NCBI RefSeq assembly: GCF_008329965.1 | Contig: NZ_CP036150.1 | Coordinates: forward strand, 620,001 to 684,000 | Source of the DNA: Oceanispirochaeta crateris | GTDB lineage: Bacteria > Spirochaetota > Spirochaetia > DSM-2461 | Length of the DNA stretch: 64,000 nucleotides | Direction: 5' to 3' | Shown: piece by piece, positions 1 through 64,000 of the stretch | Layout of the letters: the number at the start of each line of letters is the position of its first letter | Position numbering within the stretch: position 1 is the first letter of the stretch | Notes under the pieces: model-generated | What the model was told of the DNA's origin: nothing | Databases searched by the model: none | What the model saw: only the letters and a program-made list of their open reading frames with translations | Translations under genes and position numbers: made by a program

Positions 1-2
1 AA

Positions 3-1301
3 AAAGGTGATTGGTTTGAACTTAGTCGCTATTTTTCGCTCATTTTTAATCTTTTTTTGGTGTTTGTTATCTCTGCTATCTTTATTTTTAATACTTTCGG
101 TATCTGGTTTGTATTAAATAGACTAGTGATACCTGATAGTAGACTATTTCCTTGCTTAATAGTTTATGAGGCTTCGCTTATCAATTTTGCATTTACTGTT
201 ATGGCGCTACCATTTACAGGTCTTATTATAGCGGATGAAAATTTTAAGGTATTTTCAATAATTTCAGTATTTGATGGTTTAGCAAAAGTGATTGTAGCAT
301 TTATGCTATATATTTCACCTTGGGACAAACTCATCTCTTTGGCATTACTATCTCTAGGTGTCTCGTTTCTTACAAATGGGCTATATGTTGTATATACTAA
401 AAAAAAATATAATTTTTTGAATTATAAGATGAAACAAGAGTATTCAGGATATAAGGAATTATTCTCATACATGAATTGGAATCTTATCGGAGCCGCGGGA
501 AGTGTTGGAAAAATACAGGGACTTAACATTATTTTAAACATGTTTTTTGGAGGTTCTGTAAATGCTGCACGTGCATTAGCGACACAAGTACGTAGTATAA
601 TAAATTCCTTTTCTTCGAGTTTTATGAGTGCAGTGAATCCGCAAATCACTAAATCATATGCCGGACAAGAATATGATAAATTGGAGATGCTTGTCTATTC
701 TTCTTCAAAAATGTCTTTTTTCTTACTATATATTATTATTTTACCATTTACATTCAATATGCGGTATATACTTCACTTATGGCTTGGTGAAACTGTTCCT
801 GAATATACAGTTGAATTTATTATTCTGATTCTTTTAGACATGCTTATACAAGTCATTACAAGTCCAATTGGTACAGCTATAGCAGCCACTGGTAAAGTTC
901 GAGATTATCAGTTGACTGTAGGGATGCTACAAATATTAAATATACCAGCTGCTTATTTAATTCTAAAAATCACTCTTGATCCGATTTTGCCATTTACAAT
1001 AAGTATAATTATTTCAGTTGGAATAACAATTGGAAGGATAATTCTCTATAGGAGAATAAATAGTAAGTTTAATTTTGTAAAATATGTAAAAAATGTTTTT
1101 AGACCAATTTTGTTGGTTGTTTTACCAAGTTTCCTCCTAACATATTTAATCTTTTGTGAGTTTGATAATATTTTGATGGCAATACTTTTTGTATTGTTAA
1201 TTGTAAGTTATACTGTTAGCTTCGTTTTTTTCTTTGGCCTTAATAAAGATGAAAAACATTTTTTAAAAGAAATATTTACTAGCAAGTTATATAAAAAATA
1301 A
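3..1301 (+). CDS. Wzx-like polysaccharide flippase (5' end outside window)
   Basis: This is a polytopic membrane protein of the oligosaccharide flippase (MATE/MVF-like) type, which would move undecaprenyl-linked repeat units across the inner membrane. The reading frame is open back to the left edge of the window, so the true start lies outside; the TTG at 57 is only the first start-like codon inside. About 432 residues are visible. They contain a run of hydrophobic segments separated by short polar loops, a long central cytoplasmic-looking stretch rich in Lys/Tyr, and a charged C-terminus. The gene is AT-rich like the rest of the first 7.6 kb and unlike the second flippase at 24.8-26.2 kb, which suggests separate acquisition. 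The family assignment rests on overall hydropathy and composition; the substrate cannot be read from sequence. Confidence 0.75.
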   Translation, partial: KGDWFELSRYFSLIFNLFLVFVISAIFIFNTFGIWFVLNRLVIPDSRLFPCLIVYEASLINFAFTVMALPFTGLIIADENFKVFSIISVFDGLAKVIVAFMLYISPWDKLISLALLSLGVSFLTNGLYVVYTKKKYNFLNYKMKQEYSGYKELFSYMNWNLIGAAGSVGKIQGLNIILNMFFGGSVNAARALATQVRSIINSFSSSFMSAVNPQITKSYAGQEYDKLEMLVYSSSKMSFFLLYIIILPFTFNMRYILHLWLGETVPEYTVEFIILILLDMLIQVITSPIGTAIAATGKVRDYQLTVGMLQILNIPAAYLILKITLDPILPFTISIIISVGITIGRIILYRRINSKFNFVKYVKNVFRPILLVVLPSFLLTYLIFCEFDNILMAILFVLLIVSYTVSFVFFFGLNKDEKHFLKEIFTSKLYKK

Positions 1302-1584
1302 TTATATAGCAGTAATTGATCTTAAAAATGATATAAAATACAAAAATAGTTAAAATAATATGTCGCTTTTTATATTTATAATTAGTCATATATTTAAAAT
1401 CATAAAAATTATATGATTAGCAATTACAGAGAATTTCATAAATATATATCGATATATTGAATAATTATAAAATAATTTTAGATAGAGTAGATGTCGGATT
1501 TTATTATTTGAGTCCAGTTAAGATATTGACTTTTTCCCAATAATTTGCATCAGAACCTCGATTAGTTTTCAGCAAGAAATATAA
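1302..1584. other. AT-rich non-coding spacer
   Basis: This stretch between the flippase and a decayed insertion sequence is very AT-rich and has no convincing reading frame. The last 90 bases, from about 1492, probably belong to the left part of the decayed element that follows, but I could not define its terminal repeat. Confidence 0.4.
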
Positions 1585-2048
1585 TGGAGGCTGATATAAA
1601 AAAAAGATATACAGAAGAACAGATTGTAAAGATTCTGGGAGAACAAAACTAGGAAAAAAGGTACGTGACGTTGCCCGAGGATACGGGACCAGCGAGAATA
1701 CTTTTAATATTTGGAAGAGAAAATATGCAGATATGACTTCAAAAGAGATTACTAGATTAAAACAACTAGAACAAGAAAATGAAAACCTAAAAAGACTAGT
1801 TGCCAATTTATCACTTGATAATATGGCTCAAAAGGAAATCATAAAAAAGTTCTGCGACCCGGAGTAAAAAGAGATACTGTAAAGCATATTGTGAAATACT
1901 TCGGGTTATCAATAAGAAGAGCATGCCGCTTAGTTCAAATACCACGATCTACTTATCTCTATGATAGAAAGCCAAATGATGATGGTGAGATAATCAAAGA
2001 TATATAAGATACTTAAAAAGAACTTAAAATATGGCTGTGGAATGTTCC
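1585..2048 (+). pseudogene. Decayed IS3-family (IS407-like) element: orfA and start of orfB
   Basis: The frame starting at the ATG at 1585 encodes an N-terminus typical of IS407-group OrfA (KKRYTEEQIVKIL), then stops after about 22 codons. A second frame continues the OrfA helix-turn-helix and leucine-zipper region (NTFNIWKRKYADM, then RLKQLEQENENLKRL). A third piece resembles the OrfB N-terminus (RRACRLVQIPRSTYLYDRK), ending near KYGCGMFH where the neighbouring element begins. Several frameshifts and stops make it non-functional. The internally deleted IS copy that starts at 2050 appears to sit inside this orfB, so the two elements are nested. Confidence 0.7.
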
Positions 2049-2049
2049 A

Positions 2050-2478
2050 TGATCCTGCCTTGATTTCACGGAGTAGTAGTTAAGACCGATTTTTAATAAA
2101 ATGAGGTAATAACTATGAATGAGAAAAAAGACGTCGCTATGATGCAGAATTCAAAAAAAACGCGATCGCACTTTCAGAAGAACCAGGTCGGACAGCTCAC
2201 AGCGTAGAGCAATCCTTGGGAATTGCTAATGGTTTGATTGGGAACTGGAAGCGTCAACTTTCAACAAATGGTAACTGATAAGGAGACTGATCTATCATCG
2301 AAAATACAAAGCCTTGGAAGTGTTGAATAAGGATTTTTATTGGTATATTGAGATTTACTATAACCAGATCAGGAATCATTCTGCAAATAATTGGTTGACT
2401 CCCGATGAAAAAGAACGTAAGTATTCTGAATCTGGAAATTTGGTTTAACTAGCGTCCCGCTTTTCTGAAGCAGGATTA
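2050..2478 (+). mobile_element. Internally deleted (MITE-like) derivative of the IS3-family element at 4218-5499
   Basis: The left about 227 bases closely match the left end of the element at 4218, including TGATCCTGCC, the non-coding leader and the start of orfA. The right about 190 bases match its right end, including the last part of orfB and the closing GCAGGATTA. Roughly 860 internal bases are missing, with the junction near 2276-2285. OrfA has also lost one A in the run just after its start codon (6 instead of 7), so no transposase is made. Both terminal repeats remain, so it could in principle be mobilised in trans. The left part is much closer to the full copy than the right part is. 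Confidence 0.85.
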
Positions 2479-2590
2479 ATAATATAATCTAAAGTATTGT
2501 ACTTAACAACCTAATTTTGACTGCTACTATTTTATAGTTTTGATATCTGTGATTTTTATATTGTGAATATTTGAATAGGAAGGTCTTGTA

Positions 2591-3997
2591 ATGAATATTA
2601 AAGAGTTTAATGAATTTAAAAAATATAGTGAAGCAAGCGGAGTGATTGCTTTAGTGGATGAGAATATTCATATGGAACTTAATGAATATGGATGTTTTGA
2701 AGAAACTGTATCACAAAGTGATGATTATGATATTGCTTCTACAGTTAATTTTGTATCTCCAAATTTTAATAAAAATGTAAATGAATCTATGATATCAAAA
2801 CAACTTTATGAACATGTTGAAAATATTAATTTTGATAAAAGAATCGGGTATTATCTTTCATTATATGCTGGTCATGTGAGAGAAGGGGATTATCGATTAA
2901 ATGGGAGCTCAGGGGGAATGGGCACTTGGATATTTAAAGAACTTTTTGAAAATGATTTGATTGATGGAGTTATTCATGTAAAAGAAAATCAAGACGAACA
3001 AATTCCTTTAATATATAAATATGATATTTCTAGAAATGTGGAAGAGGTAAAAGCCGGTTCTAGAACAAAATATTATCCTGTTGAATTATCAAAAGCTCTT
3101 AAAAAGATTAAAGAAGTACCCGGTCGTTATGCAGTTATTGGGATACCTAGTTTCATTATGGCTATCAGGTTGTTAGCTCAAAAAGACGAAGTAATCAAAA
3201 ATAGAATAAAGTTTACGGTAGGTTTAATATGTGGACATCAGAAGAGTAGTAAATATTCAGATGCCTTAGCGTGGCAAATGGGTGTAAAACCTGGAAATTT
3301 AAAATACATAAATTTTAGAAAAAAGTATTCAGATAAACCTGCTAATATTTATGGTGTTGAAATAACAGGAACAATTGAAGGTAAAGACGTAATTATTTCA
3401 AGACCCATCAAAGAATTAATTGGCCATGATTGGGGTCAGGGCTATTTTAAAGTGCTAGCATCAGATTTTACTGATGATGTTATGAATGAAACCGCTGATA
3501 TAACACTTGGTGATGCGTGGTTGGACAATTATATAAATGATAGTAATGGGAACAATGTTATTATAGTGAGAAATCCTGTAATTAATGAAATAATACAGAA
3601 AGGAATTGATTCTGAAAAGTTAGAGTTAGATACTATCGGGATTGAGAGTATCATGAACTCTCAAGATGCACACTATAGACATACGCATGATGAATTAGCA
3701 TATAGACTTTACAAAAAAGATAAATTAAGACAGTGGTATCCTTATAAAAGAGTTGAACCTTCCGATGATTTCCCTTTTTTGAGAAAAAAAATTCAGGATA
3801 TGAGAGAGGAAATTTCTACAAAAAGCCATTTTTTTTACAAAAAAGCTGTTGAGAAGGATGATTTAAATTATTTTATTAAAAAGATGAAAAAACTTTCATG
3901 GAAATACAAGTTTTTATATCGAATATTAACAATTCAGAATAGAGGTATTCGAAATACTATATTGATAGTTGCTAAAAGAAAATTTACTAATAGATAA
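2591..3997 (+). CDS. F420-hydrogenase/dehydrogenase beta-subunit family protein (FrhB/FdhB-like) of a polysaccharide locus
   Basis: This 468-residue soluble protein has the layout of the coenzyme F420 hydrogenase/dehydrogenase beta-subunit family. An FrhB/FdhB N-type region at roughly residues 85-165 carries the family's Gly-rich SSGG turn, and a C-type region at about 170-345 carries GIPSF, LICGH and a late ITLGDAW motif. Relatives occur in exopolysaccharide clusters, where their substrate is usually unknown. The N-terminal ferredoxin-like Cys motifs seen in many members are absent, and the Cys usual after GxP is Ser here, so iron-sulfur or redox function is doubtful. The start ATG follows AGGAAGG at good spacing. 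The gene is AT-rich and lies between two copies of the same insertion sequence. Confidence 0.7.
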   Translation: MNIKEFNEFKKYSEASGVIALVDENIHMELNEYGCFEETVSQSDDYDIASTVNFVSPNFNKNVNESMISKQLYEHVENINFDKRIGYYLSLYAGHVREGDYRLNGSSGGMGTWIFKELFENDLIDGVIHVKENQDEQIPLIYKYDISRNVEEVKAGSRTKYYPVELSKALKKIKEVPGRYAVIGIPSFIMAIRLLAQKDEVIKNRIKFTVGLICGHQKSSKYSDALAWQMGVKPGNLKYINFRKKYSDKPANIYGVEITGTIEGKDVIISRPIKELIGHDWGQGYFKVLASDFTDDVMNETADITLGDAWLDNYINDSNGNNVIIVRNPVINEIIQKGIDSEKLELDTIGIESIMNSQDAHYRHTHDELAYRLYKKDKLRQWYPYKRVEPSDDFPFLRKKIQDMREEISTKSHFFYKKAVEKDDLNYFIKKMKKLSWKYKFLYRILTIQNRGIRNTILIVAKRKFTNR

Positions 3998-4151
3998 TGT
4001 AATTAACATTTTTTAATTATCCTACTTCAGGTGATATTTATATAAAAAATGTCTTGTTAATTAGAAATTTATCTTGTAATTCCTCCGAAAATTATTGGTT
4101 GTCAAATGTATAGTTCTTCTTATTCTATTTAATAGAGTTTCTACTTAAAAA

Positions 4152-4167
4152 GTCAGAAAAATCTGAC
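4152..4167. repeat. Small perfect hairpin in the intergenic region before the IS
   Basis: GTCAGA and TCTGAC form a 6-bp stem around an AAAA loop. It lies 150 bases downstream of the FrhB-like gene and 50 bases before the IS left end. There is no U-tract, so a terminator role is uncertain. Confidence 0.35.
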
Positions 4168-4282
4168 ACTCCGATCATTGATATCTTTAAGAGGGACCTG
4201 TGTTTTGAAGAACAGTATGATCCTGCCTTTATTTCCCGGAGTAGTAGTTAAGACCGATTTTTAATAAAATGAGGTAATAACT

Positions 4283-4588
4283 ATGAATGAGAAAAAAAGA
4301 CGTCGCTATGATGCAAAATTCAAAAGAAACGCGATAGCACTTTCAGAAGAACCAGGTCGGACAGCTCACAGCGTAGAGCAATCCTTGGGAATTGCTAATG
4401 GTTTGATTGGGAACTGGAAGCGTCAACTTTCAACAAATGGTAACTTGGCATTTCCTGGTAATGGAATCGAGGCTTTGACTCCTGATCAAAGAAAGATTCG
4501 AGATCTTGAAAAGCAGCTTTATGATGCAGAGATGGACCGCGATATATTAAAAAAAGCATTGGCCATTTTCAGCAAAACACCGAAATGA
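4283..4588 (+). CDS. IS3-family transposase OrfA
   Basis: This 101-residue protein has a helix-turn-helix at about residues 8-52 (RRRYDAKFKRNAIAL to LIGNWKRQL) and a C-terminal coiled-coil or leucine-zipper segment (about 68-95), the standard OrfA plan for DNA end recognition and multimerisation. The last codons overlap the start of orfB in an ATGA arrangement. Near the end, codons TTA AAA AAA contain seven A residues at 4549-4555. Slipping back by one base there enters the orfB frame, which is open through to the orfB start, so an OrfAB fusion could be produced. The start ATG follows GAGGTAATAACT, a moderate ribosome site. Confidence 0.85.
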   Translation: MNEKKRRRYDAKFKRNAIALSEEPGRTAHSVEQSLGIANGLIGNWKRQLSTNGNLAFPGNGIEALTPDQRKIRDLEKQLYDAEMDRDILKKALAIFSKTPK

Positions 4589-5469
4589 AATACTTCTTTA
4601 TACAAGAGTGTCGCTCTGAATTTCCGGTGGTGAGAATGTGCCATAATCTTAATGTCTCTGAGAGCGGATTTTATGACTGGCAAGGACGATCAAAATCTTC
4701 CAGAAGGATAGCCAAAGAAAAACTGATGACCAAGATCAGTGAGCTTTTTTATATTAAGCACAAACAAATGGCAGGAAGTCCTTTGATCACAGAGGATTTG
4801 CATGATGATCCTCAGTATAAAACTGTCTATAGAAGCCGTGTAGCAGCTCTTATGAAGGAAATGGGGCTTAGATGAAAGATACAGAAGCAGTTTGTCGTTA
4901 CAACAGATTCAGATCATAAAGAATGGATTCCTGACAACATTTTGAATCGTCATTTTAATCCAGAAATGCCCAATGTTGCCGTAGTTGGGGATATCACATA
5001 TATCAAGGTTGCATCCAAGTGGATGTATCTATCTGTATTTATAGACCTTTATTCTCGTAAAGTTGTTGGCTGGGATCTTAACAAAAGTCTTTCTGCGGAC
5101 TCTACCTGTAATGCCTTTAAAAAATATCTATATCGGAATAATAATCCAAAGGGAATGCTTGTTCATAGCGATCGAGGTATCCAGTATGCATCAGAACAAT
5201 TCAGATCCCTTTTAGAGTCAGTGGATGCTGTCCAAAGTATGAGCCGAAAAGGAAATTGTTGGGACAATGCCGTTGCAGAATCATTCTTTCATACACTGAA
5301 AACACGATTGATTTATCACCGGAAATACCGAACGATGGAAGAATTGAATAAGGATCTTTATTGGTATATTGAAATTTACTACAACAGGATCAGGAAGCAC
5401 TCAGCAAATAATTGGTTGACTCCTGATGAGAAAGAAAGTAAGTATTATGAAACGGGAAATGTGGCTTAA
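4585..5469 (+). pseudogene. IS3-family transposase OrfB, interrupted by an in-frame TGA
   Basis: OrfB carries the N-terminal helix-rich region followed by the integrase core. Aspartates in VVGDITYI and LVHSDRGIQY and the glutamate in NAVAESFFHTLK form the D,D,E triad. The frame is broken by a single TGA at 4873-4875, after the residues EMGLR. The same frame continues immediately with KIQKQFVVTTDS, which is ordinary OrfB sequence, so this is one nonsense change and not a frameshift. A second start at 4942 would give only the catalytic part. Unless the TGA is read through, the element cannot make a complete transposase. Confidence 0.85.
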
Positions 5470-5581
5470 CTGATACTCCGTTTTTTCGGGGCAGGATCAT
5501 ACTAAATACAAGTTAACTAGTGTAAAATGCATTTTCTATTAGTCTTTTAATTGAAATATAAAAATTTTAATGGAGTATATA

Positions 5582-6646
5582 ATGATATATGTATCAGTGA
5601 TTGGAATTGTTGGGGTTCCTGCTTGCTATGGTGGATTTGAATCCCTTGTAGAAAATCTTTTGGATTATATTCCTTTTAATGTAGAATATACAATTTTTTG
5701 TTCAAAAAAAAACTATTCTAAAACAACTCAAATCTATAAAGGTGCAAAATTAAAATATATTAATATTAAGGCAAATGGTATTTGGAGTATTTTATATGAC
5801 TGGATATCAATCATTAGATCAAGAAACTCTGATGTTTTGCTAATATTAGGGGTATCAGGTTGTTCCATTTTACCTTTAGTAAGAATATTTTATAAAGGTA
5901 AAATCATCACCAATATTGATGGTTTAGAATGGAAACGTGCAAAATGGAAGAGGATGGCTAAATATTTTTTACATTATTCAGAGAAAATTGCAGTAAAGTA
6001 TTCAGATGTAATAATAGGGGATAATGCTGGAATAACTGATTACATTGATTCAAAATATAAAGTTTCATCAAAGCTTATTGAGTACGGTAGCAATCATGCA
6101 AAACAAAATAATAGTTCCGAATTTGCAAAAGAGTATTTATTTTGTGAGAAACCTTATGCATTAACAGTCTGTAGAATTGAACCGGAAAATAATATCTCTG
6201 ATATTATAAAAGCTTTTGAGTCCGGTGGAAATCCGTATCCCCTTGTTATTGTAGGAAATTGGAATAACAGCAAATATGCGAGGGAACTGTATTTGAAATA
6301 TTCAAGTTTTAACAATATTAAACTTTTAAGTCCCATTTATGATATTAATCGTATTAATTTCATACGGTGTCATGCTACTGTTTATATACATGGTCATTCT
6401 GCTGGTGGAACAAACCCTTCATTAGTAGAAGCAATGAATCTTGGTTTACCTGTATTGGCATATGATTGTATTTATAATCGCAATACTACTGAAAATGAAG
6501 CTCTTTATTGGCGTGATTCAGAAGAATTGAATAAATTATTATTTGAAGATCTTACAAAAATTGCATTAAGAATGAAAGAAATTTCGAATAGGCGATATAA
6601 ATGGGAATTTATTGCTAAGAAATACAATAAATTATTTAATTTTTAA
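5582..6646 (+). CDS. Glycosyltransferase with DUF1972-type N-terminus (rhamnosyltransferase-like)
   Basis: This 354-residue enzyme has a GT-B plan. The N-terminal half resembles DUF1972 (VIGIVGVPACYGGFE near the start), typical of rhamnosyl- and related transferases that extend surface polysaccharides. The C-terminal half is a GT4-like nucleotide-sugar domain with HGHSAGGTNPSLVEAM as the donor-binding loop (Glu in PSLVEAM). I chose the ATG at 5582 because GGAG at 5572-5575 is spaced seven bases from it; the ATG at 5570 overlaps that site. The gene is AT-rich, follows the IS by about 80 bases, and is followed by decayed IS sequence. A dTDP-rhamnose donor would fit the rfb genes downstream, but that is inference. 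Confidence 0.8.
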   Translation: MIYVSVIGIVGVPACYGGFESLVENLLDYIPFNVEYTIFCSKKNYSKTTQIYKGAKLKYINIKANGIWSILYDWISIIRSRNSDVLLILGVSGCSILPLVRIFYKGKIITNIDGLEWKRAKWKRMAKYFLHYSEKIAVKYSDVIIGDNAGITDYIDSKYKVSSKLIEYGSNHAKQNNSSEFAKEYLFCEKPYALTVCRIEPENNISDIIKAFESGGNPYPLVIVGNWNNSKYARELYLKYSSFNNIKLLSPIYDINRINFIRCHATVYIHGHSAGGTNPSLVEAMNLGLPVLAYDCIYNRNTTENEALYWRDSEELNKLLFEDLTKIALRMKEISNRRYKWEFIAKKYNKLFNF

Positions 6647-6938
6647 GATGGTTTTTAGATGTAAAGAAATTAAATTCTTTTTAGTAAGTCGAATATTAAA
6701 AAATTATGATGAAAAATGAAATTGTATTCTTACTAGATAGCAATATTAATCAAATAATGACTTATATATAATTTAACAAAAATAACCAAGAAGAGAGTAT
6801 ATTATCTTGATTTTATTTAGAGTGAGAGTTTTTAATTTGAGATTGAAAATAAATTTGTGTAAAGCTCTGTAAATCCCTTAAAAAATAGAAATCGCCAAAA
6901 ATAGAAAATATCTTTATTCTAAATGAAGGAGTTTCTAA
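6647..6938. other. AT-rich non-coding spacer
   Basis: No frame, terminator with a clear U-tract, or recognisable promoter was found in these bases. They separate the glycosyltransferase from a decayed IS407-like element. Confidence 0.4.
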
Positions 6939-7456
6939 ATGAAAATATCTAGGTTAACAGATAGCCAGATCATGGCAATTCATAAAAGGCAGAGAATTGA
7001 ATCCCAGTTAATGAGTTTTATCATAAAAATAGTATAAGTATCGCTTTATTTTACTAGTGGAGATCCAAATATGGTGGTATGGATATATCTTTGATGTCCA
7101 GGTTAAAAAAAACTGGAATCTGAAAATGCTCAGCAGAAATAAATGTATGCAGAAGAACGCTTAAAGGCTGAACTTGTACAGGTGCTCTTAAAAAAGTGGT
7201 AAAGCCATTTCATAAAAAAGAGATGGGGATAAAGGAGATTAAACATAAATTAATTCAGCCAGGAAAGCCAACTCAAAATGCTTATATTGAAAGATTTAAC
7301 AGAACAGTAAGGCATGAATTGTTAGATTTAACTAACATTCAATCTATCCCTCATGCACAGGATTTTGCGACCAAATGGTTATGGACAAATAATATTTATC
7401 ATCCTAATAAAGCATTTGAATACATTCCTTTCAGAACAAAAAGATCTACAGCTTGA
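6939..7456 (+). pseudogene. Remnant of a second IS407-like IS3-family element (orfA start plus orfB end)
   Basis: The 5' part at 6939-7195 encodes fragments of an IS407-group OrfA (MKISRLTDSQIMAI, then WRSKYGGMDISLMSRL in broken frames, then a trace of the EERLKAEL segment). It passes directly into the last about 85 codons of OrfB at 7196-7456, which keep the final catalytic-Glu region (PTQNAYIERFNRTVRHELL) and the typical WTNNIYHPNKAFEYIPF tail. The middle of the transposase, including both catalytic aspartates, is missing. This is a different lineage from the element at 4218. It marks the right edge of the AT-rich island. Confidence 0.75.
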
Positions 7457-7502
7457 ATAGTTCTTCTTAAACATATCTGTAAAAGGGAGATGTTACAAAT
7501 GG

Positions 7503-7531
7503 TTTTGTACATTTGTTGATTTCTATATAAT
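7503..7531 (+). promoter_or_regulatory. Putative promoter of the Wzz-like gene
   Basis: A perfect -10 box, TATAAT, lies at 7526-7531. A TTTTGT hexamer lies 17 bp upstream, and a TTGTAC lies at the shorter spacing of 15 bp. Transcription from here would give a leader of about 100 nt containing the hairpin at 7550-7579. Confidence 0.5.
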
Positions 7532-7549
7532 AGAGATATAAGCCACAGT

Positions 7550-7579
7550 TACTTAGTGCAGTTCTGTATGTGCTAAGTA
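7550..7579 (+). other. Leader hairpin upstream of the Wzz-like gene
   Basis: TACTTAG at 7550-7556 pairs perfectly with CTAAGTA at 7573-7579. Four further pairs, two of them G-U, extend the stem inwards. No U-tract follows, so it is more likely a leader structure than a terminator. Confidence 0.4.
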
Positions 7580-7642
7580 GTTGTAAAGCATGTAATACTG
7601 GTTTAGAATCCTAAGAATCTAAGAATAAGGATGAGTTTAAAT

Positions 7643-8539
7643 ATGCCTGATAATCAGATGATTTCTACAGATGATGAAATTGATCTTTTAGATCTCTTAA
7701 TAGTTCTTATTAAACACCGAAAGTTTCTTCTTTCTATCAATATAGTAGCCTTTGGTTTGCTTGCAATAGGATATCTTTTCTTCCCATCCTGGAAGTTTGA
7801 TCGGACACCAGAAAAACAATCTATTGAAACAATTACTAAAATTGTCTCTGGTCCTGTCCTTGATATAGTAGATGTAGATTACGATTTAGTAACACTTCTT
7901 CAAAGTACAACTTCAATCTATAAGGCTATGAAAATGTCGGGTTATGAAAGAATCGGCGGCATAGATATCCTCGGTGATAATAATAAATCTCAAGCACTAT
8001 ACTGGTTGGAAAATAATTTTCCCCTCGAAGTCATTGATGAGTACAAAGTTCAGAACCCTAAACCGCCTTATGCAACAGCCCAGCTTATAAAATTAGTCTT
8101 TAAAAACAGCAATTCTGAAATAGCAGAATTATTCCTAAATAATTTCTATAATGTTGTAAACAATCAAATCATATTATCTTTGAAACCGAAAATGGAAGCA
8201 CTGGCCGAAGGATACGAGGATTTAATACTAAAGGTTTCAGAACAATCTATTGATAATAATACTCTTTTAATGAGTACTGCAGCCTATACCACTGCCAAAA
8301 AGGCACTGGTCAACCAGGCTTCTGCCATTATTCTGTTTGAAGAGCCCTACAGCCTTGTTTCAGATAATCGCATGTCTTTAAGTCAAATCAAATCAAGCTA
8401 TTTGAAAAAAGCCATAATAATCTTTTTTGCAGTTTTCTTTTTGTCTATCTTTATGACCTTCATTTTTGAATTCATAAGTAATTTAAAGAAGGACCAGGAA
8501 AGAATGGCCAAAATCAGAAAAGCCTTCAAAAAGGATTAG
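7643..8539 (+). CDS. Wzz-like chain-length determinant / polysaccharide co-polymerase
   Basis: The 298-residue protein has two membrane segments, one at about residues 27-48 and one near the C-terminus (about 252-275), enclosing a periplasmic domain. This is the hairpin topology of Wzz/polysaccharide co-polymerases, which set polymer length in Wzy-dependent pathways. The N-terminal cytoplasmic tail IDLLDLLIVLIKHRK is characteristic. No tyrosine-kinase domain is attached. The ATG at 7631 has its AAGG only one base away, so the ATG at 7643 is the better start. It opens the GC-richer part of the window and is followed after five bases by an ABC ATPase gene. Confidence 0.75.
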   Translation: MPDNQMISTDDEIDLLDLLIVLIKHRKFLLSINIVAFGLLAIGYLFFPSWKFDRTPEKQSIETITKIVSGPVLDIVDVDYDLVTLLQSTTSIYKAMKMSGYERIGGIDILGDNNKSQALYWLENNFPLEVIDEYKVQNPKPPYATAQLIKLVFKNSNSEIAELFLNNFYNVVNNQIILSLKPKMEALAEGYEDLILKVSEQSIDNNTLLMSTAAYTTAKKALVNQASAIILFEEPYSLVSDNRMSLSQIKSSYLKKAIIIFFAVFFLSIFMTFIFEFISNLKKDQERMAKIRKAFKKD

Positions 8540-8544
8540 TTTAT

Positions 8545-9234
8545 ATGTCAGTCATCTCAATCCACAATCTCGTTAAAACGTACCCTTTGGGTCAGCTTTC
8601 CGTACACGCTCTTAAAGGCGTTTCTTTGGAAATCACCGCCGGAGATTTTGTTTCTGTTGCAGGTCCATCTGGTTCAGGCAAAACCACCATAATGAACATC
8701 ATCAGCTTGATTGATACGCCAACACAAGGGCAGGTCTTTATCAACGACAAAGACACGGCGGTAATGAACCGCAGGGAACTCACCCGTCTTAGACATGAAG
8801 AAATCGGGATTGTCTTTCAGTCCTTTAACCTTCTACCGGTTCTCAATGTAATGGAGAATGTTGAGCTGCCTCTTGTAATAGGCAAAAACAGAATGCCCAA
8901 GGCTGAACGGAGAGAGTGGGTCAACCATCTTCTGGAAGAGGTCGGCCTGCAAGACCGCTTGGGTCACAAACCTTCGGAACTCTCAGGAGGTCAGCAGCAG
9001 CGCGTCGCCATTGCCAGGGCCCTGGCCACTAAACCCCGCATTGTAATAGCAGATGAACCTACGGCTAATCTGGATACTGCCACGGGCGAACGAGTTCTGG
9101 AGGTGATGAAAACTATTAATAAAACAGAAGGTACCACCTTTATTTTTTCCACCCATGATCCTGGGATCTGGGAGAGGGCGGACCATGTGGTGTTTCTAAG
9201 GGACGGTCTAATAGAATCGGAGAAGAGACGGTGA
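8545..9234 (+). CDS. ABC transporter ATP-binding protein (LolD/MacB-like)
   Basis: A 229-residue ATPase with Walker A GPSGSGKTT at residues 40-48, Q-loop VFQSFNLLP, signature LSGGQQQRVAIARAL, Walker B IVIADEPTANLD and a switch His in FSTHD. The sequence type is that of the LolD/MacB/FtsE branch, whose ATPases drive mechanotransmission by FtsX-type permeases and do not pump substrate through a channel. It overlaps the next permease gene by four bases (GTGA), so the genes are translationally coupled. With its two permeases and a LolA-like protein it could extract a lipid-linked or lipoprotein cargo from the inner membrane; the cargo is unknown. Confidence 0.9.
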   Translation: MSVISIHNLVKTYPLGQLSVHALKGVSLEITAGDFVSVAGPSGSGKTTIMNIISLIDTPTQGQVFINDKDTAVMNRRELTRLRHEEIGIVFQSFNLLPVLNVMENVELPLVIGKNRMPKAERREWVNHLLEEVGLQDRLGHKPSELSGGQQQRVAIARALATKPRIVIADEPTANLDTATGERVLEVMKTINKTEGTTFIFSTHDPGIWERADHVVFLRDGLIESEKRR

Positions 9235-10685
9235 TATTCTTCCTGGCTATGCGAAATCTGCTCCGTAACAGGCGTAGTTCTTTTCTCCTTCTTTTATTGG
9301 TAGCGTTCATTACGCTTATATTTTTCCTGGGAACCAGTTTAATTGATCAATCGGTCAGAGGAATGCGCAAGACCTATGTGGATAATTTGACGGGAGATCT
9401 GATTATTCAGAAGGAATCTCGGGTTTCCATGAATCTCTTTGGGGCTAATACACCCATTATCGACGATTTTTTTACTATTCCCTCCCTTCCGGCCTATGAC
9501 AATGTAAAGTCTATAGTCAAAGAGGAGCCGGATATCGCTTTTCAGGCAGGTCTGGTCTCAGGTAAAGCCGTCATGGATCTTGGAGGTCAGCGATCAGCTG
9601 TTCCTCTGATGGGTGTTGAAGCACAAAGCTATTTTGATTTGTTTCCCGGTATAAACGTAGAACGGGGCAGAAAGCTCCTTCCAGGAGAAGCGGGGGTCAT
9701 GATTACCTCAGGACGGGCCGCATCAGTCCTGAAAAAGTCGGGGAATCCTGTTGAAATTGGTATACCTGTACGGCTTACCTCTGCGGGTAAGACAGGCTTT
9801 AAGATCCAGGAAGTACCCCTTGTGGGTGTTTTTTCTTATACCAATCCCGGCCCTTATATGGAGGAAGTTGTCATATCAGATCCTCAAACAGTCCGTGCCC
9901 TCTCTGCTGTACTAACTGTAGCCTCAGTGCCTGTTGAGGTTTCTGAGAATGCCATGGAACTGCTTGATGGAGATCTGGATGATCTTTTCGGCGGATTCAG
10001 TCTCGTAGATGAGGCCCAACAGTCGGAAGACCCGGAAGATCTGCTCTCCAATTTGAAGGCAGATATTGCCAGAGATGATGATGCCGAATCGATTTCCTTG
10101 ACCGGGGGAGATTGGAATTTTTTAATTTTACGCCTCAAGGACGGAGCATCTCCTTTCGCAGTACAAAACCGTCTGAATTCCAGGCTTCAGGATATAGGAG
10201 TCAAGGCTGTAGGATGGCAGACCGCCGCAGGTAACTCTGCTTTAATGATCTTGTTGATCCAGGCTCTTTTTTACGGTGGCATGCTCTTGGTGGTGATAGC
10301 CGGAATTGTCACCATTATCAATATCATATTAATCTCTGTTTTTAAAAGAACCCGCGAAATGGGCACACTCCGGTCTATCGGGGCGTCCGACAGATATATT
10401 CTCTCTCTGCTCTATCAGGAAAATCTGATTTTATCTCTTTTGGGAGGTCTTGCGGGTGTCTTCATTGGAAAAGGGCTTCTTTTTTATCTGAACTCCTTAA
10501 AATGGCCCATTTCCCACAATCTGATTGCCGCTCTTATGGGTAGTCCTATTCTAACAGTTAATTATTCAGGGACACTGGCCCTTCAGGCACTGTTCCTTGC
10601 CGTTCTGCTGGGCCTGTTAGCCACATCTTTTCCGGCCTGGAAGGCTACCAGGATCAATCCCATGGAAGCGGTCAGGAGGGGGTAA
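9231..10685 (+). CDS. FtsX-type ABC permease (LolC/E- or MacB-like), first subunit
   Basis: This 484-residue protein has one membrane segment at residues 13-33, a large extracytoplasmic domain of about 300 residues, and three membrane segments in the last 150 residues. That is the four-helix MacB/LolC/FtsX topology. The C-terminal membrane part carries the family sequence REMGTLRSIGAS before a coupling helix and ends in WKATRINPMEAVRRG. The acidic stretch around residues 230-285 is unusual for the family and may be a flexible loop. The start is GTG, overlapping the ATPase stop by four bases. The second permease starts one base after this stop codon. Confidence 0.85.
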   Translation: MIFFLAMRNLLRNRRSSFLLLLLVAFITLIFFLGTSLIDQSVRGMRKTYVDNLTGDLIIQKESRVSMNLFGANTPIIDDFFTIPSLPAYDNVKSIVKEEPDIAFQAGLVSGKAVMDLGGQRSAVPLMGVEAQSYFDLFPGINVERGRKLLPGEAGVMITSGRAASVLKKSGNPVEIGIPVRLTSAGKTGFKIQEVPLVGVFSYTNPGPYMEEVVISDPQTVRALSAVLTVASVPVEVSENAMELLDGDLDDLFGGFSLVDEAQQSEDPEDLLSNLKADIARDDDAESISLTGGDWNFLILRLKDGASPFAVQNRLNSRLQDIGVKAVGWQTAAGNSALMILLIQALFYGGMLLVVIAGIVTIINIILISVFKRTREMGTLRSIGASDRYILSLLYQENLILSLLGGLAGVFIGKGLLFYLNSLKWPISHNLIAALMGSPILTVNYSGTLALQALFLAVLLGLLATSFPAWKATRINPMEAVRRG

Positions 10686-10686
10686 T

Positions 10687-11991
10687 ATGAAACTTATTTC
10701 TTTGGCTACAATGGCCTCACGCTACTTTATCCGCTATTTCAGAAGGTACCTCTTTCTGTTTATCGCTCTGAGCTTTGGTTATGGTATTATCACATCCATC
10801 ACAGGTTTGCAGGCTGGCATGGAAGAGAGTGTATATAAAGCTGCCCAATCCCACTATGCAGGCGATATGGCCCTGGTCGGACGGACAAAATCCCGAATGG
10901 AATTTGAAATTCCCAATGTAGATTCTGTTTTAGGAATTATTGATAAGTCTGGTATTGAGGCTGAACATATAGTGGTCCGTACCCAGGTGGGAAAAGACGG
11001 TATTGTTCATTTTAACGGAGGATCTGTCCAACATAAATATACTCTGGGCGTGGACTGGGAGAATGAAAAAGAATACTTCAGCAATTTAGCATATTCTCAG
11101 GGGCATTTTGGTGCCTGGGATACAGAAAAGGGAATCATAGTTTCCAGTCCCGTGGCAGAAGAACTGCAGCTCCATGTGGGAGACAGCATCGTATTTGAGG
11201 TTAAAACAAAAAAAGGGCAGGTAAACACCGGCAATTTTGTGGTTCAGGCAGTGGTGGATGACGCCACCATTTTTGGGTACTACAAGTGCTATATGGATAA
11301 AGCTGTTTTAAACCGGCTTATCGGGTTTGGAGAAAATGAAGGCTCTACCATTGGCATTCATCTAAAAGAGGGGAGCAGGCTACAGCAAGAGGCTGAAAAA
11401 CTGCAGTTGGCATTGGTAAATTCACAGGCAAACTATGCTCCTTTAACAACTGACAGGGATGAATTATCCAGGGAGTATAATAAATCCTGGAAGGGGACCC
11501 GTTTCTTTGTGATAACCCTTCCTGTTTATCTTTCGGAAGTTTCCGAGCTCCTCTCGGCCATCAATATAATAGCCTATTTTTTATACTTCATGATGCTTCT
11601 TATCATCATTGTCTCCGTAGCAGTCACGTTTCGTCTCATCCTTCACGAGCGTGAAAAAGAGATTGGAACTCTTCAGTCAGTTGGGTTTCAAAGCCATGAT
11701 GTCGTATTCCTATTGATGACAGAAACACTCATCCTCTTTCTGTTTTCAATAATTTCGGGATTTGTCTTTGCCAGGCTTATTATCTGGATTACCGGTTTTT
11801 TCTCTTTTACTATGATCCCCAGTTTTGAAATATTCATGGAGGATGGCCGTCTTGTTCCCTCTTTCTCTTTACGGACTACGATGATCAACAGCTTTATAGT
11901 ACTCGCTGCTGTTATCCCGACAGTCGCATTTCCCGTCTATATTGCGTCACATAAACCGCTCACCGAAATATTGTCTGGTGCTAGGAACTAA
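10687..11991 (+). CDS. FtsX-type ABC permease, second subunit
   Basis: This 434-residue protein has the same topology as the preceding permease: a first helix at about residues 19-40, a periplasmic domain to about 275, then three helices. The conserved EREKEIGTLQSVGF precedes the third helix and the protein ends near SHKPLTEILSG. The two permeases differ enough to form a heterodimer, as in LolC/LolE. Ribosome site GGAGGGGG overlaps the upstream stop. A gap of 83 bases then precedes the LolA-like gene. Confidence 0.85.
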   Translation: MKLISLATMASRYFIRYFRRYLFLFIALSFGYGIITSITGLQAGMEESVYKAAQSHYAGDMALVGRTKSRMEFEIPNVDSVLGIIDKSGIEAEHIVVRTQVGKDGIVHFNGGSVQHKYTLGVDWENEKEYFSNLAYSQGHFGAWDTEKGIIVSSPVAEELQLHVGDSIVFEVKTKKGQVNTGNFVVQAVVDDATIFGYYKCYMDKAVLNRLIGFGENEGSTIGIHLKEGSRLQQEAEKLQLALVNSQANYAPLTTDRDELSREYNKSWKGTRFFVITLPVYLSEVSELLSAINIIAYFLYFMMLLIIIVSVAVTFRLILHEREKEIGTLQSVGFQSHDVVFLLMTETLILFLFSIISGFVFARLIIWITGFFSFTMIPSFEIFMEDGRLVPSFSLRTTMINSFIVLAAVIPTVAFPVYIASHKPLTEILSGARN

Positions 11992-12074
11992 TGAACCATA
12001 TTGAAAATAATAGTAACTTCACACTTCCTGAATTTATTAAATAATAGAGCTACAATGATTATTGGAGATTAAAT

Positions 12075-12842
12075 GTGAAAAAAACAAACATTATAATGAC
12101 TATATTAATCTGTTTAATGACAGTGAATATTTCAGCAGTTGATTTTAAAAATCTTTTGAAGCAAGCCGACGGTCTAGTCAATTATCCTGGACATGATTTT
12201 TCCGGCGAGTACACCATCGTCCAGGTCAAACCCGGCCAAACTCCGACAACAACAATTGCTGCTGTCTTTAGGCGTGACAGCATAGAAACCTATGTTATCC
12301 TCATCAAAGAACCCTCCATCAACAAAGGGCAGGGGTATCTCAAACAAAAAAACACACTATGGTTCTTCGATCCTGAATCCAGGAAGTTTAACTCCACCAG
12401 CAGCAGTGACAGGTTTCAGAATACCAATGCACGGAATTCAGATTTTACTCAGTCCACCCTGGCTCTTGATTACGATGTTGTTTCAGGAACAGAAGGGATG
12501 CTGGGGCGTTACGACTGCTGGATTCTGAATTTGGAAGCCAATAATGATGAAGTTACATATCCAAAAATGAAACTCTGGATTAGTAAAGACGGTTTGGTGA
12601 GAAAGTCAGAAGACTATAGTTTATCCGGTCAGCTTTTAAGAACAACAGCAATACCCGATTATTATAAACTGGGAGATGTATTTGTCCCCAAGAGAATACT
12701 TTTTGTAGATGCCCTCCGAGGTGCCCGTATAGATGGAAAGTTTCAAAATGAGAAGACACAAATAACAATTGACAAACCTTCGTTGAATGATCTGCCCGAT
12801 TCAGTCTTTTCGAAGAGTTTTCTGGAGAGCATGAACAGGTGA
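12075..12842 (+). CDS. LolA-like outer-membrane lipoprotein-sorting protein (PF17131-type)
   Basis: A 255-residue exported protein with a signal peptide of about 21 residues (cleavage after VNISA). The body is predicted beta-rich and resembles the LolA-like fold of the outer-membrane lipoprotein-sorting family: FRRDSIETYVILIKEP, a LWFFDPESRKF segment and a late DYYKLGDVFVPKRI. Such proteins carry lipid-anchored cargo between membranes. The start is GTG at 12075, seven bases after GGAG; the ATG two bases earlier leads at once to a stop. It overlaps the following barrel gene by four bases, so ABC transporter, LolA-like carrier and barrel form one set. Confidence 0.75.
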   Translation: MKKTNIIMTILICLMTVNISAVDFKNLLKQADGLVNYPGHDFSGEYTIVQVKPGQTPTTTIAAVFRRDSIETYVILIKEPSINKGQGYLKQKNTLWFFDPESRKFNSTSSSDRFQNTNARNSDFTQSTLALDYDVVSGTEGMLGRYDCWILNLEANNDEVTYPKMKLWISKDGLVRKSEDYSLSGQLLRTTAIPDYYKLGDVFVPKRILFVDALRGARIDGKFQNEKTQITIDKPSLNDLPDSVFSKSFLESMNR

Positions 12843-14155
12843 AAAAGCTCTTTTTTATCTTCAATATTCTAATCATCACTACCTATCTTTTTGCACAGGA
12901 AAACTCAGATTCATCAGTTCCATTGGATGATGTTACAATAGAATCTATCGATGATCTTTTTAATGACACATCTTCAGAAGTAAATACCTCAACTGAAGAA
13001 AATTCAGATAGAAGCGAACAGCCAGAAACACTGAGTGTTTTGGATGATCTGAAGGAAGAAACCGGTGGGAGTCTCACTGTCAAATATGCATTTGCTGCAG
13101 GATTTTCACCAGGATGGAGTGAATCACCCTGGTATTGGGAAAATGAAGATGAAACTTTTACGAAAGTTGTCGGGGCTGATTTGACATCAGATTTTATTTT
13201 TGATTTTCAATTGACCCCGCGATTGAGAGCTTATCAATCTTTTTCCATTGATTTTCCGTCTTATGAGTTTGAAATTGATAGCTTTTGGGCAGAATATAAT
13301 CTCTCCAATATGGCTTTTTTCAAGCTTGGGCAGTATGCCGAGTCATGGGGTCTCAGTGGAAATTATAATTATACAAACCTGTTATCCAGGCTTCCTGAAG
13401 ATGGTAGTGGTGGTGATCCCTATACTTTCCGAATGAATCTTCCTTTGGGTCTAGGAGGGCTACAACTTCTGACAATGGTTCGAAGCGGGTGGGGCATTGA
13501 TGGTGATATTGAAAACCTGGAAGCGGGTGATTTAGGGTATGGTATCAAATACAACTTTGCCTATCCCTCAGTTGATGTCAATGTGGGATTTTTTTACCAG
13601 GAACTAATGCCCTTAAGGACCATTGTAACAGCAAAAACAACTCTCTTTGATTCCACAGAGCTCTTCCTGCAGGGTCTGGTTTCAGTCCCAAATCAAACTG
13701 ATATGGAAGATGCAGTCTTTTCGGGTAGTGTTGGTTTGGTAGATGATTTTTTGAAAGACAAGCTGACTGTAAACTTGGAATATTTCTATAATGGTGAGGT
13801 CTATACGGTAGTTGAGGAAACTGACAGTGGCTGGACCGAGGATGAAACTAGTCCTTTTATCAAGGGGCATAATACAGCATTCAATCTCTATTACAATACA
13901 AGTCTTCGTAATATAAACCTTTTTAGTCGTTTTCTGTATAACTTTAGTTCTAATACTGGTAAATGGGCACCAGGCGTTCGTTTCAAACCCTATAATGATC
14001 TGTCTGTCTATTTGTCTGTTCCCATCGTAGTGGGAGACCGGGACGGTACATATTATAGTAGTAATTATGATGAAAAAAATCGTCCCTTCAGTGTCACTTT
14101 GGCGATTACATTATCGGGAAGTCAGAAGTTTGCGCAGTATAAAAAGTTTAATTAA
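12839..14155 (+). CDS. Outer-membrane beta-barrel protein coupled to the LolA-like gene
   Basis: The 438-residue product has a signal peptide (residues 1-19, ending LFAQ). An acidic, Ser/Thr-rich linker follows at about 20-75, then about 350 residues of alternating polar/aromatic strands closing with SVTLAITLS, as expected for a beta-barrel. I do not recognise a specific family. The start is GTG inside the last codons of the LolA-like gene. Its place after an ABC transporter and a periplasmic carrier suggests it receives or exports the same cargo, but it could be an unrelated porin. Confidence 0.6.
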   Translation: MKKLFFIFNILIITTYLFAQENSDSSVPLDDVTIESIDDLFNDTSSEVNTSTEENSDRSEQPETLSVLDDLKEETGGSLTVKYAFAAGFSPGWSESPWYWENEDETFTKVVGADLTSDFIFDFQLTPRLRAYQSFSIDFPSYEFEIDSFWAEYNLSNMAFFKLGQYAESWGLSGNYNYTNLLSRLPEDGSGGDPYTFRMNLPLGLGGLQLLTMVRSGWGIDGDIENLEAGDLGYGIKYNFAYPSVDVNVGFFYQELMPLRTIVTAKTTLFDSTELFLQGLVSVPNQTDMEDAVFSGSVGLVDDFLKDKLTVNLEYFYNGEVYTVVEETDSGWTEDETSPFIKGHNTAFNLYYNTSLRNINLFSRFLYNFSSNTGKWAPGVRFKPYNDLSVYLSVPIVVGDRDGTYYSSNYDEKNRPFSVTLAITLSGSQKFAQYKKFN

Positions 14156-14184
14156 TATAGGGTGTAATAATTTATTTTTTGTTT

Positions 14185-14190
14185 TATAAT
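14185..14190 (+). promoter_or_regulatory. -10 box of rfbA; leaderless start likely
   Basis: A perfect TATAAT ends six bases before the rfbA ATG and no Shine-Dalgarno sequence is present. Transcription would start at or next to the start codon. No good -35 box is visible at 16-18 bp. Confidence 0.5.
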
Positions 14191-14196
14191 GCAGAC

Positions 14197-15072
14197 ATGA
14201 AAGCAATAATCTTGGCCGGTGGATCCGGCACACGTCTCTATCCAGCAACAAAATCCATCTGCAAACAACTGTTACCCATTTTTGACAAACCAATGATCTA
14301 TTATCCCCTCTCTACTTTGATGTTAGCGGGGATTCGGGAGATCTTGATAATCTCGACTCCACAGGACACGCCCCGCTTTGAGGAGTTGTTGGGAGATGGT
14401 TCAGACTTGGGCCTTTCATTAACTTATGCAGTGCAGGATGCACCCAACGGCCTGGCAGAAGCCTTTATTATAGGGAAAGATTTTATTGGTTCTGACTCTG
14501 TGGCTCTGGTTTTGGGCGACAACCTGTTCTATGGGCATGATTTTGCTAAACTTGTTAAAAAGGCAGCTCTCCAGGAATCAGGAGCTACAGTCTTCGGGTA
14601 TTACGTTAACGACCCCGAGCGTTATGGGGTGGCTGAGTTTGATTCTTCGGGCACTGTTATCTCTCTGGAAGAGAAGCCTCTTAAACCAAAATCCAACTAC
14701 GCTGTAGTAGGGCTCTACTTCTATGATAACCAGGTCGTGGATATTGCTGCGAATATGGCTCCCTCCCACAGAGGGGAATTAGAGATTACCGACGTCAATA
14801 AAGAGTATTTGAAAAGTGGACAATTGAAGGTGGAACTGATGGGGCGGGGGTATGCCTGGCTGGACACAGGGACCCATCAGTCCCTGTTGGATGCCTCTCA
14901 GTATGTTCAGGTGATTGAGGAACGGCAGGGGCTAAAGATTGCCTGCATCGAAGAAATTGCCTATAAAGAAGGCTTTATTGATAAGAAGCAGTTTCGAAGA
15001 TTGGCAGAATCTCTTTCAAAGTCGACCTATGGTCAGTACCTGATGAATATTTTAGAAAGAGAGGACAGGTAG
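14197..15072 (+). CDS. rfbA: Glucose-1-phosphate thymidylyltransferase
   Basis: This 291-residue enzyme makes dTDP-glucose from dTTP and glucose 1-phosphate, the first step of dTDP-L-rhamnose synthesis. The N-terminal nucleotide-binding loop [11 protein letters not shown] starts at residue 7, followed by [26 protein letters not shown] (metal and sugar phosphate) and EEKPLKPKS. Its length matches the short RmlA/RfbA class. The upstream ATG at 14179 precedes the conserved N-terminus by six codons and lies upstream of the -10 box, so the ATG at 14197 was chosen. It heads rfbA-rfbC-rfbD-rfbB. Confidence 0.95.
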
Positions 15073-15075
15073 TTT

Positions 15076-15627
15076 ATGCCTTTTGAGTTTACAAAGACGG
15101 CACTTCGTGGAGTTGTCATCATTCAGCCCCGAAAGTTCGGAGATGAACGGGGCTTCTTTATGGAAACTTATAAGAAGAGTGATTTTATGGCTCATGGTAT
15201 TCTTGAGGAGTTTTGTCAGGACAACCACTCTTTTTCATCCAAAGGGGTTCTGAGGGGCCTCCACTTTCAAAGTGCTCCTCATGCCCAGGGAAAGCTGGTG
15301 CGTGTGTTGTCTGGGGCAGTTTGGGATGTGGCTGTTGATCTTGTTCCAGGATCATCTACCTATGGAAAACATGTCGGGATTGAACTTACAGCAGAAAATA
15401 ATACAATGTTTTACATTCCCCCCGGGTTCGGTCATGGGTTTTTAACTCTTTCTGATGATACACATTTTCTATATAAATGTACCGCTGAATATGCCCCTGC
15501 ATCCGATGGTGGTGTCAAATGGGACGATCCAGAGCTGGCTGTCAAATGGCCTCTGGAAGTAGGGCAGATTCCCCTGGTATCGGATAAGGACGCCGTCCTG
15601 CCGTATTTGAAGGATCTGAATAAATGA
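15076..15627 (+). CDS. rfbC: dTDP-4-dehydrorhamnose 3,5-epimerase
   Basis: This 183-residue cupin-type enzyme epimerises C3 and C5 of dTDP-4-keto-6-deoxyglucose. The motif GVLRGLHFQ carries the catalytic His, and the C-terminal half has IPPGFGHGFLTLSDDTHFLYKCT with the second active-site region. The length is standard for RmlC. The gene starts three bases after rfbA and overlaps rfbD by four bases, so translation is probably coupled. Confidence 0.95.
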   Translation: MPFEFTKTALRGVVIIQPRKFGDERGFFMETYKKSDFMAHGILEEFCQDNHSFSSKGVLRGLHFQSAPHAQGKLVRVLSGAVWDVAVDLVPGSSTYGKHVGIELTAENNTMFYIPPGFGHGFLTLSDDTHFLYKCTAEYAPASDGGVKWDDPELAVKWPLEVGQIPLVSDKDAVLPYLKDLNK

Positions 15628-16502
15628 TCTGGCTCATCGGAAATAAGGGGATGCTCGGACAGGAGCTCTCTTTGGACCTCGAAAATCTCGGCCTTAAATA
15701 CATCGGCTCCGACAGGGACGTCTCTATACTGGAGCCCTCTGTTCTCAATGCGTTCGCAGAAAAACATAATCCCCATATAATCATCAACTGCTCGGCCTAC
15801 ACCGCTGTAGATAAAGCCGAAGAGGACAGGGATGCCGCCTATGCCATCAATCAGAGGGGCGTCGCCAACATTGCAACCCTTGCTGTAGCACGGGATATTC
15901 CCCTGATCCATATATCCACCGACTACGTATTTGAGGGAACCAGTCCCTCCCCTCGGAGGGAAGATGACCCGACTGGCCCCACCGGCGTATATGGTGCCAG
16001 CAAGTTGGCGGGTGAAGAGGAAATCCGGAAAATCTGTACTAAATATTTTATCATTCGTACCGCCTGGCTCTATGGACGCTACGGGGCTAACTTTGTCTAT
16101 ACAATGATAAAATTGATGAACAAATTGGACACTCTCAAGGTCATTGATGACCAGCAGGGCTCACCTACCTGGACACAAGATCTGACCGGATTCATCGGAA
16201 CTATTCTGTCAGGAGAATCAGAAGCCTACGGAACCTATCACTTCTCCGGAGAAGGGGAGTGCAGCTGGCACCACTTTGCTGCAGAGATCTATAGACTGGG
16301 ACGGGAGAAAGGGCTGATTTGCTCCGACTGTACTATCAATCCCTGTACATCAGAGGAATTTCCCACTCCTACAAAGCGACCCGCTTACTCCCTTATGTCC
16401 AAAGAAAAAGTTAAAAACACTTTTCCTGAGTATAAAGTTCCCCATTGGAAGGCCTCCCTTTACAATTTTTTAGAAGGAATAACAAGCAATGACATCATCT
16501 AG
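15624..16502 (+). CDS. rfbD: dTDP-4-dehydrorhamnose reductase
   Basis: This 292-residue short-chain dehydrogenase/reductase completes dTDP-L-rhamnose by reducing the 4-keto group with NAD(P)H. The Rossmann motif GNKGMLGQ lies at residues 6-13, the catalytic Thr is in ISTDYVFEG, and the YxxxK pair is in YGASKLAGE. The gene overlaps rfbC by four bases and rfbB by 14 bases. Confidence 0.93.
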   Translation: MIWLIGNKGMLGQELSLDLENLGLKYIGSDRDVSILEPSVLNAFAEKHNPHIIINCSAYTAVDKAEEDRDAAYAINQRGVANIATLAVARDIPLIHISTDYVFEGTSPSPRREDDPTGPTGVYGASKLAGEEEIRKICTKYFIIRTAWLYGRYGANFVYTMIKLMNKLDTLKVIDDQQGSPTWTQDLTGFIGTILSGESEAYGTYHFSGEGECSWHHFAAEIYRLGREKGLICSDCTINPCTSEEFPTPTKRPAYSLMSKEKVKNTFPEYKVPHWKASLYNFLEGITSNDII

Positions 16503-17568
16503 AACATTCAAAAATATACTTGTCACCGGCGGTGCGGGTTTTATAGGCAGTAACTTTATCCGGGTTCTTTTAAACAATAAGGAGTTTACCGGCCGGGTTA
16601 TCAATCTGGATAAATTGACCTATGCCGGTAATGCTTCCTCATTGGATGATGTAGCTGCCCGCTTCCCTGATCGTTATGACTTTAAACAGGGCGATATCTG
16701 TGATGCAGAGCTTGTATCTTCGTTGTTTCAATCCTATCAAATTGACGCCGTTTGTCATCTCGCTGCCGAGAGCCATGTGGATCGCTCCATTGAAGGGCCG
16801 GAAGCATTTATTAAGACCAATGTGAATGGTACTTTTACCCTTCTGGATACGGCGAGAAAAGCCTGGACCGGTCAATTTGAAAATAAGCTGTTCCACCATG
16901 TGTCCACAGATGAAGTATATGGCTCACTGGGAGACACAGGATACTTCTTTGAAGATACTTCCTATGATCCCCGTAGTCCCTATTCTGCATCCAAAGCATC
17001 ATCAGACCATTTGGTCATGGCTTATTTTCACACCTACGGACTACCTATCACCATGACAAATTGTTCCAATAATTATGGACCTTACCAATTCCCTGAAAAA
17101 TTAATCCCTGTGATGATTGAGAATATGCTTCTGGGGAAGGCTCTTCCAGTTTATGGGGATGGCAAAAACATCCGGGACTGGCTCTATGTAGAAGATCATA
17201 ATTCGGCTGTCTGGACTGTTATGCAGAAAGGCCGGTTGGGAGAAACCTATAACATCGGTGGTGAGAACGAGTGGGAAAATATCAAGCTTGTAAACACCCT
17301 TTGTGAAGTTGTCGCGACAGAAGCAGGATTGGATGTATCTTCATTGAAAGGCTTGATTTCTTATGTGAAAGACCGTCCCGGACACGATCAGAGGTATGCC
17401 ATTAACTGTGACAAACTAAAATCAGAGTTAGGTTGGACCCAGTCTTTGAATTTTGAAGAAGGTCTTCGTAAAACTGTCCGTTGGTATCTGGAAAATAGAG
17501 CCTGGATTGAGAATATCAAGTCTGGAGAGTATCGTAAGTGGATGGAAAAAAATTATTCTCAAAGATGA
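16489..17568 (+). CDS. rfbB: dTDP-glucose 4,6-dehydratase
   Basis: This 359-residue extended SDR enzyme converts dTDP-glucose to dTDP-4-keto-6-deoxyglucose with bound NAD. It shows the GGAGFIGSNFIR nucleotide loop at residues 14-25, HLAAESHVDRSI, the catalytic VSTDEVYG with the Asp-Glu pair, and YSASKASSDHLV with Tyr and Lys. The gene order A-C-D-B, with B last, differs from the common B-D-A-C order but the set is complete. A spacer of 77 bases follows without a strong terminator. Confidence 0.95.
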   Translation: MTSSRTFKNILVTGGAGFIGSNFIRVLLNNKEFTGRVINLDKLTYAGNASSLDDVAARFPDRYDFKQGDICDAELVSSLFQSYQIDAVCHLAAESHVDRSIEGPEAFIKTNVNGTFTLLDTARKAWTGQFENKLFHHVSTDEVYGSLGDTGYFFEDTSYDPRSPYSASKASSDHLVMAYFHTYGLPITMTNCSNNYGPYQFPEKLIPVMIENMLLGKALPVYGDGKNIRDWLYVEDHNSAVWTVMQKGRLGETYNIGGENEWENIKLVNTLCEVVATEAGLDVSSLKGLISYVKDRPGHDQRYAINCDKLKSELGWTQSLNFEEGLRKTVRWYLENRAWIENIKSGEYRKWMEKNYSQR

Positions 17569-17645
17569 GTCAACAGGCTTATTGAAATAAGGTTTCCTTT
17601 AGAACATATGATGGAATAATGTTTCGTTTTTATTTACTATAAGGC

Positions 17646-19250
17646 ATGAAACGTTATTTTTTATTTTTGCCCATACTTTTTTTATTTATTACAACTTACG
17701 GTGTATCTAATGAAAAGATACAATCTACATTGGATCAATACTATACAGCCTTGAGTCTTACAGGGGTGATTGAACGCCCCTTTCTTCAATATAAATCCTT
17801 TTCAACAAATACATGGACTCTTTCACAGGGAGACCATCCTTGGCAGGATCAGAATATTCAATCCTCGCCGCTATACAAATCTGAAGAGTATTCACTCTTT
17901 TTAGAAACTCCCCAATGGTTTCAATCATACAATCTCAATTCTCCCCATGGCATTAATGATGGCGGACTCTGGCAGGGAAAGGGGTATAATAGCTCCTATT
18001 CCGGAGGTCTCAGCCTACTCTCTGAGTTTGTAGACCTGACAATCTATCCAGAATTCTATTTTTCACAAAATCAAGACTTCGTTCTGCAGGAGTTAACCTG
18101 GTCGGGCTCTGAATATGCCTATCCCTATTCCGGTATTGATGCTCCCCAAAGATTCGGAAACTCGTCCTTCATGGATTTCAGTTGGGGACAGTCTCAGATC
18201 CGTTTTAAATATAACGGTTGGAGTCTGGGGATTGGAAACGAAAATGTCTGGATTGGCCATGGAAGCACCAGTGCTCATACTTTGAGTAATAATGCCGACG
18301 GATTTCCTCATGTAGATGTCGGTGTTAGCAAGGCCGATACCTCCTGGGGAGACGTGGAGTTTAAGATGTGGTGGGGTGCCTTGAAAAGCTCCGACTATAA
18401 TGTGAATGTCGATCCTGACACATATTCTGATTTTTTAAGCGGAGTCCATTTGGCTTGGTCGCCCTTCTTCTTTCCAGGATTAACAATGGGGATTAATAAG
18501 ACATCCCAAGTGAGTTTTGAAGAATTTTCCATGTTTTCACTCATTGCCGCTGTTGATCCTGGAGTCATCCAGGATTACAGCGGAGGAGTCCTCAACGGTT
18601 CTGATAATGCTGATGGTAGAGCTTCTATTACCTGGAACTGGCTTTTTGATTCAGTAGGATTTGAATTTTATGGAGAATGGACTACAGAAGATTATGTCCC
18701 CTCCCTCGACCATCTTTTGGTAAGACCAAATCATGCCTCCGGTTACATTTTGGGACTAAGGCAGCATATTCCAATAACAGATTATAATGATAGATTTTTT
18801 ATTTTTAATGCTGAGTTTTCCTCCCTGATGTGGAGTCGGGATTATTATTTGAATGGCTTGGGATGGGGTGGCGGATTTTATAGACACAGTATGACAAATC
18901 TGGGGTATTCCAATTCCGGGCAGTTTTTAGGCACAGGTTACGGCCCAGGAGGGGATAATCAACATCTTCAACTGGACTACTATGCACCTTTTGGTAAGGC
19001 GGGGATTTATGCTGATAGAACGCGCTATAATGATACAAAACTATACTCAGCTAGTAATATTCTAAGCAATAATGAGGATTGGGGAGTACCTGTTCAATGG
19101 TCTGTAGGTCTGGATGGGTACTATTTTTTGACACATCACTTTTCTCTAGGGGGAGATATGGCATATATTTTTGACAGAAATTTCCAAACCTATAAAAACC
19201 TAGATTATCAAGGTATATATATCGCCATTTTTGTGGAATATAGATTTTAA
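17646..19250 (+). CDS. Capsule assembly Wzi-like outer-membrane protein
   Basis: The 534-residue protein begins with a signal peptide (about 1-20). The N-terminal part contains the helical then barrel-forming segments seen in Wzi-family proteins, including LNSPHGINDGGLWQGKGYN and repeated aromatic strand ends. It ends in an aromatic strand with terminal Phe (AIFVEYRF), the usual outer-membrane barrel signature. Wzi helps anchor group 1 capsule at the cell surface. Its position between the rhamnose genes and the glycosyltransferases supports a role in polymer attachment. Family assignment is good; the attached polymer is inferred. A TACTAT hexamer ends five bases before the ATG. Confidence 0.75.
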   Translation: MKRYFLFLPILFLFITTYGVSNEKIQSTLDQYYTALSLTGVIERPFLQYKSFSTNTWTLSQGDHPWQDQNIQSSPLYKSEEYSLFLETPQWFQSYNLNSPHGINDGGLWQGKGYNSSYSGGLSLLSEFVDLTIYPEFYFSQNQDFVLQELTWSGSEYAYPYSGIDAPQRFGNSSFMDFSWGQSQIRFKYNGWSLGIGNENVWIGHGSTSAHTLSNNADGFPHVDVGVSKADTSWGDVEFKMWWGALKSSDYNVNVDPDTYSDFLSGVHLAWSPFFFPGLTMGINKTSQVSFEEFSMFSLIAAVDPGVIQDYSGGVLNGSDNADGRASITWNWLFDSVGFEFYGEWTTEDYVPSLDHLLVRPNHASGYILGLRQHIPITDYNDRFFIFNAEFSSLMWSRDYYLNGLGWGGGFYRHSMTNLGYSNSGQFLGTGYGPGGDNQHLQLDYYAPFGKAGIYADRTRYNDTKLYSASNILSNNEDWGVPVQWSVGLDGYYFLTHHFSLGGDMAYIFDRNFQTYKNLDYQGIYIAIFVEYRF

Positions 19251-19274
19251 GAATTATCATAAAAGGATTAGGTA

Positions 19275-20669
19275 ATGCGACTAAAACACTCACTCAACCG
19301 TCTGGATGATTTGATTCCTGGAAAAATGCTTTTCATATTGTTTTGGATACTTATCCTTCTTTCTTATGTTTGTCTCAATATTGGATTTAAGCCGGAGTTG
19401 CGGGATAATGCCTGGTCTCACTACTGGGCGTATGATTTTTTTAAAAATGGTATCGTGGAAGACAGGTTTATAGGGAATGGGTTGGCTAATCTGAGTTTGA
19501 CCGGGGTCACTCCTGCCTTCTTCTACGGAAGTATTATGAATCTTATTGGCTGGCAGCTTCCAAGAGCACTATTGATTTCTACCTTTTTAATTATAGCAGC
19601 TCTGGGGCTGTGGTACAGAATTTTAAAAGATAAGAACTGGTCTTTCAAATCCATCGCCTTATTTATAACAATTGGACTTCTTCTGGATGCCTACTTTGAG
19701 CCTTCTCATACCACAAAAACAGATGCGTTTACCTTTTTTATGCTGTCTATCTCCTTTTTCAGTTTTACCAAAAAGCGATATTTATTGGCAGGATTTTTAG
19801 CATTGGTCTGTGTCGAATCTCATCCCATCGGTATAACAGTCTTCTTCTACATGCTGGGTCATTTTCTGGGGAATAGGGAGAAAATTTTGGCTGAAAGCAA
19901 GATCAAACCTTTTGTTTATTTCGGGATTGGTTTGATAATCGGGCTATGTTATTATTTTCTCCTGCATTACAAAGCCCTGTTTCAAAGTACATACTCCCTT
20001 GACTATACACTGAACAATAACAAAGAGATGTTCTATTTCTTTAGTTATATCCTGAAATATTTCTTCCCGGGTGGATTGAATAAGCATATCCCTGAGTTTT
20101 TAATCCTTTTCGCGGGACTAGGGCTTGGTATTATATGCAAGTACTATAAAAAGGATTCCTCTCTCTACTGGATATTGGGACTTGTTTTCTTCTCATCTCT
20201 GATAAATCCAAGGCCAGTTCATACCTATGTCATCATGGCTTTTCCTGCTCTCCTCATGGTTTTGGTCGATACCGCAACACGTCTTAGGTTTCAAAAACTG
20301 GTTCTTCTCTATTTCTTTCTTCTACTCCTGCCACAATTTGCATATTTGGGAATAAAAAGCCGTTCTTGGCCCAATCATCGACAATATGTTCAGAATATCC
20401 AATCTCAATTACCCAATGATACATCACTGCCTCTTTTGGGAAGTAGTAATGAATGGTTTGCAAGCTTGGGGAGTTTCGATTATCATCATTTTACTTGGCT
20501 GGATTTTTCCCCATCCTCTAAACCGGATAAATTCTATTTTATTCTTGAAGATGATGGTAGGAAATCTGGACTACCCGATAGGTGGGAGTCTCAGTATAGC
20601 TTTAGTTTGATCAATGAATTTGAAAATTATGGAGAAGAATTTGATATTTTTTTGGCTGAAAAAAGATGA
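19275..20669 (+). CDS. Polytopic membrane protein, GT-C-like (GtrC-type) glycosyltransferase candidate
   Basis: This 464-residue protein has roughly ten or more hydrophobic segments and a first extracytoplasmic loop after helix 1 with an acidic pair near LRDNAWSHYWAYDFF, a layout common in GT-C enzymes that use polyprenyl-phosphate sugars. It is followed with four-base overlaps by a GtrA flippase and a GtrB-type transferase. That is the order expected if this protein is the dedicated GtrC that moves the sugar onto the polymer. No precise family could be named from sequence. AAGGATTAGGTA gives a good ribosome site. Confidence 0.6.
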   Translation: MRLKHSLNRLDDLIPGKMLFILFWILILLSYVCLNIGFKPELRDNAWSHYWAYDFFKNGIVEDRFIGNGLANLSLTGVTPAFFYGSIMNLIGWQLPRALLISTFLIIAALGLWYRILKDKNWSFKSIALFITIGLLLDAYFEPSHTTKTDAFTFFMLSISFFSFTKKRYLLAGFLALVCVESHPIGITVFFYMLGHFLGNREKILAESKIKPFVYFGIGLIIGLCYYFLLHYKALFQSTYSLDYTLNNNKEMFYFFSYILKYFFPGGLNKHIPEFLILFAGLGLGIICKYYKKDSSLYWILGLVFFSSLINPRPVHTYVIMAFPALLMVLVDTATRLRFQKLVLLYFFLLLLPQFAYLGIKSRSWPNHRQYVQNIQSQLPNDTSLPLLGSSNEWFASLGSFDYHHFTWLDFSPSSKPDKFYFILEDDGRKSGLPDRWESQYSFSLINEFENYGEEFDIFLAEKR

Positions 20670-21082
20670 ATAATTTTAAAATGCTTTTTATTCAAGCTGT
20701 TAAATTTGGTATTGTCGGATTTTTGAATACAGCTGTGACTTTCATAGTGATTATTCTGTTTAAAGAATTGATCGGATTTTCTATTTATATTGCCAATTTT
20801 GCCGGGTATGCAGCTGGTTTGATGAATAGTTTTATCTGGAACAGAGCTTGGACTTTTAAATCCAATCAGGGGGATCTGAAACGGCAAGTCTTTTTATTTA
20901 TTGCTATTTGGTGCTTTTGTTTTGCCATACAGATGGGAGTTTTATTTCTCCTGGTAGATATAGCAGGAATATTTGAATATGTTTCAGTCTTTATGGCCAT
21001 GGTTGTGTATACTATTTTAAATTTTATACTCAATCGATGGATTACTTTTAATTCAAAATCAAACGCGGAGGATAACAAATGA
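20666..21082 (+). CDS. GtrA-family membrane protein
   Basis: This 138-residue protein has four membrane helices and the GtrA pattern: FGIVGFLNTAVTF in helix 1, an N-x-W-TF region at SFIWNRAWTF, and a final NRWITF. GtrA proteins are thought to flip undecaprenyl-phosphate-linked sugar to the periplasm. It overlaps both neighbours by four bases. Together with the GtrB-like enzyme it forms a side-branch glycosylation module. Confidence 0.85.
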   Translation: MNNFKMLFIQAVKFGIVGFLNTAVTFIVIILFKELIGFSIYIANFAGYAAGLMNSFIWNRAWTFKSNQGDLKRQVFLFIAIWCFCFAIQMGVLFLLVDIAGIFEYVSVFMAMVVYTILNFILNRWITFNSKSNAEDNK

Positions 21083-22017
21083 GAAAGGCAGATAAAATAA
21101 GCATCGTCGTTCCCATATTTAATGAGGAGGCAAATATCAACCTTCTTTATAAGCGACTTATGGAACAAATTCCTCTTTTAGATCTGGATAAATATGAGAT
21201 TCTCTTTGTAAGCGATGGAAGCACAGATGAATCTGAAAATATTATTAAGTCTCTGGGAGCTGAAGATAATAATGTAAAAGGGCTCTTCTTTTCAAGAAAT
21301 CATGGTCATCAGTTCGCTTTGAAGGCTGGTCTGGACAACAGTAGCGGTGATGTGGTTGTTTCTATGGATGCCGATCTTCAACATCCGCCCGAATTGATAC
21401 TTCCCCTCTACGAAAGATGGCAAAGTGGTTTTGATATTGTTCAGACAATACGCAAAGAAACAGAAGGAGCAGGTCCATTCAAGATCCTCACAGCCAAACT
21501 GTATTACAGCTTTTTAAATTTCTTTTCCGATGTCAAAGTGCTGGATGGAGCAGCCGATTTCAGGTTGATGGACCGAAAGGCTGTGGATGTTTTGGGAGAT
21601 TTTAATGAGAGTAATCTGTTTATGAGAGGTCTGATTCCCTATATTGGGTTTAAGACGTCCTATATTGATTTTGTCGCTGCCGATAGGCATGGGGGAGAGT
21701 CAAAATATACTATAAGGAAAATGTTTCGTTTTGCAATGGATGGCCTCATGGGGTTTAGCATCAAGCCCCTGAGAATGGCGACTCATTTGGGAATTTGGAT
21801 GTCCTTTACTTCTGTTCTATACTTAATTTATGTTATCGTTTCCAAGTTTTTTCTCCATAATACCTCTCCTGGCTGGTCATCCCTGGTCTCTATTGTCTCC
21901 TTATTAGGAGGAATCCAGCTGGTTTGTCTGGGTATCATCGGAGAATATGTAGGTCGCGCTTTCATGGAGCTTAAGAGGAGACCTCAGTACATCATCGCCG
22001 AGCGGGTAAATCTGTGA
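21079..22017 (+). CDS. GtrB/DPM1-like polyprenyl-phosphate glycosyltransferase
   Basis: This 312-residue GT2 enzyme has the catalytic domain at about 1-225: SIVVPIFNEEANI near the N-terminus, the donor site DADLQHPPE, and the RHGGESKY loop. Two C-terminal membrane helices lie at about 235-290. This is the GtrB/bactoprenol glucosyltransferase plan, charging undecaprenyl phosphate with a sugar on the cytoplasmic face. It lies between gtrA and a deacetylase gene with four-base overlaps on both sides. Confidence 0.88.
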   Translation: MRKADKISIVVPIFNEEANINLLYKRLMEQIPLLDLDKYEILFVSDGSTDESENIIKSLGAEDNNVKGLFFSRNHGHQFALKAGLDNSSGDVVVSMDADLQHPPELILPLYERWQSGFDIVQTIRKETEGAGPFKILTAKLYYSFLNFFSDVKVLDGAADFRLMDRKAVDVLGDFNESNLFMRGLIPYIGFKTSYIDFVAADRHGGESKYTIRKMFRFAMDGLMGFSIKPLRMATHLGIWMSFTSVLYLIYVIVSKFFLHNTSPGWSSLVSIVSLLGGIQLVCLGIIGEYVGRAFMELKRRPQYIIAERVNL

Positions 22018-22898
22018 AACTGCATATCAATGCCGACGATATGGGAGCCTCTTCTTCAGTCAATGATTCTATAGCTCAAGGTTTCAAAAAAGGCGCTTTG
22101 ACTAAGTTGAGCCTGATGGTAACTACACCAGGTTTTGAAGAAGCCTGTGAAATGATTCGGATAGAAGGATGGAGTCATTCTCTTCATTTGAATTTCTGTG
22201 AAGGAAGACCTATTACATCTCCTCTGGACATACCCCTTCTTGTGGATAAAAATGGATGTTTCGATAAGGGTTTTATCCAATTTTGGCTAAACTGTATATT
22301 CTCAAAAAGATTTCTTGAACAGGTTGCAGTTGAACTAGAAGCTCAAATGAAAAAATATTCACAGGCTTTTCCTGATCAAAATAATTTGTCTTTGGATAGT
22401 CATCAGTATTACCATCTGATTCCTCCTGTGTTAAATAAAATCCTTTATATAATCCGTGAGAATCCCCGTTTTACTTCTATCAGGACTGTCCGGGAACCTT
22501 TCTTAATTTTAAGGAGCAACATTCATTTCTCCATACAGAACATTTGTTCAAGTAATCTTATAAAATGGATACTTTTGAGGTATCTTACATTCCATTCAAA
22601 CAAACCTCTACGACTTTCAGGAGTTCAATCGAATCGCTATTTTTGTGGTGTTTTGTATTCAGGGAATATGTCTTATGATGTTTATACTGCATTTAAAAGG
22701 TTTATTGAAAAGCGGAAATTTGACGCTGATTCAGCTGAAATACTTTTTCATCCAGGAGGCGCTTCCCACGAGGATGAAAAGCTATGGGATAATCAAAAAG
22801 ATCTTCTAAGATTTTACAGATCCTCCAATCGAGATAATGAGCTGGATGAATTGATTAAAATTGCAAGGGAAACTCCTGTTAATGAGGGTAAACGATGA
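22014..22898 (+). CDS. ChbG/HpnK-type carbohydrate deacetylase (YdjC fold)
   Basis: This 294-residue protein starts with HINADDMG, the metal-binding Asp-Asp signature of the YdjC/ChbG family. It has the second metal site in DSHQYYH (near residue 122) and a late HPGG. Family members remove N-acetyl groups from chito-oligosaccharides or glycolipids such as hopanoid-linked GlcNAc. Here it sits inside a polysaccharide locus, so a lipid-linked or polymer amino-sugar is the likely substrate. The start is GTG, overlapping the gtrB-like stop. Confidence 0.8.
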   Translation: MKLHINADDMGASSSVNDSIAQGFKKGALTKLSLMVTTPGFEEACEMIRIEGWSHSLHLNFCEGRPITSPLDIPLLVDKNGCFDKGFIQFWLNCIFSKRFLEQVAVELEAQMKKYSQAFPDQNNLSLDSHQYYHLIPPVLNKILYIIRENPRFTSIRTVREPFLILRSNIHFSIQNICSSNLIKWILLRYLTFHSNKPLRLSGVQSNRYFCGVLYSGNMSYDVYTAFKRFIEKRKFDADSAEILFHPGGASHEDEKLWDNQKDLLRFYRSSNRDNELDELIKIARETPVNEGKR

Positions 22899-23812
22899 CT
22901 GAAATCACAGTTTTTACTGCATCCTATAATTATGGACATTTGTTACATCGAGTTTATGAAGGACTCTGTAGTCAGACTTTGCAAAATTTTGAGTGGCTCA
23001 TAGTGGATGACTGCTCCAATGATGATACTCAGAAAATTGTAAGTTCTTGGATTCAAAATAATCCTCCATTTAATATCCGTTATTATAAGCAAAAAGAAAA
23101 CCGAGGTAAGATGGCCGCTATGAATAAAGGAGTTCAGATGGCCACTTTCCCCCTGTTCCTTTTGATCGATGCAGATGATTGCCTCCTCCCCAAAGCACTT
23201 GAGTCCTTTACGAAACGATGGGAAAGTTTAGATACTGAAGTTCAGGAAACACTGGCAGCACTCGTTGCCTTATGTAATGATCAGAATGGTGAACTTGTAG
23301 GAACTCCTTTTCCTCATGATCCATTAATTTGTGATTATTATGAAATGAAATTTAAGTATCATATCACTGGTGATAAGTGTGAGATGTTTCGAACACAAGC
23401 TTTGAAGGAATATCCCTATTACGAAATTGACCGGCATGTTATTCATTCGGCAACCTATTTTGATATGTCGGAAAAATATAAATTTTATTGTTTCAATGAT
23501 ATTCTTAGGACTTATTATCGGCAGGAAGAAGGAAGAACTACTTTATCGGTAAGGACTAAAAAACTACGGTTTATAAAAGGTCGCCAGTTTTATGCTGAAG
23601 CTAGAATTAACAAATATTTTGACCGGATTCCAAGTATTAAGTTTAAAATTTTTACATATATTTCTTATATTCGATATTCCAGCCATCTTGGTATGAGCTT
23701 TTCTGAAAGTCTCGGCCATATTCATAAAATACGCAGGAAGTTGATTTGTTCTTTAATAGCCCCAGTAGGGTTTTTAGTCATTTTTCAGGACAAAATCAGA
23801 AAGAGGGTTTGA
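22895..23812 (+). CDS. Family 2 glycosyltransferase
   Basis: This 305-residue GT-A enzyme begins with EITVFTASYNYGHLLHRV and has the donor-binding LIVDDCSND and the metal-binding LIDADDCL. The C-terminal third is basic and lacks clear membrane helices, so it is likely peripheral. It would add one residue to the lipid-linked repeat unit; donor and acceptor are unknown. It overlaps the deacetylase by four bases and is followed after seven bases by another GT2. Confidence 0.85.
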   Translation: MTEITVFTASYNYGHLLHRVYEGLCSQTLQNFEWLIVDDCSNDDTQKIVSSWIQNNPPFNIRYYKQKENRGKMAAMNKGVQMATFPLFLLIDADDCLLPKALESFTKRWESLDTEVQETLAALVALCNDQNGELVGTPFPHDPLICDYYEMKFKYHITGDKCEMFRTQALKEYPYYEIDRHVIHSATYFDMSEKYKFYCFNDILRTYYRQEEGRTTLSVRTKKLRFIKGRQFYAEARINKYFDRIPSIKFKIFTYISYIRYSSHLGMSFSESLGHIHKIRRKLICSLIAPVGFLVIFQDKIRKRV

Positions 23813-23819
23813 TATTTCT

Positions 23820-24758
23820 ATGAAATTTGCATTTGTGATTCTTCATTATAATGAGAGAACTTTAGAAGATACACAGGAGTGTGTTGATTCAATACGGTCA
23901 GTTTCTGTAAATCAAAATTATCATATAACGATTGTTGAGAATGGTTCTAAAGACAGGAGTCTTTCTGTTCTTAAAACTCTATATGATGAGTCTTCAGATA
24001 TTTCTTTGGTACATTCCAAAGAGAATCTTGGCTTTGCTAATGGGAATAATCTTGGATGTAGGCAAGCAATAGAGGAGATAAATCCGGATTTTCTTATTGT
24101 TATTAACAATGATACTGTGATAACACAGGAAGATTTTGTTACAAAAATACAGGAGATTTATAATACTTATCATTTTCATATTCTTGGGCCAAATATTCGG
24201 GATCGGAATAATCATCCTCAAAATCCAATATTGGAATTTCCTATATCCATTGAGCAGTTAGATAAGGGAATCAGGGACTTAACTTTAAAGTTGGAAGTCT
24301 TAAATAAAAGTTGCTTTTTATATTGGTTAAAATATAAAAGAAAAAAAGCAATGAAGAGATTAGTTAAAAATATACTTTTAGCAAGTCCTCTTAATCATCT
24401 GATAGGTCATGCTTCACTCAGGGATAAAATGTCGCGGGATATTCAGGAGGGAATAGGTCTACATGGCGCTGCTTTAATCTTTTCTAAAGAATATTATGAA
24501 ATGTATAAGGATGTTTTTTATTCAGGAACATTCATGTACAAAGAAGAAGATATCCTCTATTACAGAGTCAAGAAACATGGTTTGCGGTCAATATATCATC
24601 CTGGTATTGTGATTTATCACAAGGAAGACCGTTCTACTGATAGCCGTTTCAAAATTGGTTGCAGTAAAGAACGCTTTATCATCAAAAATCAGCTGGCATC
24701 TTTCAAAGTCTATAGAGATTATATTAGGAAAGATCTGTTACAAAAGGGCTTCAGTTGA
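23820..24758 (+). CDS. Family 2 glycosyltransferase (rhamnosyltransferase-like)
   Basis: This 312-residue GT-A enzyme shows FVILHYN, IVENGSKD, then the hallmark NLGFANGNNLG and the donor-site NNDTVI. A late GAALIFSK and FMYKEEDILYYR complete the active site. This pattern is common in rhamnosyltransferases of the WbbL/RfbF kind, which would match the dTDP-rhamnose genes nearby, though specificity cannot be read directly. It overlaps the flippase gene by four bases (TTGA). Confidence 0.85.
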   Translation: MKFAFVILHYNERTLEDTQECVDSIRSVSVNQNYHITIVENGSKDRSLSVLKTLYDESSDISLVHSKENLGFANGNNLGCRQAIEEINPDFLIVINNDTVITQEDFVTKIQEIYNTYHFHILGPNIRDRNNHPQNPILEFPISIEQLDKGIRDLTLKLEVLNKSCFLYWLKYKRKKAMKRLVKNILLASPLNHLIGHASLRDKMSRDIQEGIGLHGAALIFSKEYYEMYKDVFYSGTFMYKEEDILYYRVKKHGLRSIYHPGIVIYHKEDRSTDSRFKIGCSKERFIIKNQLASFKVYRDYIRKDLLQKGFS

Positions 24759-26215
24759 GCTTAGATAGGAAAAAACTTTTTACAGATTATATATTCAACC
24801 TTATCCGCATGGTTCTTAACATAGGACTTCCTGTTTTTGTATTACCTTTTGTTTTAAATAGAATAGGTCCGGAAAACTATGGAATTTTTTCATATACAAA
24901 TTCTATTGTTTCCTACTTTTGTATGGTTGCTGTATTGGGTATTCCCGAGTATGCCGCCCGTCTTATTGCCAGAGAGAGAAAGTCTCCTGATCTTGGAAAG
25001 ACCATTGCAGAGATGCTGATTCTACAAACTTGTTCTGTTACAGCGGCAATGATTCTTTATTTTACCCTTTTTTTTCCTTTTTTCACCTCCCAGTATAGAG
25101 ATGCCTATCTAATCCTCTCCATCCTAATTTTTTCCGGATATTTTAATGGGGAGTGGTTTTTTGTAGGAACTCAGAGGTTCAAATTCATGTCATTAAGGGG
25201 CATGATTTTTAAGATTCTAAATGTAGCTGCTATGATTATGACCATACGACATGGTGATGACTACATGAAGTATACACTCATTACAGCACTCACATCTTTG
25301 GGAAACAGTCTTATCACTTTCCTTGGTATTCTGAAATATATTCATCTTCGCGATTTTAGAAATCTGAAAGTTCGCAGACACCTGAAGCCGGTGTTTGTCC
25401 TCTTCAGTCTTTCTGTGGCCGGGTTGATCAATGCCAGTATCGATAAGACACTAACAGGATATCTTGTAGGTCCTCTCTACGTTGGTTTTTATACTTTGGG
25501 ATTCAGACTTTCTAGAATTATACTGCAGCTATTTACAGCTTTGAACAATATCATATTTCCCAGAGTCACAAGCTATTTAGCTCAAAATGATGACAAGCAG
25601 AGTTCCCGCCTGGTTTCATTTAATATGAATTACATTCTGATGCTGGTTTTGCCTATAGTATTGGGAATGGTCTTGTATAGCCAGGATATTATATCTATCC
25701 TTTTTGATTCAGAGATGCTACCCGCTGTGACATCCCTAATAATCCTGTCATTTATTATTCCTTTTCAGGCAATTAAACGGCTGGTAAGACAGCAGATTCT
25801 CCTACCCAGAGACAAAGAGCGTGTTATTCTTTACATTACCGTGGCCGGTATCTTGGGAAATATCATATTGAACCTGATTCTGGTTCCTCATTATTTTCAT
25901 AATGGTGCAGCAGCTGCTACCCTTTGTATGGAATTTATGGATGTGATGATATGTTTGGTTTATATTCGTTATAAATTTGGTTTAATTATTTTAACCCAGG
26001 ATCATATTAAATATCTTTTAGCTACACCAATTGTTCTCATCCCTTATTACTTTTATGGCCATGGAAAAGAATTAAGCCTAATAGAGCTCTTCTTTGTGGT
26101 AGTTATTTCTGCATTTCTATATTTTATGGGATTGCTGCTCCTTCATGATCCATTATTTTATAAATTGGTCAGAAAGTTAAGAATCAGGGCTAGAAAGGAT
26201 AAATCAAACACCTGA
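24755..26215 (+). CDS. Wzx-type oligosaccharide flippase
   Basis: This 486-residue membrane protein has about 12-14 helices. Its N-terminal features are typical of the polysaccharide-transporter family: FVLPFVLNRIGPENYGIFSY near residue 30 and GEWFFVGTQRFK around 132. It would flip the completed undecaprenyl-linked repeat. The start is TTG, overlapping the previous stop codon; no alternative start is closer to the conserved N-terminus. It is the second flippase of the window and matches the composition of its neighbours, unlike the AT-rich one at the left edge. Confidence 0.88.
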   Translation: MSLDRKKLFTDYIFNLIRMVLNIGLPVFVLPFVLNRIGPENYGIFSYTNSIVSYFCMVAVLGIPEYAARLIARERKSPDLGKTIAEMLILQTCSVTAAMILYFTLFFPFFTSQYRDAYLILSILIFSGYFNGEWFFVGTQRFKFMSLRGMIFKILNVAAMIMTIRHGDDYMKYTLITALTSLGNSLITFLGILKYIHLRDFRNLKVRRHLKPVFVLFSLSVAGLINASIDKTLTGYLVGPLYVGFYTLGFRLSRIILQLFTALNNIIFPRVTSYLAQNDDKQSSRLVSFNMNYILMLVLPIVLGMVLYSQDIISILFDSEMLPAVTSLIILSFIIPFQAIKRLVRQQILLPRDKERVILYITVAGILGNIILNLILVPHYFHNGAAAATLCMEFMDVMICLVYIRYKFGLIILTQDHIKYLLATPIVLIPYYFYGHGKELSLIELFFVVVISAFLYFMGLLLLHDPLFYKLVRKLRIRARKDKSNT

Positions 26216-26247
26216 TTGGGGGCTATAAAAATCCAAGGAGCTAAAAA

Positions 26248-27423
26248 ATGAATATATTATTTGATCTGGTAGCCACACAACCTATTCATGGGGCTGTCTA
26301 TCATGGAGGGGGAGAGTACTCCAAAGCCGTATTCAAAGCGGCAGTGGAAAAGGGATATAAATTTGACGCTCTCTATGATGGTTCAAAACCTCTGGATGAA
26401 TATATAAAGAACCTCTGCAACGAGAAGGAGATTTCCCTAATCGACTTGGTCGGGCGCTCCTTTTTTGAGGTATATGCCGGCTATGATGTTTTTTTTACAG
26501 GTCTTCCCTATGGACGGTTTGATCAGGCCGGAGAGTGCAATACCCGTCTTTTTTTTACAATCCATGGTGTCCGCAGCCTCGAAATGCCAACGGATCGTCA
26601 TGAAATTCCATTTTATGTGGGTACAAAAGACCCTAAACGGATTCTAAAAGCTCTATTTATCCGCTTTTTTCCGGATAGGTATAAAAGAATGGCTGCAGCC
26701 AAAGTCCGCAAACTCCTGACTCTTTCTGGCAGTCAAATCATCACTGTATCGGCTCATACAAAATATTCACTCTTGAATTTCTTCCCCGAATTAAAATCCG
26801 ATCAGCTCCACGTCTGTTACTCCCCTCTATTTAATCCCATAGATCCTGATTATGTTGCAATGAAAAGTAAAGAACTCCTGGAAAGCCTGGGGCTGACTGA
26901 AGGGGAATTTTATCTGGGCCTAGGAAGCGGTCGCTGGCTTAAGAATAACCTGCGTCTGGCCAGAGCCTTTGATAAGCTTGTTTCAGACGGCCGGTTGAAG
27001 GGGCGGAAACTGGTCCTGACAGGGGGGACCAACATTGTGTATCGATCCCTGAAAAACAAAGAACACTTTCTTTTTCTGGATTATGTGAAAACAGAGCTTC
27101 TAGAAAGTTTGTTCAAGGGGGCCCGGGCCCTGCTTTACCCCTCTCTGAATGAGGGATTTGGTTATCCTCCTCTTCAGGCTATGAAATACGGGACTCCTGT
27201 TTTGGCCTCCGCTTTTTCGGCAGTCACAGAAGTCTGTGGTGATGCCGTTCTCTATGCCAACCCCTATTCTGAGGATGAAATTGCTAGCCGGATTCTGATG
27301 CTTGAAGATGAGGATCTTCATAAAGAACTGGCCATTATAGGTCCGCAACGGTATAATCTTGTTTCTAACAAGCAGAAACAGATGCTCCAGGAAATGCTTG
27401 AGCTTGTCTTTAAGGAGTCTTAA
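26248..27423 (+). CDS. GT4-family glycosyltransferase, first of a tandem pair
   Basis: This 391-residue GT-B enzyme has an N-terminal acceptor domain starting NILFDLVATQP. Its C-terminal donor domain has LGSGRWLKNNLRLARAF and the loop YPSLNEGFGYPPLQAM, where the Glu residues contact the nucleotide sugar. AAGGAG lies seven bases before the ATG. The stop codon shares one base with the start of the next gene, whose product begins with almost the same residues, so the two are ancient duplicates. Confidence 0.88.
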   Translation: MNILFDLVATQPIHGAVYHGGGEYSKAVFKAAVEKGYKFDALYDGSKPLDEYIKNLCNEKEISLIDLVGRSFFEVYAGYDVFFTGLPYGRFDQAGECNTRLFFTIHGVRSLEMPTDRHEIPFYVGTKDPKRILKALFIRFFPDRYKRMAAAKVRKLLTLSGSQIITVSAHTKYSLLNFFPELKSDQLHVCYSPLFNPIDPDYVAMKSKELLESLGLTEGEFYLGLGSGRWLKNNLRLARAFDKLVSDGRLKGRKLVLTGGTNIVYRSLKNKEHFLFLDYVKTELLESLFKGARALLYPSLNEGFGYPPLQAMKYGTPVLASAFSAVTEVCGDAVLYANPYSEDEIASRILMLEDEDLHKELAIIGPQRYNLVSNKQKQMLQEMLELVFKES

Positions 27424-28571
27424 TGAACCTGTTATTTGATCTGGTAGCCTCACAGCCCAAAAAGGGTGAACAGTTCCATGGTGCCGGTTTTTATGCCTCA
27501 CTCATATTTAGATATTTGGCAAAAGATTTAAAAGGACACCAACTTATAGGTTTCTATTTTCGTGATCGTCCTCTTCATCCGGATGTGATGGCCCTATCTG
27601 GTGCTGAAGGGATAATCCTTGAAGCCATTGATAGCATAGAAGAGGTCTATGGTCTGATACAAAAACATGAAGTGACAAGAGTCTTTTCAGCTATTCCTTC
27701 CAATCTCCGTTCTTTAAGACTAAAGAATGTACACTTTGTCTTTACCAACCATGGACTGCGGGGGATAGAAAAGCACTGGGATAGTACTGAGCTTAAGTAC
27801 ACGTCATCTTTGAAAGGTAAGCTAAAGGTCCTGGCTAAGGCTCTGTTTTCAAAAAAAATCATTCACAGAAAGATTACCCGCTATCAGGGACTGCATGACA
27901 TTGCTGCAAATTATTCCATTGTGACCGTAAGCCATCATAGCAAGGCTAGTATTTTTCTGAATTTGGGATTAAAAGATCCTGATCAGATCAAGGTCTTTTA
28001 TTCACCTTTGTTTCTTGATGAGCAAATTCCGATAGATCTACCTTCTGAGGTAGAGGGACCCTATTTTCTGATTGTCAGCGGGAATCGCTGGATAAAGAAT
28101 TCTTTCAGAGCCATTCAGGCTTTTAAAAATCTGCAAAAACATTATCCCCATGATATAAAACTTGTCATTACTGGGATTTCTAGAAATAATCCTCTTAAAA
28201 AGTGGAGCAGTGATAATGTTATCATGATGGACTACGTGGAAGAGGATGTTCTTCAAAGTTTGTATCAGCACTGTTATGCCTTTGTTTATCCTACCCTAAA
28301 TGAGGGGTTCGGTTATCCTCCCCTGGAAGCTCAACGGTTTGGGAAACCGGTTCTCAGTGCCTCCAATACCTCTCTTTTTGAAGTCTTGGCCGATTCGGCA
28401 CATTTTTTTGATACAACATCAATCATGGAAATTGAAACCAGAATGTTTCAGGTTCTCAGTGACAAAGATCTCTATAACCGCCTTTCGAAAAAAGGTCATG
28501 CCAACTATAAACGGGTCTTGTCGCTGCAGAATCAGGATTTGATATCCATGAAGGAGTTTTTGTTTTCTTGA
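27423..28571 (+). CDS. GT4-family glycosyltransferase, second of a tandem pair
   Basis: This 382-residue GT-B enzyme is paralogous to the preceding gene. It begins NLLFDLVASQP, keeps HHSKAS, the donor-domain sequence VSGNRWIKNSFRAIQAF and the loop YPTLNEGFGYPPLEAQ, but the middle regions diverge strongly. The ATG overlaps the TAA of the first copy (TAATG), so translation is coupled. The two copies probably add different residues or linkages. It is the last glycosyltransferase of the operon before exported proteins begin. Confidence 0.88.
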   Translation: MNLLFDLVASQPKKGEQFHGAGFYASLIFRYLAKDLKGHQLIGFYFRDRPLHPDVMALSGAEGIILEAIDSIEEVYGLIQKHEVTRVFSAIPSNLRSLRLKNVHFVFTNHGLRGIEKHWDSTELKYTSSLKGKLKVLAKALFSKKIIHRKITRYQGLHDIAANYSIVTVSHHSKASIFLNLGLKDPDQIKVFYSPLFLDEQIPIDLPSEVEGPYFLIVSGNRWIKNSFRAIQAFKNLQKHYPHDIKLVITGISRNNPLKKWSSDNVIMMDYVEEDVLQSLYQHCYAFVYPTLNEGFGYPPLEAQRFGKPVLSASNTSLFEVLADSAHFFDTTSIMEIETRMFQVLSDKDLYNRLSKKGHANYKRVLSLQNQDLISMKEFLFS

Positions 28572-28579
28572 GGTTTAAA

Positions 28580-29317
28580 ATGTATAGAAAGTATTTGTTT
28601 TTAATAGTTATCTCAATTTATATGTTGACTTTGGGTTCGTTATGGTCCCAGCCAAACTCTGCAAAGCCTTATCTTAAGGAACTCGATTTTTTTAAGCTGG
28701 ATAACTTCCGGGAACCCTCGGGTCTTGTGTACTCTCCAAACCGGAACACTCTCTTTGTGGTCGGGGATGAGGGACATATAGCCGAGATCAGCCTGGAGGG
28801 GGAGCTCCTTCACCAGTCCTGGCTGGGAGAAAGGGACCTGGAAGGGATCATGATCTTCCCCGAACAGGGCATGCTCTACGCCCTGGATGAGAAGACAAAT
28901 CATCTTATTAAAATCCATCCCGATACCCTGGAGATCCTGGCTTATGAACAAATCCTCCCTTCGGGCACTCCTCCCTATGAAGGACTTGGCAGTGATGGAA
29001 GGGATACCTTTTTTCTGGTGAATCAGAAACTTAAAAAAAAGAGCAAAGACGCAGCCCTTTTCATGATGAAGGTTGGTAAAATAAATAAGATAAAAACAGG
29101 CATTGAGGATCAGTCTGCTCTCTTGTGGACAAGCGAGGGATTTTATATCCTCAGCGATACCCTTGATAGGCTCTATAAACTGGATTTAAAAGGACAAATC
29201 CTCTGGCACTGTCAGCTGCCGGGAAAAAACCAGGAAGGTCTGGCTGTCGATGGTGATGGATATTTTTACGTTGCCCAGGACAGCGGAGGCATCCTCAAGT
29301 TGGAACTGCATGAATAA
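28580..29317 (+). CDS. SdiA-regulated-type (YjiK-like) beta-propeller, exported
   Basis: The 245-residue protein has an N-terminal hydrophobic signal (about residues 5-23). It then shows the repeat pattern of SdiA-regulated/YjiK proteins: EPSGLVYSPNRNTLFVVGDEGHI, DLEGIMIF, YEGLGSDG, NQEGLAVDGDG. These are propeller blades related to esterase-like phytase folds; catalytic activity is unproven. I use the ATG at 28580, six bases after GAGG; the TTG at 28568 lies upstream of that site. It overlaps the next gene by eight bases. Confidence 0.75.
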   Translation: MYRKYLFLIVISIYMLTLGSLWSQPNSAKPYLKELDFFKLDNFREPSGLVYSPNRNTLFVVGDEGHIAEISLEGELLHQSWLGERDLEGIMIFPEQGMLYALDEKTNHLIKIHPDTLEILAYEQILPSGTPPYEGLGSDGRDTFFLVNQKLKKKSKDAALFMMKVGKINKIKTGIEDQSALLWTSEGFYILSDTLDRLYKLDLKGQILWHCQLPGKNQEGLAVDGDGYFYVAQDSGGILKLELHE

Positions 29318-30356
29318 AATAATTTGGACTCTTATACTTTGCACATTCTCAATAAGTCTCATTTCCGCCAAGGACGATTTTTTCGACTTGTGGGAACCGG
29401 AAGGGAATTTTTACATTGAAAGTGATTATGAGACGGCTCCCACGGACTATCTGGAGCTGGGGTTCAAAATGGATAACCGCTTTGAAATCACCGATGCCTG
29501 GGAAATAGGTCTTGAGGTGGATTTTAAGACAGACGAGGTAGAAACCGATGAAGTCTGGGTGCGTTTCCGTCAGGACAGGCAGCGTTATCAGCTCGGCATG
29601 TTTAAGAATGAGATCCTTCTGGAAGACCAGTTCTCTAGTAAACAAGTGCCTTTTAACCTGGACTCCCTCATCAAAAACCGATTGGATGAGATGGGATGGT
29701 ACACATCAAGGGCTCTCGGTTTTAAAGCCTATCAAAACTATAAAGAAGGCACACTCCCTGTGAGCGCATACGGCCATATCTTTTTTCAGCCCTCCGGCAG
29801 AGAAGTTCAGGTCAACACGGGGCTGTTTTATCCTTATAAGGGTGAAGACAGCTGGGTGGGGATCACCGCCGCTTACTATCCCTATTTCATACACAAAAAC
29901 TGGGTGGGCACCGCAAGTTCCCACACGCAGGATCATAATTTTCTCTTTCAGGCGGCCATTGCCGATATGAGCGGAAAGGGTCTTTTCATCTACAAAGGGG
30001 ATGTCACCCTGGGGAATAATCTCATCGATCCCGTGGGGTATATTCACTTTCCCGGAGAAGGGGAACCCAGCTGGTTTATGGGGGCAGACATTCTCCTGGC
30101 TTATCCCCTTAAATATGATGATTTTGTCTGGACTCCCGGATTAAACACAGGTTTTTTGATTCATAGTCTGGATCAGATGGAGTCCTGGACTGCCTCTGTC
30201 CGCACGGGTCAGCTTCTGGCATGGGACAAGACCTTCTTTTTGCATTTAGAAGGGGGAACCGACATCCTGACCAATTATAACAGCGATGGGGGAGAATCGG
30301 TCCTTCAAACGGGTTTGGAGATCATATGGGGCATCAGCTTCGAAATAAGACATTAG
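29310..30356 (+). CDS. Porin-like outer-membrane beta-barrel
   Basis: This 348-residue exported protein has a signal peptide to about residue 19 (ISLISAKDD). The body is made of alternating strands (DYLELGFKMDNRFEI, WEIGLEVDFKTDE, RYQLGMFKNEIL), resembling phosphate-selective or short-chain porins, and ends with LEIIWGISFEI. The in-frame codons before 29310 belong to the upstream gene's overlap and lack a signal sequence, so the ATG at 29310 is preferred. It overlaps the CotH gene by 31 bases. Confidence 0.65.
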   Translation: MNKIIWTLILCTFSISLISAKDDFFDLWEPEGNFYIESDYETAPTDYLELGFKMDNRFEITDAWEIGLEVDFKTDEVETDEVWVRFRQDRQRYQLGMFKNEILLEDQFSSKQVPFNLDSLIKNRLDEMGWYTSRALGFKAYQNYKEGTLPVSAYGHIFFQPSGREVQVNTGLFYPYKGEDSWVGITAAYYPYFIHKNWVGTASSHTQDHNFLFQAAIADMSGKGLFIYKGDVTLGNNLIDPVGYIHFPGEGEPSWFMGADILLAYPLKYDDFVWTPGLNTGFLIHSLDQMESWTASVRTGQLLAWDKTFFLHLEGGTDILTNYNSDGGESVLQTGLEIIWGISFEIRH

Positions 30357-31441
30357 GGTTCACAGCCTGTCTGATCCTTTCTCTGGCTTCCTGCGGTGAG
30401 TTTGTAGGGATACTCCCCGATGAAGACGGAGTCGAGACGGGTTTGCCATCTGTAAAAATAACTCTGGCTCCCGATGAAATGAGTGATCTCTATGATTCTG
30501 TAACCATGAATATTGAGGCCTTGTGCGGCTATGAAATGGATGGGGCAAGAGGACGTGGAGAGATCAATGTACGCGGTTTTACATCCCGTATGAATCCTAA
30601 AAAATCTTTTACTCTCCTCCTGGAGGATGAGGAAACAAAGATTGCCCTCGATGCTGGAGGAGACCCTTGGATGAGCTACAATTTGATCATGTACGCCTAT
30701 GAGCAAGTGGGATTACCGGCTCCTCAGCTTTCACCTGCCAGTCTTTTTTTCAATGGTGAATACATGGGCTATTACAACCGTCTGCCCCTTTATGATTCAT
30801 CCGTTGATGATTTTTACGGGGAAAAGGGAGAATTGTTTAAAATCAGGGTCTTTGATATAGGACAGGATGTGCCAGTCCAGTCCATGTCGGAAAAAAAATA
30901 TCCCGATGACGATGATTTCAGCACACTGAATCTGTTATTGGTGAACGCTGCTCATATGTCCACAGTAGAGTGGGTTACGTGGATAGAAGAAAATGTAGAT
31001 TTGGAAAGTGTAGCCCGGTATATGGTTGTGAGGGATTTTTTTGGTTCTGCAGATACCTACAACACCAACTTCTATATCTATGCGGGAGATTACTACAGAA
31101 TTCTCCCCTGGGATAACGATCACTACTACCGCTATGAATCCATTGGGGGAGATAATCTTCTGACCTCCCGTATGCTGGAATCTCCTTTGTTCCAACAGCA
31201 ATATAAATCCGTTTTCAATAAATACTTTCTTCAATCGTCAGAACATAATATAATTGATTCTTTGAAGACCTATCTGGAAACCCTTTATACAGATCTGGAA
31301 CAGGCAGTAGATCTTGAACCGGTCTTTTACCTTGAGAGCGAAAATTTTGATGGGGAAAGAGACTTCATTCTCTCCTTCCTGGATAACCGGGCAGATACAA
31401 TTCTGGCAGATCCCGAATGGAACGATTTTTTTGATGAGTGA
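30326..31441 (+). CDS. CotH-family protein, predicted lipoprotein
   Basis: This 371-residue protein has a lipobox LASC with the Cys at residue 23. The body matches CotH-type atypical kinases: an early RGRGEINVRGFTSRMNPKKSF segment resembling the ATP loop and Lys, an ExMGYYN sequence, and a late LPWDNDHYY metal-binding motif. Family members phosphorylate spore-coat or surface proteins. GGAG lies five bases before the ATG. The protein would be tethered in the envelope. It sits next to DUF4956, a pairing known from polyphosphate-polymerase clusters. Confidence 0.75.
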   Translation: MGHQLRNKTLGFTACLILSLASCGEFVGILPDEDGVETGLPSVKITLAPDEMSDLYDSVTMNIEALCGYEMDGARGRGEINVRGFTSRMNPKKSFTLLLEDEETKIALDAGGDPWMSYNLIMYAYEQVGLPAPQLSPASLFFNGEYMGYYNRLPLYDSSVDDFYGEKGELFKIRVFDIGQDVPVQSMSEKKYPDDDDFSTLNLLLVNAAHMSTVEWVTWIEENVDLESVARYMVVRDFFGSADTYNTNFYIYAGDYYRILPWDNDHYYRYESIGGDNLLTSRMLESPLFQQQYKSVFNKYFLQSSEHNIIDSLKTYLETLYTDLEQAVDLEPVFYLESENFDGERDFILSFLDNRADTILADPEWNDFFDE

Positions 31442-31464
31442 GACATGCACATTTAGGAGAATAA

Positions 31465-32148
31465 ATGACCGAGTTTCTTAATATTCTAAACACATCGGCT
31501 ATGCAGCAGGATTTTACCGTACTCGCCAGTATCAGCAGGCTAGGGTATGCTTTCATATTGAATCTGTTTCTGGCCTTCACCTATAAGAATCTAAACTCCC
31601 ATAAGGAAGACTGCCATATCATCATGCATTCCATTATTTATATAGGTGTTATCATGGCAGGAGCCATGATGATGATCGCTTCCAATATGGTCGTCGCCTT
31701 TGGATTGCTCGGTGCGGTTTCAATTGTTCGTTTTCGTACAGCCGTGAGTAATCCCATAGACATGTCTTATATTTTTCTGGCCATAGTTGTGGGAATCTCC
31801 TGCGGATTGGCCTTTTTTGTTCATGCCTTGATTCTGACACTCTTTGTGGGTTTGCTGATGCTTTTTCTCAACCGGATCAAGTTGGGTATGGCACCCCCCA
31901 CAAGCTTCAACTTCGATGTGTATATCACATTTAACAAAAAGCACTTTCATGCCGAGTCCATTGAGCTGCTCAAAAACTTCATGGGCAGTGATGCCATGAT
32001 GATGGAGATTAAAACAAGCAAACAGAGGGTTAAAATTAAATATTCCCAAACCATGCACAATCTGGGAGAAGTACAGGAAATGCATGACCAGATTGAAGGA
32101 ATCTTCTCCCATGACCCTTCGCTTATAATCCGTATCAGCAGGAAATAG
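31465..32148 (+). CDS. DUF4956 membrane protein
   Basis: This 227-residue protein has four membrane segments between residues 25 and 135, with the conserved centre GLLGAVSIVRFRTAVSNPIDMSYIFLAIVVGISCG, and a cytoplasmic C-terminal domain of about 90 residues. This matches DUF4956, which often accompanies a VTC-type polyphosphate polymerase and CotH. No VTC-domain gene is present here. The ATG follows GGAGAATAA. Function is unknown. Confidence 0.8.
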   Translation: MTEFLNILNTSAMQQDFTVLASISRLGYAFILNLFLAFTYKNLNSHKEDCHIIMHSIIYIGVIMAGAMMMIASNMVVAFGLLGAVSIVRFRTAVSNPIDMSYIFLAIVVGISCGLAFFVHALILTLFVGLLMLFLNRIKLGMAPPTSFNFDVYITFNKKHFHAESIELLKNFMGSDAMMMEIKTSKQRVKIKYSQTMHNLGEVQEMHDQIEGIFSHDPSLIIRISRK

Positions 32149-32182
32149 TTTGAGGAATCAACTGTAGGGTTTTTCAAACTAT
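32145..32182 (+). terminator. Inverted repeat at the end of the DUF4956 gene
   Basis: ATAGTTTGA at 32145-32153, overlapping the TAG stop, pairs perfectly with TCAAACTAT at 32174-32182 around a 20-base loop. There is no T-run after it, so termination efficiency is uncertain. Confidence 0.35.
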
Positions 32183-32235
32183 TAAACGGTCTGTCCAGTA
32201 TTCAGAGCACGCTCTGTTTCCAGCCGGGACTGCCC

Positions 32236-32263
32236 TTGCCTAATCCCTCCCTCTTACTATAAA
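32236..32263 (+). promoter_or_regulatory. Putative promoter of ileS
   Basis: TTGCCT at 32236-32241 and TATAAA at 32258-32263 are separated by 16 bp. This would give a leader of about 37 nt containing AGGAG. There is no room for a T-box. Confidence 0.5.
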
Positions 32264-32306
32264 ATACATTCATTAATTTGTACTTATTTGAACTAGGAGA
32301 ACCGTT

Positions 32307-35300
32307 TTGTATACCCCCGTAGAACCCAGAGTCGACTTCCCTAAAATGGAAGAAAAAATTCAGAAATTCTGGGAAGAGAATTCCATCTTTGAGAAATCCA
32401 TTTCCAATCGTGACGGTGCCGAGGACTTCGTATTTTACGATGGGCCTCCCTTTGCTACCGGTTTGCCTCATTTCGGTCACTTTGTGCCGGGAACTCTCAA
32501 AGACATTATTCCACGCTACCAGACCATGAAGGGTAAACGGGTAGAGCGCCGATTTGGCTGGGACTGCCACGGACTGCCTGTAGAATATGAAATGGAAAAG
32601 GAGCTGGGTATCTCCGGAAAAACGGAAATTGAGAAATACGGTGTGGCTAAGTTTAACGAAGCCTGTCGATCCATTGTTCTTAGATATACCAGCGAATGGC
32701 GGGAAACCATCACACGAATGGGCCGCTGGGTCGATTTTGATAACGATTACAAGACCATGGATGCAAACTATATGGAGTCTATCTGGTGGGTCGTTAAATC
32801 CCTTTGGGAAAAAGACCTCATCTACAAAGGACACTATATTCTCCCCACCTGTCCCCGCTGTTCCACTCCTTTGAGTAATCATGAACTCAATCTGGGTGGA
32901 TACAAAGATGTCAATGATCCGGCCATAACTATCAGATTCAAGGCTCTCGACGTTGACGATAATGATAACACATACTTTCTTGCCTGGACGACCACACCTT
33001 GGACCCTCATCTCCAATCTGGCCCTGACTCTTGGGGCCGAAATTGATTATGTCAAGGTCAAAGACGGGGACGAGTTCTATATCCTGGCTGCCGAGCGTTT
33101 AGGAGCTTACTATAAGTCTGAAGAAGACTATGAGATCATTTGGACCAGAAAAGGAAAAGACCTCACTGGTCTCTCCTATGAGCCGATTTTTCCCTATTTT
33201 CTAAATAGAAAAGACCAGGGTGCTTTTAAGACCTTCACGGGAGACCATGTGTCTACCGAAGACGGTACGGGAATTGTCCATACGGCCAGCGGTTTTGGTG
33301 AAGAAGACTATGCCGTTCTCAAGGATACAGGCATCGAAGTGGTCTGTCCCGTAGATGATGAGGGGCAGTTTACCAAAGAGGTTCCCGAATATGCGGGACG
33401 CTTTGTTAAAGACTGTGACAAAGATATCATGACTCGTCTCAAGGAAGAGGGGAAGCTCGTAAAGCGTGACCAGATTCTTCACTCCTATCCTCATTGCTGG
33501 CGCTGTTCCAGCCCTCTTATTTACAAGGCCGTAGGGTCCTGGTTTGTTGACATCGACAAGGTGAAAGACAAGATGCTTTCCAATAATGATAAAGTCAACT
33601 GGGTTCCGGAACACCTCAAGAAGGGGCGATTCGGAAAATGGCTGGAGAATGCCCGGGACTGGGCCATTAGCCGGAATCGCTACTGGGGAAATCCCATTCC
33701 TATCTGGGAGTGCGATAGCTGTGAAACAAGAGTGTGTATCGGCAGCAAGGCCGAGCTGAAAGAAAAATCAGGAGTGGAGGTCGAAGACCTTCACAAGCAC
33801 TTTGTGGATGACATTACCTTTGAATGTACCTGTGGTAAGGGTACCATGAGGAGAATCCCCGAAGTCCTGGACTGCTGGTTTGAATCAGGATCCATGCCCT
33901 ATGCTCAGGTTCACTATCCCTTTGAAAACAAGGAGTGGTTTGAGGCCAATTTCCCCGCTCAGTTCATCTGCGAGGGGCTGGATCAAACTCGTGGTTGGTT
34001 CTATACACTCACCATCCTGGCGGCGTCTCTCTTTGACAGCCCCGCCTTTGAAAACGTTGTTGTTAATGGCCTGGTTTTGGCCGAAGACGGCAAGAAAATG
34101 TCCAAGTCTCTGCGGAACTTTACCGATCCTGGAGAAGTCATCAATAACTTTGGTGCCGATGCTCTGCGTCTATTTTTGATGAACAGCGCCGTCGTTCACG
34201 GGGAAGGGCTAAAATACTCCGATGAAGGGGTCAAAGATGTGCTCAAGAGCATCATCATTCCTCTCTGGAACTCCTATAGCTTTTTTGTCACCTATGCCAA
34301 CATTGATAGGGAAGCCCCTTCCGCTCCTCCGGAAAATCCCGATAACCCACTGGATCAGTGGATTCTTTCAGAAACCCTCCACATGGTACAGGATGTGACG
34401 GCTCAGCTGGATGTTTATGATATCCAGAAGGCCATTGAACCCATACTGAAGTTTATTGACCTCATGAATAACTGGTACATCCGCCGTTCCCGACGCCGTT
34501 TCTGGAAGAGTGAGAATGATGGAGATAAACTGCAGGCCTACGGTACTCTCTGGCATGCCCTTATCACACTGGTCAAGGTGGCCTCTCCCTTCATACCTTT
34601 TGTGACCGAAGAGATCTACCGCAATCTAAAAACTGATGATATGCCCGAGTCAATTCACCTTTGCGACTATCCTACTGCTCAGGAAGACCAGCGGGACCAG
34701 ATTCTGGAACATAAAATGGCATTGACTCAGCAGACGGTTTCCATGGGACGGGCTCTTAGGGCGGTTCACAATCTGAAGACAAGACAGCCTCTCAAGGCCA
34801 TGCATATTGTCACAAGAAACACCGATGAAAAGAGAATCCTCCGGGAGATGGAAGATATCATCGCCGAAGAGCTGAATGTGAAGGAAGTTTACTTCCGTGA
34901 AAATGAAGAAGACCTTGTCGAGTACTCGGTCAAGGCAAACTTCAGAGTCCTGGGTAAACAGCTGGGGAAAGACATGAAAGCCGCGGCGTCCAAGATCGCA
35001 GAACTCTCCTCTACGGAGATCCTTTCCCTTCTGGAAGGGGCCACACTCAGCGTTAGTTTTGATGGTGCCCAATTCAATTCGGTGGATATCACTTCTGAAT
35101 CCGTGGTCATACAGCGTTCTGAGAAAGAAAATCTCAAGGTTCTCAACGAAGGGAATTTGACCATTGCCCTGGACCCCGAAATTACGGAAGATCTCCTCCA
35201 GGAGGGGATGGTTCGTGACATTGTCAGAAGCATTCAGAACCTGAGAAAAGAGAGCGGTCTGGAAGTAACCGACAGAATCAAGCTGTTCATCAGCGGTTCA

Positions 35301-35450
35301 GATTCAGTCAAAGCGGCTGTGGAGTCCTTTGAAGATAATCTGCTCTCGGAAACATTGGGTGACAGCTGGGTTTGGGAAAACCACGACAATGCCTTTGAAG
35401 GCAGTTGCGGTGATGATGAACCCTGTTATATCGCCCTTGAAAAGGCCTGA
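32307..35450 (+). CDS. ileS: Isoleucyl-tRNA synthetase
   Basis: The 1047-residue class I synthetase charges tRNA-Ile. It has the HIGH-type motif as HFGH (residues 56-59), an inserted editing domain (about 190-400) with TWTTTPWTL, the KMSKS motif in the 590s, and an anticodon-binding C-terminus. The HFGH form, GLPHFGHFVPGTLKDI, and overall length are those of the eukaryote-like type 2 enzymes, also found in Borrelia. The start is TTG, seven bases after AGGAG, a strong site; no ATG is nearer the conserved N-terminus. It is probably monocistronic. Confidence 0.95.
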   Translation: MYTPVEPRVDFPKMEEKIQKFWEENSIFEKSISNRDGAEDFVFYDGPPFATGLPHFGHFVPGTLKDIIPRYQTMKGKRVERRFGWDCHGLPVEYEMEKELGISGKTEIEKYGVAKFNEACRSIVLRYTSEWRETITRMGRWVDFDNDYKTMDANYMESIWWVVKSLWEKDLIYKGHYILPTCPRCSTPLSNHELNLGGYKDVNDPAITIRFKALDVDDNDNTYFLAWTTTPWTLISNLALTLGAEIDYVKVKDGDEFYILAAERLGAYYKSEEDYEIIWTRKGKDLTGLSYEPIFPYFLNRKDQGAFKTFTGDHVSTEDGTGIVHTASGFGEEDYAVLKDTGIEVVCPVDDEGQFTKEVPEYAGRFVKDCDKDIMTRLKEEGKLVKRDQILHSYPHCWRCSSPLIYKAVGSWFVDIDKVKDKMLSNNDKVNWVPEHLKKGRFGKWLENARDWAISRNRYWGNPIPIWECDSCETRVCIGSKAELKEKSGVEVEDLHKHFVDDITFECTCGKGTMRRIPEVLDCWFESGSMPYAQVHYPFENKEWFEANFPAQFICEGLDQTRGWFYTLTILAASLFDSPAFENVVVNGLVLAEDGKKMSKSLRNFTDPGEVINNFGADALRLFLMNSAVVHGEGLKYSDEGVKDVLKSIIIPLWNSYSFFVTYANIDREAPSAPPENPDNPLDQWILSETLHMVQDVTAQLDVYDIQKAIEPILKFIDLMNNWYIRRSRRRFWKSENDGDKLQAYGTLWHALITLVKVASPFIPFVTEEIYRNLKTDDMPESIHLCDYPTAQEDQRDQILEHKMALTQQTVSMGRALRAVHNLKTRQPLKAMHIVTRNTDEKRILREMEDIIAEELNVKEVYFRENEEDLVEYSVKANFRVLGKQLGKDMKAAASKIAELSSTEILSLLEGATLSVSFDGAQFNSVDITSESVVIQRSEKENLKVLNEGNLTIALDPEITEDLLQEGMVRDIVRSIQNLRKESGLEVTDRIKLFISGSDSVKAAVESFEDNLLSETLGDSWVWENHDNAFEGSCGDDEPCYIALEKA

Positions 35451-35469
35451 GATCTGAACCTTTGACATT

Positions 35470-35505
35470 CCGGCAATTCTGGATCACACAATCCGGGATT
35501 GCCGG
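35470..35505 (+). terminator. Long hairpin after ileS
   Basis: CCGGCAATTCTGGAT at 35470-35484 and ATCCGGGATTGCCGG at 35491-35505 form a continuous 15-bp stem, with two G-U pairs, around CACACA. No T-tract follows, so it could be a weak terminator or an mRNA-stabilising structure before the next gene. Confidence 0.5.
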
Positions 35506-35541
35506 GGCGTGTGAAACATTTATTCTTCAGGAGATTGTTTC

Positions 35542-36432
35542 ATGAAACGTAAATACTTAGCTTTTGAGATCCTACTTTTTGTCTTCTTATTCTTTAGTTG
35601 TACCACTCCTCCTGTCGAACTCCCTCAAAATACAGATCCTCTGATCGTTCTTCCCCGTGAGGATGAATTCTACCTACTGGTTAGGCCGTCTGACCATTCC
35701 CGCTTGAGTTTTGAGATCCTACGTGATTTGCTGCCCCTGAATGAGAGTGAAGTTTATCCGGCTTTAGAAAGAACAAATGAGACGATCCTGAGCGGTATGT
35801 TTCACTCAACCCTCCAATTCTCGGCTAAAATGTCCGGTGATTTTCCCGCTTATTTTGTAAGGCGTTCTCTTAAGAAGTCCCCTTTCTGGGAGAAGGTGGA
35901 GGATAAAACCTACAGAGGTCCCGGTGATATCCTGGCAGATACCCTTTACAAAGATATCTTTCTCGCTGCCAGCGAAGAAGAACGTTTGAGAGATTTACAA
36001 TCATTACAAAGTTCAGATTTTTCAGATTTTCAGGGTATCCTGAATCAAGATGATCTAGACTGGTGGCTCAGTGGAACCCCCGCATTGATGCTCTATCTTC
36101 CTGCAATATCAGCCTTTCCCCTGCCACGGGGACTACCCTCTGTGTCGGAAGATTCCTCCCTCATGTTCTCACTGATTCCGATTCCGGAACAACCGGGCAT
36201 GTACACATTAAATGGTGAATTACGCTTCTCCGAAGCGCGGACTGCCAAGCTTTGGGCTCTGGCTCTGAGGTTTTATCTAGGGGGGAGGCTGGGGCTGTCT
36301 TCTCGACAGGAAGAACAGAACGCCCTGGCCAGCCTGTCATTGAACACGGAGGGTTCCGTAATTCATCTGACAGACTGGACCATGAGCGCCCGTGGATGGG
36401 GCGATTTTATCGCATCCTTTAAAGAGCAATAA
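35542..36432 (+). CDS. Hypothetical lipoprotein
   Basis: This 296-residue protein has a lipoprotein signal with lipobox LFFSC (Cys at residue 20), followed by the Pro-rich start TTPPVELPQ. The rest is a mixed alpha/beta soluble region without motifs I recognise; it has FYLLVRPSDHSRLSFEILRD near the N-terminus. CAGGAGATTGTTTC precedes the ATG. It converges with, and overlaps by 14 bases, the minus-strand gene that follows. Function unknown. Confidence 0.7.
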   Translation: MKRKYLAFEILLFVFLFFSCTTPPVELPQNTDPLIVLPREDEFYLLVRPSDHSRLSFEILRDLLPLNESEVYPALERTNETILSGMFHSTLQFSAKMSGDFPAYFVRRSLKKSPFWEKVEDKTYRGPGDILADTLYKDIFLAASEEERLRDLQSLQSSDFSDFQGILNQDDLDWWLSGTPALMLYLPAISAFPLPRGLPSVSEDSSLMFSLIPIPEQPGMYTLNGELRFSEARTAKLWALALRFYLGGRLGLSSRQEEQNALASLSLNTEGSVIHLTDWTMSARGWGDFIASFKEQ

Positions 36433-37147
36433 GCTTGATTTTAATAGAGGTCTCTGAATCATCAAAGGATGTCAAGTTCAGACGAAGTTCGTTGATTTCT
36501 GTGGCATCAAAGTAGTATTCTCCAGTAGCATAGTCCAACTCATCAGTCGTAGCTGTATAAACAGCTTCAATTCCTGACAGTTCACTGTTGTTGAATTTTA
36601 CTATTTCCATATCCTTGGCATTGGTGGTTATTTCCAGTAGAAAGTCTGTCTTCAATTCTTCTTCGGGAACGCCAATGGTGATGACCTCTCCGCTGAAGGA
36701 GATGGAAAACCCTGAATCTTCAGGATCGCTGAAGTCAAAGTCTTTCCCATTGATCCTGGGGGATATCCCGGGACCCATTTCTATCTCTAGTTCGTTAAAT
36801 CCGGCTTCTATGGTCACTGATTCCACGGCCATGGACAGGACTTCACCATCGTCATCCATCAACAGGGCTAAAAAGGAGTAATCTCCTACGGGTATACCTG
36901 TAAACAGATAGTCTCCGCTGAAGTTTTTAATGTCTTCTAAAAAGTCAAAGTTATAAAGTACATCCTCCTTGACAAATCCCATGGCGGCATCCACCACGGT
37001 TTCTCCATCACCGGCAATGTACCGTCCGGAACTTCCTTCAGATAAATTGATATAGGCCGATCCCTGATCGCTTTCATCAACCAGATTATCACATCCGCTG
37101 AGTACGAGCACAAAGGCTGCTAGTGCGGCAAATAATATTTTTTTCAT
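36419..37147 (-). CDS. Hypothetical lipoprotein, last gene of the FecR operon
   Basis: This 242-residue protein has a lipobox VLSGC (Cys at residue 19). The body reads as beta-sandwich-like: SGDYLFTGIPVGDYSFLALLMDDDGEVLS resembles carboxypeptidase-regulatory or Ig-like surface domains, then DPEDSGFSISFSGEV. AGGAGGAC lies just upstream of the ATG. It follows the FecR-domain gene by nine bases in the same orientation. No family name can be given with confidence. Confidence 0.65.
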   Translation of the reverse strand: MKKILFAALAAFVLVLSGCDNLVDESDQGSAYINLSEGSSGRYIAGDGETVVDAAMGFVKEDVLYNFDFLEDIKNFSGDYLFTGIPVGDYSFLALLMDDDGEVLSMAVESVTIEAGFNELEIEMGPGISPRINGKDFDFSDPEDSGFSISFSGEVITIGVPEEELKTDFLLEITTNAKDMEIVKFNNSELSGIEAVYTATTDELDYATGEYYFDATEINELRLNLTSFDDSETSIKIKLIAL

Positions 37148-37156
37148 ATAGTCCTC

Positions 37157-37825
37157 CTAGTATAGAGTAATCACAGCGTAACCGGTTTTCCCGCTCTGTG
37201 ATCCTGAGTCTTCTCCATCATCATCTCCGTCAGTCTGTCCCGTGTTGGTTCTGACTCTTCTTCGAACCATGGCTTCTTTTGAGGGAGAAAGCAGGCCTGG
37301 TTGGCCGTTAATCATGGTAATTCTGGATGCCTGACCGCGGCTGACGCCGAAGCTGAAGTTTCCTACTGTAAACCGGACCACTCCTTCATTAACAGAAAGG
37401 CTGCCGGGTGACATGTCAAATTCGGTTCCCCTCACGGCAGCTGTGCTCACCGGAGTTCTCACCCGGAAGTCATGGATGCTGGCCTCGTTCTTTTTTACTG
37501 AGGCATTGATGCGTCCGCTGCCCATAAACAATCTTGTATTCTGATCGCCAGAACTGCCATTGCCGCTAATTTCCTCTACTGTGATCCTTGTGAGAGCCTT
37601 AACCGTAACCTCGCTGCTGTCGTTGATCAGCAGTGTAGCCGTAGAGTTGAACCCCGTGGATATTCTGCTGTTCATAGAAAGAGTACTCCCTTCCTCAGCC
37701 TTGACCCAGGTCGTCGTACCTGGTTTCATAACTTCGACGAGTCCTTGTGTTTTACTGATCATCACATCCGAAAAGACAGGGATGCTGATCATAAACAGAA
37801 TCAAAAATAGACATATTTTTTTCAT
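37157..37825 (-). CDS. FecR-domain exported protein
   Basis: This 222-residue protein has a signal peptide to about residue 19. It then shows a FecR-type core: SKTQGLVEVMKPGTTTWVKAEEGSTLSMNSRISTGFNSTATLLIND and, later, FRVRTPVSTAAVRGTEFD. Here FecR domains are used in the periplasm and not as the sigma-regulator itself; no membrane anchor or sigma gene is adjacent. The C-terminus is Gly/Asp/Ser-rich. It starts 11 bases after the barrel gene in a four-gene set. Confidence 0.8.
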   Translation of the reverse strand: MKKICLFLILFMISIPVFSDVMISKTQGLVEVMKPGTTTWVKAEEGSTLSMNSRISTGFNSTATLLINDSSEVTVKALTRITVEEISGNGSSGDQNTRLFMGSGRINASVKKNEASIHDFRVRTPVSTAAVRGTEFDMSPGSLSVNEGVVRFTVGNFSFGVSRGQASRITMINGQPGLLSPSKEAMVRRRVRTNTGQTDGDDDGEDSGSQSGKTGYAVITLY

Positions 37826-37836
37826 GGTTCTACCTC

Positions 37837-39129
37837 TTAAAAGCTGAAGGACAGATCGAAACCTACCCTAAAGAGTACTGGAAGATAGTCTTCCAGCAGC
37901 TCATTGATTGTGATGCACTCTCCCGGATAGAGAGCGCCCATTTTGAAAGATCCACCGAAGTCAGAGCTGGGGCGGAATAAAAAGGAAAGGAGGGCTTCCT
38001 GTCCTATAAACAGGTCATCCACTCCGTTGTTTACAACAAGGGAGGATGAAACGGGTCCATCCACGGTGCGCATCAATGTGGTGGTGCTGATCTCGGTGGC
38101 GAATTTTTTGGAAGATGACAGGTTGATAAGCAATTCCAGGCTTGTCAGGTTTCCAGGAGTCAGGTTGACAACATAACCCTTTCCGGCTCCGGATGAGATA
38201 GGCATGAACTGGTTTTGATCTCCCGATGCTCCCTGTCCGTAATAATCACTTCTGTTATCCCAGGTTTCGCCCGATGAAACCAGGCCGCTTAAGGAGACGA
38301 AGCTTGATGAAAAGCCCGGGAGAAAGAAGAGCTTCAGTTCCGTAGCCGTGCCGTTGGAGGCAACAGAGCCGTAGTTGCCCATCTGGTAGATAAAACCGCC
38401 CTCATAGGCCAGGAAGGGCAATAGGTAACCGTCCAGTCTGAGTTGTGAGTAGATCGTATTGAGCTTTTCGCTCCCAGCAGAGATATCTGAGTCATCCAGC
38501 AGGTCCTGCTGGGCCAAAAAGGAGACATCCATGCTCATTTTGCTTCCCAGTAACTCGGGAAAACTGTAGCCAAGTTCTTCAATGAGTCTGGGAGACCCCA
38601 AAGAAGATCCATCTCTCTGGGTGAGGTCACTGCGGGTCATGGCGACGGTTGAGGCAAGATAGTGCACCAGACCGGTATAGCCCAGCTTGGCTCTCAATGT
38701 TCCTGGTCCCAGGAGAATCCCTCCGGAGGCTCCGTCTGCCTGATGAGCAAAGACCATTCCCGAGGCATCTCTCATCCTCTGCCGGCCTGCCCGGTAGTAA
38801 ATATTTTCATAGCTGCCGTAAACATTGGCTGCCTTGATATTGGGATAAAAGTCTCCCTCCAATCCCAGGTAGGAGAACTCCTGGCTTAAATTCACCGCAA
38901 AACCGGCTGTCCCCTTATAGGCAAGGGCTCCTTCCAGATTGAAGTTGACCAGGTCGTTAACAGACCCCTTATACCAGAGAGAAAAACTATCTGTGGTGGT
39001 GGCCTCGGCCATGGTTCCGTTGATATCCGGGGCCTTCACACTCAGGTCTATACGGGCTCCTCCTGTATGCTCATAGGCACTCAAAAAAACAGGAAGGATC
39101 AGAAAAAGGGAAATCAGATATTTTTTCAT
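37837..39129 (-). CDS. Outer-membrane beta-barrel protein of the FecR operon
   Basis: This 430-residue protein has a signal peptide to about residue 18 (VFLSAYEH). About 400 residues of amphipathic strands with aromatic belts follow, ending in LFRVGFDLSFSF with a terminal Phe, the canonical barrel-assembly signal. The N-terminal half includes YRAGRQRMRDASGMVF, reminiscent of alginate-export-type porins (DUF1302/AlgE-like), but I cannot assign a family. It overlaps the upstream small gene by four bases. Confidence 0.65.
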   Translation of the reverse strand: MKKYLISLFLILPVFLSAYEHTGGARIDLSVKAPDINGTMAEATTTDSFSLWYKGSVNDLVNFNLEGALAYKGTAGFAVNLSQEFSYLGLEGDFYPNIKAANVYGSYENIYYRAGRQRMRDASGMVFAHQADGASGGILLGPGTLRAKLGYTGLVHYLASTVAMTRSDLTQRDGSSLGSPRLIEELGYSFPELLGSKMSMDVSFLAQQDLLDDSDISAGSEKLNTIYSQLRLDGYLLPFLAYEGGFIYQMGNYGSVASNGTATELKLFFLPGFSSSFVSLSGLVSSGETWDNRSDYYGQGASGDQNQFMPISSGAGKGYVVNLTPGNLTSLELLINLSSSKKFATEISTTTLMRTVDGPVSSSLVVNNGVDDLFIGQEALLSFLFRPSSDFGGSFKMGALYPGECITINELLEDYLPVLFRVGFDLSFSF

Positions 39130-39581
39130 TGTTTGGCCTCCTGTATTTCGAGAGCCATGGAGAGGGAGTCCAGGACCTCAACAGGGGTCATTTTGTGATT
39201 CACATAGGGAACCCCCGTAATATATCCCTGATAACCTGCTTCAAGAGCGGCTGATCGGGGAGACTTGGTAATGGTATACATGATGCCGCCTTTTATATTG
39301 AAGCTCTTAAAAAGGGCCAGATGAAACAGCCCGCTTGTCATGGCCTGGTCATCTCCTTGTGTCAGCTTCTTTCCCCAGGACTGTTCCTCTGCCCAAGAAA
39401 TTGCATCAGCAGGAGCCGCATCGGAAGGAAGTTGTTCCGTTGCCTGTGCTATGAGGAGCAAGGATGTGGGGACATCTGCTTCCTCCCTTGATAAGAACTG
39501 ATCCATCACTGCATTGGATTGAGCCGGCAGTGCCAGTATGGTCAGAGTCAGGAATAGTAAAAAAATAATTGATTTCTTCAT
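39126..39581 (-). CDS. Small periplasmic protein, first gene of the FecR operon
   Basis: This 151-residue protein has a signal peptide to about residue 22 (LALPAQS). It is predicted mostly helical, with AISWAEEQSWGKKLTQGDDQAMTSGLFHLALF in the middle. I chose the start at 39581 because the signal peptide begins there; the upstream extension to 39773 has no such features and overlaps hisH. It overlaps the barrel gene by four bases. It shares a divergent promoter region with hisH. No known family. Confidence 0.65.
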   Translation of the reverse strand: MKKSIIFLLFLTLTILALPAQSNAVMDQFLSREEADVPTSLLLIAQATEQLPSDAAPADAISWAEEQSWGKKLTQGDDQAMTSGLFHLALFKSFNIKGGIMYTITKSPRSAALEAGYQGYITGVPYVNHKMTPVEVLDSLSMALEIQEAKQ

Positions 39582-39710
39582 AGTACTTATATTGTAAAGC
39601 CTTTTTTCAACTTTTCCACCATAATATGATGAATATTCTGTTACTCTTGCACCTCTTCCTCCCTTTCTATAAAATTGAATTTCACTATTTTTAAGCAAGG
39701 ATTGGGCAAA

Positions 39711-40310
39711 ATGATCGCTGTAGTTGACTACGAAGCAGGGAATTTGAAGAGTGTGGAAACCGCTCTGGAACATCTGGGGGCCGATTTTATTATTTCTTCC
39801 GACCCTCTGGTGTTGGCTGAAGCAGACAAGATGATCTTCCCCGGTGTGGGAGAGGCTGCTCAGGCCATGGCCGTCCTGACCAAGTCGGGTCTGGATAGAG
39901 TCATCAAGGATTTTGCCGCCACAGGAAAACCCCTACTGGGTATCTGTCTGGGGTCTCAAATCCTTTTTGATCACTCCGAAGAGTCGGATACAGATTGTCT
40001 TGGAATATTACCCGGAAGAGTACGTCGTTTTTCTTCCAAAATGGGACTCAAAATTCCTCATATGGGATGGAATACCCTTACACATAGTGAGCACCCTCTT
40101 TTTAAAACATTGCCCCAGGATAAATCTTTTTATTTTGTCCATTCCTACTATGTGGAACCCCAGGACGAGGCGGATATCATTGGTTCAAGTGATTATGGTC
40201 ACTCTTTCACCGCCGCCGTGTCCAGAGGGAATGTCATGGCCACACAGTTTCACCCCGAAAAGAGCGGGGAATGGGGTCTGCTGATTCTAAAGAATTTTAT
40301 CAATTTATAG
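39711..40310 (+). CDS. hisH: Imidazole glycerol phosphate synthase, glutamine amidotransferase subunit
   Basis: This 199-residue class I glutamine amidotransferase has the nucleophile Cys in LLGICLGSQ (about residue 81) and the His/Glu pair in QFHPEKSG near the end. It delivers ammonia to HisF to make imidazole glycerol phosphate and AICAR. The upstream ATG at 39675 adds 12 residues not typical of the family, so the ATG at 39711 is used. It lies nine bases before hisF; the rest of the his operon is not in this window. Confidence 0.93.
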   Translation: MIAVVDYEAGNLKSVETALEHLGADFIISSDPLVLAEADKMIFPGVGEAAQAMAVLTKSGLDRVIKDFAATGKPLLGICLGSQILFDHSEESDTDCLGILPGRVRRFSSKMGLKIPHMGWNTLTHSEHPLFKTLPQDKSFYFVHSYYVEPQDEADIIGSSDYGHSFTAAVSRGNVMATQFHPEKSGEWGLLILKNFINL

Positions 40311-40319
40311 GGGAAACCG

Positions 40320-41084
40320 ATGCTGCAGAAAAGAATCGTTGTCTGCCTGGATGTCCGGGACGGGAAGACGACTAAGGGAATTAAATTCAAAGGAAATATT
40401 GATATAGGTGATCCTGTCGAGATGGCGGCGCTTTATTACGATCAGGGTGTGGATGAACTCGTCTTTTACGATATTACCGCCTCTTCTGAAAAACGGGGCA
40501 TCATGATCGATGTTGTCAGCCGGGTGGCTAAGACCATTTTTATTCCCTTTTGCGTGGGAGGAGGAATCTCCTCTCTGGATGACATGAAAAAGGTCATTGC
40601 AGCGGGAGCAGAAAAAATATCCCTGAATTCGGCTGCGGTGAGAAATCCGGACATCATCAATCAGGGAGCCCGTCACTTTGGTAATCAGTGTATTGTGCTG
40701 GGTATGGATGCTAAGGCCGATCCGGCCATGCCCTCAGGGTACCGGGTTGTCATTGACGGAGGCAGGAAACAGACCGACCTGGATGTCCTGGCCTGGGCCT
40801 TGGAAGCAGAATCCAGAGGCGCCGGTGAAGTGGTTCTGAATTCTATTGATGCCGATGGGACAAGAGAAGGGTATGAACTGAATCTCACAAGAATGATCAG
40901 TGAAAATGTGGGTATTCCCGTTGTTGCCTCGGGAGGGGCGGGGAAACCAGATGATCTGGCAGATGTGCTCACCAGGGGAAAGGCCGATGCGGCATTAATT
41001 GCCAGTATGGTTCATTTTGGAGACTATACCGTACCGGGGATTAAGGAATATCTGGATGAAAAGGGAATTCCTGTCAGACTTTAA
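40320..41084 (+). CDS. hisF: Imidazole glycerol phosphate synthase, cyclase subunit
   Basis: This 254-residue beta/alpha-barrel enzyme has the catalytic aspartates in VVCLDVRDG (residue 11) and LNSIDADG (about 178 in the family's second site). The phosphate loops are VGGGISS and [11 protein letters not shown]. The conserved VKG/TKG region and CLDV make it a true HisF and not a WbuZ-type sugar amidotransferase partner. It directly follows hisH with GGGGAAACCG spacing. Confidence 0.93.
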
Positions 41085-41093
41085 AGGGAACTC

Positions 41094-41122
41094 TTGACTC
41101 TGTAAGCATATCTCATTATTTT
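41094..41122 (+). promoter_or_regulatory. Putative promoter of the FmdB-type gene
   Basis: TTGACT at 41094-41099 and TATTTT at 41117-41122 are separated by 17 bp. The predicted leader is about 75 nt and includes an AT-rich stem and AGGAGAGG. Confidence 0.5.
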
Positions 41123-41205
41123 TTGTTTAACAAAAAAGATTTTTTTGTCTTTTTCAGGAAGGGTGGAAAAATCAAATATCATAAAACACTACAGGAGAGG
41201 TAATA

Positions 41206-41493
41206 ATGCCAACCTATGATTATAAATGTGAAAGCTGCGGACATACTTTTGAACACTTTCAGTCCATGGCTGACGACCCTCTCAAAACCTGTCCCGATTG
41301 CCAAAAAGATAGCCTCAAGAGACTGATCGGCGGCGGTATGGGAGTGATCTTTAAGGGGAGCGGGTTCTATGTGAATGACGCTAAAAAGAGTTCTGCCACT
41401 TCCCAGCCCCTCAAGGATAAAAACGATTCAAAAGAGAGTTCTGCCAAACCGGCGGACAGTGGTAAAAAAAGCGAAACAAAGAGTGCTTCCTAG
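41206..41493 (+). CDS. FmdB-family zinc-ribbon protein
   Basis: This 95-residue protein has the FmdB/CxxC-CxxC zinc ribbon at residues 3-42: YDYKCESCGHTF and LKTCPDCQ, followed by LKRLIGGGMGVIFKGSGFYVND. The last about 40 residues are Ser/Lys-rich and disordered. FmdB-type proteins are of uncertain role and are often called regulatory. It is flanked by a hairpin at its 3' end. Confidence 0.9.
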   Translation: MPTYDYKCESCGHTFEHFQSMADDPLKTCPDCQKDSLKRLIGGGMGVIFKGSGFYVNDAKKSSATSQPLKDKNDSKESSAKPADSGKKSETKSAS

Positions 41494-41502
41494 GTTGCAA
41501 AT

Positions 41503-41524
41503 GGCCATCCATCCCTGGATGGCC
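41503..41524. terminator. Hairpin between convergent fmdB-type and thiI genes
   Basis: GGCCATCCA and TGGATGGCC form a perfect 9-bp stem around TCCC. It lies between the two stop codons and could end transcription from either side, but no long T-run is present on either strand. Confidence 0.5.
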
Positions 41525-41535
41525 TCATGTCTTAT

Positions 41536-42720
41536 CTATTCCTTGAGCCTCTGAGGCGGAAAGTAAAACTTCTCCGCCTGCGTCTCTGCTTCTGCCAGCA
41601 GGGCATCCATTCCTTCTATCGTTTCCCATTCACTTTGGGTCTTTTTCAAGTCAGGTCTCACATCAGGATGGTCCGGGCTGAAGAGGCTGCAGCAGTCATC
41701 ATAGGGCTGAGTGGAGGTGTCAAAGGCTTCAATCCTGCGGGATATGAGGATTGTTTCTTCCTTATCCATTCCAATAAGCGGTCTAAAAACAGGCAAATCT
41801 ACAGAACTATTGGTATAAGCCAGGCTTTCCACGGTCTGACTGGCGACCTGACTCAGGGCTTCTCCCGTGATAAGGGCCAGATCTTTTCTCTTGTGAGCCA
41901 TGGACTGGGCAATCTTCATCATCGCCGCCCGGGAGTGGAGGGTCGTTGTTTCGGGGCGGACCGATCGATTGATCTGAACCTGGACATCCGTAAAGGGAAC
42001 CGTATAGAGGGTGATGCCTCCCGTCCAGGGGGCTATGATCCTTGCCAGGTCTTTGACCTTTTCCAGGGATTCCGGGCTGGTGTAGGGGGGTGTGTGAAAG
42101 TACACTGCATCCAGGCTCATACCCCGTTTTGCCATGAGGTAACCGGCCACGGGAGAGTCAATGCCTCCTGAAAGTAGGAGCATGCCCTTTCCTCCGCTGT
42201 GCACGGGAAGGCCTCCGGGGCCCTTGTGGGTAAATCCGTAGACATACCCCTTCTCCCGCAGTTCAATATGTATGATCCAATCGGGGTTCTTAACGTCCAC
42301 GATGAGTCCCGGAATCTTTTCAAACACCCGGCCGCCAATCTCGGCTGAATAGCCGTAATTATCCAGAGGAAGGCTCTTGTCTACCCTCCTGGTTTCTACC
42401 TTGAATTTCATGCCCACACCGGCATCTATGTTCTGCTGGGCTACCAGAAGGGCTTTTTCTTCCAGAGCATCCAGTTCTTTGGCACAACTATAGGAACGGG
42501 TGTATCCAACGATCCCGAACACCTTGGAAAGGCAGGATGAAACGTATTCTTCGTCCAATCCTTCGCACTCCAGATAGAAACGTCCGCTCCTGTTGGTTAC
42601 CCTTGTAGGGTAGGGGCGGAGGATTTTCTTAATATTGTTCTTGAGCTGACGCTCGAAGAGGCCTCTATTCCCTTTTTTCAGGGTAATTTCGCCTATTTTT
42701 ATCAGGTATAAGTCACTCAT
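41536..42720 (-). CDS. thiI: tRNA 4-thiouridine synthase ThiI (no rhodanese domain)
   Basis: This 394-residue enzyme adenylates U8 of tRNA and inserts sulfur. It has an N-terminal ferredoxin-like and THUMP region (to about 165), then the PP-loop LLSGGIDSPVAGYLMAKRG near residue 180. It lacks the C-terminal rhodanese domain of the E. coli enzyme, so sulfur must come directly from a desulfurase, as in the Bacillus NifZ-ThiI pair. A dedicated cysteine desulfurase gene lies just upstream. A promoter with TTGCCT and TATGAT ends six bases before its ATG. Confidence 0.93.
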   Translation of the reverse strand: MSDLYLIKIGEITLKKGNRGLFERQLKNNIKKILRPYPTRVTNRSGRFYLECEGLDEEYVSSCLSKVFGIVGYTRSYSCAKELDALEEKALLVAQQNIDAGVGMKFKVETRRVDKSLPLDNYGYSAEIGGRVFEKIPGLIVDVKNPDWIIHIELREKGYVYGFTHKGPGGLPVHSGGKGMLLLSGGIDSPVAGYLMAKRGMSLDAVYFHTPPYTSPESLEKVKDLARIIAPWTGGITLYTVPFTDVQVQINRSVRPETTTLHSRAAMMKIAQSMAHKRKDLALITGEALSQVASQTVESLAYTNSSVDLPVFRPLIGMDKEETILISRRIEAFDTSTQPYDDCCSLFSPDHPDVRPDLKKTQSEWETIEGMDALLAEAETQAEKFYFPPQRLKE

Positions 42721-42726
42721 GAGGCC

Positions 42727-42756
42727 ATCATATCAGATCGCCCTTCATAAAGGCAA
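42727..42756 (-). promoter_or_regulatory. Promoter of thiI; leaderless start likely
   Basis: On the minus strand, TTGCCT (42751-42756) and TATGAT (42727-42732) are 18 bp apart, and the -10 box ends six bases before the ATG at 42720. No Shine-Dalgarno sequence fits. It abuts the desulfurase stop codon. Confidence 0.6.
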
Positions 42757-43908
42757 TCAGCGGATGGCCCGGCCCAGCAATGAGGCCTGTTCTTTTAAAA
42801 CTCTCAATAAGGAGCTGATTTCCTCCTCTGTTGTGTTAGGTCCCTGGGAGATGCGAATGGAGCTGAAGGCCGTTTTAGCATCGATACCCATGGCTTCCAA
42901 ACCTCTGGTACGGCTCTTCTTCTGGCTTGAGCAGGCAGATCCCGTGGAGAGGGCAAAACCAGCCTCATCCATGACCCGTACCAGAACTTCTCCCGGCAGT
43001 GGAGGAAGGGCACAGTTGAGTATCCAGGGGGTGAAGTGGAGGTCATTCTCCAGTCTCTCTTGGGGGAGAAGTCTGGCTCCGGGGATTTCCTTGATGCCAT
43101 TCATCAGAAGAATCATCCTCCTGCGGGCGGCCTGGGAACATTCCAATGCCTGGGGAACTCTCTCCAGAGCCACTGTCATCCCAGCAATTCCCGAAAGATT
43201 TTCTGTTCCCGGTCTGAGTCCTCTTTCATGGTCTCCACCGGCATAGACTCCAGAGAGGGGCTTCTTTTCGTATAAGAGACCGACCCCGCGGGGACCTCTG
43301 AACTTATGGCTGCTGATCGAGGCTGAATCGATTCCCAGGGAGCCGAGGTTCAGGGGGAGTTTCCCCGCATATTGAACAAGGTCGCTATGAAAGTGGATTG
43401 GTCTCTTTGATTCGGCTTTTCTAGTCACTTCAACAAGATCATTCAGGGGTTGTATTACACCGCTTTCATTATGAACGCCCATGATAAGCACCATTTTTGT
43501 ATCTTCTGTTAAAAGGCGGCTCAGCTTTTCGGGGCGGATCAAACCGTTTGAACCGGCTTTGATGACTTTCACGTCCCAACCCTGTTTACTGAGGGCCTGG
43601 GTGGGCTCCCAAACCGAGGGGTGCTCCATGCCGCTGACAATCACACGGCCCTTGTCCCGCCTCGTCAGAAGTGAGGATATGATCATATTGTTGGATTCTG
43701 TTCCCCCCGAAGTAAAGATCAACTCTTGGGGGGTACCACCCAGAATGGCCGCACAGCGGGAGCGCATTTCTTCCAGTTTCTCATGGGCCCTGCGTCCTTC
43801 CTGATGGAGAGACGAGGGGTTTCCATAATAAGTAAGGGCTGTTTCATTCATTATATTTTGTATATCCCCATAGGGAGGGGTCGTAGCGGCCCAGTCGAGG
43901 TAAATCAT
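42757..43908 (-). CDS. Cysteine desulfurase (NifS/IscS family)
   Basis: This 383-residue PLP enzyme removes sulfur from cysteine as a persulfide. The PLP lysine is in SISSHKFRGPRG (about residue 199) and the persulfide Cys is in STGSACSSQ (about residue 326). The short SACSS loop is the class II (SufS/NifZ) or compact type. It lies 36 bases upstream of thiI on the same strand, so sulfur delivery to tRNA thiolation is its likely job. Its start is opposite an ArsR gene, with about 95 bases between. Confidence 0.9.
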   Translation of the reverse strand: MIYLDWAATTPPYGDIQNIMNETALTYYGNPSSLHQEGRRAHEKLEEMRSRCAAILGGTPQELIFTSGGTESNNMIISSLLTRRDKGRVIVSGMEHPSVWEPTQALSKQGWDVKVIKAGSNGLIRPEKLSRLLTEDTKMVLIMGVHNESGVIQPLNDLVEVTRKAESKRPIHFHSDLVQYAGKLPLNLGSLGIDSASISSHKFRGPRGVGLLYEKKPLSGVYAGGDHERGLRPGTENLSGIAGMTVALERVPQALECSQAARRRMILLMNGIKEIPGARLLPQERLENDLHFTPWILNCALPPLPGEVLVRVMDEAGFALSTGSACSSQKKSRTRGLEAMGIDAKTAFSSIRISQGPNTTEEEISSLLRVLKEQASLLGRAIR

Positions 43909-43914
43909 CTTTTA

Positions 43915-43944
43915 ACAATACCAGAGCAGCCCTCAGGGGGGCAA
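43915..43944 (-). promoter_or_regulatory. Promoter of the cysteine desulfurase gene; leaderless start likely
   Basis: On the minus strand, TTGCCC (43939-43944) is followed after 18 bp by TATTGT (43915-43920), which ends six bases before the ATG at 43908. No ribosome site is visible. Confidence 0.55.
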
Positions 43945-43952
43945 GAGGATCT

Positions 43953-43980
43953 ATCTGACAGATTTTAATTGATTAAATCA
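43953..43980. promoter_or_regulatory. Two palindromes between the arsR-type and desulfurase genes (operator candidates)
   Basis: ATCTGACAGAT (43953-43963) and TGATTAAATCA (43970-43980) are both perfect 5-1-5 palindromes. The second overlaps the -35 box of the ArsR gene. ArsR/SmtB proteins typically bind such short inverted repeats in their own promoter. Confidence 0.5.
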
Positions 43981-43997
43981 GATTATTCTGCTAATTT
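43969..43997 (+). promoter_or_regulatory. Putative promoter of the ArsR gene; leaderless start possible
   Basis: TTGATT (43969-43974) and TAATTT (43992-43997) are 17 bp apart, and the -10 box ends six bases before the ATG. The -10 match is weak. Confidence 0.4.
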
Positions 43998-44003
43998 CTA
44001 TAT

Positions 44004-44315
44004 ATGGAAAATAAATGTAACTGTCCGGAAGAACTGGTGGAAGGATATGCCAGAAAATTAAAAGTTTGTGGTCACCCCCTCAGGCTCAAGATGCTGTGCC
44101 TGATAGAACGCCAGGACTGTTGTGTCTCAGAACTCTGGCAATGCCTGGATCAGCCTCAACCTGTGATTTCCCAGCACCTGGCAGTGTTGAAGGATAAAGG
44201 CATTGTGGATTCCGCAACGGAAGGGAACAAGAGGATCTACCGGATCGTTGACCCCTTTGTGCAGAATATCATTGCCGGGTTTGACGGTATCCTGCCCGAA
44301 AAATCTTCTCAGTAA
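44004..44315 (+). CDS. ArsR/SmtB-family transcriptional regulator
   Basis: This 103-residue winged-helix repressor has the recognition helix at DQPQPVISQHLAVLKDKGIV and a beta-wing EGNKRIYRI. The helix-3 region reads RQDCCVSELW, close to the ELCVC metal box of ArsR but with Ser at one Cys position. There are also Cys residues at positions 5 and 7 and others. It could sense a metal(loid), a persulfide or redox state. It is divergent from the cysteine desulfurase-thiI pair, which it may control, and is followed by a strong terminator. Confidence 0.88.
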   Translation: MENKCNCPEELVEGYARKLKVCGHPLRLKMLCLIERQDCCVSELWQCLDQPQPVISQHLAVLKDKGIVDSATEGNKRIYRIVDPFVQNIIAGFDGILPEKSSQ

Positions 44316-44326
44316 GAAAAACAGAT

Positions 44327-44353
44327 AACCGACTCGTAAGAGTCGGTTTTTTT
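44327..44353 (+). terminator. Rho-independent terminator of the ArsR gene
   Basis: AACCGACTC (44327-44335) and GAGTCGGTT (44340-44348) form a 9-bp stem with a GTAA loop, followed by seven T residues. Confidence 0.9.
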
Positions 44354-44386
44354 AGGCCCGGAGGATTTTTTTGAATTGGGTCTTGA

Positions 44387-45466
44387 TTAGCTTTTTTTGT
44401 AATGCCTATCCCAATGCAGGTAGAGGAAGAGGGTTACAACCAGCAAAAGAGCGATCAAAATGGATACATAACGCAGTGGACCCTTCACGAGAAGAAAGAG
44501 AAGTACTGCAAATCCCGCGACGATCTGCAGACCGATTATAATGGAGAGAATCTGCCTGGCATCCAGTTTCAGGTCCAGAAGTTTGTGGTGCATGTGCTCC
44601 TTGTCGGGGCTGAAAAAATGCATTCCCTTCCGGCGTCTGCGGAGCATGGCTGCCAGAACATCGGCGATGGGGATAAAGAGCATCACCACAGGCATGACCA
44701 GACTGTCTCCCGATTCCGGGCTTCCCAATAGAGGGAGGAGGGCCAGGATGAATCCCAGGCTTAGACTGCCCGAATCTCCCATAAATATTTTGGCGGGAGG
44801 AAAGTTGTAAAAAAGGTATCCCATAAGGGAGCCCAGAAGGGTAAAACTGATGATGGACAGCATTATATCGCCGCTGATGAGAAAGGCGATGCCATAGATA
44901 AAGCAGGCAATGGATGAGATTCCCGCGGAGAGTCCGTCCAGGCCGTCAATCAGATTGATTGCATTGGTCATACCCACCAGCCAAAAGAGGGTCAGTAAAG
45001 GGCCAAACCAGCTCAAATTGAGGGTGATTCCCCAAAAGGGAATCGTAAAAAAACGGATACCCGCACCCCCTAGGATCACGAGGAGGGCGGCAAGAACCTG
45101 ACCAAGGAGCTTTTTACGAGCCTTCATATCGGTAAAATCATCGAGAAGACCAATGATAAAAATCAGAATCACTCCCAATAAGATCAATAGGGGATTGTGA
45201 TGGGGGCTCAATCGGAATAAGACCGAAGAGTGCAGTAATTTTGATGTAACAAGGCTGGTGATGACAGAGGCGATGACCAATGAAGCCAGGATGCCGATGC
45301 CACCCAGACGGGAAATCAGTCCTGTATGGATCTTCCGCTCATCATGAGCATCATCGTACCAGTTTTTTTTATGTGATAAATGAATGAGTCCTGGAATAAT
45401 ATATAGGTTGAATAAAAAGGCCAAGGCTGTAGCTGTAAAAGCGAGTAATAGATTCTTTATTTCCAT
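44387..45466 (-). CDS. WecA/MraY-type polyprenyl-phosphate phospho-sugar transferase
   Basis: This 359-residue membrane enzyme has about ten helices and the superfamily's catalytic motifs: LLDDFTDMK (Asp-Asp near residue 106), NLIDGLDGL (about 165), FMGDSGS, and the HMHHKLL segment near the C-terminus. The His-rich site and absence of MraY-specific peptide loops favour WecA/TagO-like enzymes that start O-antigen or teichoic polymers on undecaprenyl phosphate. It could initiate the polymer of region 14-28 kb. AAGGG lies five bases before the ATG, and the promoter at 45505-45534 gives a short leader. Confidence 0.88.
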   Translation of the reverse strand: MEIKNLLLAFTATALAFLFNLYIIPGLIHLSHKKNWYDDAHDERKIHTGLISRLGGIGILASLVIASVITSLVTSKLLHSSVLFRLSPHHNPLLILLGVILIFIIGLLDDFTDMKARKKLLGQVLAALLVILGGAGIRFFTIPFWGITLNLSWFGPLLTLFWLVGMTNAINLIDGLDGLSAGISSIACFIYGIAFLISGDIMLSIISFTLLGSLMGYLFYNFPPAKIFMGDSGSLSLGFILALLPLLGSPESGDSLVMPVVMLFIPIADVLAAMLRRRRKGMHFFSPDKEHMHHKLLDLKLDARQILSIIIGLQIVAGFAVLLFLLVKGPLRYVSILIALLLVVTLFLYLHWDRHYKKS

Positions 45467-45504
45467 GAAAACCCTTGCTTTGTCTGATTCGTAATCTGAG
45501 AATC

Positions 45505-45534
45505 ATCATACCTTAGGGGTGCAAGCCTTGTCCA
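45505..45534 (-). promoter_or_regulatory. Promoter of the WecA/MraY-like gene
   Basis: On the minus strand, TGGACA (45529-45534) is followed after 18 bp by TATGAT (45505-45510), each matching five of six consensus bases. It shares its -35 bases with the divergent promoter at 45528. Confidence 0.65.
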
Positions 45535-45556
45535 GAAGGTAATCTTTTAATATATT
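45528..45556 (+). promoter_or_regulatory. Promoter of the gene at 45564; leaderless start likely
   Basis: TTGTCC (45528-45533) and TATATT (45551-45556) are 17 bp apart. The -10 box ends seven bases before the first ATG and no ribosome site is present. Confidence 0.6.
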
Positions 45557-45563
45557 CTCCACT

Positions 45564-46322
45564 ATGATGATACAAAAACAAATGATTTTATCAGTATTGG
45601 TGCTCTTGTCTGTTTCTGCTCTCTTAGGTGCAGATCCTTCGCCCTTGAAAGAGGGGTCTAACTACCTTGAACGGACTCTCAACTATGTTGAAGACAGTTC
45701 CAAGGTGGCACTCATGCCTGATTTTGCATCCAAACCCCAGTTGGAGCGAACGCTGAGAGAATTCAAACCCAGCGGGATTGTGGAACTCCTTTATACCATG
45801 CCTCTTCCCGAAACTGGGAATAAGGACATGATGCTCCATATTCTCCAGAGTCTCTCTGCCATCAGCACCCTGGAAGGCATCGAATACTGGTCAGGAAGCC
45901 GGCAGGCCATGTATCCCTATTTAGAGGAAGCCTATGCTGTAGAAAAAACAAGAAGCAGCCGCAAAGTGGCCGATCCTGTTTTTACAAGCCTGCCTAAGGG
46001 GCCTCAGACAATCTCGGTGTTTCAGAATGATACTACTTTTGGAAAAACCTGGTATGATGTGAGTTTTGAGGTCAAAGGCAATTCGATCCGTTTGTCCATG
46101 ATCAACAGGACGACTATCCGTTATAAGTTTTTCCCCGTCCTGCGGGATGAAAGGCTCCTCATCGAGATGATCATCATTCCCCGGGAAGAGGACCTCCTGT
46201 TCTATGGAATGGCCGCCTTCCGTCTGGGGAATACCTTTGGAATTGAAATAGATTTGGATGAGTCCTTTGATCACAGGATGAGTGCTCTCCAGACCTGGTT
46301 TTCAAATCAGACCTACCCTTAG
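45564..46322 (+). CDS. Exported hypothetical protein (possibly DUF6675-type)
   Basis: This 252-residue protein has a signal peptide to about residue 23 (VSALLGADP). It includes ILQSLSAISTLEGIEYWSGSR near the middle and repeated beta-strands in the C-terminal half (KTWYDVSFEVKGNSIRLSMIN). I think it matches the spirochaete DUF6675 family, but I am not certain. It is probably periplasmic. It is transcribed away from the WecA-like gene and converges with the barrel gene across a hairpin. Confidence 0.6.
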   Translation: MMIQKQMILSVLVLLSVSALLGADPSPLKEGSNYLERTLNYVEDSSKVALMPDFASKPQLERTLREFKPSGIVELLYTMPLPETGNKDMMLHILQSLSAISTLEGIEYWSGSRQAMYPYLEEAYAVEKTRSSRKVADPVFTSLPKGPQTISVFQNDTTFGKTWYDVSFEVKGNSIRLSMINRTTIRYKFFPVLRDERLLIEMIIIPREEDLLFYGMAAFRLGNTFGIEIDLDESFDHRMSALQTWFSNQTYP

Positions 46323-46337
46323 GCCTTAACTGGAAAA

Positions 46338-46363
46338 TACCAAGGCAATACCATGCCTTGGTA
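46338..46363 (-). terminator. Hairpin between convergent genes, likely terminator of the Omp85-like gene
   Basis: TACCAAGGC (46338-46346) and GCCTTGGTA (46355-46363) form a perfect 9-bp stem with an eight-base loop. On the minus strand it is followed by ATTTTCC, so it suits the gene that ends at 46376; it may also stop plus-strand transcripts. Confidence 0.6.
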
Positions 46364-46375
46364 GTATCAATCTCC

Positions 46376-47695
46376 TCAGTAATGGAGTGAGCTGGTAATT
46401 TCCAGCTCATATTTACCCAGATCGCTAAAAGACAGGTCATTACTCAAATCCACACCAATAGAGGCTCTGGCATGAAGGCCTTTCAGCTTGTCCAGATAGA
46501 GTATGAAATCCGCACCTGTTCCATAGCGGAGGTCACTGTCCGGGTCTATAGATTTTCCATCCCTTTGTGCAAGGCCAATGTCAAAAAAGGGCTGAAACTG
46601 CGCTTCTCCCACTCCTTCCCATTGGATCACTCCCAGGGTCAGGTCGTTACTTAGAAAAAATCCAGTAACTCCGTACATGGTGCTGTCTTCAACCCCTCTT
46701 AAATAACTTCCCAGGCTGTTTATATCATCATTGAAACTGATCGTTCCCGATGCCCGGCCGGAGTAGTTGACTCTGGAATTGATGATCTTATAGACACTGG
46801 TCTGTCCATCCATATACACCTTGACCTGGTCGCTGGCTCCGGATCTGCTGATATAACGGATGGAGTTTCCCAAAGAGGCACTGAATCCTTCTCTAAAATT
46901 ATTCTTCCAGTCTACCTTGCTGTAGCCGCCCCCATGATTGAATGAGAGGTAGAAGGGCTCTTCATTACCATCTGTACCGGTCCCGCTGTATCCGTAGTTG
47001 ATTCCGATGCCGGGGCTCACCTTATAGTAGTACTTATTGTCCGGACCGAAGGGGAAGGTTGTGGTCACATCCGCCGAAGTGTTGTAGTAGGTATACTTTT
47101 CAAGGTATTCTCCATCTTCCTTCTTTTCGGCATAGGCTTTCTGCTGCATGATTCCGAAATCGTATTCTAAATTACCGATTTTTACGTCGTTCAGCTGGGG
47201 ATTGAAGGTCCAGGAGGTATTGTTCCAGCCCTGATCTTCGCTGTCGTACTTGAAGGTGATATTGGTTCCCAGATAGAGGTTGTTCAAACTTCCAAAGGCG
47301 TTGTTGTAATAGACCTTCATTCCCAGACGGAAGCCCTCGTTTGAGTTGTATTTGGGGTACGGTATGGGATATATGTTCCAGCTGTCTTCTACCTTTACAA
47401 GAACTGAATAGAGGATTGTTTCCTCCTCTTTTTCTTCTTGAGAGAGAGTGAGGCTTACATCGTTGAAGACTCTGAGGTTGATCAGATCCTGTTGCTGCCG
47501 CAAAACGGCCTGTTCCAGACTTTCCCTGTCGGAATACTCAGTTCCTTCTTTCAGATCCATTTCCCTAAGGAGTGACTGTTCCCGGGTTGTTCCGTCAATT
47601 TGAATAATAAATTGTTCCAGTTTATGGATTTCCTGAGCCATAGCGGTTCCGAGGAGGCTCACAAAAAGGGTTGCAAAGATCATTATTTTTTTCAT
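46376..47695 (-). CDS. Omp85-like outer-membrane protein with a single POTRA domain
   Basis: This 439-residue protein has a signal peptide to about residue 20 (TAMAQ). One POTRA-like domain lies at about 25-110, with the typical EGTEYSDRESLEQAVLRQQQDLINLRVFNDVSL pattern. A barrel of about 320 residues ends with LEITSSLHY, an aromatic C-terminus. A single POTRA and a short barrel distinguish it from BamA (five POTRAs) and TamA (three); it is closer to small Omp85 relatives. Function unknown, perhaps insertion or secretion of a specific partner. Confidence 0.7.
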   Translation of the reverse strand: MKKIMIFATLFVSLLGTAMAQEIHKLEQFIIQIDGTTREQSLLREMDLKEGTEYSDRESLEQAVLRQQQDLINLRVFNDVSLTLSQEEKEEETILYSVLVKVEDSWNIYPIPYPKYNSNEGFRLGMKVYYNNAFGSLNNLYLGTNITFKYDSEDQGWNNTSWTFNPQLNDVKIGNLEYDFGIMQQKAYAEKKEDGEYLEKYTYYNTSADVTTTFPFGPDNKYYYKVSPGIGINYGYSGTGTDGNEEPFYLSFNHGGGYSKVDWKNNFREGFSASLGNSIRYISRSGASDQVKVYMDGQTSVYKIINSRVNYSGRASGTISFNDDINSLGSYLRGVEDSTMYGVTGFFLSNDLTLGVIQWEGVGEAQFQPFFDIGLAQRDGKSIDPDSDLRYGTGADFILYLDKLKGLHARASIGVDLSNDLSFSDLGKYELEITSSLHY

Positions 47696-47768
47696 GACAT
47701 CACCCTATCACAGCCTGTTTGAATTTCACAAGCCTTTTGCTCCCCCAGTGAGCCTGTTTTTTTACCCC

Positions 47769-47798
47769 TTTACCCCCAGGGTAAAGGAGTTTTATACT
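47769..47798 (+). promoter_or_regulatory. Promoter of aroB; leaderless start likely
   Basis: TTTACC (47769-47774) and TATACT (47793-47798) are 18 bp apart and the -10 box ends six bases before the ATG. A GGAG lies 15 bases from the ATG and would be upstream of the transcription start. Confidence 0.55.
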
Positions 47799-47804
47799 CC
47801 TGTT

Positions 47805-48824
47805 ATGGAAATCATTAAATCATTCAGTTTCGGCGGTTTTCCCAGTAAAGCCGTATTATGCAATAAACAAGAACTTCTCCCCTCTGATACGGCCCTCTTT
47901 GTCGCCGATCATCATACCCGGGAACTCATCAGCCTTCCCGAGGGCCTGGCTGAGGTCACCCTCATCCCCGGTGAAGAAGGAAAACAGTGGGATGCGGTAG
48001 ACAAAATCCTGAAGACCGCCATGGAAGAAGGCCTGGCCCGGGATTCCCTGATCTGCGGCGCCGGGGGAGGGGTGGTCACCGATATGACCGCCTTTGCCGG
48101 TAGCCTGTATATGAGGGGCTGCCGGGTGATCCTCATCCCCACTTCACTTCTGGCCATGGTGGATGCCGCCCTAGGGGGAAAGACAGGCATAGATGCCGGT
48201 GTATATAAGAATATGATCGGGACTTTTTATCCTGCCGAAGAGGTTAGAATCTGTCCGGAACTCCTCAGGGATCTTCCCCTCAAGGAGTATATGAATGGAT
48301 TGGGTGAGGTCCTAAAGACGGCCATCATCGGCGATGCCGACCTGCTCCAGCTCTTAGTCGAAAAGAGAGAGGCCGTTCTGGCCCGGGATACGGAGATCCT
48401 TTCGGAGATCATCAGACGCTGCATTCTCGTAAAGGGTGCTCTGGTGGAGGAAGATCTGAGAGAGAAGGGCCGGAGGGCTTTTTTGAATCTGGGGCATACC
48501 TTCGGTCATGCTCTGGAAGCGGTGAGCGAGTTCCGTTGGAGCCATGGTGCTGCCGTTATCTGGGGGACCGTAAAAGCCCTGGAGGCCTCTGTTCGTCTCG
48601 GTCTGGCATCTCCTGACTGGGCGGAGGAGATGAAAAGTCTTTTTCTCGGTTATGGATATGAACTGGAGGCCTTGGAAGATCCTCAAGCGATCCTGGAGGC
48701 TATGAAGATGGATAAGAAGAAGCAGAAAGGCAAACTCCGTTACATCCTTCCCGCAGGGCCTCAGGATATTCGCATTGAATTCCTGGACCCCGACTTTGTA
48801 TTGGAAGTCCTTAAAGTGAAATAA
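47805..48824 (+). CDS. aroB: 3-Dehydroquinate synthase
   Basis: This 339-residue enzyme makes dehydroquinate in the shikimate pathway using NAD and a metal. It has the Gly-rich GAGGGVVTDMTAF, PTSLLAMVDAALGGKTGIDAG, and the metal ligands Glu in NGLGEVLKTAI and the two His in LNLGHTFGHALE and FRWSHGAAV. The longer frame upstream to 47694 overlaps the divergent barrel gene's start and has no family similarity, so the ATG at 47805 is the start. It overlaps the convergent helicase gene by 14 bases. Confidence 0.93.
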   Translation: MEIIKSFSFGGFPSKAVLCNKQELLPSDTALFVADHHTRELISLPEGLAEVTLIPGEEGKQWDAVDKILKTAMEEGLARDSLICGAGGGVVTDMTAFAGSLYMRGCRVILIPTSLLAMVDAALGGKTGIDAGVYKNMIGTFYPAEEVRICPELLRDLPLKEYMNGLGEVLKTAIIGDADLLQLLVEKREAVLARDTEILSEIIRRCILVKGALVEEDLREKGRRAFLNLGHTFGHALEAVSEFRWSHGAAVIWGTVKALEASVRLGLASPDWAEEMKSLFLGYGYELEALEDPQAILEAMKMDKKKQKGKLRYILPAGPQDIRIEFLDPDFVLEVLKVK

Positions 48825-51291
48825 AGCTGTCCACTCTCCGGTAGGCCTTGTTGACCAGGCCCCATTGTTCTCCCTCCATCTCACTGGAGACTTGGTCTGC
48901 CAGGAGTTCCAGTGAGGCCAGGGATTCGTTGACAGCGGAGGTAAAGTTGCTGACAGAGCGGAACCAAAAGTGTCCTTCTCCATCGGTCTGAAGTGAAATG
49001 ATACCGTAGGATGATTTTTTCCTCTTCCCCGACGATGAAATCTTCAGGAGGATGTGCATATTTTCAGCCAGTTCGTTCATGTGTTTGTTGTTTTCTATGC
49101 TGAAATTCTTACTGGGGATTCCCGAGAGGATATCTTTTTTGGGGTTAATCTTCGTGATGATCTTAAACATCAGACTCAAGGGGGTTCCTTTGAGTATTTC
49201 ACGTCCATCCCAACTGAGAATTCCCTTCATTCCCTTGTAGTCAGGCCACTGATCGGGGGCCATATTTTTTAATTCCTTCCAGGCCGAAGTCCAGTCGATG
49301 AGGGCCATTTTTTTCTTGCCCTTCTTGGGTTGAACCACAGGAAAGGACGTTTTGCCAATGGTGATCCCCTGACTTGTATCCCTTTTCTTCTTTTCCTTGA
49401 TCCGGCCGACTCCCTGAGGTTCCAGCTGTAGAGCTAAATCCCTATTGGTTTTGCTGATCAGCTCCCTTGTGAGGGGAGAGACCGAACGGGCGTAGGTCTG
49501 GCTGGTACGGACAATCTCACCGGCTACAATAAAGGGCGGACTCTCTCTGAACATGGTTGAACCGGGATGGATCAGAATCCTGTCTGCCGTGAGGCTTTTG
49601 TAACTGCCCCGGCCGGAACGGACACAGACAAACTGAATGTTTCCCCGGGCGCAGGCGCAGAGGTAGTCATCTAGAGATCCCCCCTCGCCGATGGGTATGC
49701 CCATGCCTCCCACAATGTCTTCAAGCTGTCCCTGAATATTAACAAGCTCCGACATGGTTCTTTCTTCAAGGTAGTAACGTTTGCAGAAGGCACTCTGGTC
49801 ACTGCTGGTGTTGAATCCCTCAAAGAGTTTTAAGTAGGCCGCAAAATCCCCTCTGTTGTCCCTGAAGTGGTGGTGGGCCCGTCGGGCTTCCATCTCTTCA
49901 CCCTGGGGCAGGAGGTAGGGGCTGTTGGTACTGAGAAAGGCCGCGGCGATCAGGGTTTCCCTGATGACGCTTGGATAGTTCATGATGGATTCGACGATCA
50001 TCCTGGCATGGCGGGGCATGAGGGGGAAGGGGGTCATCATCCGGCCTACGGCGGTGAGTTTATTGCTGTTGTCCAGAGCATCCAGGAGTTTCAGAGTTTC
50101 TACCGCTCCCATAATGCCCTTCCGGCCCGGGGGAGAGATGAAGTCAAAGCTCTGGAAGTTGCTGATGCCCAGTTCCGCCATCCTCAAGACGACCTCAGCC
50201 AGGTCTGTCCTGTAGATTTCTTCTCTTGTAAAGAGGGGCCGGGATGTGAAGGAATCTTTAGGGTAGAGGCGGTAGCAGGTACCCGGTTGGGTTCGTCCCG
50301 CCCGACCTCTCCTTTGATTGGCAGAGGCCTGTGATATTTCCGTTTCGACCAGGGAGGATGTAAAGGTTCTTGGATTATAAAAATTCTGTTTTGCCAGACC
50401 AGAGTCGATTACGGTAGTGATTCCCTCAATGGTCACAGATGTTTCGGCAATGTTTGTGGAGACAACCACCTTGGTTTTTCCAAAGGGCGTCTTGGTAAAG
50501 ATCCGTTCCTGCTCTTCCTTGCTGAGGCGGCCGTAGAGTGGCTGGATGACCAGCTTTTTCTTAACAGAAGACAGGTTCAGCATGGCGATTGTATCTTTGA
50601 TGATTTTTTCGCCCGACAGAAAAATCAGGATGTCACCCTTACGACGGTCATTGACAGCCCGTTCCACTATGGTGGTGATTTTTGCTGCCAGCTGATCCGG
50701 ATCACCCAGGGTGGCCGGAGGGTCATAAACCATGGCTACAGGATAGACCGGGGTTTCTATTGTCACCACGGGAGCCCTGTCAAAGTACTCGGAAAACATG
50801 GCTGCATTGATGGTTGCCGAACTGATGATAACCTTGAAGTCGGAACGTTCGGCTAGAATGGTTTTTAAGAGACCCAGAATAAAGTCGATGTTCAGGCTGC
50901 GTTCATGGGCCTCATCGACCATGATGACAGAATACTGATGGAGTAAAGGGTCTGTCTTCATCTCCTGTAGGAGAGTCCCGTCGGTCATGATTTTCATCCG
51001 AGTTTCGGGGAGGGTATTGTCTTCGAAGCGCATCTTGTAACCCACCATTCCGGGTACCTTGCTGCCTGTCTGACGGGCAATGTAGTCACACACCGAGAGG
51101 GTGGCAATACGTCGAGGTTGGGTCACTCCGACCATTCCCCGGGACGTGTATCCCGCTTCATGAAGGATCAGGGGGATCTGGGTGGTTTTACCCGATCCTG
51201 TGGGGCTTTCCACCACCACAACCTGATGTTCTTCAAGACTCTTTAGAATACGGGCTTTTTCCCGGTATACCGGGAGTTCTTTAAAATTCAA
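48811..51291 (-). CDS. DEAH-box RNA helicase (HrpA-like, short form)
   Basis: This 826-residue helicase shows Walker A ESPTGSGKTTQIP (about residue 33), TQPRRIA, the DEAH motif in VMVDEAHERSL, SATINAAMF and the C-terminal RecA motifs STNIAETSVTI and QRRGRAGRTQPG. It continues through a winged-helix/HA2-like region. It lacks the long C-terminal extension of E. coli HrpA (about 1300 residues) and has its own C-terminus, so the type is HrpA-like but shorter. It overlaps hisS by four bases, suggesting co-transcription. Confidence 0.88.
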   Translation of the reverse strand: MNFKELPVYREKARILKSLEEHQVVVVESPTGSGKTTQIPLILHEAGYTSRGMVGVTQPRRIATLSVCDYIARQTGSKVPGMVGYKMRFEDNTLPETRMKIMTDGTLLQEMKTDPLLHQYSVIMVDEAHERSLNIDFILGLLKTILAERSDFKVIISSATINAAMFSEYFDRAPVVTIETPVYPVAMVYDPPATLGDPDQLAAKITTIVERAVNDRRKGDILIFLSGEKIIKDTIAMLNLSSVKKKLVIQPLYGRLSKEEQERIFTKTPFGKTKVVVSTNIAETSVTIEGITTVIDSGLAKQNFYNPRTFTSSLVETEISQASANQRRGRAGRTQPGTCYRLYPKDSFTSRPLFTREEIYRTDLAEVVLRMAELGISNFQSFDFISPPGRKGIMGAVETLKLLDALDNSNKLTAVGRMMTPFPLMPRHARMIVESIMNYPSVIRETLIAAAFLSTNSPYLLPQGEEMEARRAHHHFRDNRGDFAAYLKLFEGFNTSSDQSAFCKRYYLEERTMSELVNIQGQLEDIVGGMGIPIGEGGSLDDYLCACARGNIQFVCVRSGRGSYKSLTADRILIHPGSTMFRESPPFIVAGEIVRTSQTYARSVSPLTRELISKTNRDLALQLEPQGVGRIKEKKKRDTSQGITIGKTSFPVVQPKKGKKKMALIDWTSAWKELKNMAPDQWPDYKGMKGILSWDGREILKGTPLSLMFKIITKINPKKDILSGIPSKNFSIENNKHMNELAENMHILLKISSSGKRKKSSYGIISLQTDGEGHFWFRSVSNFTSAVNESLASLELLADQVSSEMEGEQWGLVNKAYRRVDSFISL

Positions 51292-52595
51292 TCTATGATT
51301 TCTCCTGCCTTTTTTAAGGCTTCCTCCGGAGTCAGTCCCTCAAAGCTCTCCCTTGTCTTCAGGTTTTTGAGGTTGACCGTTCCGGCTTCTTTTTCGTTAC
51401 TGCCGCAAATGAGGGCCAGGGGGATTCCCTTGGCTTCGGCAAATTTGATCTGGTTGACGAATTTTTTGGATTCGTGGTAGACCTCGCAGCGGAATCCCGC
51501 CTCTCTGAAATCTTCAGCCAGTTTGTGGTAGTATCCCACAAGATTTTTATCCATGTTGAGTATGAGGAGCTGGGAGTGGCTGTTCTTCTGAGCAGATCTT
51601 CCCAATTCCTCCAGTCCTGCCATAAGACGGTCCAGACCGATGGAACTTCCCACTCCCGGAAGAGATTCCTTGGTGTAGAGACCGGCCAGGTTGTTGTACC
51701 TGCCTCCCGAACAGACGGAACCGATGGAGGGCAGGTCATTCAGGAAGGTTTCGAAGACGATCCCTGTGTAATAGTCCAGACCTCTTGTGATGGAGGGGTC
51801 AAGTTCAAAGGCGTCTTCCAGGTTCAGTTCCTGGATGTAGGAGTATATCTCCTTGAGACGAAGCGTATCTTCATCCTCACCTCCCGCCAGTTTCTCCATC
51901 TTGGAAAGGGTGGCCGAGAAGGTCTCCTCCTTTTGAATGAAATCCAGGATTTGAAGGGCCGCTGGAGCATCGGATATTTCTGTGAGAAGACGGAGCACCT
52001 CTTCCCGTCCAATCTTCGCAATCTTATCCACCGTTCGAAGCACTTCTTCACTCTGTTCCCGCAGGCTCAGAAGCTCCAGAAAACGGTTGAAGATGCCCCT
52101 GTGATTCAGCCTAATTGTGCATCCCGGAACTTCCAGTGCCTTGAGGGATCGGCGCATCATCATCAGAATCTCAAAGTCCGCCGAGGCGCAGTCGGTTCCC
52201 ACAATATCAAAATCGCATTGGGTGAACTCTCTATAACGTCCTTTTTGAGTGTTTTCACCCCGCCATACCTTGTTGATATGGTAACGTTTAAAGGGGAGGT
52301 AGAGATCGCTGCGGTTCTTGGCCATAAATCGGGCAAAGGGGATGGTCAGGTCAAATCTTAGGGCGATATCCCGCTTTCCATTGTCGAAGAACCGGTACAT
52401 CTGTTTGTCCGTTTCTCCACTGCCCTTGCCCAAAAGGACTTCGGTATATTCCAGTACGGGTGTGTCTATGGGGACAAATCCGTAACCTTCAAAGGCATCC
52501 TCTAAGAGGCGGATGACCCGTTTTCTTTCAATTTCTGTGGCTGGTAGAAAATCTCTGAAGCCTTTCAGGATCTTCGGTTCAATAATGGTACTCAT
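51288..52595 (-). CDS. hisS: Histidyl-tRNA synthetase
   Basis: This 435-residue class II synthetase begins with EPKILKGFRDFLP. It has motif 2 in KVWRGENTQKGRYREFTQCDFD, the histidine-binding RGLDYYTGIVFE, SGGRYNNLAGLY, and an anticodon-binding C-terminal domain. The frame extends about 98 codons further upstream but into the MFS gene with no family similarity, so the ATG at 52595 is used. A weak leaderless layout (TTGAAT, 17 bp, CAATAT, six bases) precedes it. The order on this strand is MFS, hisS, helicase. Confidence 0.93.
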   Translation of the reverse strand: MSTIIEPKILKGFRDFLPATEIERKRVIRLLEDAFEGYGFVPIDTPVLEYTEVLLGKGSGETDKQMYRFFDNGKRDIALRFDLTIPFARFMAKNRSDLYLPFKRYHINKVWRGENTQKGRYREFTQCDFDIVGTDCASADFEILMMMRRSLKALEVPGCTIRLNHRGIFNRFLELLSLREQSEEVLRTVDKIAKIGREEVLRLLTEISDAPAALQILDFIQKEETFSATLSKMEKLAGGEDEDTLRLKEIYSYIQELNLEDAFELDPSITRGLDYYTGIVFETFLNDLPSIGSVCSGGRYNNLAGLYTKESLPGVGSSIGLDRLMAGLEELGRSAQKNSHSQLLILNMDKNLVGYYHKLAEDFREAGFRCEVYHESKKFVNQIKFAEAKGIPLALICGSNEKEAGTVNLKNLKTRESFEGLTPEEALKKAGEIID

Positions 52596-52626
52596 ATACC
52601 TATATTGACCTTTTACACGAGGAAAT

Positions 52627-53826
52627 TCAAGCCTTACTTTTTCTCTCGGGCAGACGGCTTTCCAGGGCAATGGTGATAAGGAGGGTGAGAAATAGAAGGG
52701 GAATGACCCCAAAAGCGGCCTTGAGTCCCCAGGTATCCCCAATCCAGCCCATGACCCATACGATGATTGAAAATCCAGGGATTCCAGCTGTTGACAGGAG
52801 GATGAAAAGCATGGTGGAGTCTCCCTCCATCCTGTCGGCCGCATAGGATTGTATGGACGGCCAGAAGCAGGCCACAGCCAGTCCGGCAAAAAACAGGAGG
52901 ATCATCAGGGGAATCAATCCTTTTAACCAGAAAAATCCCAGGCTGAAAAGGAGTCCTCCCAAGGCGGAGAAGATTATAAGAGCAGCCAGATGGCTCTGTT
53001 TGATCCATCCGCTTGCCAGTCTGCCAGTGATCATGCCCAGGGCGAATAAGGCCGTTCCAAGAGCCCCTGCCCGGGGAAGGGTTTCGTAATAAAGCTGTAT
53101 ATAGCTGGCACTCCAGAAGGTGTAGGCCGCTTCGGTACCGCCGCCGCAGAGCATGGCCAGGGCAAAAACCCAGAAGCGTCTCTTTTTAATTAAATCCTTG
53201 GTGTGAGAGAGGGGATTCTTGTAACTGTTATCAGGAATCTGTCCTGTTTTATGGGCATGACGGCTGCTGAAGAGAAAGAAAAATGAAATCATTGTGAATA
53301 CAAATGCCAAACCCGTTAAAATCGCTCTCCAGGGAATGTTCCGTGACAGGAGTTCTCCCACTGACAGGACTGTCATCAGTACTCCCATGGAAAAAAAGGC
53401 GTTCACCACATTGAGGTAACGCCCCGAGTCCTTTGGATGGAGGTCCTGCACAAGAGGATTGATCAAGGCTTCCAGAAGCCCCCCTCCCAGGCCAATGAGG
53501 ATCATCGCCGCCAGAATGACGGGGTAGCTGGGAGCCGCTGCATAAACAAACAGACCGGCGGCAAGGAGAAATCCTCCTGTATTCAGCAGGGCTGTTTTTC
53601 CAAAGCGGGAAGCGGCCAGACCGCTGATCAAAAGAACGGCAATCAAGAGGATGGTGCGTACCGCTTCGATCCCGCCCCCTTCAGAGAGGTTCAAATTCAT
53701 CTCTTTCATCAGGACTATCAAACAAATGGGAGTGGCTACCATACTGGCCGAATACGCCATAAGACTCACCGAACTGGCAATGTCCATGGTGGTCATCTTA
53801 AGGCTGCTTGGTTTCATTTCATTCAT
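52627..53826 (-). CDS. Major facilitator superfamily transporter
   Basis: This 399-residue protein has twelve predicted helices, a Gly-rich helix 4 (AMILIGLGGGLLEALINPLVQDL, with an acidic residue) and a cytoplasmic midpoint loop. It resembles FucP/YfkF-like members, but the substrate is unknown. It has its own promoter between it and hydF. The start could also be at the Met of MKPSSL three codons later. Confidence 0.82.
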   Translation of the reverse strand: MNEMKPSSLKMTTMDIASSVSLMAYSASMVATPICLIVLMKEMNLNLSEGGGIEAVRTILLIAVLLISGLAASRFGKTALLNTGGFLLAAGLFVYAAAPSYPVILAAMILIGLGGGLLEALINPLVQDLHPKDSGRYLNVVNAFFSMGVLMTVLSVGELLSRNIPWRAILTGLAFVFTMISFFFLFSSRHAHKTGQIPDNSYKNPLSHTKDLIKKRRFWVFALAMLCGGGTEAAYTFWSASYIQLYYETLPRAGALGTALFALGMITGRLASGWIKQSHLAALIIFSALGGLLFSLGFFWLKGLIPLMILLFFAGLAVACFWPSIQSYAADRMEGDSTMLFILLSTAGIPGFSIIVWVMGWIGDTWGLKAAFGVIPLLFLTLLITIALESRLPERKSKA

Positions 53827-53832
53827 GGGGCC

Positions 53833-53861
53833 ATCATAAACCGGAATGGTGGCTCATACAA
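53833..53861 (-). promoter_or_regulatory. Promoter of the MFS gene; leaderless start likely
   Basis: On the minus strand, TTGTAT (53856-53861) is followed after 17 bp by TATGAT (53833-53838), ending six bases before the ATG. The stretch around the -10 and ATG is almost identical to that of thiI. Confidence 0.6.
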
Positions 53862-53921
53862 TCCTTGATTTTTCCCATTCATCAACCCAGGACCTATTCC
53901 TCCAGACGCCTAATTGGGGTC

Positions 53922-55136
53922 TTAAACGCTCTCATAAATCTCCATCAGATCATCGAAGGGTTCCAGGGCCCTGGGTAATAAGCCGTTGGCCCATGCCAGA
54001 AATAAGCCGTAGTTGAGAACAGGGATATTTCTGGTTCTGAAAATTTCCAGCCGTTCGTCCATGGCTTTCTGGGTGGTCATACAACCCGCACAGTGGATGA
54101 TCATATCCCAGTCTTCCGGGTGTTCCGGGAGGGTTCGGCTATGGGCAAACTCCACGCGTGAACCTACCAGCTGCCGAAAGAGCCTTGGAATTTTCACCGT
54201 TCCCAGGTCTTCGGCCTGTCTGTGATGAGAACAGTATTCCATCACCAGGACCCGGCCGTTTTCAGGGAAATTATCAAGGGCTTTCAGGCTCCTGATGAAA
54301 AAGGCGGGATCTCCTTTTTTACGGGCAAAGAGCAATGAAAAAGAAGTGAGGGGCTGGTCCTCCGGGATATCAGCCGCCACCTTGTGAAAGGCCTGACTGT
54401 CGGTGATCACCAGCGAGGGTTTGATTCCCAAATGATTATAGAAATGATAGAGCTCCCGTTCCTTGACAATCAACGCAGCGCAATCCCTGTCCAGTAAATC
54501 TCTAATGGTTTCCACCTGGGGCATGATAAGCCGTCCGGCGGGAGCCGCAAGGTCAATGGGGGTGACCAGCAGAACCAGATCCTGCTCCTTCACCAGTCCT
54601 TCAACCGGGGTCATCTCTTTTATAAGACTCATGCTGAACTTTTCCATTCTTTTGATAAGCGCCAGAACCGTTTCAGCTTTTGTGTTGTCCACAGTGATCA
54701 GCCGGTCCTTTGGAAAAAAATCTTCTTTTCCATCGGCTCTGTCTCTGTCTGAAAAGGTCAGAACACCCAACCAGGGGCGTTTTTGCTCTTCCAACCAGGC
54801 TTTGAGCTCTCTTTCTTCCTGGCTGGGAGAGCGATCTATGGGACTGACAAAGAGGATCAAATCGGCGCTTTGCATCCGTTCCCGACTCTTTTTTACCCTC
54901 TGTTCACCCAGCTTTCCCAGGTCGTCCAGTCCAGCCGTATCTGTTAGGGCGCACATGCCCAGTTTTCCCAGTTCAATCTTACGGGTCACGGGATCCGTTG
55001 TGGTTCCAGGAACCATGGAGGTAATGGCCACCTCTTTTTGAAAGAGATTATTCATCAGTGAAGATTTACCCGCATTCCTGACCCCTGCCAGTACAATATG
55101 CTGCAGTTCTGCCAGGGCCGTTTCTGTTTGACTCAT
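53922..55136 (-). CDS. hydF: [FeFe]-hydrogenase maturation GTPase HydF
   Basis: This 404-residue scaffold protein carries the H-cluster precursor to the hydrogenase. The N-terminal GTPase domain has G1 GVRNAGKSSL, the TT of G2 in PGTTTDP and G3 DTAGLDDLG. The C-terminal cluster-binding domain has the CxH of EYCSHHR and the HCxxC of IIHCAGC, the ligands of the HydF [4Fe-4S] site. A GGAGG lies upstream of the ATG at 55136; codons further upstream belong to the overlapping aspartase-like gene. It is the last of the four maturation genes and overlaps its neighbour by four bases. Confidence 0.93.
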   Translation of the reverse strand: MSQTETALAELQHIVLAGVRNAGKSSLMNNLFQKEVAITSMVPGTTTDPVTRKIELGKLGMCALTDTAGLDDLGKLGEQRVKKSRERMQSADLILFVSPIDRSPSQEERELKAWLEEQKRPWLGVLTFSDRDRADGKEDFFPKDRLITVDNTKAETVLALIKRMEKFSMSLIKEMTPVEGLVKEQDLVLLVTPIDLAAPAGRLIMPQVETIRDLLDRDCAALIVKERELYHFYNHLGIKPSLVITDSQAFHKVAADIPEDQPLTSFSLLFARKKGDPAFFIRSLKALDNFPENGRVLVMEYCSHHRQAEDLGTVKIPRLFRQLVGSRVEFAHSRTLPEHPEDWDMIIHCAGCMTTQKAMDERLEIFRTRNIPVLNYGLFLAWANGLLPRALEPFDDLMEIYESV

Positions 55137-56461
55137 ATTTTTCCTCCCGAGGTTAAATGGTGTAGATGAAGGCGGTCTTCCAGCTCTTTGAGGTCCATGC
55201 TGCTGTTTTGTGATAACCATTGAATCAGCTCCTGCCTATCTTTTAAACCGGCTTTTCGCAGGAGAGGGAGCAGTTCTTTTACATTCTGGTAACCCAGGGG
55301 CTCCCTCAGAGTATTGATCAGGGCCGATGAATTGACAAGGTGTTCCTCCATGAGGGCTCTATCAGGCTTTAAAGCCGGCAAAAGCCTCTCTGATGCGGTA
55401 GACAGTGCCTTGGAGAGTTTTTCACCCATGCGGATCATATGCTCCGCCATGAAGGGCAAGTAGGCATTGAGCTGCAGTTGACCTTCGCTGGCGTAGCGCT
55501 TGACCAGATCTGCGGAGGAATGAACATCCAGGGACAGACCGCGGATCAGTTCAATCAGCACCGGGTTGGCCTTGGAGGGCATGATGGTAGAGCCAAACTG
55601 CTGCTCCTCCTGGGGAATCTCTCCCAGAAAGGTAGAGGAATAGAGCAGAAGATCTCCGGTCCACTTGATAAGATTTTCGGCGCAGAGGCCTAAAACTCCG
55701 GCGCTTTCTGCCAGCGAATCCCAATGGGCTACCTGGTCGCAGAGGTTTTGACTCCGGCACAAGGGGAGACCCGTAATCCGGCGCAGAGCCTTTTCAGCGG
55801 CAAATACGTATTTTCTGGGGGCGGAGAATCCCGTCCCTACCGCCGTACCTCCCAGAGGAATCAGGCGCAGCCGTTCTCTCACCTTGTTCAGCCTCCAGCG
55901 GTCCCTCTCAACGGGTCCGGCCCAAGCGCCGAAGAGCTGGCCCAGAGTCATGGGCAGGGCATCCTGCATCTCAGTCCTTCCGGTCATGACCCACTCCTGG
56001 TAAAGAGTTTCACGGGACACCAGCTCTTCCTGAAGTCGGATTATTTTTGATTCTATCTCTTCTAAAAGACGGAAGCTCATGAGAATGACCGCCGTTGACA
56101 GGGTGTCGTTAGTGGACTGGTACAGCCCAATATGCTCCAGGGGATGGGCCTTGAACTGACCCTTCGTCCGGCTGTTGCCCAGGGATGACAGGACCTCACA
56201 AAAATTCATATGAAGGCTTGTTCCAGCCCCTCCCTGAGCCAAGGGGAGGGGAAATTGATTGTCATGGTCTCCTCTTATCACCTCAAGTGCCGCATCTTCC
56301 AGCAGGATAAAAAAGTCGGGAGGGTAGAGGGAGGCTTCTTCCTGTTGGGCCCGAATGCAGGCCAGCTTGACCTCTCCGTAGGCCTGTATCAGTTTTCTGG
56401 GGGTCTGTCCCTCACCCAGTATGGCCAGGGCTTTTTCGGTTTCTCTCCCGTAATGCCTCAT
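55133..56461 (-). CDS. Aspartase/fumarase-superfamily lyase in the hyd operon
   Basis: This 442-residue protein has the superfamily signature GSTIMPSKANPV (near residue 296), and GGAGTSLHMNFCE and HPLEHIGLYQSTND in the first two conserved regions. It resembles aspartate ammonia-lyase, which releases ammonia from aspartate. It lies between hydE and hydF with four-base overlaps on both sides, so it is part of the maturation unit; ammonia supply for the dithiomethylamine bridge is an attractive role. Argininosuccinate-lyase-like or fumarase activity cannot be excluded from sequence alone. Confidence 0.85.
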   Translation of the reverse strand: MRHYGRETEKALAILGEGQTPRKLIQAYGEVKLACIRAQQEEASLYPPDFFILLEDAALEVIRGDHDNQFPLPLAQGGAGTSLHMNFCEVLSSLGNSRTKGQFKAHPLEHIGLYQSTNDTLSTAVILMSFRLLEEIESKIIRLQEELVSRETLYQEWVMTGRTEMQDALPMTLGQLFGAWAGPVERDRWRLNKVRERLRLIPLGGTAVGTGFSAPRKYVFAAEKALRRITGLPLCRSQNLCDQVAHWDSLAESAGVLGLCAENLIKWTGDLLLYSSTFLGEIPQEEQQFGSTIMPSKANPVLIELIRGLSLDVHSSADLVKRYASEGQLQLNAYLPFMAEHMIRMGEKLSKALSTASERLLPALKPDRALMEEHLVNSSALINTLREPLGYQNVKELLPLLRKAGLKDRQELIQWLSQNSSMDLKELEDRLHLHHLTSGGKI

Positions 56462-57501
56462 CCTTGTACCCCTTCAAACCGGGGAGGATCGCCCCTGTCA
56501 AAACTAATCTCCCGTCCCAGAGGTCTTATCCTCATGGACAGGCATCCAATACACTGTATTCCGCTTTCATCGAGGCAGATTTTACCCGGATAGAGCTGGT
56601 AGTCCTTTTTGAATTCAATATGGGTCAGGTTGGGCATGAGAACATTTGCTCCGGCGGCAATCATCTGTTCCCTGCCATCCTTACAAAGAGACCCAGCCGC
56701 CGTTGTGGCCGGGATATGAGCCTCGGGAAGGGCCAGTCTCAACAACGCCACACCCCTGATTGATTCTTCTAGGGGCTTTTGAGCTGCCTTACCCAGAGGG
56801 GTCTGTGGGTGAGGGATAAAGGGGCCGATTCCAACCATATCCAGTTTGAGTCTTTGAGCCAAAAGCACATTCTCCAGCCTTGTTTCTGTTCTTTCTCCCG
56901 GCAGTCCCAGCATATAACCGCTGCCTGTTTGGAAACCGGCTTCCCGGATGTATTCCAATGCCATGAGTCGTGCCTTCAGTGTACTTCCATTCCTCACATA
57001 GGCATGAAGTTCAGGATCAGAGGTTTCAAAACGGAGGAGGTAGCGATCGCCGCCGGCAGCCTTCATCTCCTTATATTGGTTGAGGCTTCTCATTCCGCAG
57101 CTCAGGGTGACCGCCGCCTCGCCGCCGGTGAGGGCCTTAATGGCCTCTACCAGACGGCAAATCCTGTCATTGTCAAACTGGGGGTCTTCTCCTCCCTGTA
57201 ACACAAAGGTTCGGATTCCCCTGTCAAAACCGGCTTGAACGGCCTCCAGCAACATCTCCTCTTCAATGCGGTATCGATGAACCTCCCCATTGTCGTGACG
57301 AATCCCGCAATATAGACAGTTGCTCCCGCAATAATTTGTGTATTCCAGCAGTCCCCGGAGAAGAACATGGGGTCCGTGAACCCTGTGGCAAAGCTCTCCA
57401 CCCCTGGTGATGAGCTCTTGTGTGGTGGCATTGTAAAATAGTTCTTTAATCTCTTGTGGACTCAGAGCTTGTGGTCTCTCTTTGTTTTCCATACTTTGCA
57501 T
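56458..57501 (-). CDS. hydE: [FeFe]-hydrogenase maturation radical SAM enzyme HydE
   Basis: This 347-residue radical SAM protein has the CxxxCxxC cluster motif in YCGSNCLYCGIR near residue 57. It also has the TIM-barrel features FVLQGGEDP, SCGMRSLNQYKEMK and RFETSDPELHAY, all characteristic of HydE. It acts on the organometallic precursor made by HydG. Two starts are possible, at 57501 or three codons later at 57492; the AAGG upstream is spaced better for 57492. It follows hydG by four bases. Confidence 0.92.
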   Translation of the reverse strand: MQSMENKERPQALSPQEIKELFYNATTQELITRGGELCHRVHGPHVLLRGLLEYTNYCGSNCLYCGIRHDNGEVHRYRIEEEMLLEAVQAGFDRGIRTFVLQGGEDPQFDNDRICRLVEAIKALTGGEAAVTLSCGMRSLNQYKEMKAAGGDRYLLRFETSDPELHAYVRNGSTLKARLMALEYIREAGFQTGSGYMLGLPGERTETRLENVLLAQRLKLDMVGIGPFIPHPQTPLGKAAQKPLEESIRGVALLRLALPEAHIPATTAAGSLCKDGREQMIAAGANVLMPNLTHIEFKKDYQLYPGKICLDESGIQCIGCLSMRIRPLGREISFDRGDPPRFEGVQG

Positions 57502-57505
57502 AACC

Positions 57506-58888
57506 TTAAAGATAGATGTCCCGCTCGCCGGCGGTTATTTTTTCCAAGGACGATCGTATGTTTCCTTGGACAACAGAATCACTCTCTTCCTCTGTTAGTT
57601 TATTGATCAGAGCAAATCCCTTTTGGCGGGTTTCTTCACCGGCAAAATCCATCAAATACTCCGCAAATGAGACAATCCCGTTGGGAAGGCAGTAGTGTTT
57701 GATCAGTCCCGGTTTCGCAAGATCCATAAAGTCCTGCCCCACACGGCCTTTGCGGTAACAACCCGTACAGAAGGAGGGGATGAATCCCATGCCCACCATA
57801 TCTGCTAAGACCTCTTCCATGCTCCTGTGGTCTCCCAAGGCAAATTGCTGGTTTTCAGCTTCTTTTTCGGTATAACCCCCTATGGAAGTTTTGGAACCGG
57901 CAGAAACCTGGCTCACACCGTATCTGAATAGTTCCTGTCTTAGTTCTGCCGATTCTCTGGTGGAGAGTATGATCCCCGTGTAGGGTAGGGAAAGGCGGAT
58001 GACGGCAATGATGGTTCTGAAGGCGTCGTCATCGACGGGAAAAGGGACATTCTCTGTCAATTCAGAACCGGGAGCAGGCTCAATGCGGGGAACACTGACC
58101 GTATGGGGACCGCAGCCGTATAGCCTCTCCAGCTCTTCGGCATGTCTCATCATAGCCAGTACCTCGAAGCGGTGATCCCCCAGTCCGAAGAGAGCTCCTA
58201 TTCCGACATCATCGATGCCCGCTTCCATGGCGCGGTGCATCACAAACAGTCGGTTTTCATAGTTAGACTTGGGGCCGCTTATATGGTATTTCCTGTAAAG
58301 GTCTGGATCATAGGTTTCCTGAAAACAGATATAGGTGCCGATGCTGCACTCTTTCAGTTCTTTAAACTGATCAACACTCAAAGGGGCTATTTCTACATTG
58401 ACCCTACGAATGGAGGCTCCCTCTTCATTGACCGAATAGATTGTTTTGAGGGACTCTTTGAGGTATGCCAAGGGGTAGTGCCCCGATTCCCCTGAAAGGA
58501 GTAGGAGACGTTTATGCCCTTCCTTTAGAAGCATGCGGGTTTGCTGGGTTATTTCATCCTGATTCAGCTTACGGCGGGCAATATCCTTGTTGTCTTTTCT
58601 AAAACCGCAGTAGAGGCAGTTATTGCTGCAGTGATTGCCCGAATATAAAGGGGCAAAAATCACCATCCGTTTACCGTAAATTGTCTCTTTGGCTTTTTCC
58701 GCAGCGTCCATGATGAGGCGGATCTGTTTTTCGTCTCTTACAGCCAGTAGAGCGGCCGCCTCTTCTGTGTTCAATCCCTTGAGTTTTAAGGCTTTGTCTA
58801 AAATCGCTTCCATTTCCACCTGGTCCGGTGCCCTACGGGATGCCAGTTTTTTGAGCTCGGAGACGTTTAGAAATTCGGGGTAATCCAT
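57506..58888 (-). CDS. hydG: [FeFe]-hydrogenase maturation tyrosine lyase HydG
   Basis: This 460-residue radical SAM enzyme splits tyrosine to give CO and cyanide for the H-cluster. The radical SAM cluster is in HCSNNCLYCGFR (about residue 89). The C-terminal auxiliary cluster is in FCTGCYRKGR and a later Cys in HYCLPNG. The body includes LLLLSGESG and VPRIEPAPGSE. GGAGAG lies upstream of the ATG. It is first in the operon and is preceded by a structured leader of about 90 nt. Confidence 0.95.
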   Translation of the reverse strand: MDYPEFLNVSELKKLASRRAPDQVEMEAILDKALKLKGLNTEEAAALLAVRDEKQIRLIMDAAEKAKETIYGKRMVIFAPLYSGNHCSNNCLYCGFRKDNKDIARRKLNQDEITQQTRMLLKEGHKRLLLLSGESGHYPLAYLKESLKTIYSVNEEGASIRRVNVEIAPLSVDQFKELKECSIGTYICFQETYDPDLYRKYHISGPKSNYENRLFVMHRAMEAGIDDVGIGALFGLGDHRFEVLAMMRHAEELERLYGCGPHTVSVPRIEPAPGSELTENVPFPVDDDAFRTIIAVIRLSLPYTGIILSTRESAELRQELFRYGVSQVSAGSKTSIGGYTEKEAENQQFALGDHRSMEEVLADMVGMGFIPSFCTGCYRKGRVGQDFMDLAKPGLIKHYCLPNGIVSFAEYLMDFAGEETRQKGFALINKLTEEESDSVVQGNIRSSLEKITAGERDIYL

Positions 58889-58900
58889 GGTTTCTCTCCT

Positions 58901-58971
58901 TCAGGTCGTGACCCTGAGGTTCGTTGATTTTGATGAATCCTGGGCAACCGGCCTAAGCGGGGAACCTTCAG
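58901..58971 (-). promoter_or_regulatory. Structured hydG leader with two competing hairpins
   Basis: In the minus-strand RNA, CTGAAGGTTC (58971-58962) can pair with GAACCTCAG (58922-58914), with one bulged base. TCAGG (58917-58913) can instead pair with CCTGA (58905-58901), directly before the ribosome site AGGAGAG. The two stems share the bases at 58914-58917, so they cannot form together. I do not recognise a known riboswitch class. Confidence 0.45.
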
Positions 58972-58983
58972 ATCTTGTGTAGT

Positions 58984-59010
58984 ATTTTATGAGAGACTCC
59001 TTTGTGTCAA
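58984..59010 (-). promoter_or_regulatory. Putative promoter of the hyd operon
   Basis: On the minus strand, a perfect TTGACA (59005-59010) is followed by TAAAAT (58984-58989) with a short 15-bp spacer. Together with the ATG at 58888 this gives a leader of about 90 nt. Confidence 0.5.
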
Positions 59011-59091
59011 CCTGAATATGGGGCTATTCGATAAAATTGTAACGATTATTGACAAAGAGGAGCGAATTGGGAGAAAATATAGGGGAATAAT

Positions 59092-59126
59092 AAAAAAAAC
59101 CCCCTGTATTACACCATTACAGGGGG
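59092..59126 (-). terminator. Rho-independent terminator of the minus-strand glycosyltransferase
   Basis: On the minus strand, CCCCCTGTA and TACAGGGGG form a 9-bp stem with a nine-base loop, followed by eight T residues. It lies about 200 bases after the stop codon of the gene at 59323-60606. Confidence 0.85.
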
Positions 59127-59153
59127 CTCAAAAAACTGTCTATAAAGGAATCT

Positions 59154-59228
59154 ATGTCATTTGATCCAACGTTCCAGAAGGAGCGGGAATCCCCAAGCAG
59201 ACTAACAGACATGCTTAAGTTGTTTTAA
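59154..59228 (+). CDS. Possible 24-residue small protein
   Basis: A frame of 24 codons with Pro, Lys and Arg (MSFDPTFQKERES at the start) follows AAAGGA at five bases. A TATAAA hexamer lies nearby. Nothing else supports it and it may be chance. Confidence 0.2.
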   Translation: MSFDPTFQKERESPSRLTDMLKLF

Positions 59229-59322
59229 ATATAATTAGGATTGCCTAATTATGCAAGAAGAAAAATTAAAAAAATATGATAAATATAATAATCAATCATA
59301 TATGTCGATATAATATAACGTT

Positions 59323-60606
59323 TTAGTCTCTATCCTCACAATCTTGAATGTATTGGCTTCCAAAGACGTTTGAAAGAAGACTGATCAATTTTGTCTTCAA
59401 TGTGGCAAAACCATAGTACTGTAAAGCCAGCATATAGTTTTTTTCGCATATCCTTTTGACCTCATCTGGGTTGTCCAGCAGGTGCTGTACTTCCTTGATG
59501 GTTTCGTCTGTAATAAAATCATCAATCTCGACAACTTCGAAGCCCTTGGGTCTAATATCTGTTGCATAAATGGAATAGTTATTCACCAGAATGGGCTTCT
59601 TAAACCATATGGTTTCCAAAAACGCGTTTCCAAATCCCTCTATCAGGGACGGGTAGGTAACAAAATCGGCATAGGGATAAAGATCCTGAAGGGTATAAAT
59701 TTTGCGGCCATCGGAGGTCCTTCCTCTCTGATCCAAGATGATATCTTCCACAAAGATGGCGCGAACATTCAATAATCGGGCATAATCACGCACCCTCTTT
59801 TCATATTCGAATCCCTCATCTCCCGAAGCATGGGAGATGACAAAGGCCGCCTTCCTATCCAGGCGGGAGACCATTTCCAGAGCGTGTTCTATCCCCTTTC
59901 TCTGGACAACCCTCGTAGGCTGTAGAATCAAAAGTTCATCCTCTTCCACACCGAGGGCCTGACGGATATCGCTGTTATATTCGTCCTTACCGGGAGGGTC
60001 CATCTCAAAATGCATGACATTGGGTATCAGAGTTGATGAAATTCCTGTTCTCAAGGCCAACTGGTTCTGCCCAGAAGTGTTGATTACCACATGCTGAATA
60101 TTCCCGAGGTGGGGAGGATAGCTGGAGTTGATAAAATCCCAGACACAGTTTGTCAGAAACCGTTTTCGTTCCCAGAAAAAGTCGTGATGATGGGCGATGA
60201 TAGGCATACCAGTTTCGGCGGCAAACTCCGTAATGGCCAGACCCAGGGATACATTCAGGGGAATGGTCACCGCATTTTGAGGGATGAGTAAATCAATCTT
60301 GAATTTTTCAACAAACTGATAGAGGACTTTTTTGATTTCCTGGCGCCAGAAATGAAGCTCTCCGGTTAACTCCTCGGGACGGTTCTTCTGACTGAAGCAC
60401 TGCTCATAAATCTTCTTGGTAACGGGGTGCTGAAAATGCAGTTCAGGATATTCCATGGAAACAGCCGGATCACGGTCAAGCTCACCAGCCAGGTAAAAAT
60501 TATGGTTTCCCATATTCTTCAGGACTTCCGCCCATTTTGCAATTTCCAGGCTGACGCCGTCTGTCCCGGCAATTCTGAAGGAAACAAAGCCGATGTTTTT
60601 ATTCAT
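59323..60606 (-). CDS. GT4-family glycosyltransferase
   Basis: This 427-residue GT-B enzyme has an N-terminal domain starting GFVSFRIAGTDGVSLE. Its donor-binding domain has LQPTRVVQRKGIEHALEM and the loop YPSLIEGFGNAFLETIW. The N-terminal GTDGVSLE turn and the conserved HHHDFFWERKRF are unusual for polymer glycosyltransferases and may mark a small-molecule or compatible-solute type, such as those making mannosylglucosylglycerate; I cannot confirm that. GGAG lies upstream of the ATG. The neighbouring divergent HAD phosphatase and the GH2 beta-mannosidase fit a mannose-related role. Confidence 0.8.
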   Translation of the reverse strand: MNKNIGFVSFRIAGTDGVSLEIAKWAEVLKNMGNHNFYLAGELDRDPAVSMEYPELHFQHPVTKKIYEQCFSQKNRPEELTGELHFWRQEIKKVLYQFVEKFKIDLLIPQNAVTIPLNVSLGLAITEFAAETGMPIIAHHHDFFWERKRFLTNCVWDFINSSYPPHLGNIQHVVINTSGQNQLALRTGISSTLIPNVMHFEMDPPGKDEYNSDIRQALGVEEDELLILQPTRVVQRKGIEHALEMVSRLDRKAAFVISHASGDEGFEYEKRVRDYARLLNVRAIFVEDIILDQRGRTSDGRKIYTLQDLYPYADFVTYPSLIEGFGNAFLETIWFKKPILVNNYSIYATDIRPKGFEVVEIDDFITDETIKEVQHLLDNPDEVKRICEKNYMLALQYYGFATLKTKLISLLSNVFGSQYIQDCEDRD

Positions 60607-60716
60607 GAAAAGCTCCTGATATTCGTTCTATTTAAATATTATAGGTCAGATTATGACCCGATTCACTCCTTTTATTTATTCTATAGGTGAATTTACAAAC
60701 TTTATTGCTCTCTGCC

Positions 60717-60745
60717 TTGCCCTGCTGGTCAGCCTTTTTTATACT
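60717..60745 (+). promoter_or_regulatory. Promoter of the HAD gene; leaderless start likely
   Basis: TTGCCC (60717-60722) and TATACT (60740-60745) are 17 bp apart and the -10 box ends eight bases before the ATG. No ribosome site is visible. Confidence 0.6.
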
Positions 60746-60753
60746 CTGTCCTA

Positions 60754-61434
60754 ATGAAAAAATGCATTCACTCAGTGCCTGAGAATATCAGGTTGGCCTT
60801 TTTTGACCTGGATGAGACTCTGACATCACGGGATACAGATTTGCTCTGGGCACAATGGCGGAGCCGTAGGAGTCTTAAGGGGCTTCTGGATTTGTGGAGG
60901 CTGAGAAAAATTAACAGGCTCTATTACAAGCACTCACTGACTGATATAGAATACGGAGCCTATCATCTCGCCAGAGCCAGGTCCATGACGGTTCAGCAGT
61001 ACCACAATTTGGCTCAGGCCTTTGCCTTATTTGTTTCTAAAAAGTACATCTATAGGGAGATGAAAGATCTCCTGGAGGAAAATAAGCAAAAAGGGATCAG
61101 CAATGTTCTGATCACCGCACAGGATGCTGTGATCGCTGCGGCTCTGCAGAAGGTTTTAGGACTTGAGGATTGCCTCGCCAGCGATTATTGTGTGGATGGT
61201 AATGCGTTTACCGCTATGAGACAGCCCCTTTGTTTCAAAGAGGGTAAAGTCCATTGGGCCGGCCTTTATCTGAAACAGAAGTCTCTGAGTTGGGATCAGT
61301 GTGCTTTTTATACTGACAGCCTGAACGATCTACCCCTTCTGGAAGCCTGTGCCTGTCCCGTTGCCGTTCATCCAGGACCGGAACTGGAATCTTTGTCCCG
61401 GGAACGTTGCTGGTGTATTCTCAAACCGGTTTAA
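60754..61434 (+). CDS. HAD-IB family phosphatase
   Basis: This 226-residue hydrolase shows HAD motif I FFDLDETLT (nucleophile Asp at residue 17), motif II Thr in VLITAQD, motif III Lys in CFKEGKVHW and motif IV YTDSLNDLPLL. The helical cap after motif I is of the SerB/CicA subclass. It would hydrolyse a small phosphate ester; the substrate is unknown. It is divergent from the glycosyltransferase at 59323-60606 and may be its partner phosphatase. Confidence 0.85.
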   Translation: MKKCIHSVPENIRLAFFDLDETLTSRDTDLLWAQWRSRRSLKGLLDLWRLRKINRLYYKHSLTDIEYGAYHLARARSMTVQQYHNLAQAFALFVSKKYIYREMKDLLEENKQKGISNVLITAQDAVIAAALQKVLGLEDCLASDYCVDGNAFTAMRQPLCFKEGKVHWAGLYLKQKSLSWDQCAFYTDSLNDLPLLEACACPVAVHPGPELESLSRERCWCILKPV

Positions 61435-61460
61435 GCTTCTGTTTTACTGACCGTCTTTCC

Positions 61461-62417
61461 TTAGAAAAGTTCTATGGTCCCTTCCTCAACAAGGTCCTGA
61501 TAATCATATTCTGCGGCCATGTTAGGATTCCAACTGAGGTTGAAAATGAATTTTTGAACGATCCTTGTCTGTCTTTTGAGTCCGCCGGGTTCCTTTATGA
61601 TGTACTCAAAACAGAGTTGAGGAATATCTCCTCCAAAAGAGATGTTTCTCAGCTTATGATTCACAAGAATGGGAACCTGTATGTCCGGACCGCTCTCCTC
61701 AAGAAATCCCTCTTTGAGAAAGACTGTTTTAAAACTTCCCCAAAATAGATTTGTAAGTTCACTGATGATAGGAGGAACTACTTCGTCAATACTTCCCCTG
61801 AAGGCTGGATTTTTCATAGTTCCAAGAATTTCATGGAGTTCTCTCATATCGCACTGGAGCATGAGGTAACCACGGCACCAGTTTGTATTGACAGGAATGA
61901 GAGATGTTATTTCTCCATAGATAACCTTGTCTCTGATCATGAGGGGAGGGAGGCTGTGAACTACGGCCTCGGGGATCATGGCTTTGATTGAATGGATTGA
62001 AAAATTCTGAATGTGACGAATCATTTCTAAGGGATAGTCGCGGATAAAAATATGAGTTTTTAAGTACTGGCTGATTTTCTCTTCTTCATTGATATGAAAT
62101 AGGCCGTCGAAGTACCATGCCATTTCGGTGGGTATCTCATCTGCCTCAGAAGGTTCTTCAACACGCAGAAACAAGGGAAGTTCCGGTCTGATTTCTTTTA
62201 TGCGGACCGATAAATCCTTCCAATTTCCCCTGTTATTCACAAAGATGGCTCCAAGAAGTATGTTTTTATCCAGTATGATATGAATAATCGATGGATCTCC
62301 CACAGAACGAATCCCACTGAGATGGTTAGCATCGAAAATTTTTCTCAGTTGTGGAAGAACAGTCATATCCGTATCAAATGTGAGCACCTTGCTCTTGATC
62401 ATATTAGTTCTAACCAT
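61461..62417 (-). CDS. CheX-like chemotaxis phosphatase with a degenerate receiver domain
   Basis: This 318-residue protein has an N-terminal half (about 1-125) with the alternating pattern of a receiver domain, but no clear phospho-acceptor Asp is visible. The C-terminal half (about 160-310) is CheX-like: EITSLIPVNTNW, then the catalytic ExxN of ISELTNLFWGSF and a closing ISFGGDIPQLCFEY. CheX in spirochaetes dephosphorylates CheY. The fusion may be recruited by CheA or another partner through the degenerate domain. The start has GGGAG upstream. No other che gene is adjacent. Confidence 0.75.
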   Translation of the reverse strand: MVRTNMIKSKVLTFDTDMTVLPQLRKIFDANHLSGIRSVGDPSIIHIILDKNILLGAIFVNNRGNWKDLSVRIKEIRPELPLFLRVEEPSEADEIPTEMAWYFDGLFHINEEEKISQYLKTHIFIRDYPLEMIRHIQNFSIHSIKAMIPEAVVHSLPPLMIRDKVIYGEITSLIPVNTNWCRGYLMLQCDMRELHEILGTMKNPAFRGSIDEVVPPIISELTNLFWGSFKTVFLKEGFLEESGPDIQVPILVNHKLRNISFGGDIPQLCFEYIIKEPGGLKRQTRIVQKFIFNLSWNPNMAAEYDYQDLVEEGTIELF

Positions 62418-62437
62418 GACTTTTTCTCCCTGAAAAT

Positions 62438-62480
62438 CCTTTATGGATCAATATTCTTACTGAATACTAATCCATAAAGG
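62438..62480 (-). terminator. Long inverted repeat before the CheX-like gene
   Basis: A 19-base inverted repeat with two mismatches and a five-base loop (arms 62438-62456 and 62462-62480) ends about 20 bases before the CheX-like ATG. On the minus strand the second arm is followed by a short ATTTTC. It may terminate the beta-mannosidase transcript or attenuate the gene after it. Confidence 0.5.
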
Positions 62481-62518
62481 GTTCCATGGGAATGAGAACT
62501 CTTTATGTTTAAAATTTA

Positions 62519-64000
62519 TCAATAACTTTGTCTCAGATGAGTCAGTTCTACTTCCTCCAGTTTTCCTTCTGTTTCATTTCCGGGGGTGTAGTCTACAACC
62601 TTGATCTCCCCGGGCATGAGATGGAATCCATTATCCGAAAAAGATCCTCCTTCAGGGCAAGTCAGATACAGGTAAAAGGCAGGTTTGTCCGTCGTCAATT
62701 CAATTGTCCGGGTTGTATTGTTTTGAGATTCTCTTCCTCTCATGGAAATCTCTGCGGCTTCGAGAGTACACATTCGGGGAACATCAAAGAGGAGTACGTT
62801 GCTTGTTGTACCCGTTTCCCATTCCATTTTCATCTCTAAAAACTCATGTTGTCTTTTTGATTCCTCAGGAAGGTCTGTGCTGTAAAACTGCTTGGAGGAA
62901 CGGGGTTCTAAATCAAGATCTCTTGTGAGGGTTTGGATGATCTCTCCCTTAAAGTTCCTGTAGTTCAGGACGGCCCTGGCCTTCACACTGTGATCCTTGT
63001 CATTCATGGCCGCTATTGTTATTTTTCCATCCTTTACCCAGCCTGCAATATGAAGGGGGGCAAAAAATCGGGCGGCACCATAATGCAGCAGTTTCCAGGC
63101 TCCTGTGTAGTCAATGGAGGCCCAGGAGGCAACGGGCCAGTTATCGTTGAGCTGCCAGTACAGAGCTCCCATACAGCTGGGACGGTTGGCTCTCCAATAT
63201 TCTACGGCGGTTTGAATGGCCCAGGCCTGCTGAACCTGACTGAGATACAGAAAATCAGTGAATTTCTGGGGAAACCTAAAATAACGGCTCAGGGTGGATA
63301 TGATGATCTCGTTCCCTTTTAGATTTTTCTGATGATGCATCATTACCGGTGAGGTCACATTCCACTCCTCTTCCGGAGCGTACTCTTTGACTGTATTGAA
63401 GGCAGGAAAAGACTGAAAACCGAATTCACTGCAAAAGCGGGGAAGTATGTCATAGAAGCTTTCAAAGGGTTTTCCTTCATGCCAGACAGACCAGTAGTGC
63501 ATATCACCTCGTGTATCATCATGCCAGCAATCTGAGTAGTCATTTTCTCCACCGCTGGGAGAGCTGGGCCACCATGTATGCCCGGGAGCCAATTCTTTGA
63601 CTGCCTTAGCGATGACACCCTGGTTTAAACGGTCATAATCAATGATGTACAGGTCTCTGTTTTTCCTTGATTCCTCATACCAGGTCAGGGCTCCGACGTC
63701 TTCATTGTTGCCGCAGAACAGGGCCAGGCATGCATGGTTTTTCAGACGTGGGATCTGGGAGCGGACTTCCCTGTCAACGCTGTCGAGAAACTCGGAATTG
63801 GTAGGGTATAAGGAACAGGCAAACATAAAGTCCTGCCACACCAGGAGGCCCAATTGATCACAGAGTTCATAAAATTCCTCTGACTCATACTGACCGCCTC
63901 CCCAGACCCGGAGCATATTCATATGAACTTTAGAGGCTGATTCCAGAAGATTTTGAACCTTGGCCTGATCCTGTCCTGCCGGGAGGGCATCCGTTGGAAT
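62519..64000 (-). CDS. Beta-mannosidase, GH2 family (5' part outside window)
   Basis: At least 493 residues are visible; the frame is open to the right edge and the missing part should hold the N-terminal sugar-binding domain. It has the conserved MNMLRVWGGGQYE, the acid/base Glu in FCGNNEDVG, and the nucleophile Glu in CSEFGFQSFP. It also keeps the WRANRPSCMGALYWQLNDNWP segment of exo-beta-mannosidases. It hydrolyses terminal beta-mannosyl groups, probably in the cytoplasm because no signal can be seen here. The stop codon is followed by the 19-bp inverted repeat. Confidence 0.9.
   Translation of the reverse strand: MPTDALPAGQDQAKVQNLLESASKVHMNMLRVWGGGQYESEEFYELCDQLGLLVWQDFMFACSLYPTNSEFLDSVDREVRSQIPRLKNHACLALFCGNNEDVGALTWYEESRKNRDLYIIDYDRLNQGVIAKAVKELAPGHTWWPSSPSGGENDYSDCWHDDTRGDMHYWSVWHEGKPFESFYDILPRFCSEFGFQSFPAFNTVKEYAPEEEWNVTSPVMMHHQKNLKGNEIIISTLSRYFRFPQKFTDFLYLSQVQQAWAIQTAVEYWRANRPSCMGALYWQLNDNWPVASWASIDYTGAWKLLHYGAARFFAPLHIAGWVKDGKITIAAMNDKDHSVKARAVLNYRNFKGEIIQTLTRDLDLEPRSSKQFYSTDLPEESKRQHEFLEMKMEWETGTTSNVLLFDVPRMCTLEAAEISMRGRESQNNTTRTIELTTDKPAFYLYLTCPEGGSFSDNGFHLMPGEIKVVDYTPGNETEGKLEEVELTHLRQSY

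Follow-up and report, generated by a model that had tools for sequence, protein, structure and literature searches.

The question raised by this locus is whether a group of genes in Oceanispirochaeta crateris is transcribed from promoters whose nearness to the start codon would make the mRNA begin at the ATG itself. In the window, that is, the whole stretch of 64,000 nucleotides analysed here (positions 620,001–684,000 of a single-contig genome of 4,012,482 bases), eight genes had been described in a first-pass annotation as leaderless, and their upstream regions contain the following elements.

thiI promoter, 42718–42756, minus strand: -35 TTGCCT (42751–42756), -10 TATGAT (42727–42732), ATG (42718–42720)
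Cysteine desulfurase promoter, 43906–43944, minus strand: -35 TTGCCC (43939–43944), -10 TATTGT (43915–43920), ATG (43906–43908)
ArsR-family gene promoter, 43969–44006, plus strand: -35 TTGATT (43969–43974), -10 TAATTT (43992–43997), ATG (44004–44006)
45564 gene (DUF6675) promoter, 45528–45566, plus strand: -35 TTGTCC (45528–45533), -10 TATATT (45551–45556), ATG (45564–45566)
aroB promoter, 47769–47807, plus strand: weak -35 TTTACC (47769–47774), -10 TATACT (47793–47798), ATG (47805–47807)
MFS transporter promoter, 53824–53861, minus strand: -35 TTGTAT (53856–53861), -10 TATGAT (53833–53838), ATG (53824–53826)
HAD-family gene promoter, 60717–60756, plus strand: -35 TTGCCC (60717–60722), -10 TATACT (60740–60745), ATG (60754–60756)
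rfbA -10 and start codon, 14185–14199, plus strand: TATAAT (14185–14190), ATG (14197–14199)

Pfam matches agree with the gene names (ThiI, class-V aminotransferase, ArsR HTH, DUF6675, 3-dehydroquinate synthase, MFS, HAD, and nucleotidyl transferase), the match of the ArsR gene (44004) being HTH_5. As described, a TAnnnT -10 ends 6–8 bases before the ATG in all eight genes: at exactly 6 in thiI (discriminator GGCCTC), the cysteine desulfurase, ArsR, aroB, MFS, and rfbA genes, at 7 in the 45564 gene, and at 8 in the HAD gene, which additionally has TACTCT at 6. A -35-like hexamer is present in seven of the eight, with a spacing of 18 bp in thiI, the cysteine desulfurase gene, and aroB (where it is weak) and of 17 bp in the ArsR, 45564, MFS, and HAD genes, and none was found upstream of TATAAT in rfbA. 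The reported lack of a Shine-Dalgarno (SD) sequence holds for seven genes; aroB carries AAAGGAG 15 nt upstream of the ATG, which is too distant for a normal SD and leaves its SD status ambiguous. rfbA is the weakest of the eight, and rfbA and aroB are the weakest pair. The recurrence of TTGCCC and TTGCCT as -35 elements proved to be local, the last three -35 bases being variable genome-wide. Likewise, the near-identity of the thiI and MFS promoters (TATGATGGCCTC vs TATGATGGCCCC) is real but without wider meaning: the shared string plus ATG occurs at only these two sites in the genome and is absent from most orthologs, and the similarity therefore looks coincidental.

The surroundings of these genes showed features of their own. 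At 43909–44003, two leaderless-type promoters, those of the cysteine desulfurase and ArsR-family genes, lie back to back within 95 bp; the 24 bp separating their -35 elements contain an imperfect palindrome (ATCTGACAGAT), possibly a shared ArsR operator. The segment 53922–58888 encodes HydF (Pfam match), a lyase, and two radical-SAM proteins similar to HydE and HydG, and looks like an [FeFe]-hydrogenase maturation cluster. The G+C content is 30–32% at 1–8000, vs about 43% in the genome sample and 46–52% at 36–60 kb, with a sharp change in composition at about 8 kb, ahead of rfbA.

Because the eight genes had been chosen by the reader of the sequence, genes outside the window provide the fair test. 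The genome sample consisted of sixty 20-kb stretches spread evenly plus the window (1.264 Mb, 31% of the 4.01-Mb genome), and genes were called from coding score and start-codon type alone, upstream signals never being used. The distance tests rest on ATG starts, GTG and TTG starts being few in the sample, and the expectation was the mean TAnnnT count at 9–59 nt. Among the 603 non-internal ATG genes outside the window, TAnnnT was found exactly 6 nt before the ATG in 41, vs 17.0 expected (p = 3.4e-7); the excess was marginal at distance 7 (25 genes, p = 0.04) and absent at distances 5 and 8. Operon-internal genes had no peak (4/259 at distance 6), and the distance-6 peak was absent from the E. 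coli control.

These counts bear directly on the explanation by chance, according to which the pattern would come from upstream DNA rich in A and T, read by someone alert to TATA-like strings. TAnnnT is indeed common, with about 17 occurrences at any given position in 603 genes, and the eight genes were a hand-picked set, but the excess sits at one exact distance and, in the comparison with shuffled upstream regions that had been proposed as a check and was run on the 31% sample, survives dinucleotide shuffling (41 vs 17.4, maximum 29 in 200 shuffles); the TTG partner at 17 bp and the ortholog conservation described below also speak against it. We regard chance as highly improbable, and at the level of the class it is refuted by the outside-window, relatives, matrix, and ortholog tests, while single genes may still be chance. 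Within the window, TAnnnT lies at exactly 6 nt in 7 of the 28 non-internal ATG genes vs 0.8 after shuffling (maximum 3 in 200), an enrichment over the rest of the sample (7/28 vs 41/603, p = 0.003). Thus the pattern was noticed partly because the window itself is enriched.

The peak genes differ from the others in two further respects. In 17/48 (35%) of them, TTG lies upstream of the -10 at a spacing of exactly 17 bp, vs 6.7% for TAnnnT elsewhere, and an SD is found in 4/33 (12%) of the unit-first peak genes vs 52% of all unit-first genes; similarly, 7% of the genes with a high promoter score have an SD, vs 64% of those with a low one. An AU-rich S1-binding site or non-SD enhancer near the ATG, acting in translation with no promoter involved, would be in keeping with the AU-richness near the start of bacterial non-SD genes (PMC5397173). 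Such a signal, however, fails to predict the 1-nt precision, the TTG at exactly 17 bp, or the signal's absence from operon-internal genes, and it appears very unlikely to be the source of the peak.

A promoter matrix (-35/-10) trained only on relatives, with pseudo-start controls, and then applied to this genome gave 21 matches at 6 nt vs 2.96 expected (p = 9e-12), and none at 6 nt in 200 kb of E. coli. The false discovery rate was about 0.3 at useful matrix thresholds; TAnnnT alone being common, the leaderless call for any single gene is uncertain. The excess over pseudo-starts corresponds to 7–8% of non-internal ATG genes, or about 1 in 13 unit-heading genes, and, roughly scaled up, to about 150 genes in the genome. 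Free EM mixture fractions for the "TA-led" share were discarded, as shuffled sequences also came out about 24% "TA-led". The first-pass annotation had proposed a substantial leaderless class using start-proximal promoters; the class is real, but it is modest in size and not the dominant initiation mode.

The same geometry was seen in relatives. In five sampled relatives (one of the same genus, two from other genera of the family, and two from other families of the class, with no genome from the Treponema-like family), TAnnnT at 6 nt was found in 50 genes vs 18.9 expected when pooled (p = 8e-10), and 19/50 of them carry TTG at 17 bp vs a background of 4.6%; single relatives differed, from p = 7e-7 (G010) down to not significant (G003). 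Among 80 orthologs of six window genes (thiI, cysteine desulfurase, aroB, HAD, DUF6675, and MFS), TAnnnT lies at distance 6 in 35 and at distance 7 in 22, with a mean of 1.6 at distances of at least 12, the counts being non-independent since the orthologs are related, although they come from five genera and their protein identities go as low as about 40%. Gene by gene, TAnnnT at 5–8 nt is present in 17/21 family orthologs of thiI, 16/20 of the cysteine desulfurase gene, and 15/21 of aroB, in 5/5 genus orthologs of the HAD gene and 6/6 genus members for DUF6675 (the -35 TTGTCC likewise in 6/6), and in 4/7 close orthologs of the MFS gene. The nearest matches of the window thiI are metagenome-derived Spirochaetales genomes, among them Spirochaeta sp. 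UBA5339 and Spirochaetaceae 4572_59. In the DUF6675 promoter (45520–45566), a block around CTTGTCCA..AAGG is kept in genus members and exceeds a bare -35; it is perhaps a candidate regulator site.

Such alignments also bear on the start codons themselves. If these were wrongly assigned, the real starts would lie elsewhere and the genes would be leadered, as might be suspected of the 45564 gene, which begins with ATGATG, and of the MFS gene, whose relatives start about 5 codons later. Nevertheless, for thiI and the cysteine desulfurase the alignment begins at residue 1 in almost every relative, and where start codons of HAD and MFS relatives are shifted, by up to 5 codons, the -10 moves along in most. 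Misassigned starts thus have little probability of explaining the pattern.

Outside the window, genes paired as reciprocal best hits were also concordant in leaderless status (p = 0.0045; sampled DNA, few genes). This status changes among the orthologs of some genes: aroB is SD-led instead in three genus members, and, for thiI outside the family, an SD is lacking in 9/10 orthologs that have a proximal -10 and present in 15/16 that do not. At L181–L183, the sequence TAGGAT located 6–7 nt before the ATG of the cysteine desulfurase gene can be read as a -10 and equally as a weak AGGA SD, and may represent a state midway between leaderless and SD-led initiation. Genes for SecA (L017:6088-8829), lysyl-tRNA synthetase (L051:7966-9555), a ptsI-type protein (L044:8454-10196), and a fur-type protein (L042:7431-7823) are also leaderless by score. 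It is somewhat probable that being leaderless is a lasting trait of individual Spirochaetales genes, housekeeping genes included, and that single genes have switched between leaderless and SD-led initiation. If so, they would offer a natural gene-by-gene series for the interconversion of initiation modes, and with start-proximal promoters conserved gene by gene, such switching becomes testable.

Transcription from a sigma70 promoter usually starts 7 bases past the -10. A -10 ending 6 nt before the ATG would therefore put +1 on the A of the ATG. We consider, with a probability of about 0.9, that these genes are leaderless and have start-codon-proximal promoters of the sigma70 type, the transcription start at the ATG being deduced from sequence. 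This reading is supported by the 1-nt positional precision, the -35 partner at 17 bp, and the depletion of SD sequences, as well as by the restriction to unit-heading genes, the presence in relatives, and the conservation among orthologs. The promoter would be an ordinary one (TTGnnn, 17 or 18 bp, TAnnnT), presumably recognized by sigma70, and transcription would start at the first base of the ATG or no more than about 2 nt away, yielding an mRNA with neither a 5' UTR nor an SD and translated from its 5'-terminal AUG. Leaderless mRNAs are probably translated via 70S ribosomes or an IF2-dependent route, and one of these is probably used here too. Selection appears to hold the promoter-to-start spacing, which is kept from genus to genus and is mostly retained where the start codon shifts.

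With the same promoters but a start a few nucleotides off, the transcripts would have a short leader of 1–8 nt and almost unchanged function. The minor excess at distance 7, the orthologs at 7–8, and the many Leptospira starts at 10 nt or less besides those at 0 (PMC5243855) fit such transcripts, but the mode lies sharply at 6, which places A at +1; we hold short leaders to be the less likely case, though a more serious one than any other alternative considered above. Under the preferred, leaderless reading, further upstream promoters may add leadered transcripts. The anti-SD tail of 16S rRNA is intact in the four rRNA copies (GGATCACCTCCTT), and the absence of an SD is thus gene-specific; since this machinery is intact and over half of all genes are SD-led, two initiation modes coexist.

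Leaderless initiation is a known but under-appreciated start of translation. For correcting start annotation, these data give a simple rule, i.e. TAnnnT 6 nt before the ATG, TTG at 17 bp, and no SD. Leaderless genes are already known in spirochaetes from dRNA-seq of Leptospira and the predictions of Zheng et al. (2011); what is new here, and supported, is a leaderless class in this Spirochaetales lineage with explicit promoter geometry and per-gene conservation. In the available part of Zheng et al. (PMC3160421), leaderless ("TA-led") bacterial genes were predicted from a signal resembling TAnnnT some 10 bp ahead of the start with no SD, and Spirochaetes are listed with 6 of 18 genomes and a mean of 3.9% (1.8–6.9%) of genes. 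The present class resembles those genes in its start-proximal TAnnnT and lack of an SD, and its share is near the Spirochaetes proportions; relative to that part of the source, it goes beyond the predictions in the resolved -35 at 17 bp, the gene-by-gene conservation, and the lineage. Leaderless mRNAs of Deinococcus and Mycobacterium/Actinobacteria also have a start-proximal TAnnnT -10 (PMC3160421; cited in PMC5243855), with a far larger share of genes, about 20–46%, predicted to be leaderless there vs roughly 5% here. In Borrelia burgdorferi, also a spirochaete, leaderless transcripts are said in a passing remark to be frequent (PMC10618245). In Leptospira interrogans, dRNA-seq identified 184 and 170 genes whose transcription start equals the translation start, close to our estimate of about 150, and about 440 genes with a start within 10 nt, while no sigma70 -10/-35 motif was recovered from the map (PMC5243855). 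Within the same phylum, Leptospira has mapped starts but no recovered motif, whereas the present lineage has a clear motif in its sequence.

Follow-up and report, generated by a model that had tools for sequence, protein, structure and literature searches.

A HydF-associated lyase of the aspartase/fumarase superfamily in the HydEFG maturation operon of Oceanispirochaeta crateris

The hydrogenase maturation genes of Oceanispirochaeta crateris include a lyase gene whose product is not AspA proper; sequence comparison places it in a HydF-linked group of its own within the aspartase/fumarase superfamily. It lies in the window (the whole stretch of DNA analysed, 64,000 nucleotides, positions 620,001 to 684,000 of contig NZ_CP036150.1), where hydG, hydE, the gene for this 442-aa lyase and hydF form one minus-strand operon. 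The protein is probably a dedicated ammonia-lyase, most likely for L-aspartate, that is co-translated with HydF and supplies ammonium for the bridge of the H-cluster. The origin of the bridging amine is a live question, and the interpretation of the lyase as the supplier of its ammonia is largely in print already.

The maturation operon and the identity of its lyase

The operon begins with hydG (57506-58888, minus strand; a radical SAM maturase, tyrosine lyase), followed by hydE (56458-57501; also a radical SAM maturase), the lyase gene (55133-56461; PF00206, 185 bits, E-value 2e-54) and hydF (53922-55136; maturation GTPase and scaffold). HydG (TIGR03955, 498 bits, cut-off 312), HydE (TIGR03956, 322 bits, cut-off 255) and HydF (TIGR03918, 453 bits, cut-off 326) each score above the NCBIfam equivalog cut-off, which identifies a HydEFG maturation operon. 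The original prediction of an aspartase-like gene within it is borne out. The predicted four-base overlaps are there as well: both read ATGA, one joining the hydE stop to the lyase start (56458-56461) and the other the lyase stop to the hydF start (55133-55136). The start of hydF is at 55136 (the upstream ATG at 55220 in the list of open reading frames is not the start), and six bases upstream of it, within the lyase gene, is a GGAGG (55143-55147), the likely hydF ribosome-binding site. ATGA overlaps are common in operons. For this reason they are little proof on their own, and the coupled translation from which a role in maturation had been deduced implies none by itself; the evidence is the recurrence of the gene arrangement elsewhere, and there the linkage to hyd genes proved real. 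A scan for promoters and terminators returned sites no more numerous than in shuffled sequences (5 versus 4.8; 8 versus 7.7), and therefore no transcript ends are claimed.

A whole-genome search (4.01 Mb) found five [FeFe]-hydrogenase (PF02906) genes, at 0.24, 2.75, 2.76, 3.37 and 3.91 Mb. All five lie outside the window (0.620-0.684 Mb), so it was correct that the window holds no hydrogenase structural gene.

The lyase falls far below the curated cut-offs of the known families of its superfamily: 208 bits against 681 for aspartase (aspA, TIGR00839), 199 against 665 for fumarase (FumC, TIGR00979), 80 against 280 for argininosuccinate lyase (argH, TIGR00838) and 78 against 326 for adenylosuccinate lyase (purB, TIGR00928). 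Phylogenetic trees gave the same separation. We built a tree of 85 rows (21 of the 80 genome-contig loci are omitted, to thin near-copies) and one of 103 rows (L136_G087, which has a long branch, is omitted); the outgroup came from a scan of genome contigs, which yielded at least 80 loci, mostly ordinary AspA and FumC, and is not a census of the group. The hyd-linked lyases do not group with characterised aspartases: they are outside the group of E. coli AspA, Bacillus AspB and FumC, and a branch with 99% SH-aLRT support puts E. coli AspA and AspB together with FumC on the far side from them. The sole exception to the separation is a lyase from a cattle-gut metagenome-assembled genome (L119), which has neither the signature described below nor hyd neighbours and sits among the hyd-linked lyases in both trees. 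Plain AspA, fumarase, and argininosuccinate or adenylosuccinate lyase were rejected as identities on the basis of score, tree and residue 188 (see below).

The AlphaFold2 model of the lyase (mean pLDDT 90.7) has aspartases and fumarases as its best structural matches, with Z about 45; among the best 50 entries listed Z runs from 45.3 to 43.7 with adjacent rows tied, so that aspartase and fumarase are not separated by fold. Residue 1 of the model aligns with residue 20 of AspB, the N-terminus being about 20 residues shorter. The hyd-linked lyases share a signature, R-x-[R/W]-W-R, whose tryptophan is found in 43 out of 43 of them and in none of 61 other proteins; in the window it is R186-D-R-W-R190 (AspB 210-214; codons at 55892-55906), which follows T163 and E164 of the pocket by about 22 residues along a helix. 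Further residues (W189, K193, R188, R197, E151 and R236) are fixed in the group, whereas AspA and FumC seldom or never have them. The active site itself is kept: AspB residues T101, S140, T141, N142, T187, S318, M321, K324, N326 and E331 are conserved in 43/43, including the catalytic Ser318 (role described in PMC11744663; S291 here, codon at 55589-55591), and every catalytic or pocket residue examined is invariant except positions 188 and 319. Position 188, a histidine in AspB and FumC and a glutamine in E. coli AspA, is Glu in 26 hyd-linked lyases (E164 in the window, codon at 55970-55972), Gln in 17 and His in none, which argues against a fumarase.

Linkage to HydF and distribution

The constant partner of the lyase is HydF. 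Among 149 genomes of the phylum all 22 lyase genes (E-value ≤1e-60) adjoin a hyd gene, and hydF is within 2 kb of 21 of them; the remaining one (in G067) has hydE and hydG, hydF being absent from its 7.4-kb contig. HydF is also near the lyase in 36 out of 37 signature-bearing loci, where the lyase gene mostly precedes hydF, and HydG or HydE in 25 (either is counted, because one neighbour cluster merges both). These 37 loci are 40 minus three (L284, L049 and L053) for which the automated search found no centre (pattern or ORF picker); L049 and L053 nevertheless carry the signature or a variant of it. Among the genome-contig matches listed, 15 out of 16 loci with the signature or a variant contain a hyd gene as well, and the 16th is at a contig end. 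The pairing extends over several phyla. TM1266-like regulators were observed in 10 of the 37 loci by the shared-neighbour search, and the other recurrent neighbour clusters examined consist largely of domains of a generic kind (PAS, histidine-kinase and response-regulator domains; ABC transporters).

The reverse does not hold, and the survey of hyd operons that had been proposed gave a divided answer: the lyase is tied to hyd genes, but its presence beside them is far from universal. An adjacent lyase is found in 21 out of 55 HydF-bearing genomes of the phylum (34 are without) and, in the class to which Clostridium caldaquaticum belongs, in 7 out of 83 (76 are without), and genomes of one genus may differ, hydF being retained without the lyase (G014 versus G026 and G045; G001 versus G067; G030 versus G018). 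It follows that the lyase is dispensable, which is what a usually sufficient supply of free ammonium would lead one to expect. In the table of lyase and gcvH occurrence examined below, absence of the lyase means no match to the window protein at E-value ≤1e-60, a threshold that could overlook more divergent copies not close to hydF; one genome (G087) was added by hand as an exception to this rule, and some of the hydF genes without a lyase are close to contig ends (e.g. G021, G030 and G088).

The genome of O. crateris carries the glycine cleavage system (GCS) genes gcvT-gcvH-gcvPA-gcvPB, and some other lyase-bearing genomes lack its T- and H-proteins. Natural genomes thus exist with HydA, HydF and the lyase and no detectable H-protein, so the published route of ammonia into the GCS is not the only use of the lyase. 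As a test of this route we examined the association of lyase and gcvH among HydF genomes: it is significant overall (15/23 versus 8/34, p 0.0025), but vanishes when the over-sampled genus g20 is left out (15/23 versus 8/16, p 0.51).

Proposed function and alternatives

In the reading we favor, the lyase would be translated together with HydF and, acting most likely on L-aspartate, would release ammonium at the site of dithiomethylamine (azadithiolate) bridge assembly on HydF; an amino acid would thereby be the source of the nitrogen in the bridge. Where T- and H-protein are present, as in O. crateris, the ammonium probably takes the published way in through these proteins; without them, its use at HydF would have to follow some other path. 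The original prediction of ammonia for the bridging amine corresponds to a published hypothesis with in vitro support (PMC11736057), but that support was obtained with E. coli AspA, and the present gene is outside the AspA equivalog. The wide miss of the AspA cut-off, the position of the assayed enzyme in a different tree group and the lack of an adjacent lyase in most HydF-bearing genomes count against our reading. More tentatively, and rather doubtfully, the lyase could be a dedicated fourth partner of the maturase type that passes ammonia straight to HydF and allows bridge assembly without the GCS: in lyase-bearing genomes that lack T- and H-protein, the combination of HydF, lyase and a one-carbon source would replace the T-protein and aminomethyl-lipoyl-H-protein of the published in vitro system. 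Aminomethyl-lipoyl-H-protein is called a requirement in vivo in the current model (PMC12752695), and the genomes with HydA, HydF and the lyase and no detectable H-protein offer a direct test of it.

The group-specific residues could also reflect another substrate. The enzyme might remove fumarate from an N-succinyl bridge intermediate, in the manner of adenylosuccinate and argininosuccinate lyases, and so deliver the aspartate nitrogen without free ammonia; its persistence without T- and H-protein, a setting that would call for nitrogen delivery of another kind, fits this idea. We consider it very improbable, however: the alpha-carboxylate pocket of AspB (T187, M321, K324 and N326; PMC11744663) is unchanged in 43/43, the signature lies some 22 residues along a helix from two pocket residues, the argH and purB scores are low, and free NH4+ supports maturation in vitro (PMC11736057). 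The same tryptophan, arginine and lysine positions, being outside the pocket residues named for AspB, together with the constancy of HydF as partner, would suit a putative structural or regulatory role in which an Arg/Trp helix docks on HydF and catalysis is secondary, but the invariance of the catalytic and pocket residues (positions 188 and 319 apart) makes this very unlikely too. A role in central metabolism is quite unlikely: the lyase would then be a fumarase or aspartase located in the operon by chance, and its fumarate would serve anaerobic respiration or the formation of succinate. The fold is identical to that of fumarase and fumarate could act as an electron acceptor, as PMC11736057 notes; but no hyd-linked lyase has His188, 15 of the 16 listed genome-contig loci with the signature or a variant have a hyd gene nearby, the pairing with HydF spans several phyla, and some lyase-bearing genomes have extra AspA-type genes (above the cut-off in G150 and G154; just below it in G151, 666 bits, and G155, 673 bits).

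Comparison with known systems

The lyase of the window resembles AspA/AspB (PDB 1jsw, 1j3u and 3r6v) in fold (27-29% identity), catalytic serine and alpha-carboxylate pocket, and differs from them in score, in Glu at position 188, in the signature and in the shorter N-terminus, the last being a trait of its subgroup. With class II fumarase FumC it shares the fold and the SS-loop, but neither score, His188 nor tree group, and with argininosuccinate and adenylosuccinate lyases only the superfamily. Also close is the aspA adjoining hydF described by Pagnier et al. (2024, J Biol Chem; PMC11736057), a lyase-type gene proposed as a source of the bridge nitrogen; the O. crateris operon adds one more example. 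There, aspA genes are recognised by their Pfam domain and the enzyme tested is E. coli AspA: with 15N-aspartate, aspartate nitrogen reached the H-cluster bridge in vitro. The present lyases are separate from that enzyme, and some occur without T- and H-protein; the portions of PMC11736057 covered here mention neither point, and titles and abstract openings of the HydF literature (most subscription papers lie outside this set) describe neither a separate lyase group nor HydF genomes without the GCS. What is added to PMC11736057 is a lyase group distinct from AspA, HydF as its constant partner and its occurrence without T- and H-protein; splitting the group from AspA corrects the annotation and shows which enzyme to assay in place of E. 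coli AspA.

Gene order and overlaps in the hyd operon

The genes on the minus strand of positions 53922-58888 of the window are ordered hydG, hydE, lyase and hydF, and the products of the three hyd genes exceed their NCBIfam equivalog cut-offs. The lyase gene (55133-56461, minus strand; 442 a.a.) belongs to the aspartase/fumarase superfamily. As originally predicted, it overlaps both neighbors by four bases: one ATGA is shared with hydE (56461-56458, minus strand) and another with hydF (55136-55133, minus strand). A longer hydF ORF (to 55220) would extend 88 bases into the lyase gene; the start is instead placed at 55136, which is preceded at six bases by a GGAGG and yields the HydF match. The window also lacks a hydrogenase structural gene, as had been proposed: a search of the whole host genome (one contig of 4,012,482 bases) found five PF02906 genes, all outside the window. 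A complete gcvT-gcvH-gcvPA-gcvPB cluster, encoding the glycine cleavage system (GCS), lies ∼40 kb before the window.

Three other genes were found nearby. A glycosyltransferase gene (59323-60606; closest in NCBIfam to mannosylglucosylglycerate synthase, with 251 bits and a cut-off of 640) and a divergently oriented HAD phosphatase gene (60754-61434) are possibly a compatible-solute pair. A 318-a.a. protein (61461-62417) has a CheX-like domain at its C-terminal end, no NCBIfam match and no domain assignment in its N-terminal half.

Relation of the lyase to AspA, AspB and FumC

The window lyase scores 208 bits against the aspA model (cut-off 681) and 199 bits against the fumC model (cut-off 665); its score and its position in two trees rule out AspA proper. 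The trees contain 85 proteins and 103 proteins, the latter including Bacillus aspartase (AspB) and AspA-type proteins from hyd-lyase genomes and clostridia. A branch with SH-aLRT 99 separates Escherichia coli AspA, AspB and all FumC from all hyd-linked lyases and one unlinked protein, L119. Since these are unrooted short-search trees without bootstrap, they point to a separation of the hyd lyases from AspA, AspB and FumC, and not to a proven single clade. L119 comes from a proteobacterial MAG of the cattle gut. Despite clustering with the hyd lyases, it has RDFIR in place of their signature and no hyd genes within 17 kb; it may be a derived member that serves another function.

The signature, R-x-[R/W]-W-R (R186-D-R-W-R190 in the window), was compared between 43 hyd lyases and 61 other proteins. 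Its Trp (W189; AspB position 213) is found in 43/43 versus 0/61, R188 in 42 versus five and K193 in 43 versus two. Among the 80 genome_contigs loci listed, 15 carry the signature and one (L053) an RDWWR variant; 15 of these 16 loci include a hyd gene (the 16th, L052, is at a contig end), versus none of the other 64. The search of the class of Clostridium caldaquaticum gave 38 matches, of which 30 were examined as loci: all seven with the signature adjoin hydF, and none of the 23 without it does.

In AspB the catalytic residue is Ser318, the alpha-carboxylate pocket is formed by Thr187, Met321, Lys324 and Asn326, and the amine is also contacted by His188 and Asn142, according to the available text of PMC11744663. 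All of the residues named there except 188 are conserved in 43/43 hyd lyases. Position 188 is Glu (26) or Gln (17), never His, in the hyd lyases, and His (38) or Gln (23) in the 61 others; E. coli AspA has Gln. Residue conservation suggests that the enzyme is a putative ammonia-lyase and not a fumarase. In structure, the window lyase as modelled by AlphaFold2 (pLDDT 90.7), whose first residue corresponds to AspB residue 20, is matched equally by aspartases and fumarases.

AspA over the cut-off accompanies the hyd lyase in G150 and G154, and an AspA-type gene just under it in G151 and G155. In several genomes (e.g. G150 and G154) the hyd-linked gene is one of two or three of the aspartase/fumarase type, which probably makes automatically assigned 'aspA' labels there a mixture.

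Linkage to HydF

The predicted association with hyd operons holds for every lyase copy in the phylum at E<=1e-60 (22/22 copies, in 22 of 149 genomes), but an adjacent lyase is found in only 21 of 55 HydF-bearing genomes of the phylum (additional cases are G026, where HydF is split and scores below the cut-off, and G067, whose hydF is not on the contig) and in seven of 83 in the Clostridium class. A divergent copy (RFRWR) adjoins hydF in a 23rd genome, G087. The lyase is dispensable, because three genera (g25, g13 and g29) each have one genome with it and another with hydF alone.

Across 37 lyase-centred loci, HydF is a neighbor in 36 and HydG or HydE in 25, and the commonest order is lyase then hydF, frequently overlapping; the partner is therefore HydF, the site where the dithiomethylamine bridge of the H-cluster is made. 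In the closed genome G026, HydF appears to be in two pieces beside an intact lyase (L288), which may reflect a frameshift, a sequencing error or decay.

Bridge synthesis and published systems

Among the 23 genomes with the lyase, 11 have a gcvT hit (TIGR00528, E<=1e-40) and 15 a gcvH hit (TIGR00527, E<=1e-15). Both are absent from eight: G010, G015, G026 (a single contig, 99% complete), G045, G064, G092, G104 and G087. In a lax PF01597 search (E<=1e-3), the sole match among these eight was a 21.7-bit fragment in G087; all but G092 have a strong HydA (E<=1e-60). The gcvT and gcvH profiles likewise find neither gene in any of the 18 HydF-bearing genomes in genus g20, all of them without an adjacent lyase. 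The lax search of nine of these gave one match (G098, 20.4 bits), and HydA at E<=1e-60 is in eight of the nine tested; hydG-hydF-hydE clusters are seen in this genus (e.g. L167 and L168). Bridge synthesis in g20 must use something other than the GCS T- and H-proteins. For g20 and the eight lyase-bearing genomes alike, a negative profile search does not prove absence, and a very divergent carrier is conceivable.

HydA and HydF without detectable T- and H-protein are thus frequent in the phylum, lyase present or absent, so the model that requires aminomethyl-lipoyl-H-protein, as given in the available part of PMC12752695, needs an alternative there. A less GCS-dependent route would be chemically thinkable from the portion of PMC13339137 at hand, where formaldehyde substitutes for both serine and SHMT in an in vitro system that still received T-protein.

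The occurrence of aspA near hydF was reported by Pagnier et al. 2024 (PMC11736057). In the sections available, aspA, ilvA or sdaA, assigned by Pfam domain, are within 20 ORFs of 701/887 hydF genes with hyd neighbors, and 15N-aspartate plus E. coli AspA labels the bridge nitrogen. The proposed role in supplying bridge ammonia is therefore already in print in outline and partly tested with a relative; it stays plausible for the window lyase, although this is not AspA proper. The word 'most' used there for the linkage suggests a frequency well above our 7/83 for the Clostridium class, but those counts also take in other lyases and wider neighborhoods. The window adds one case to this known arrangement; as far as the literature was searched, two things are new: a HydF-associated group of lyases that is separate and carries its own signature, and the lyase-bearing genomes without detectable T- and H-protein.
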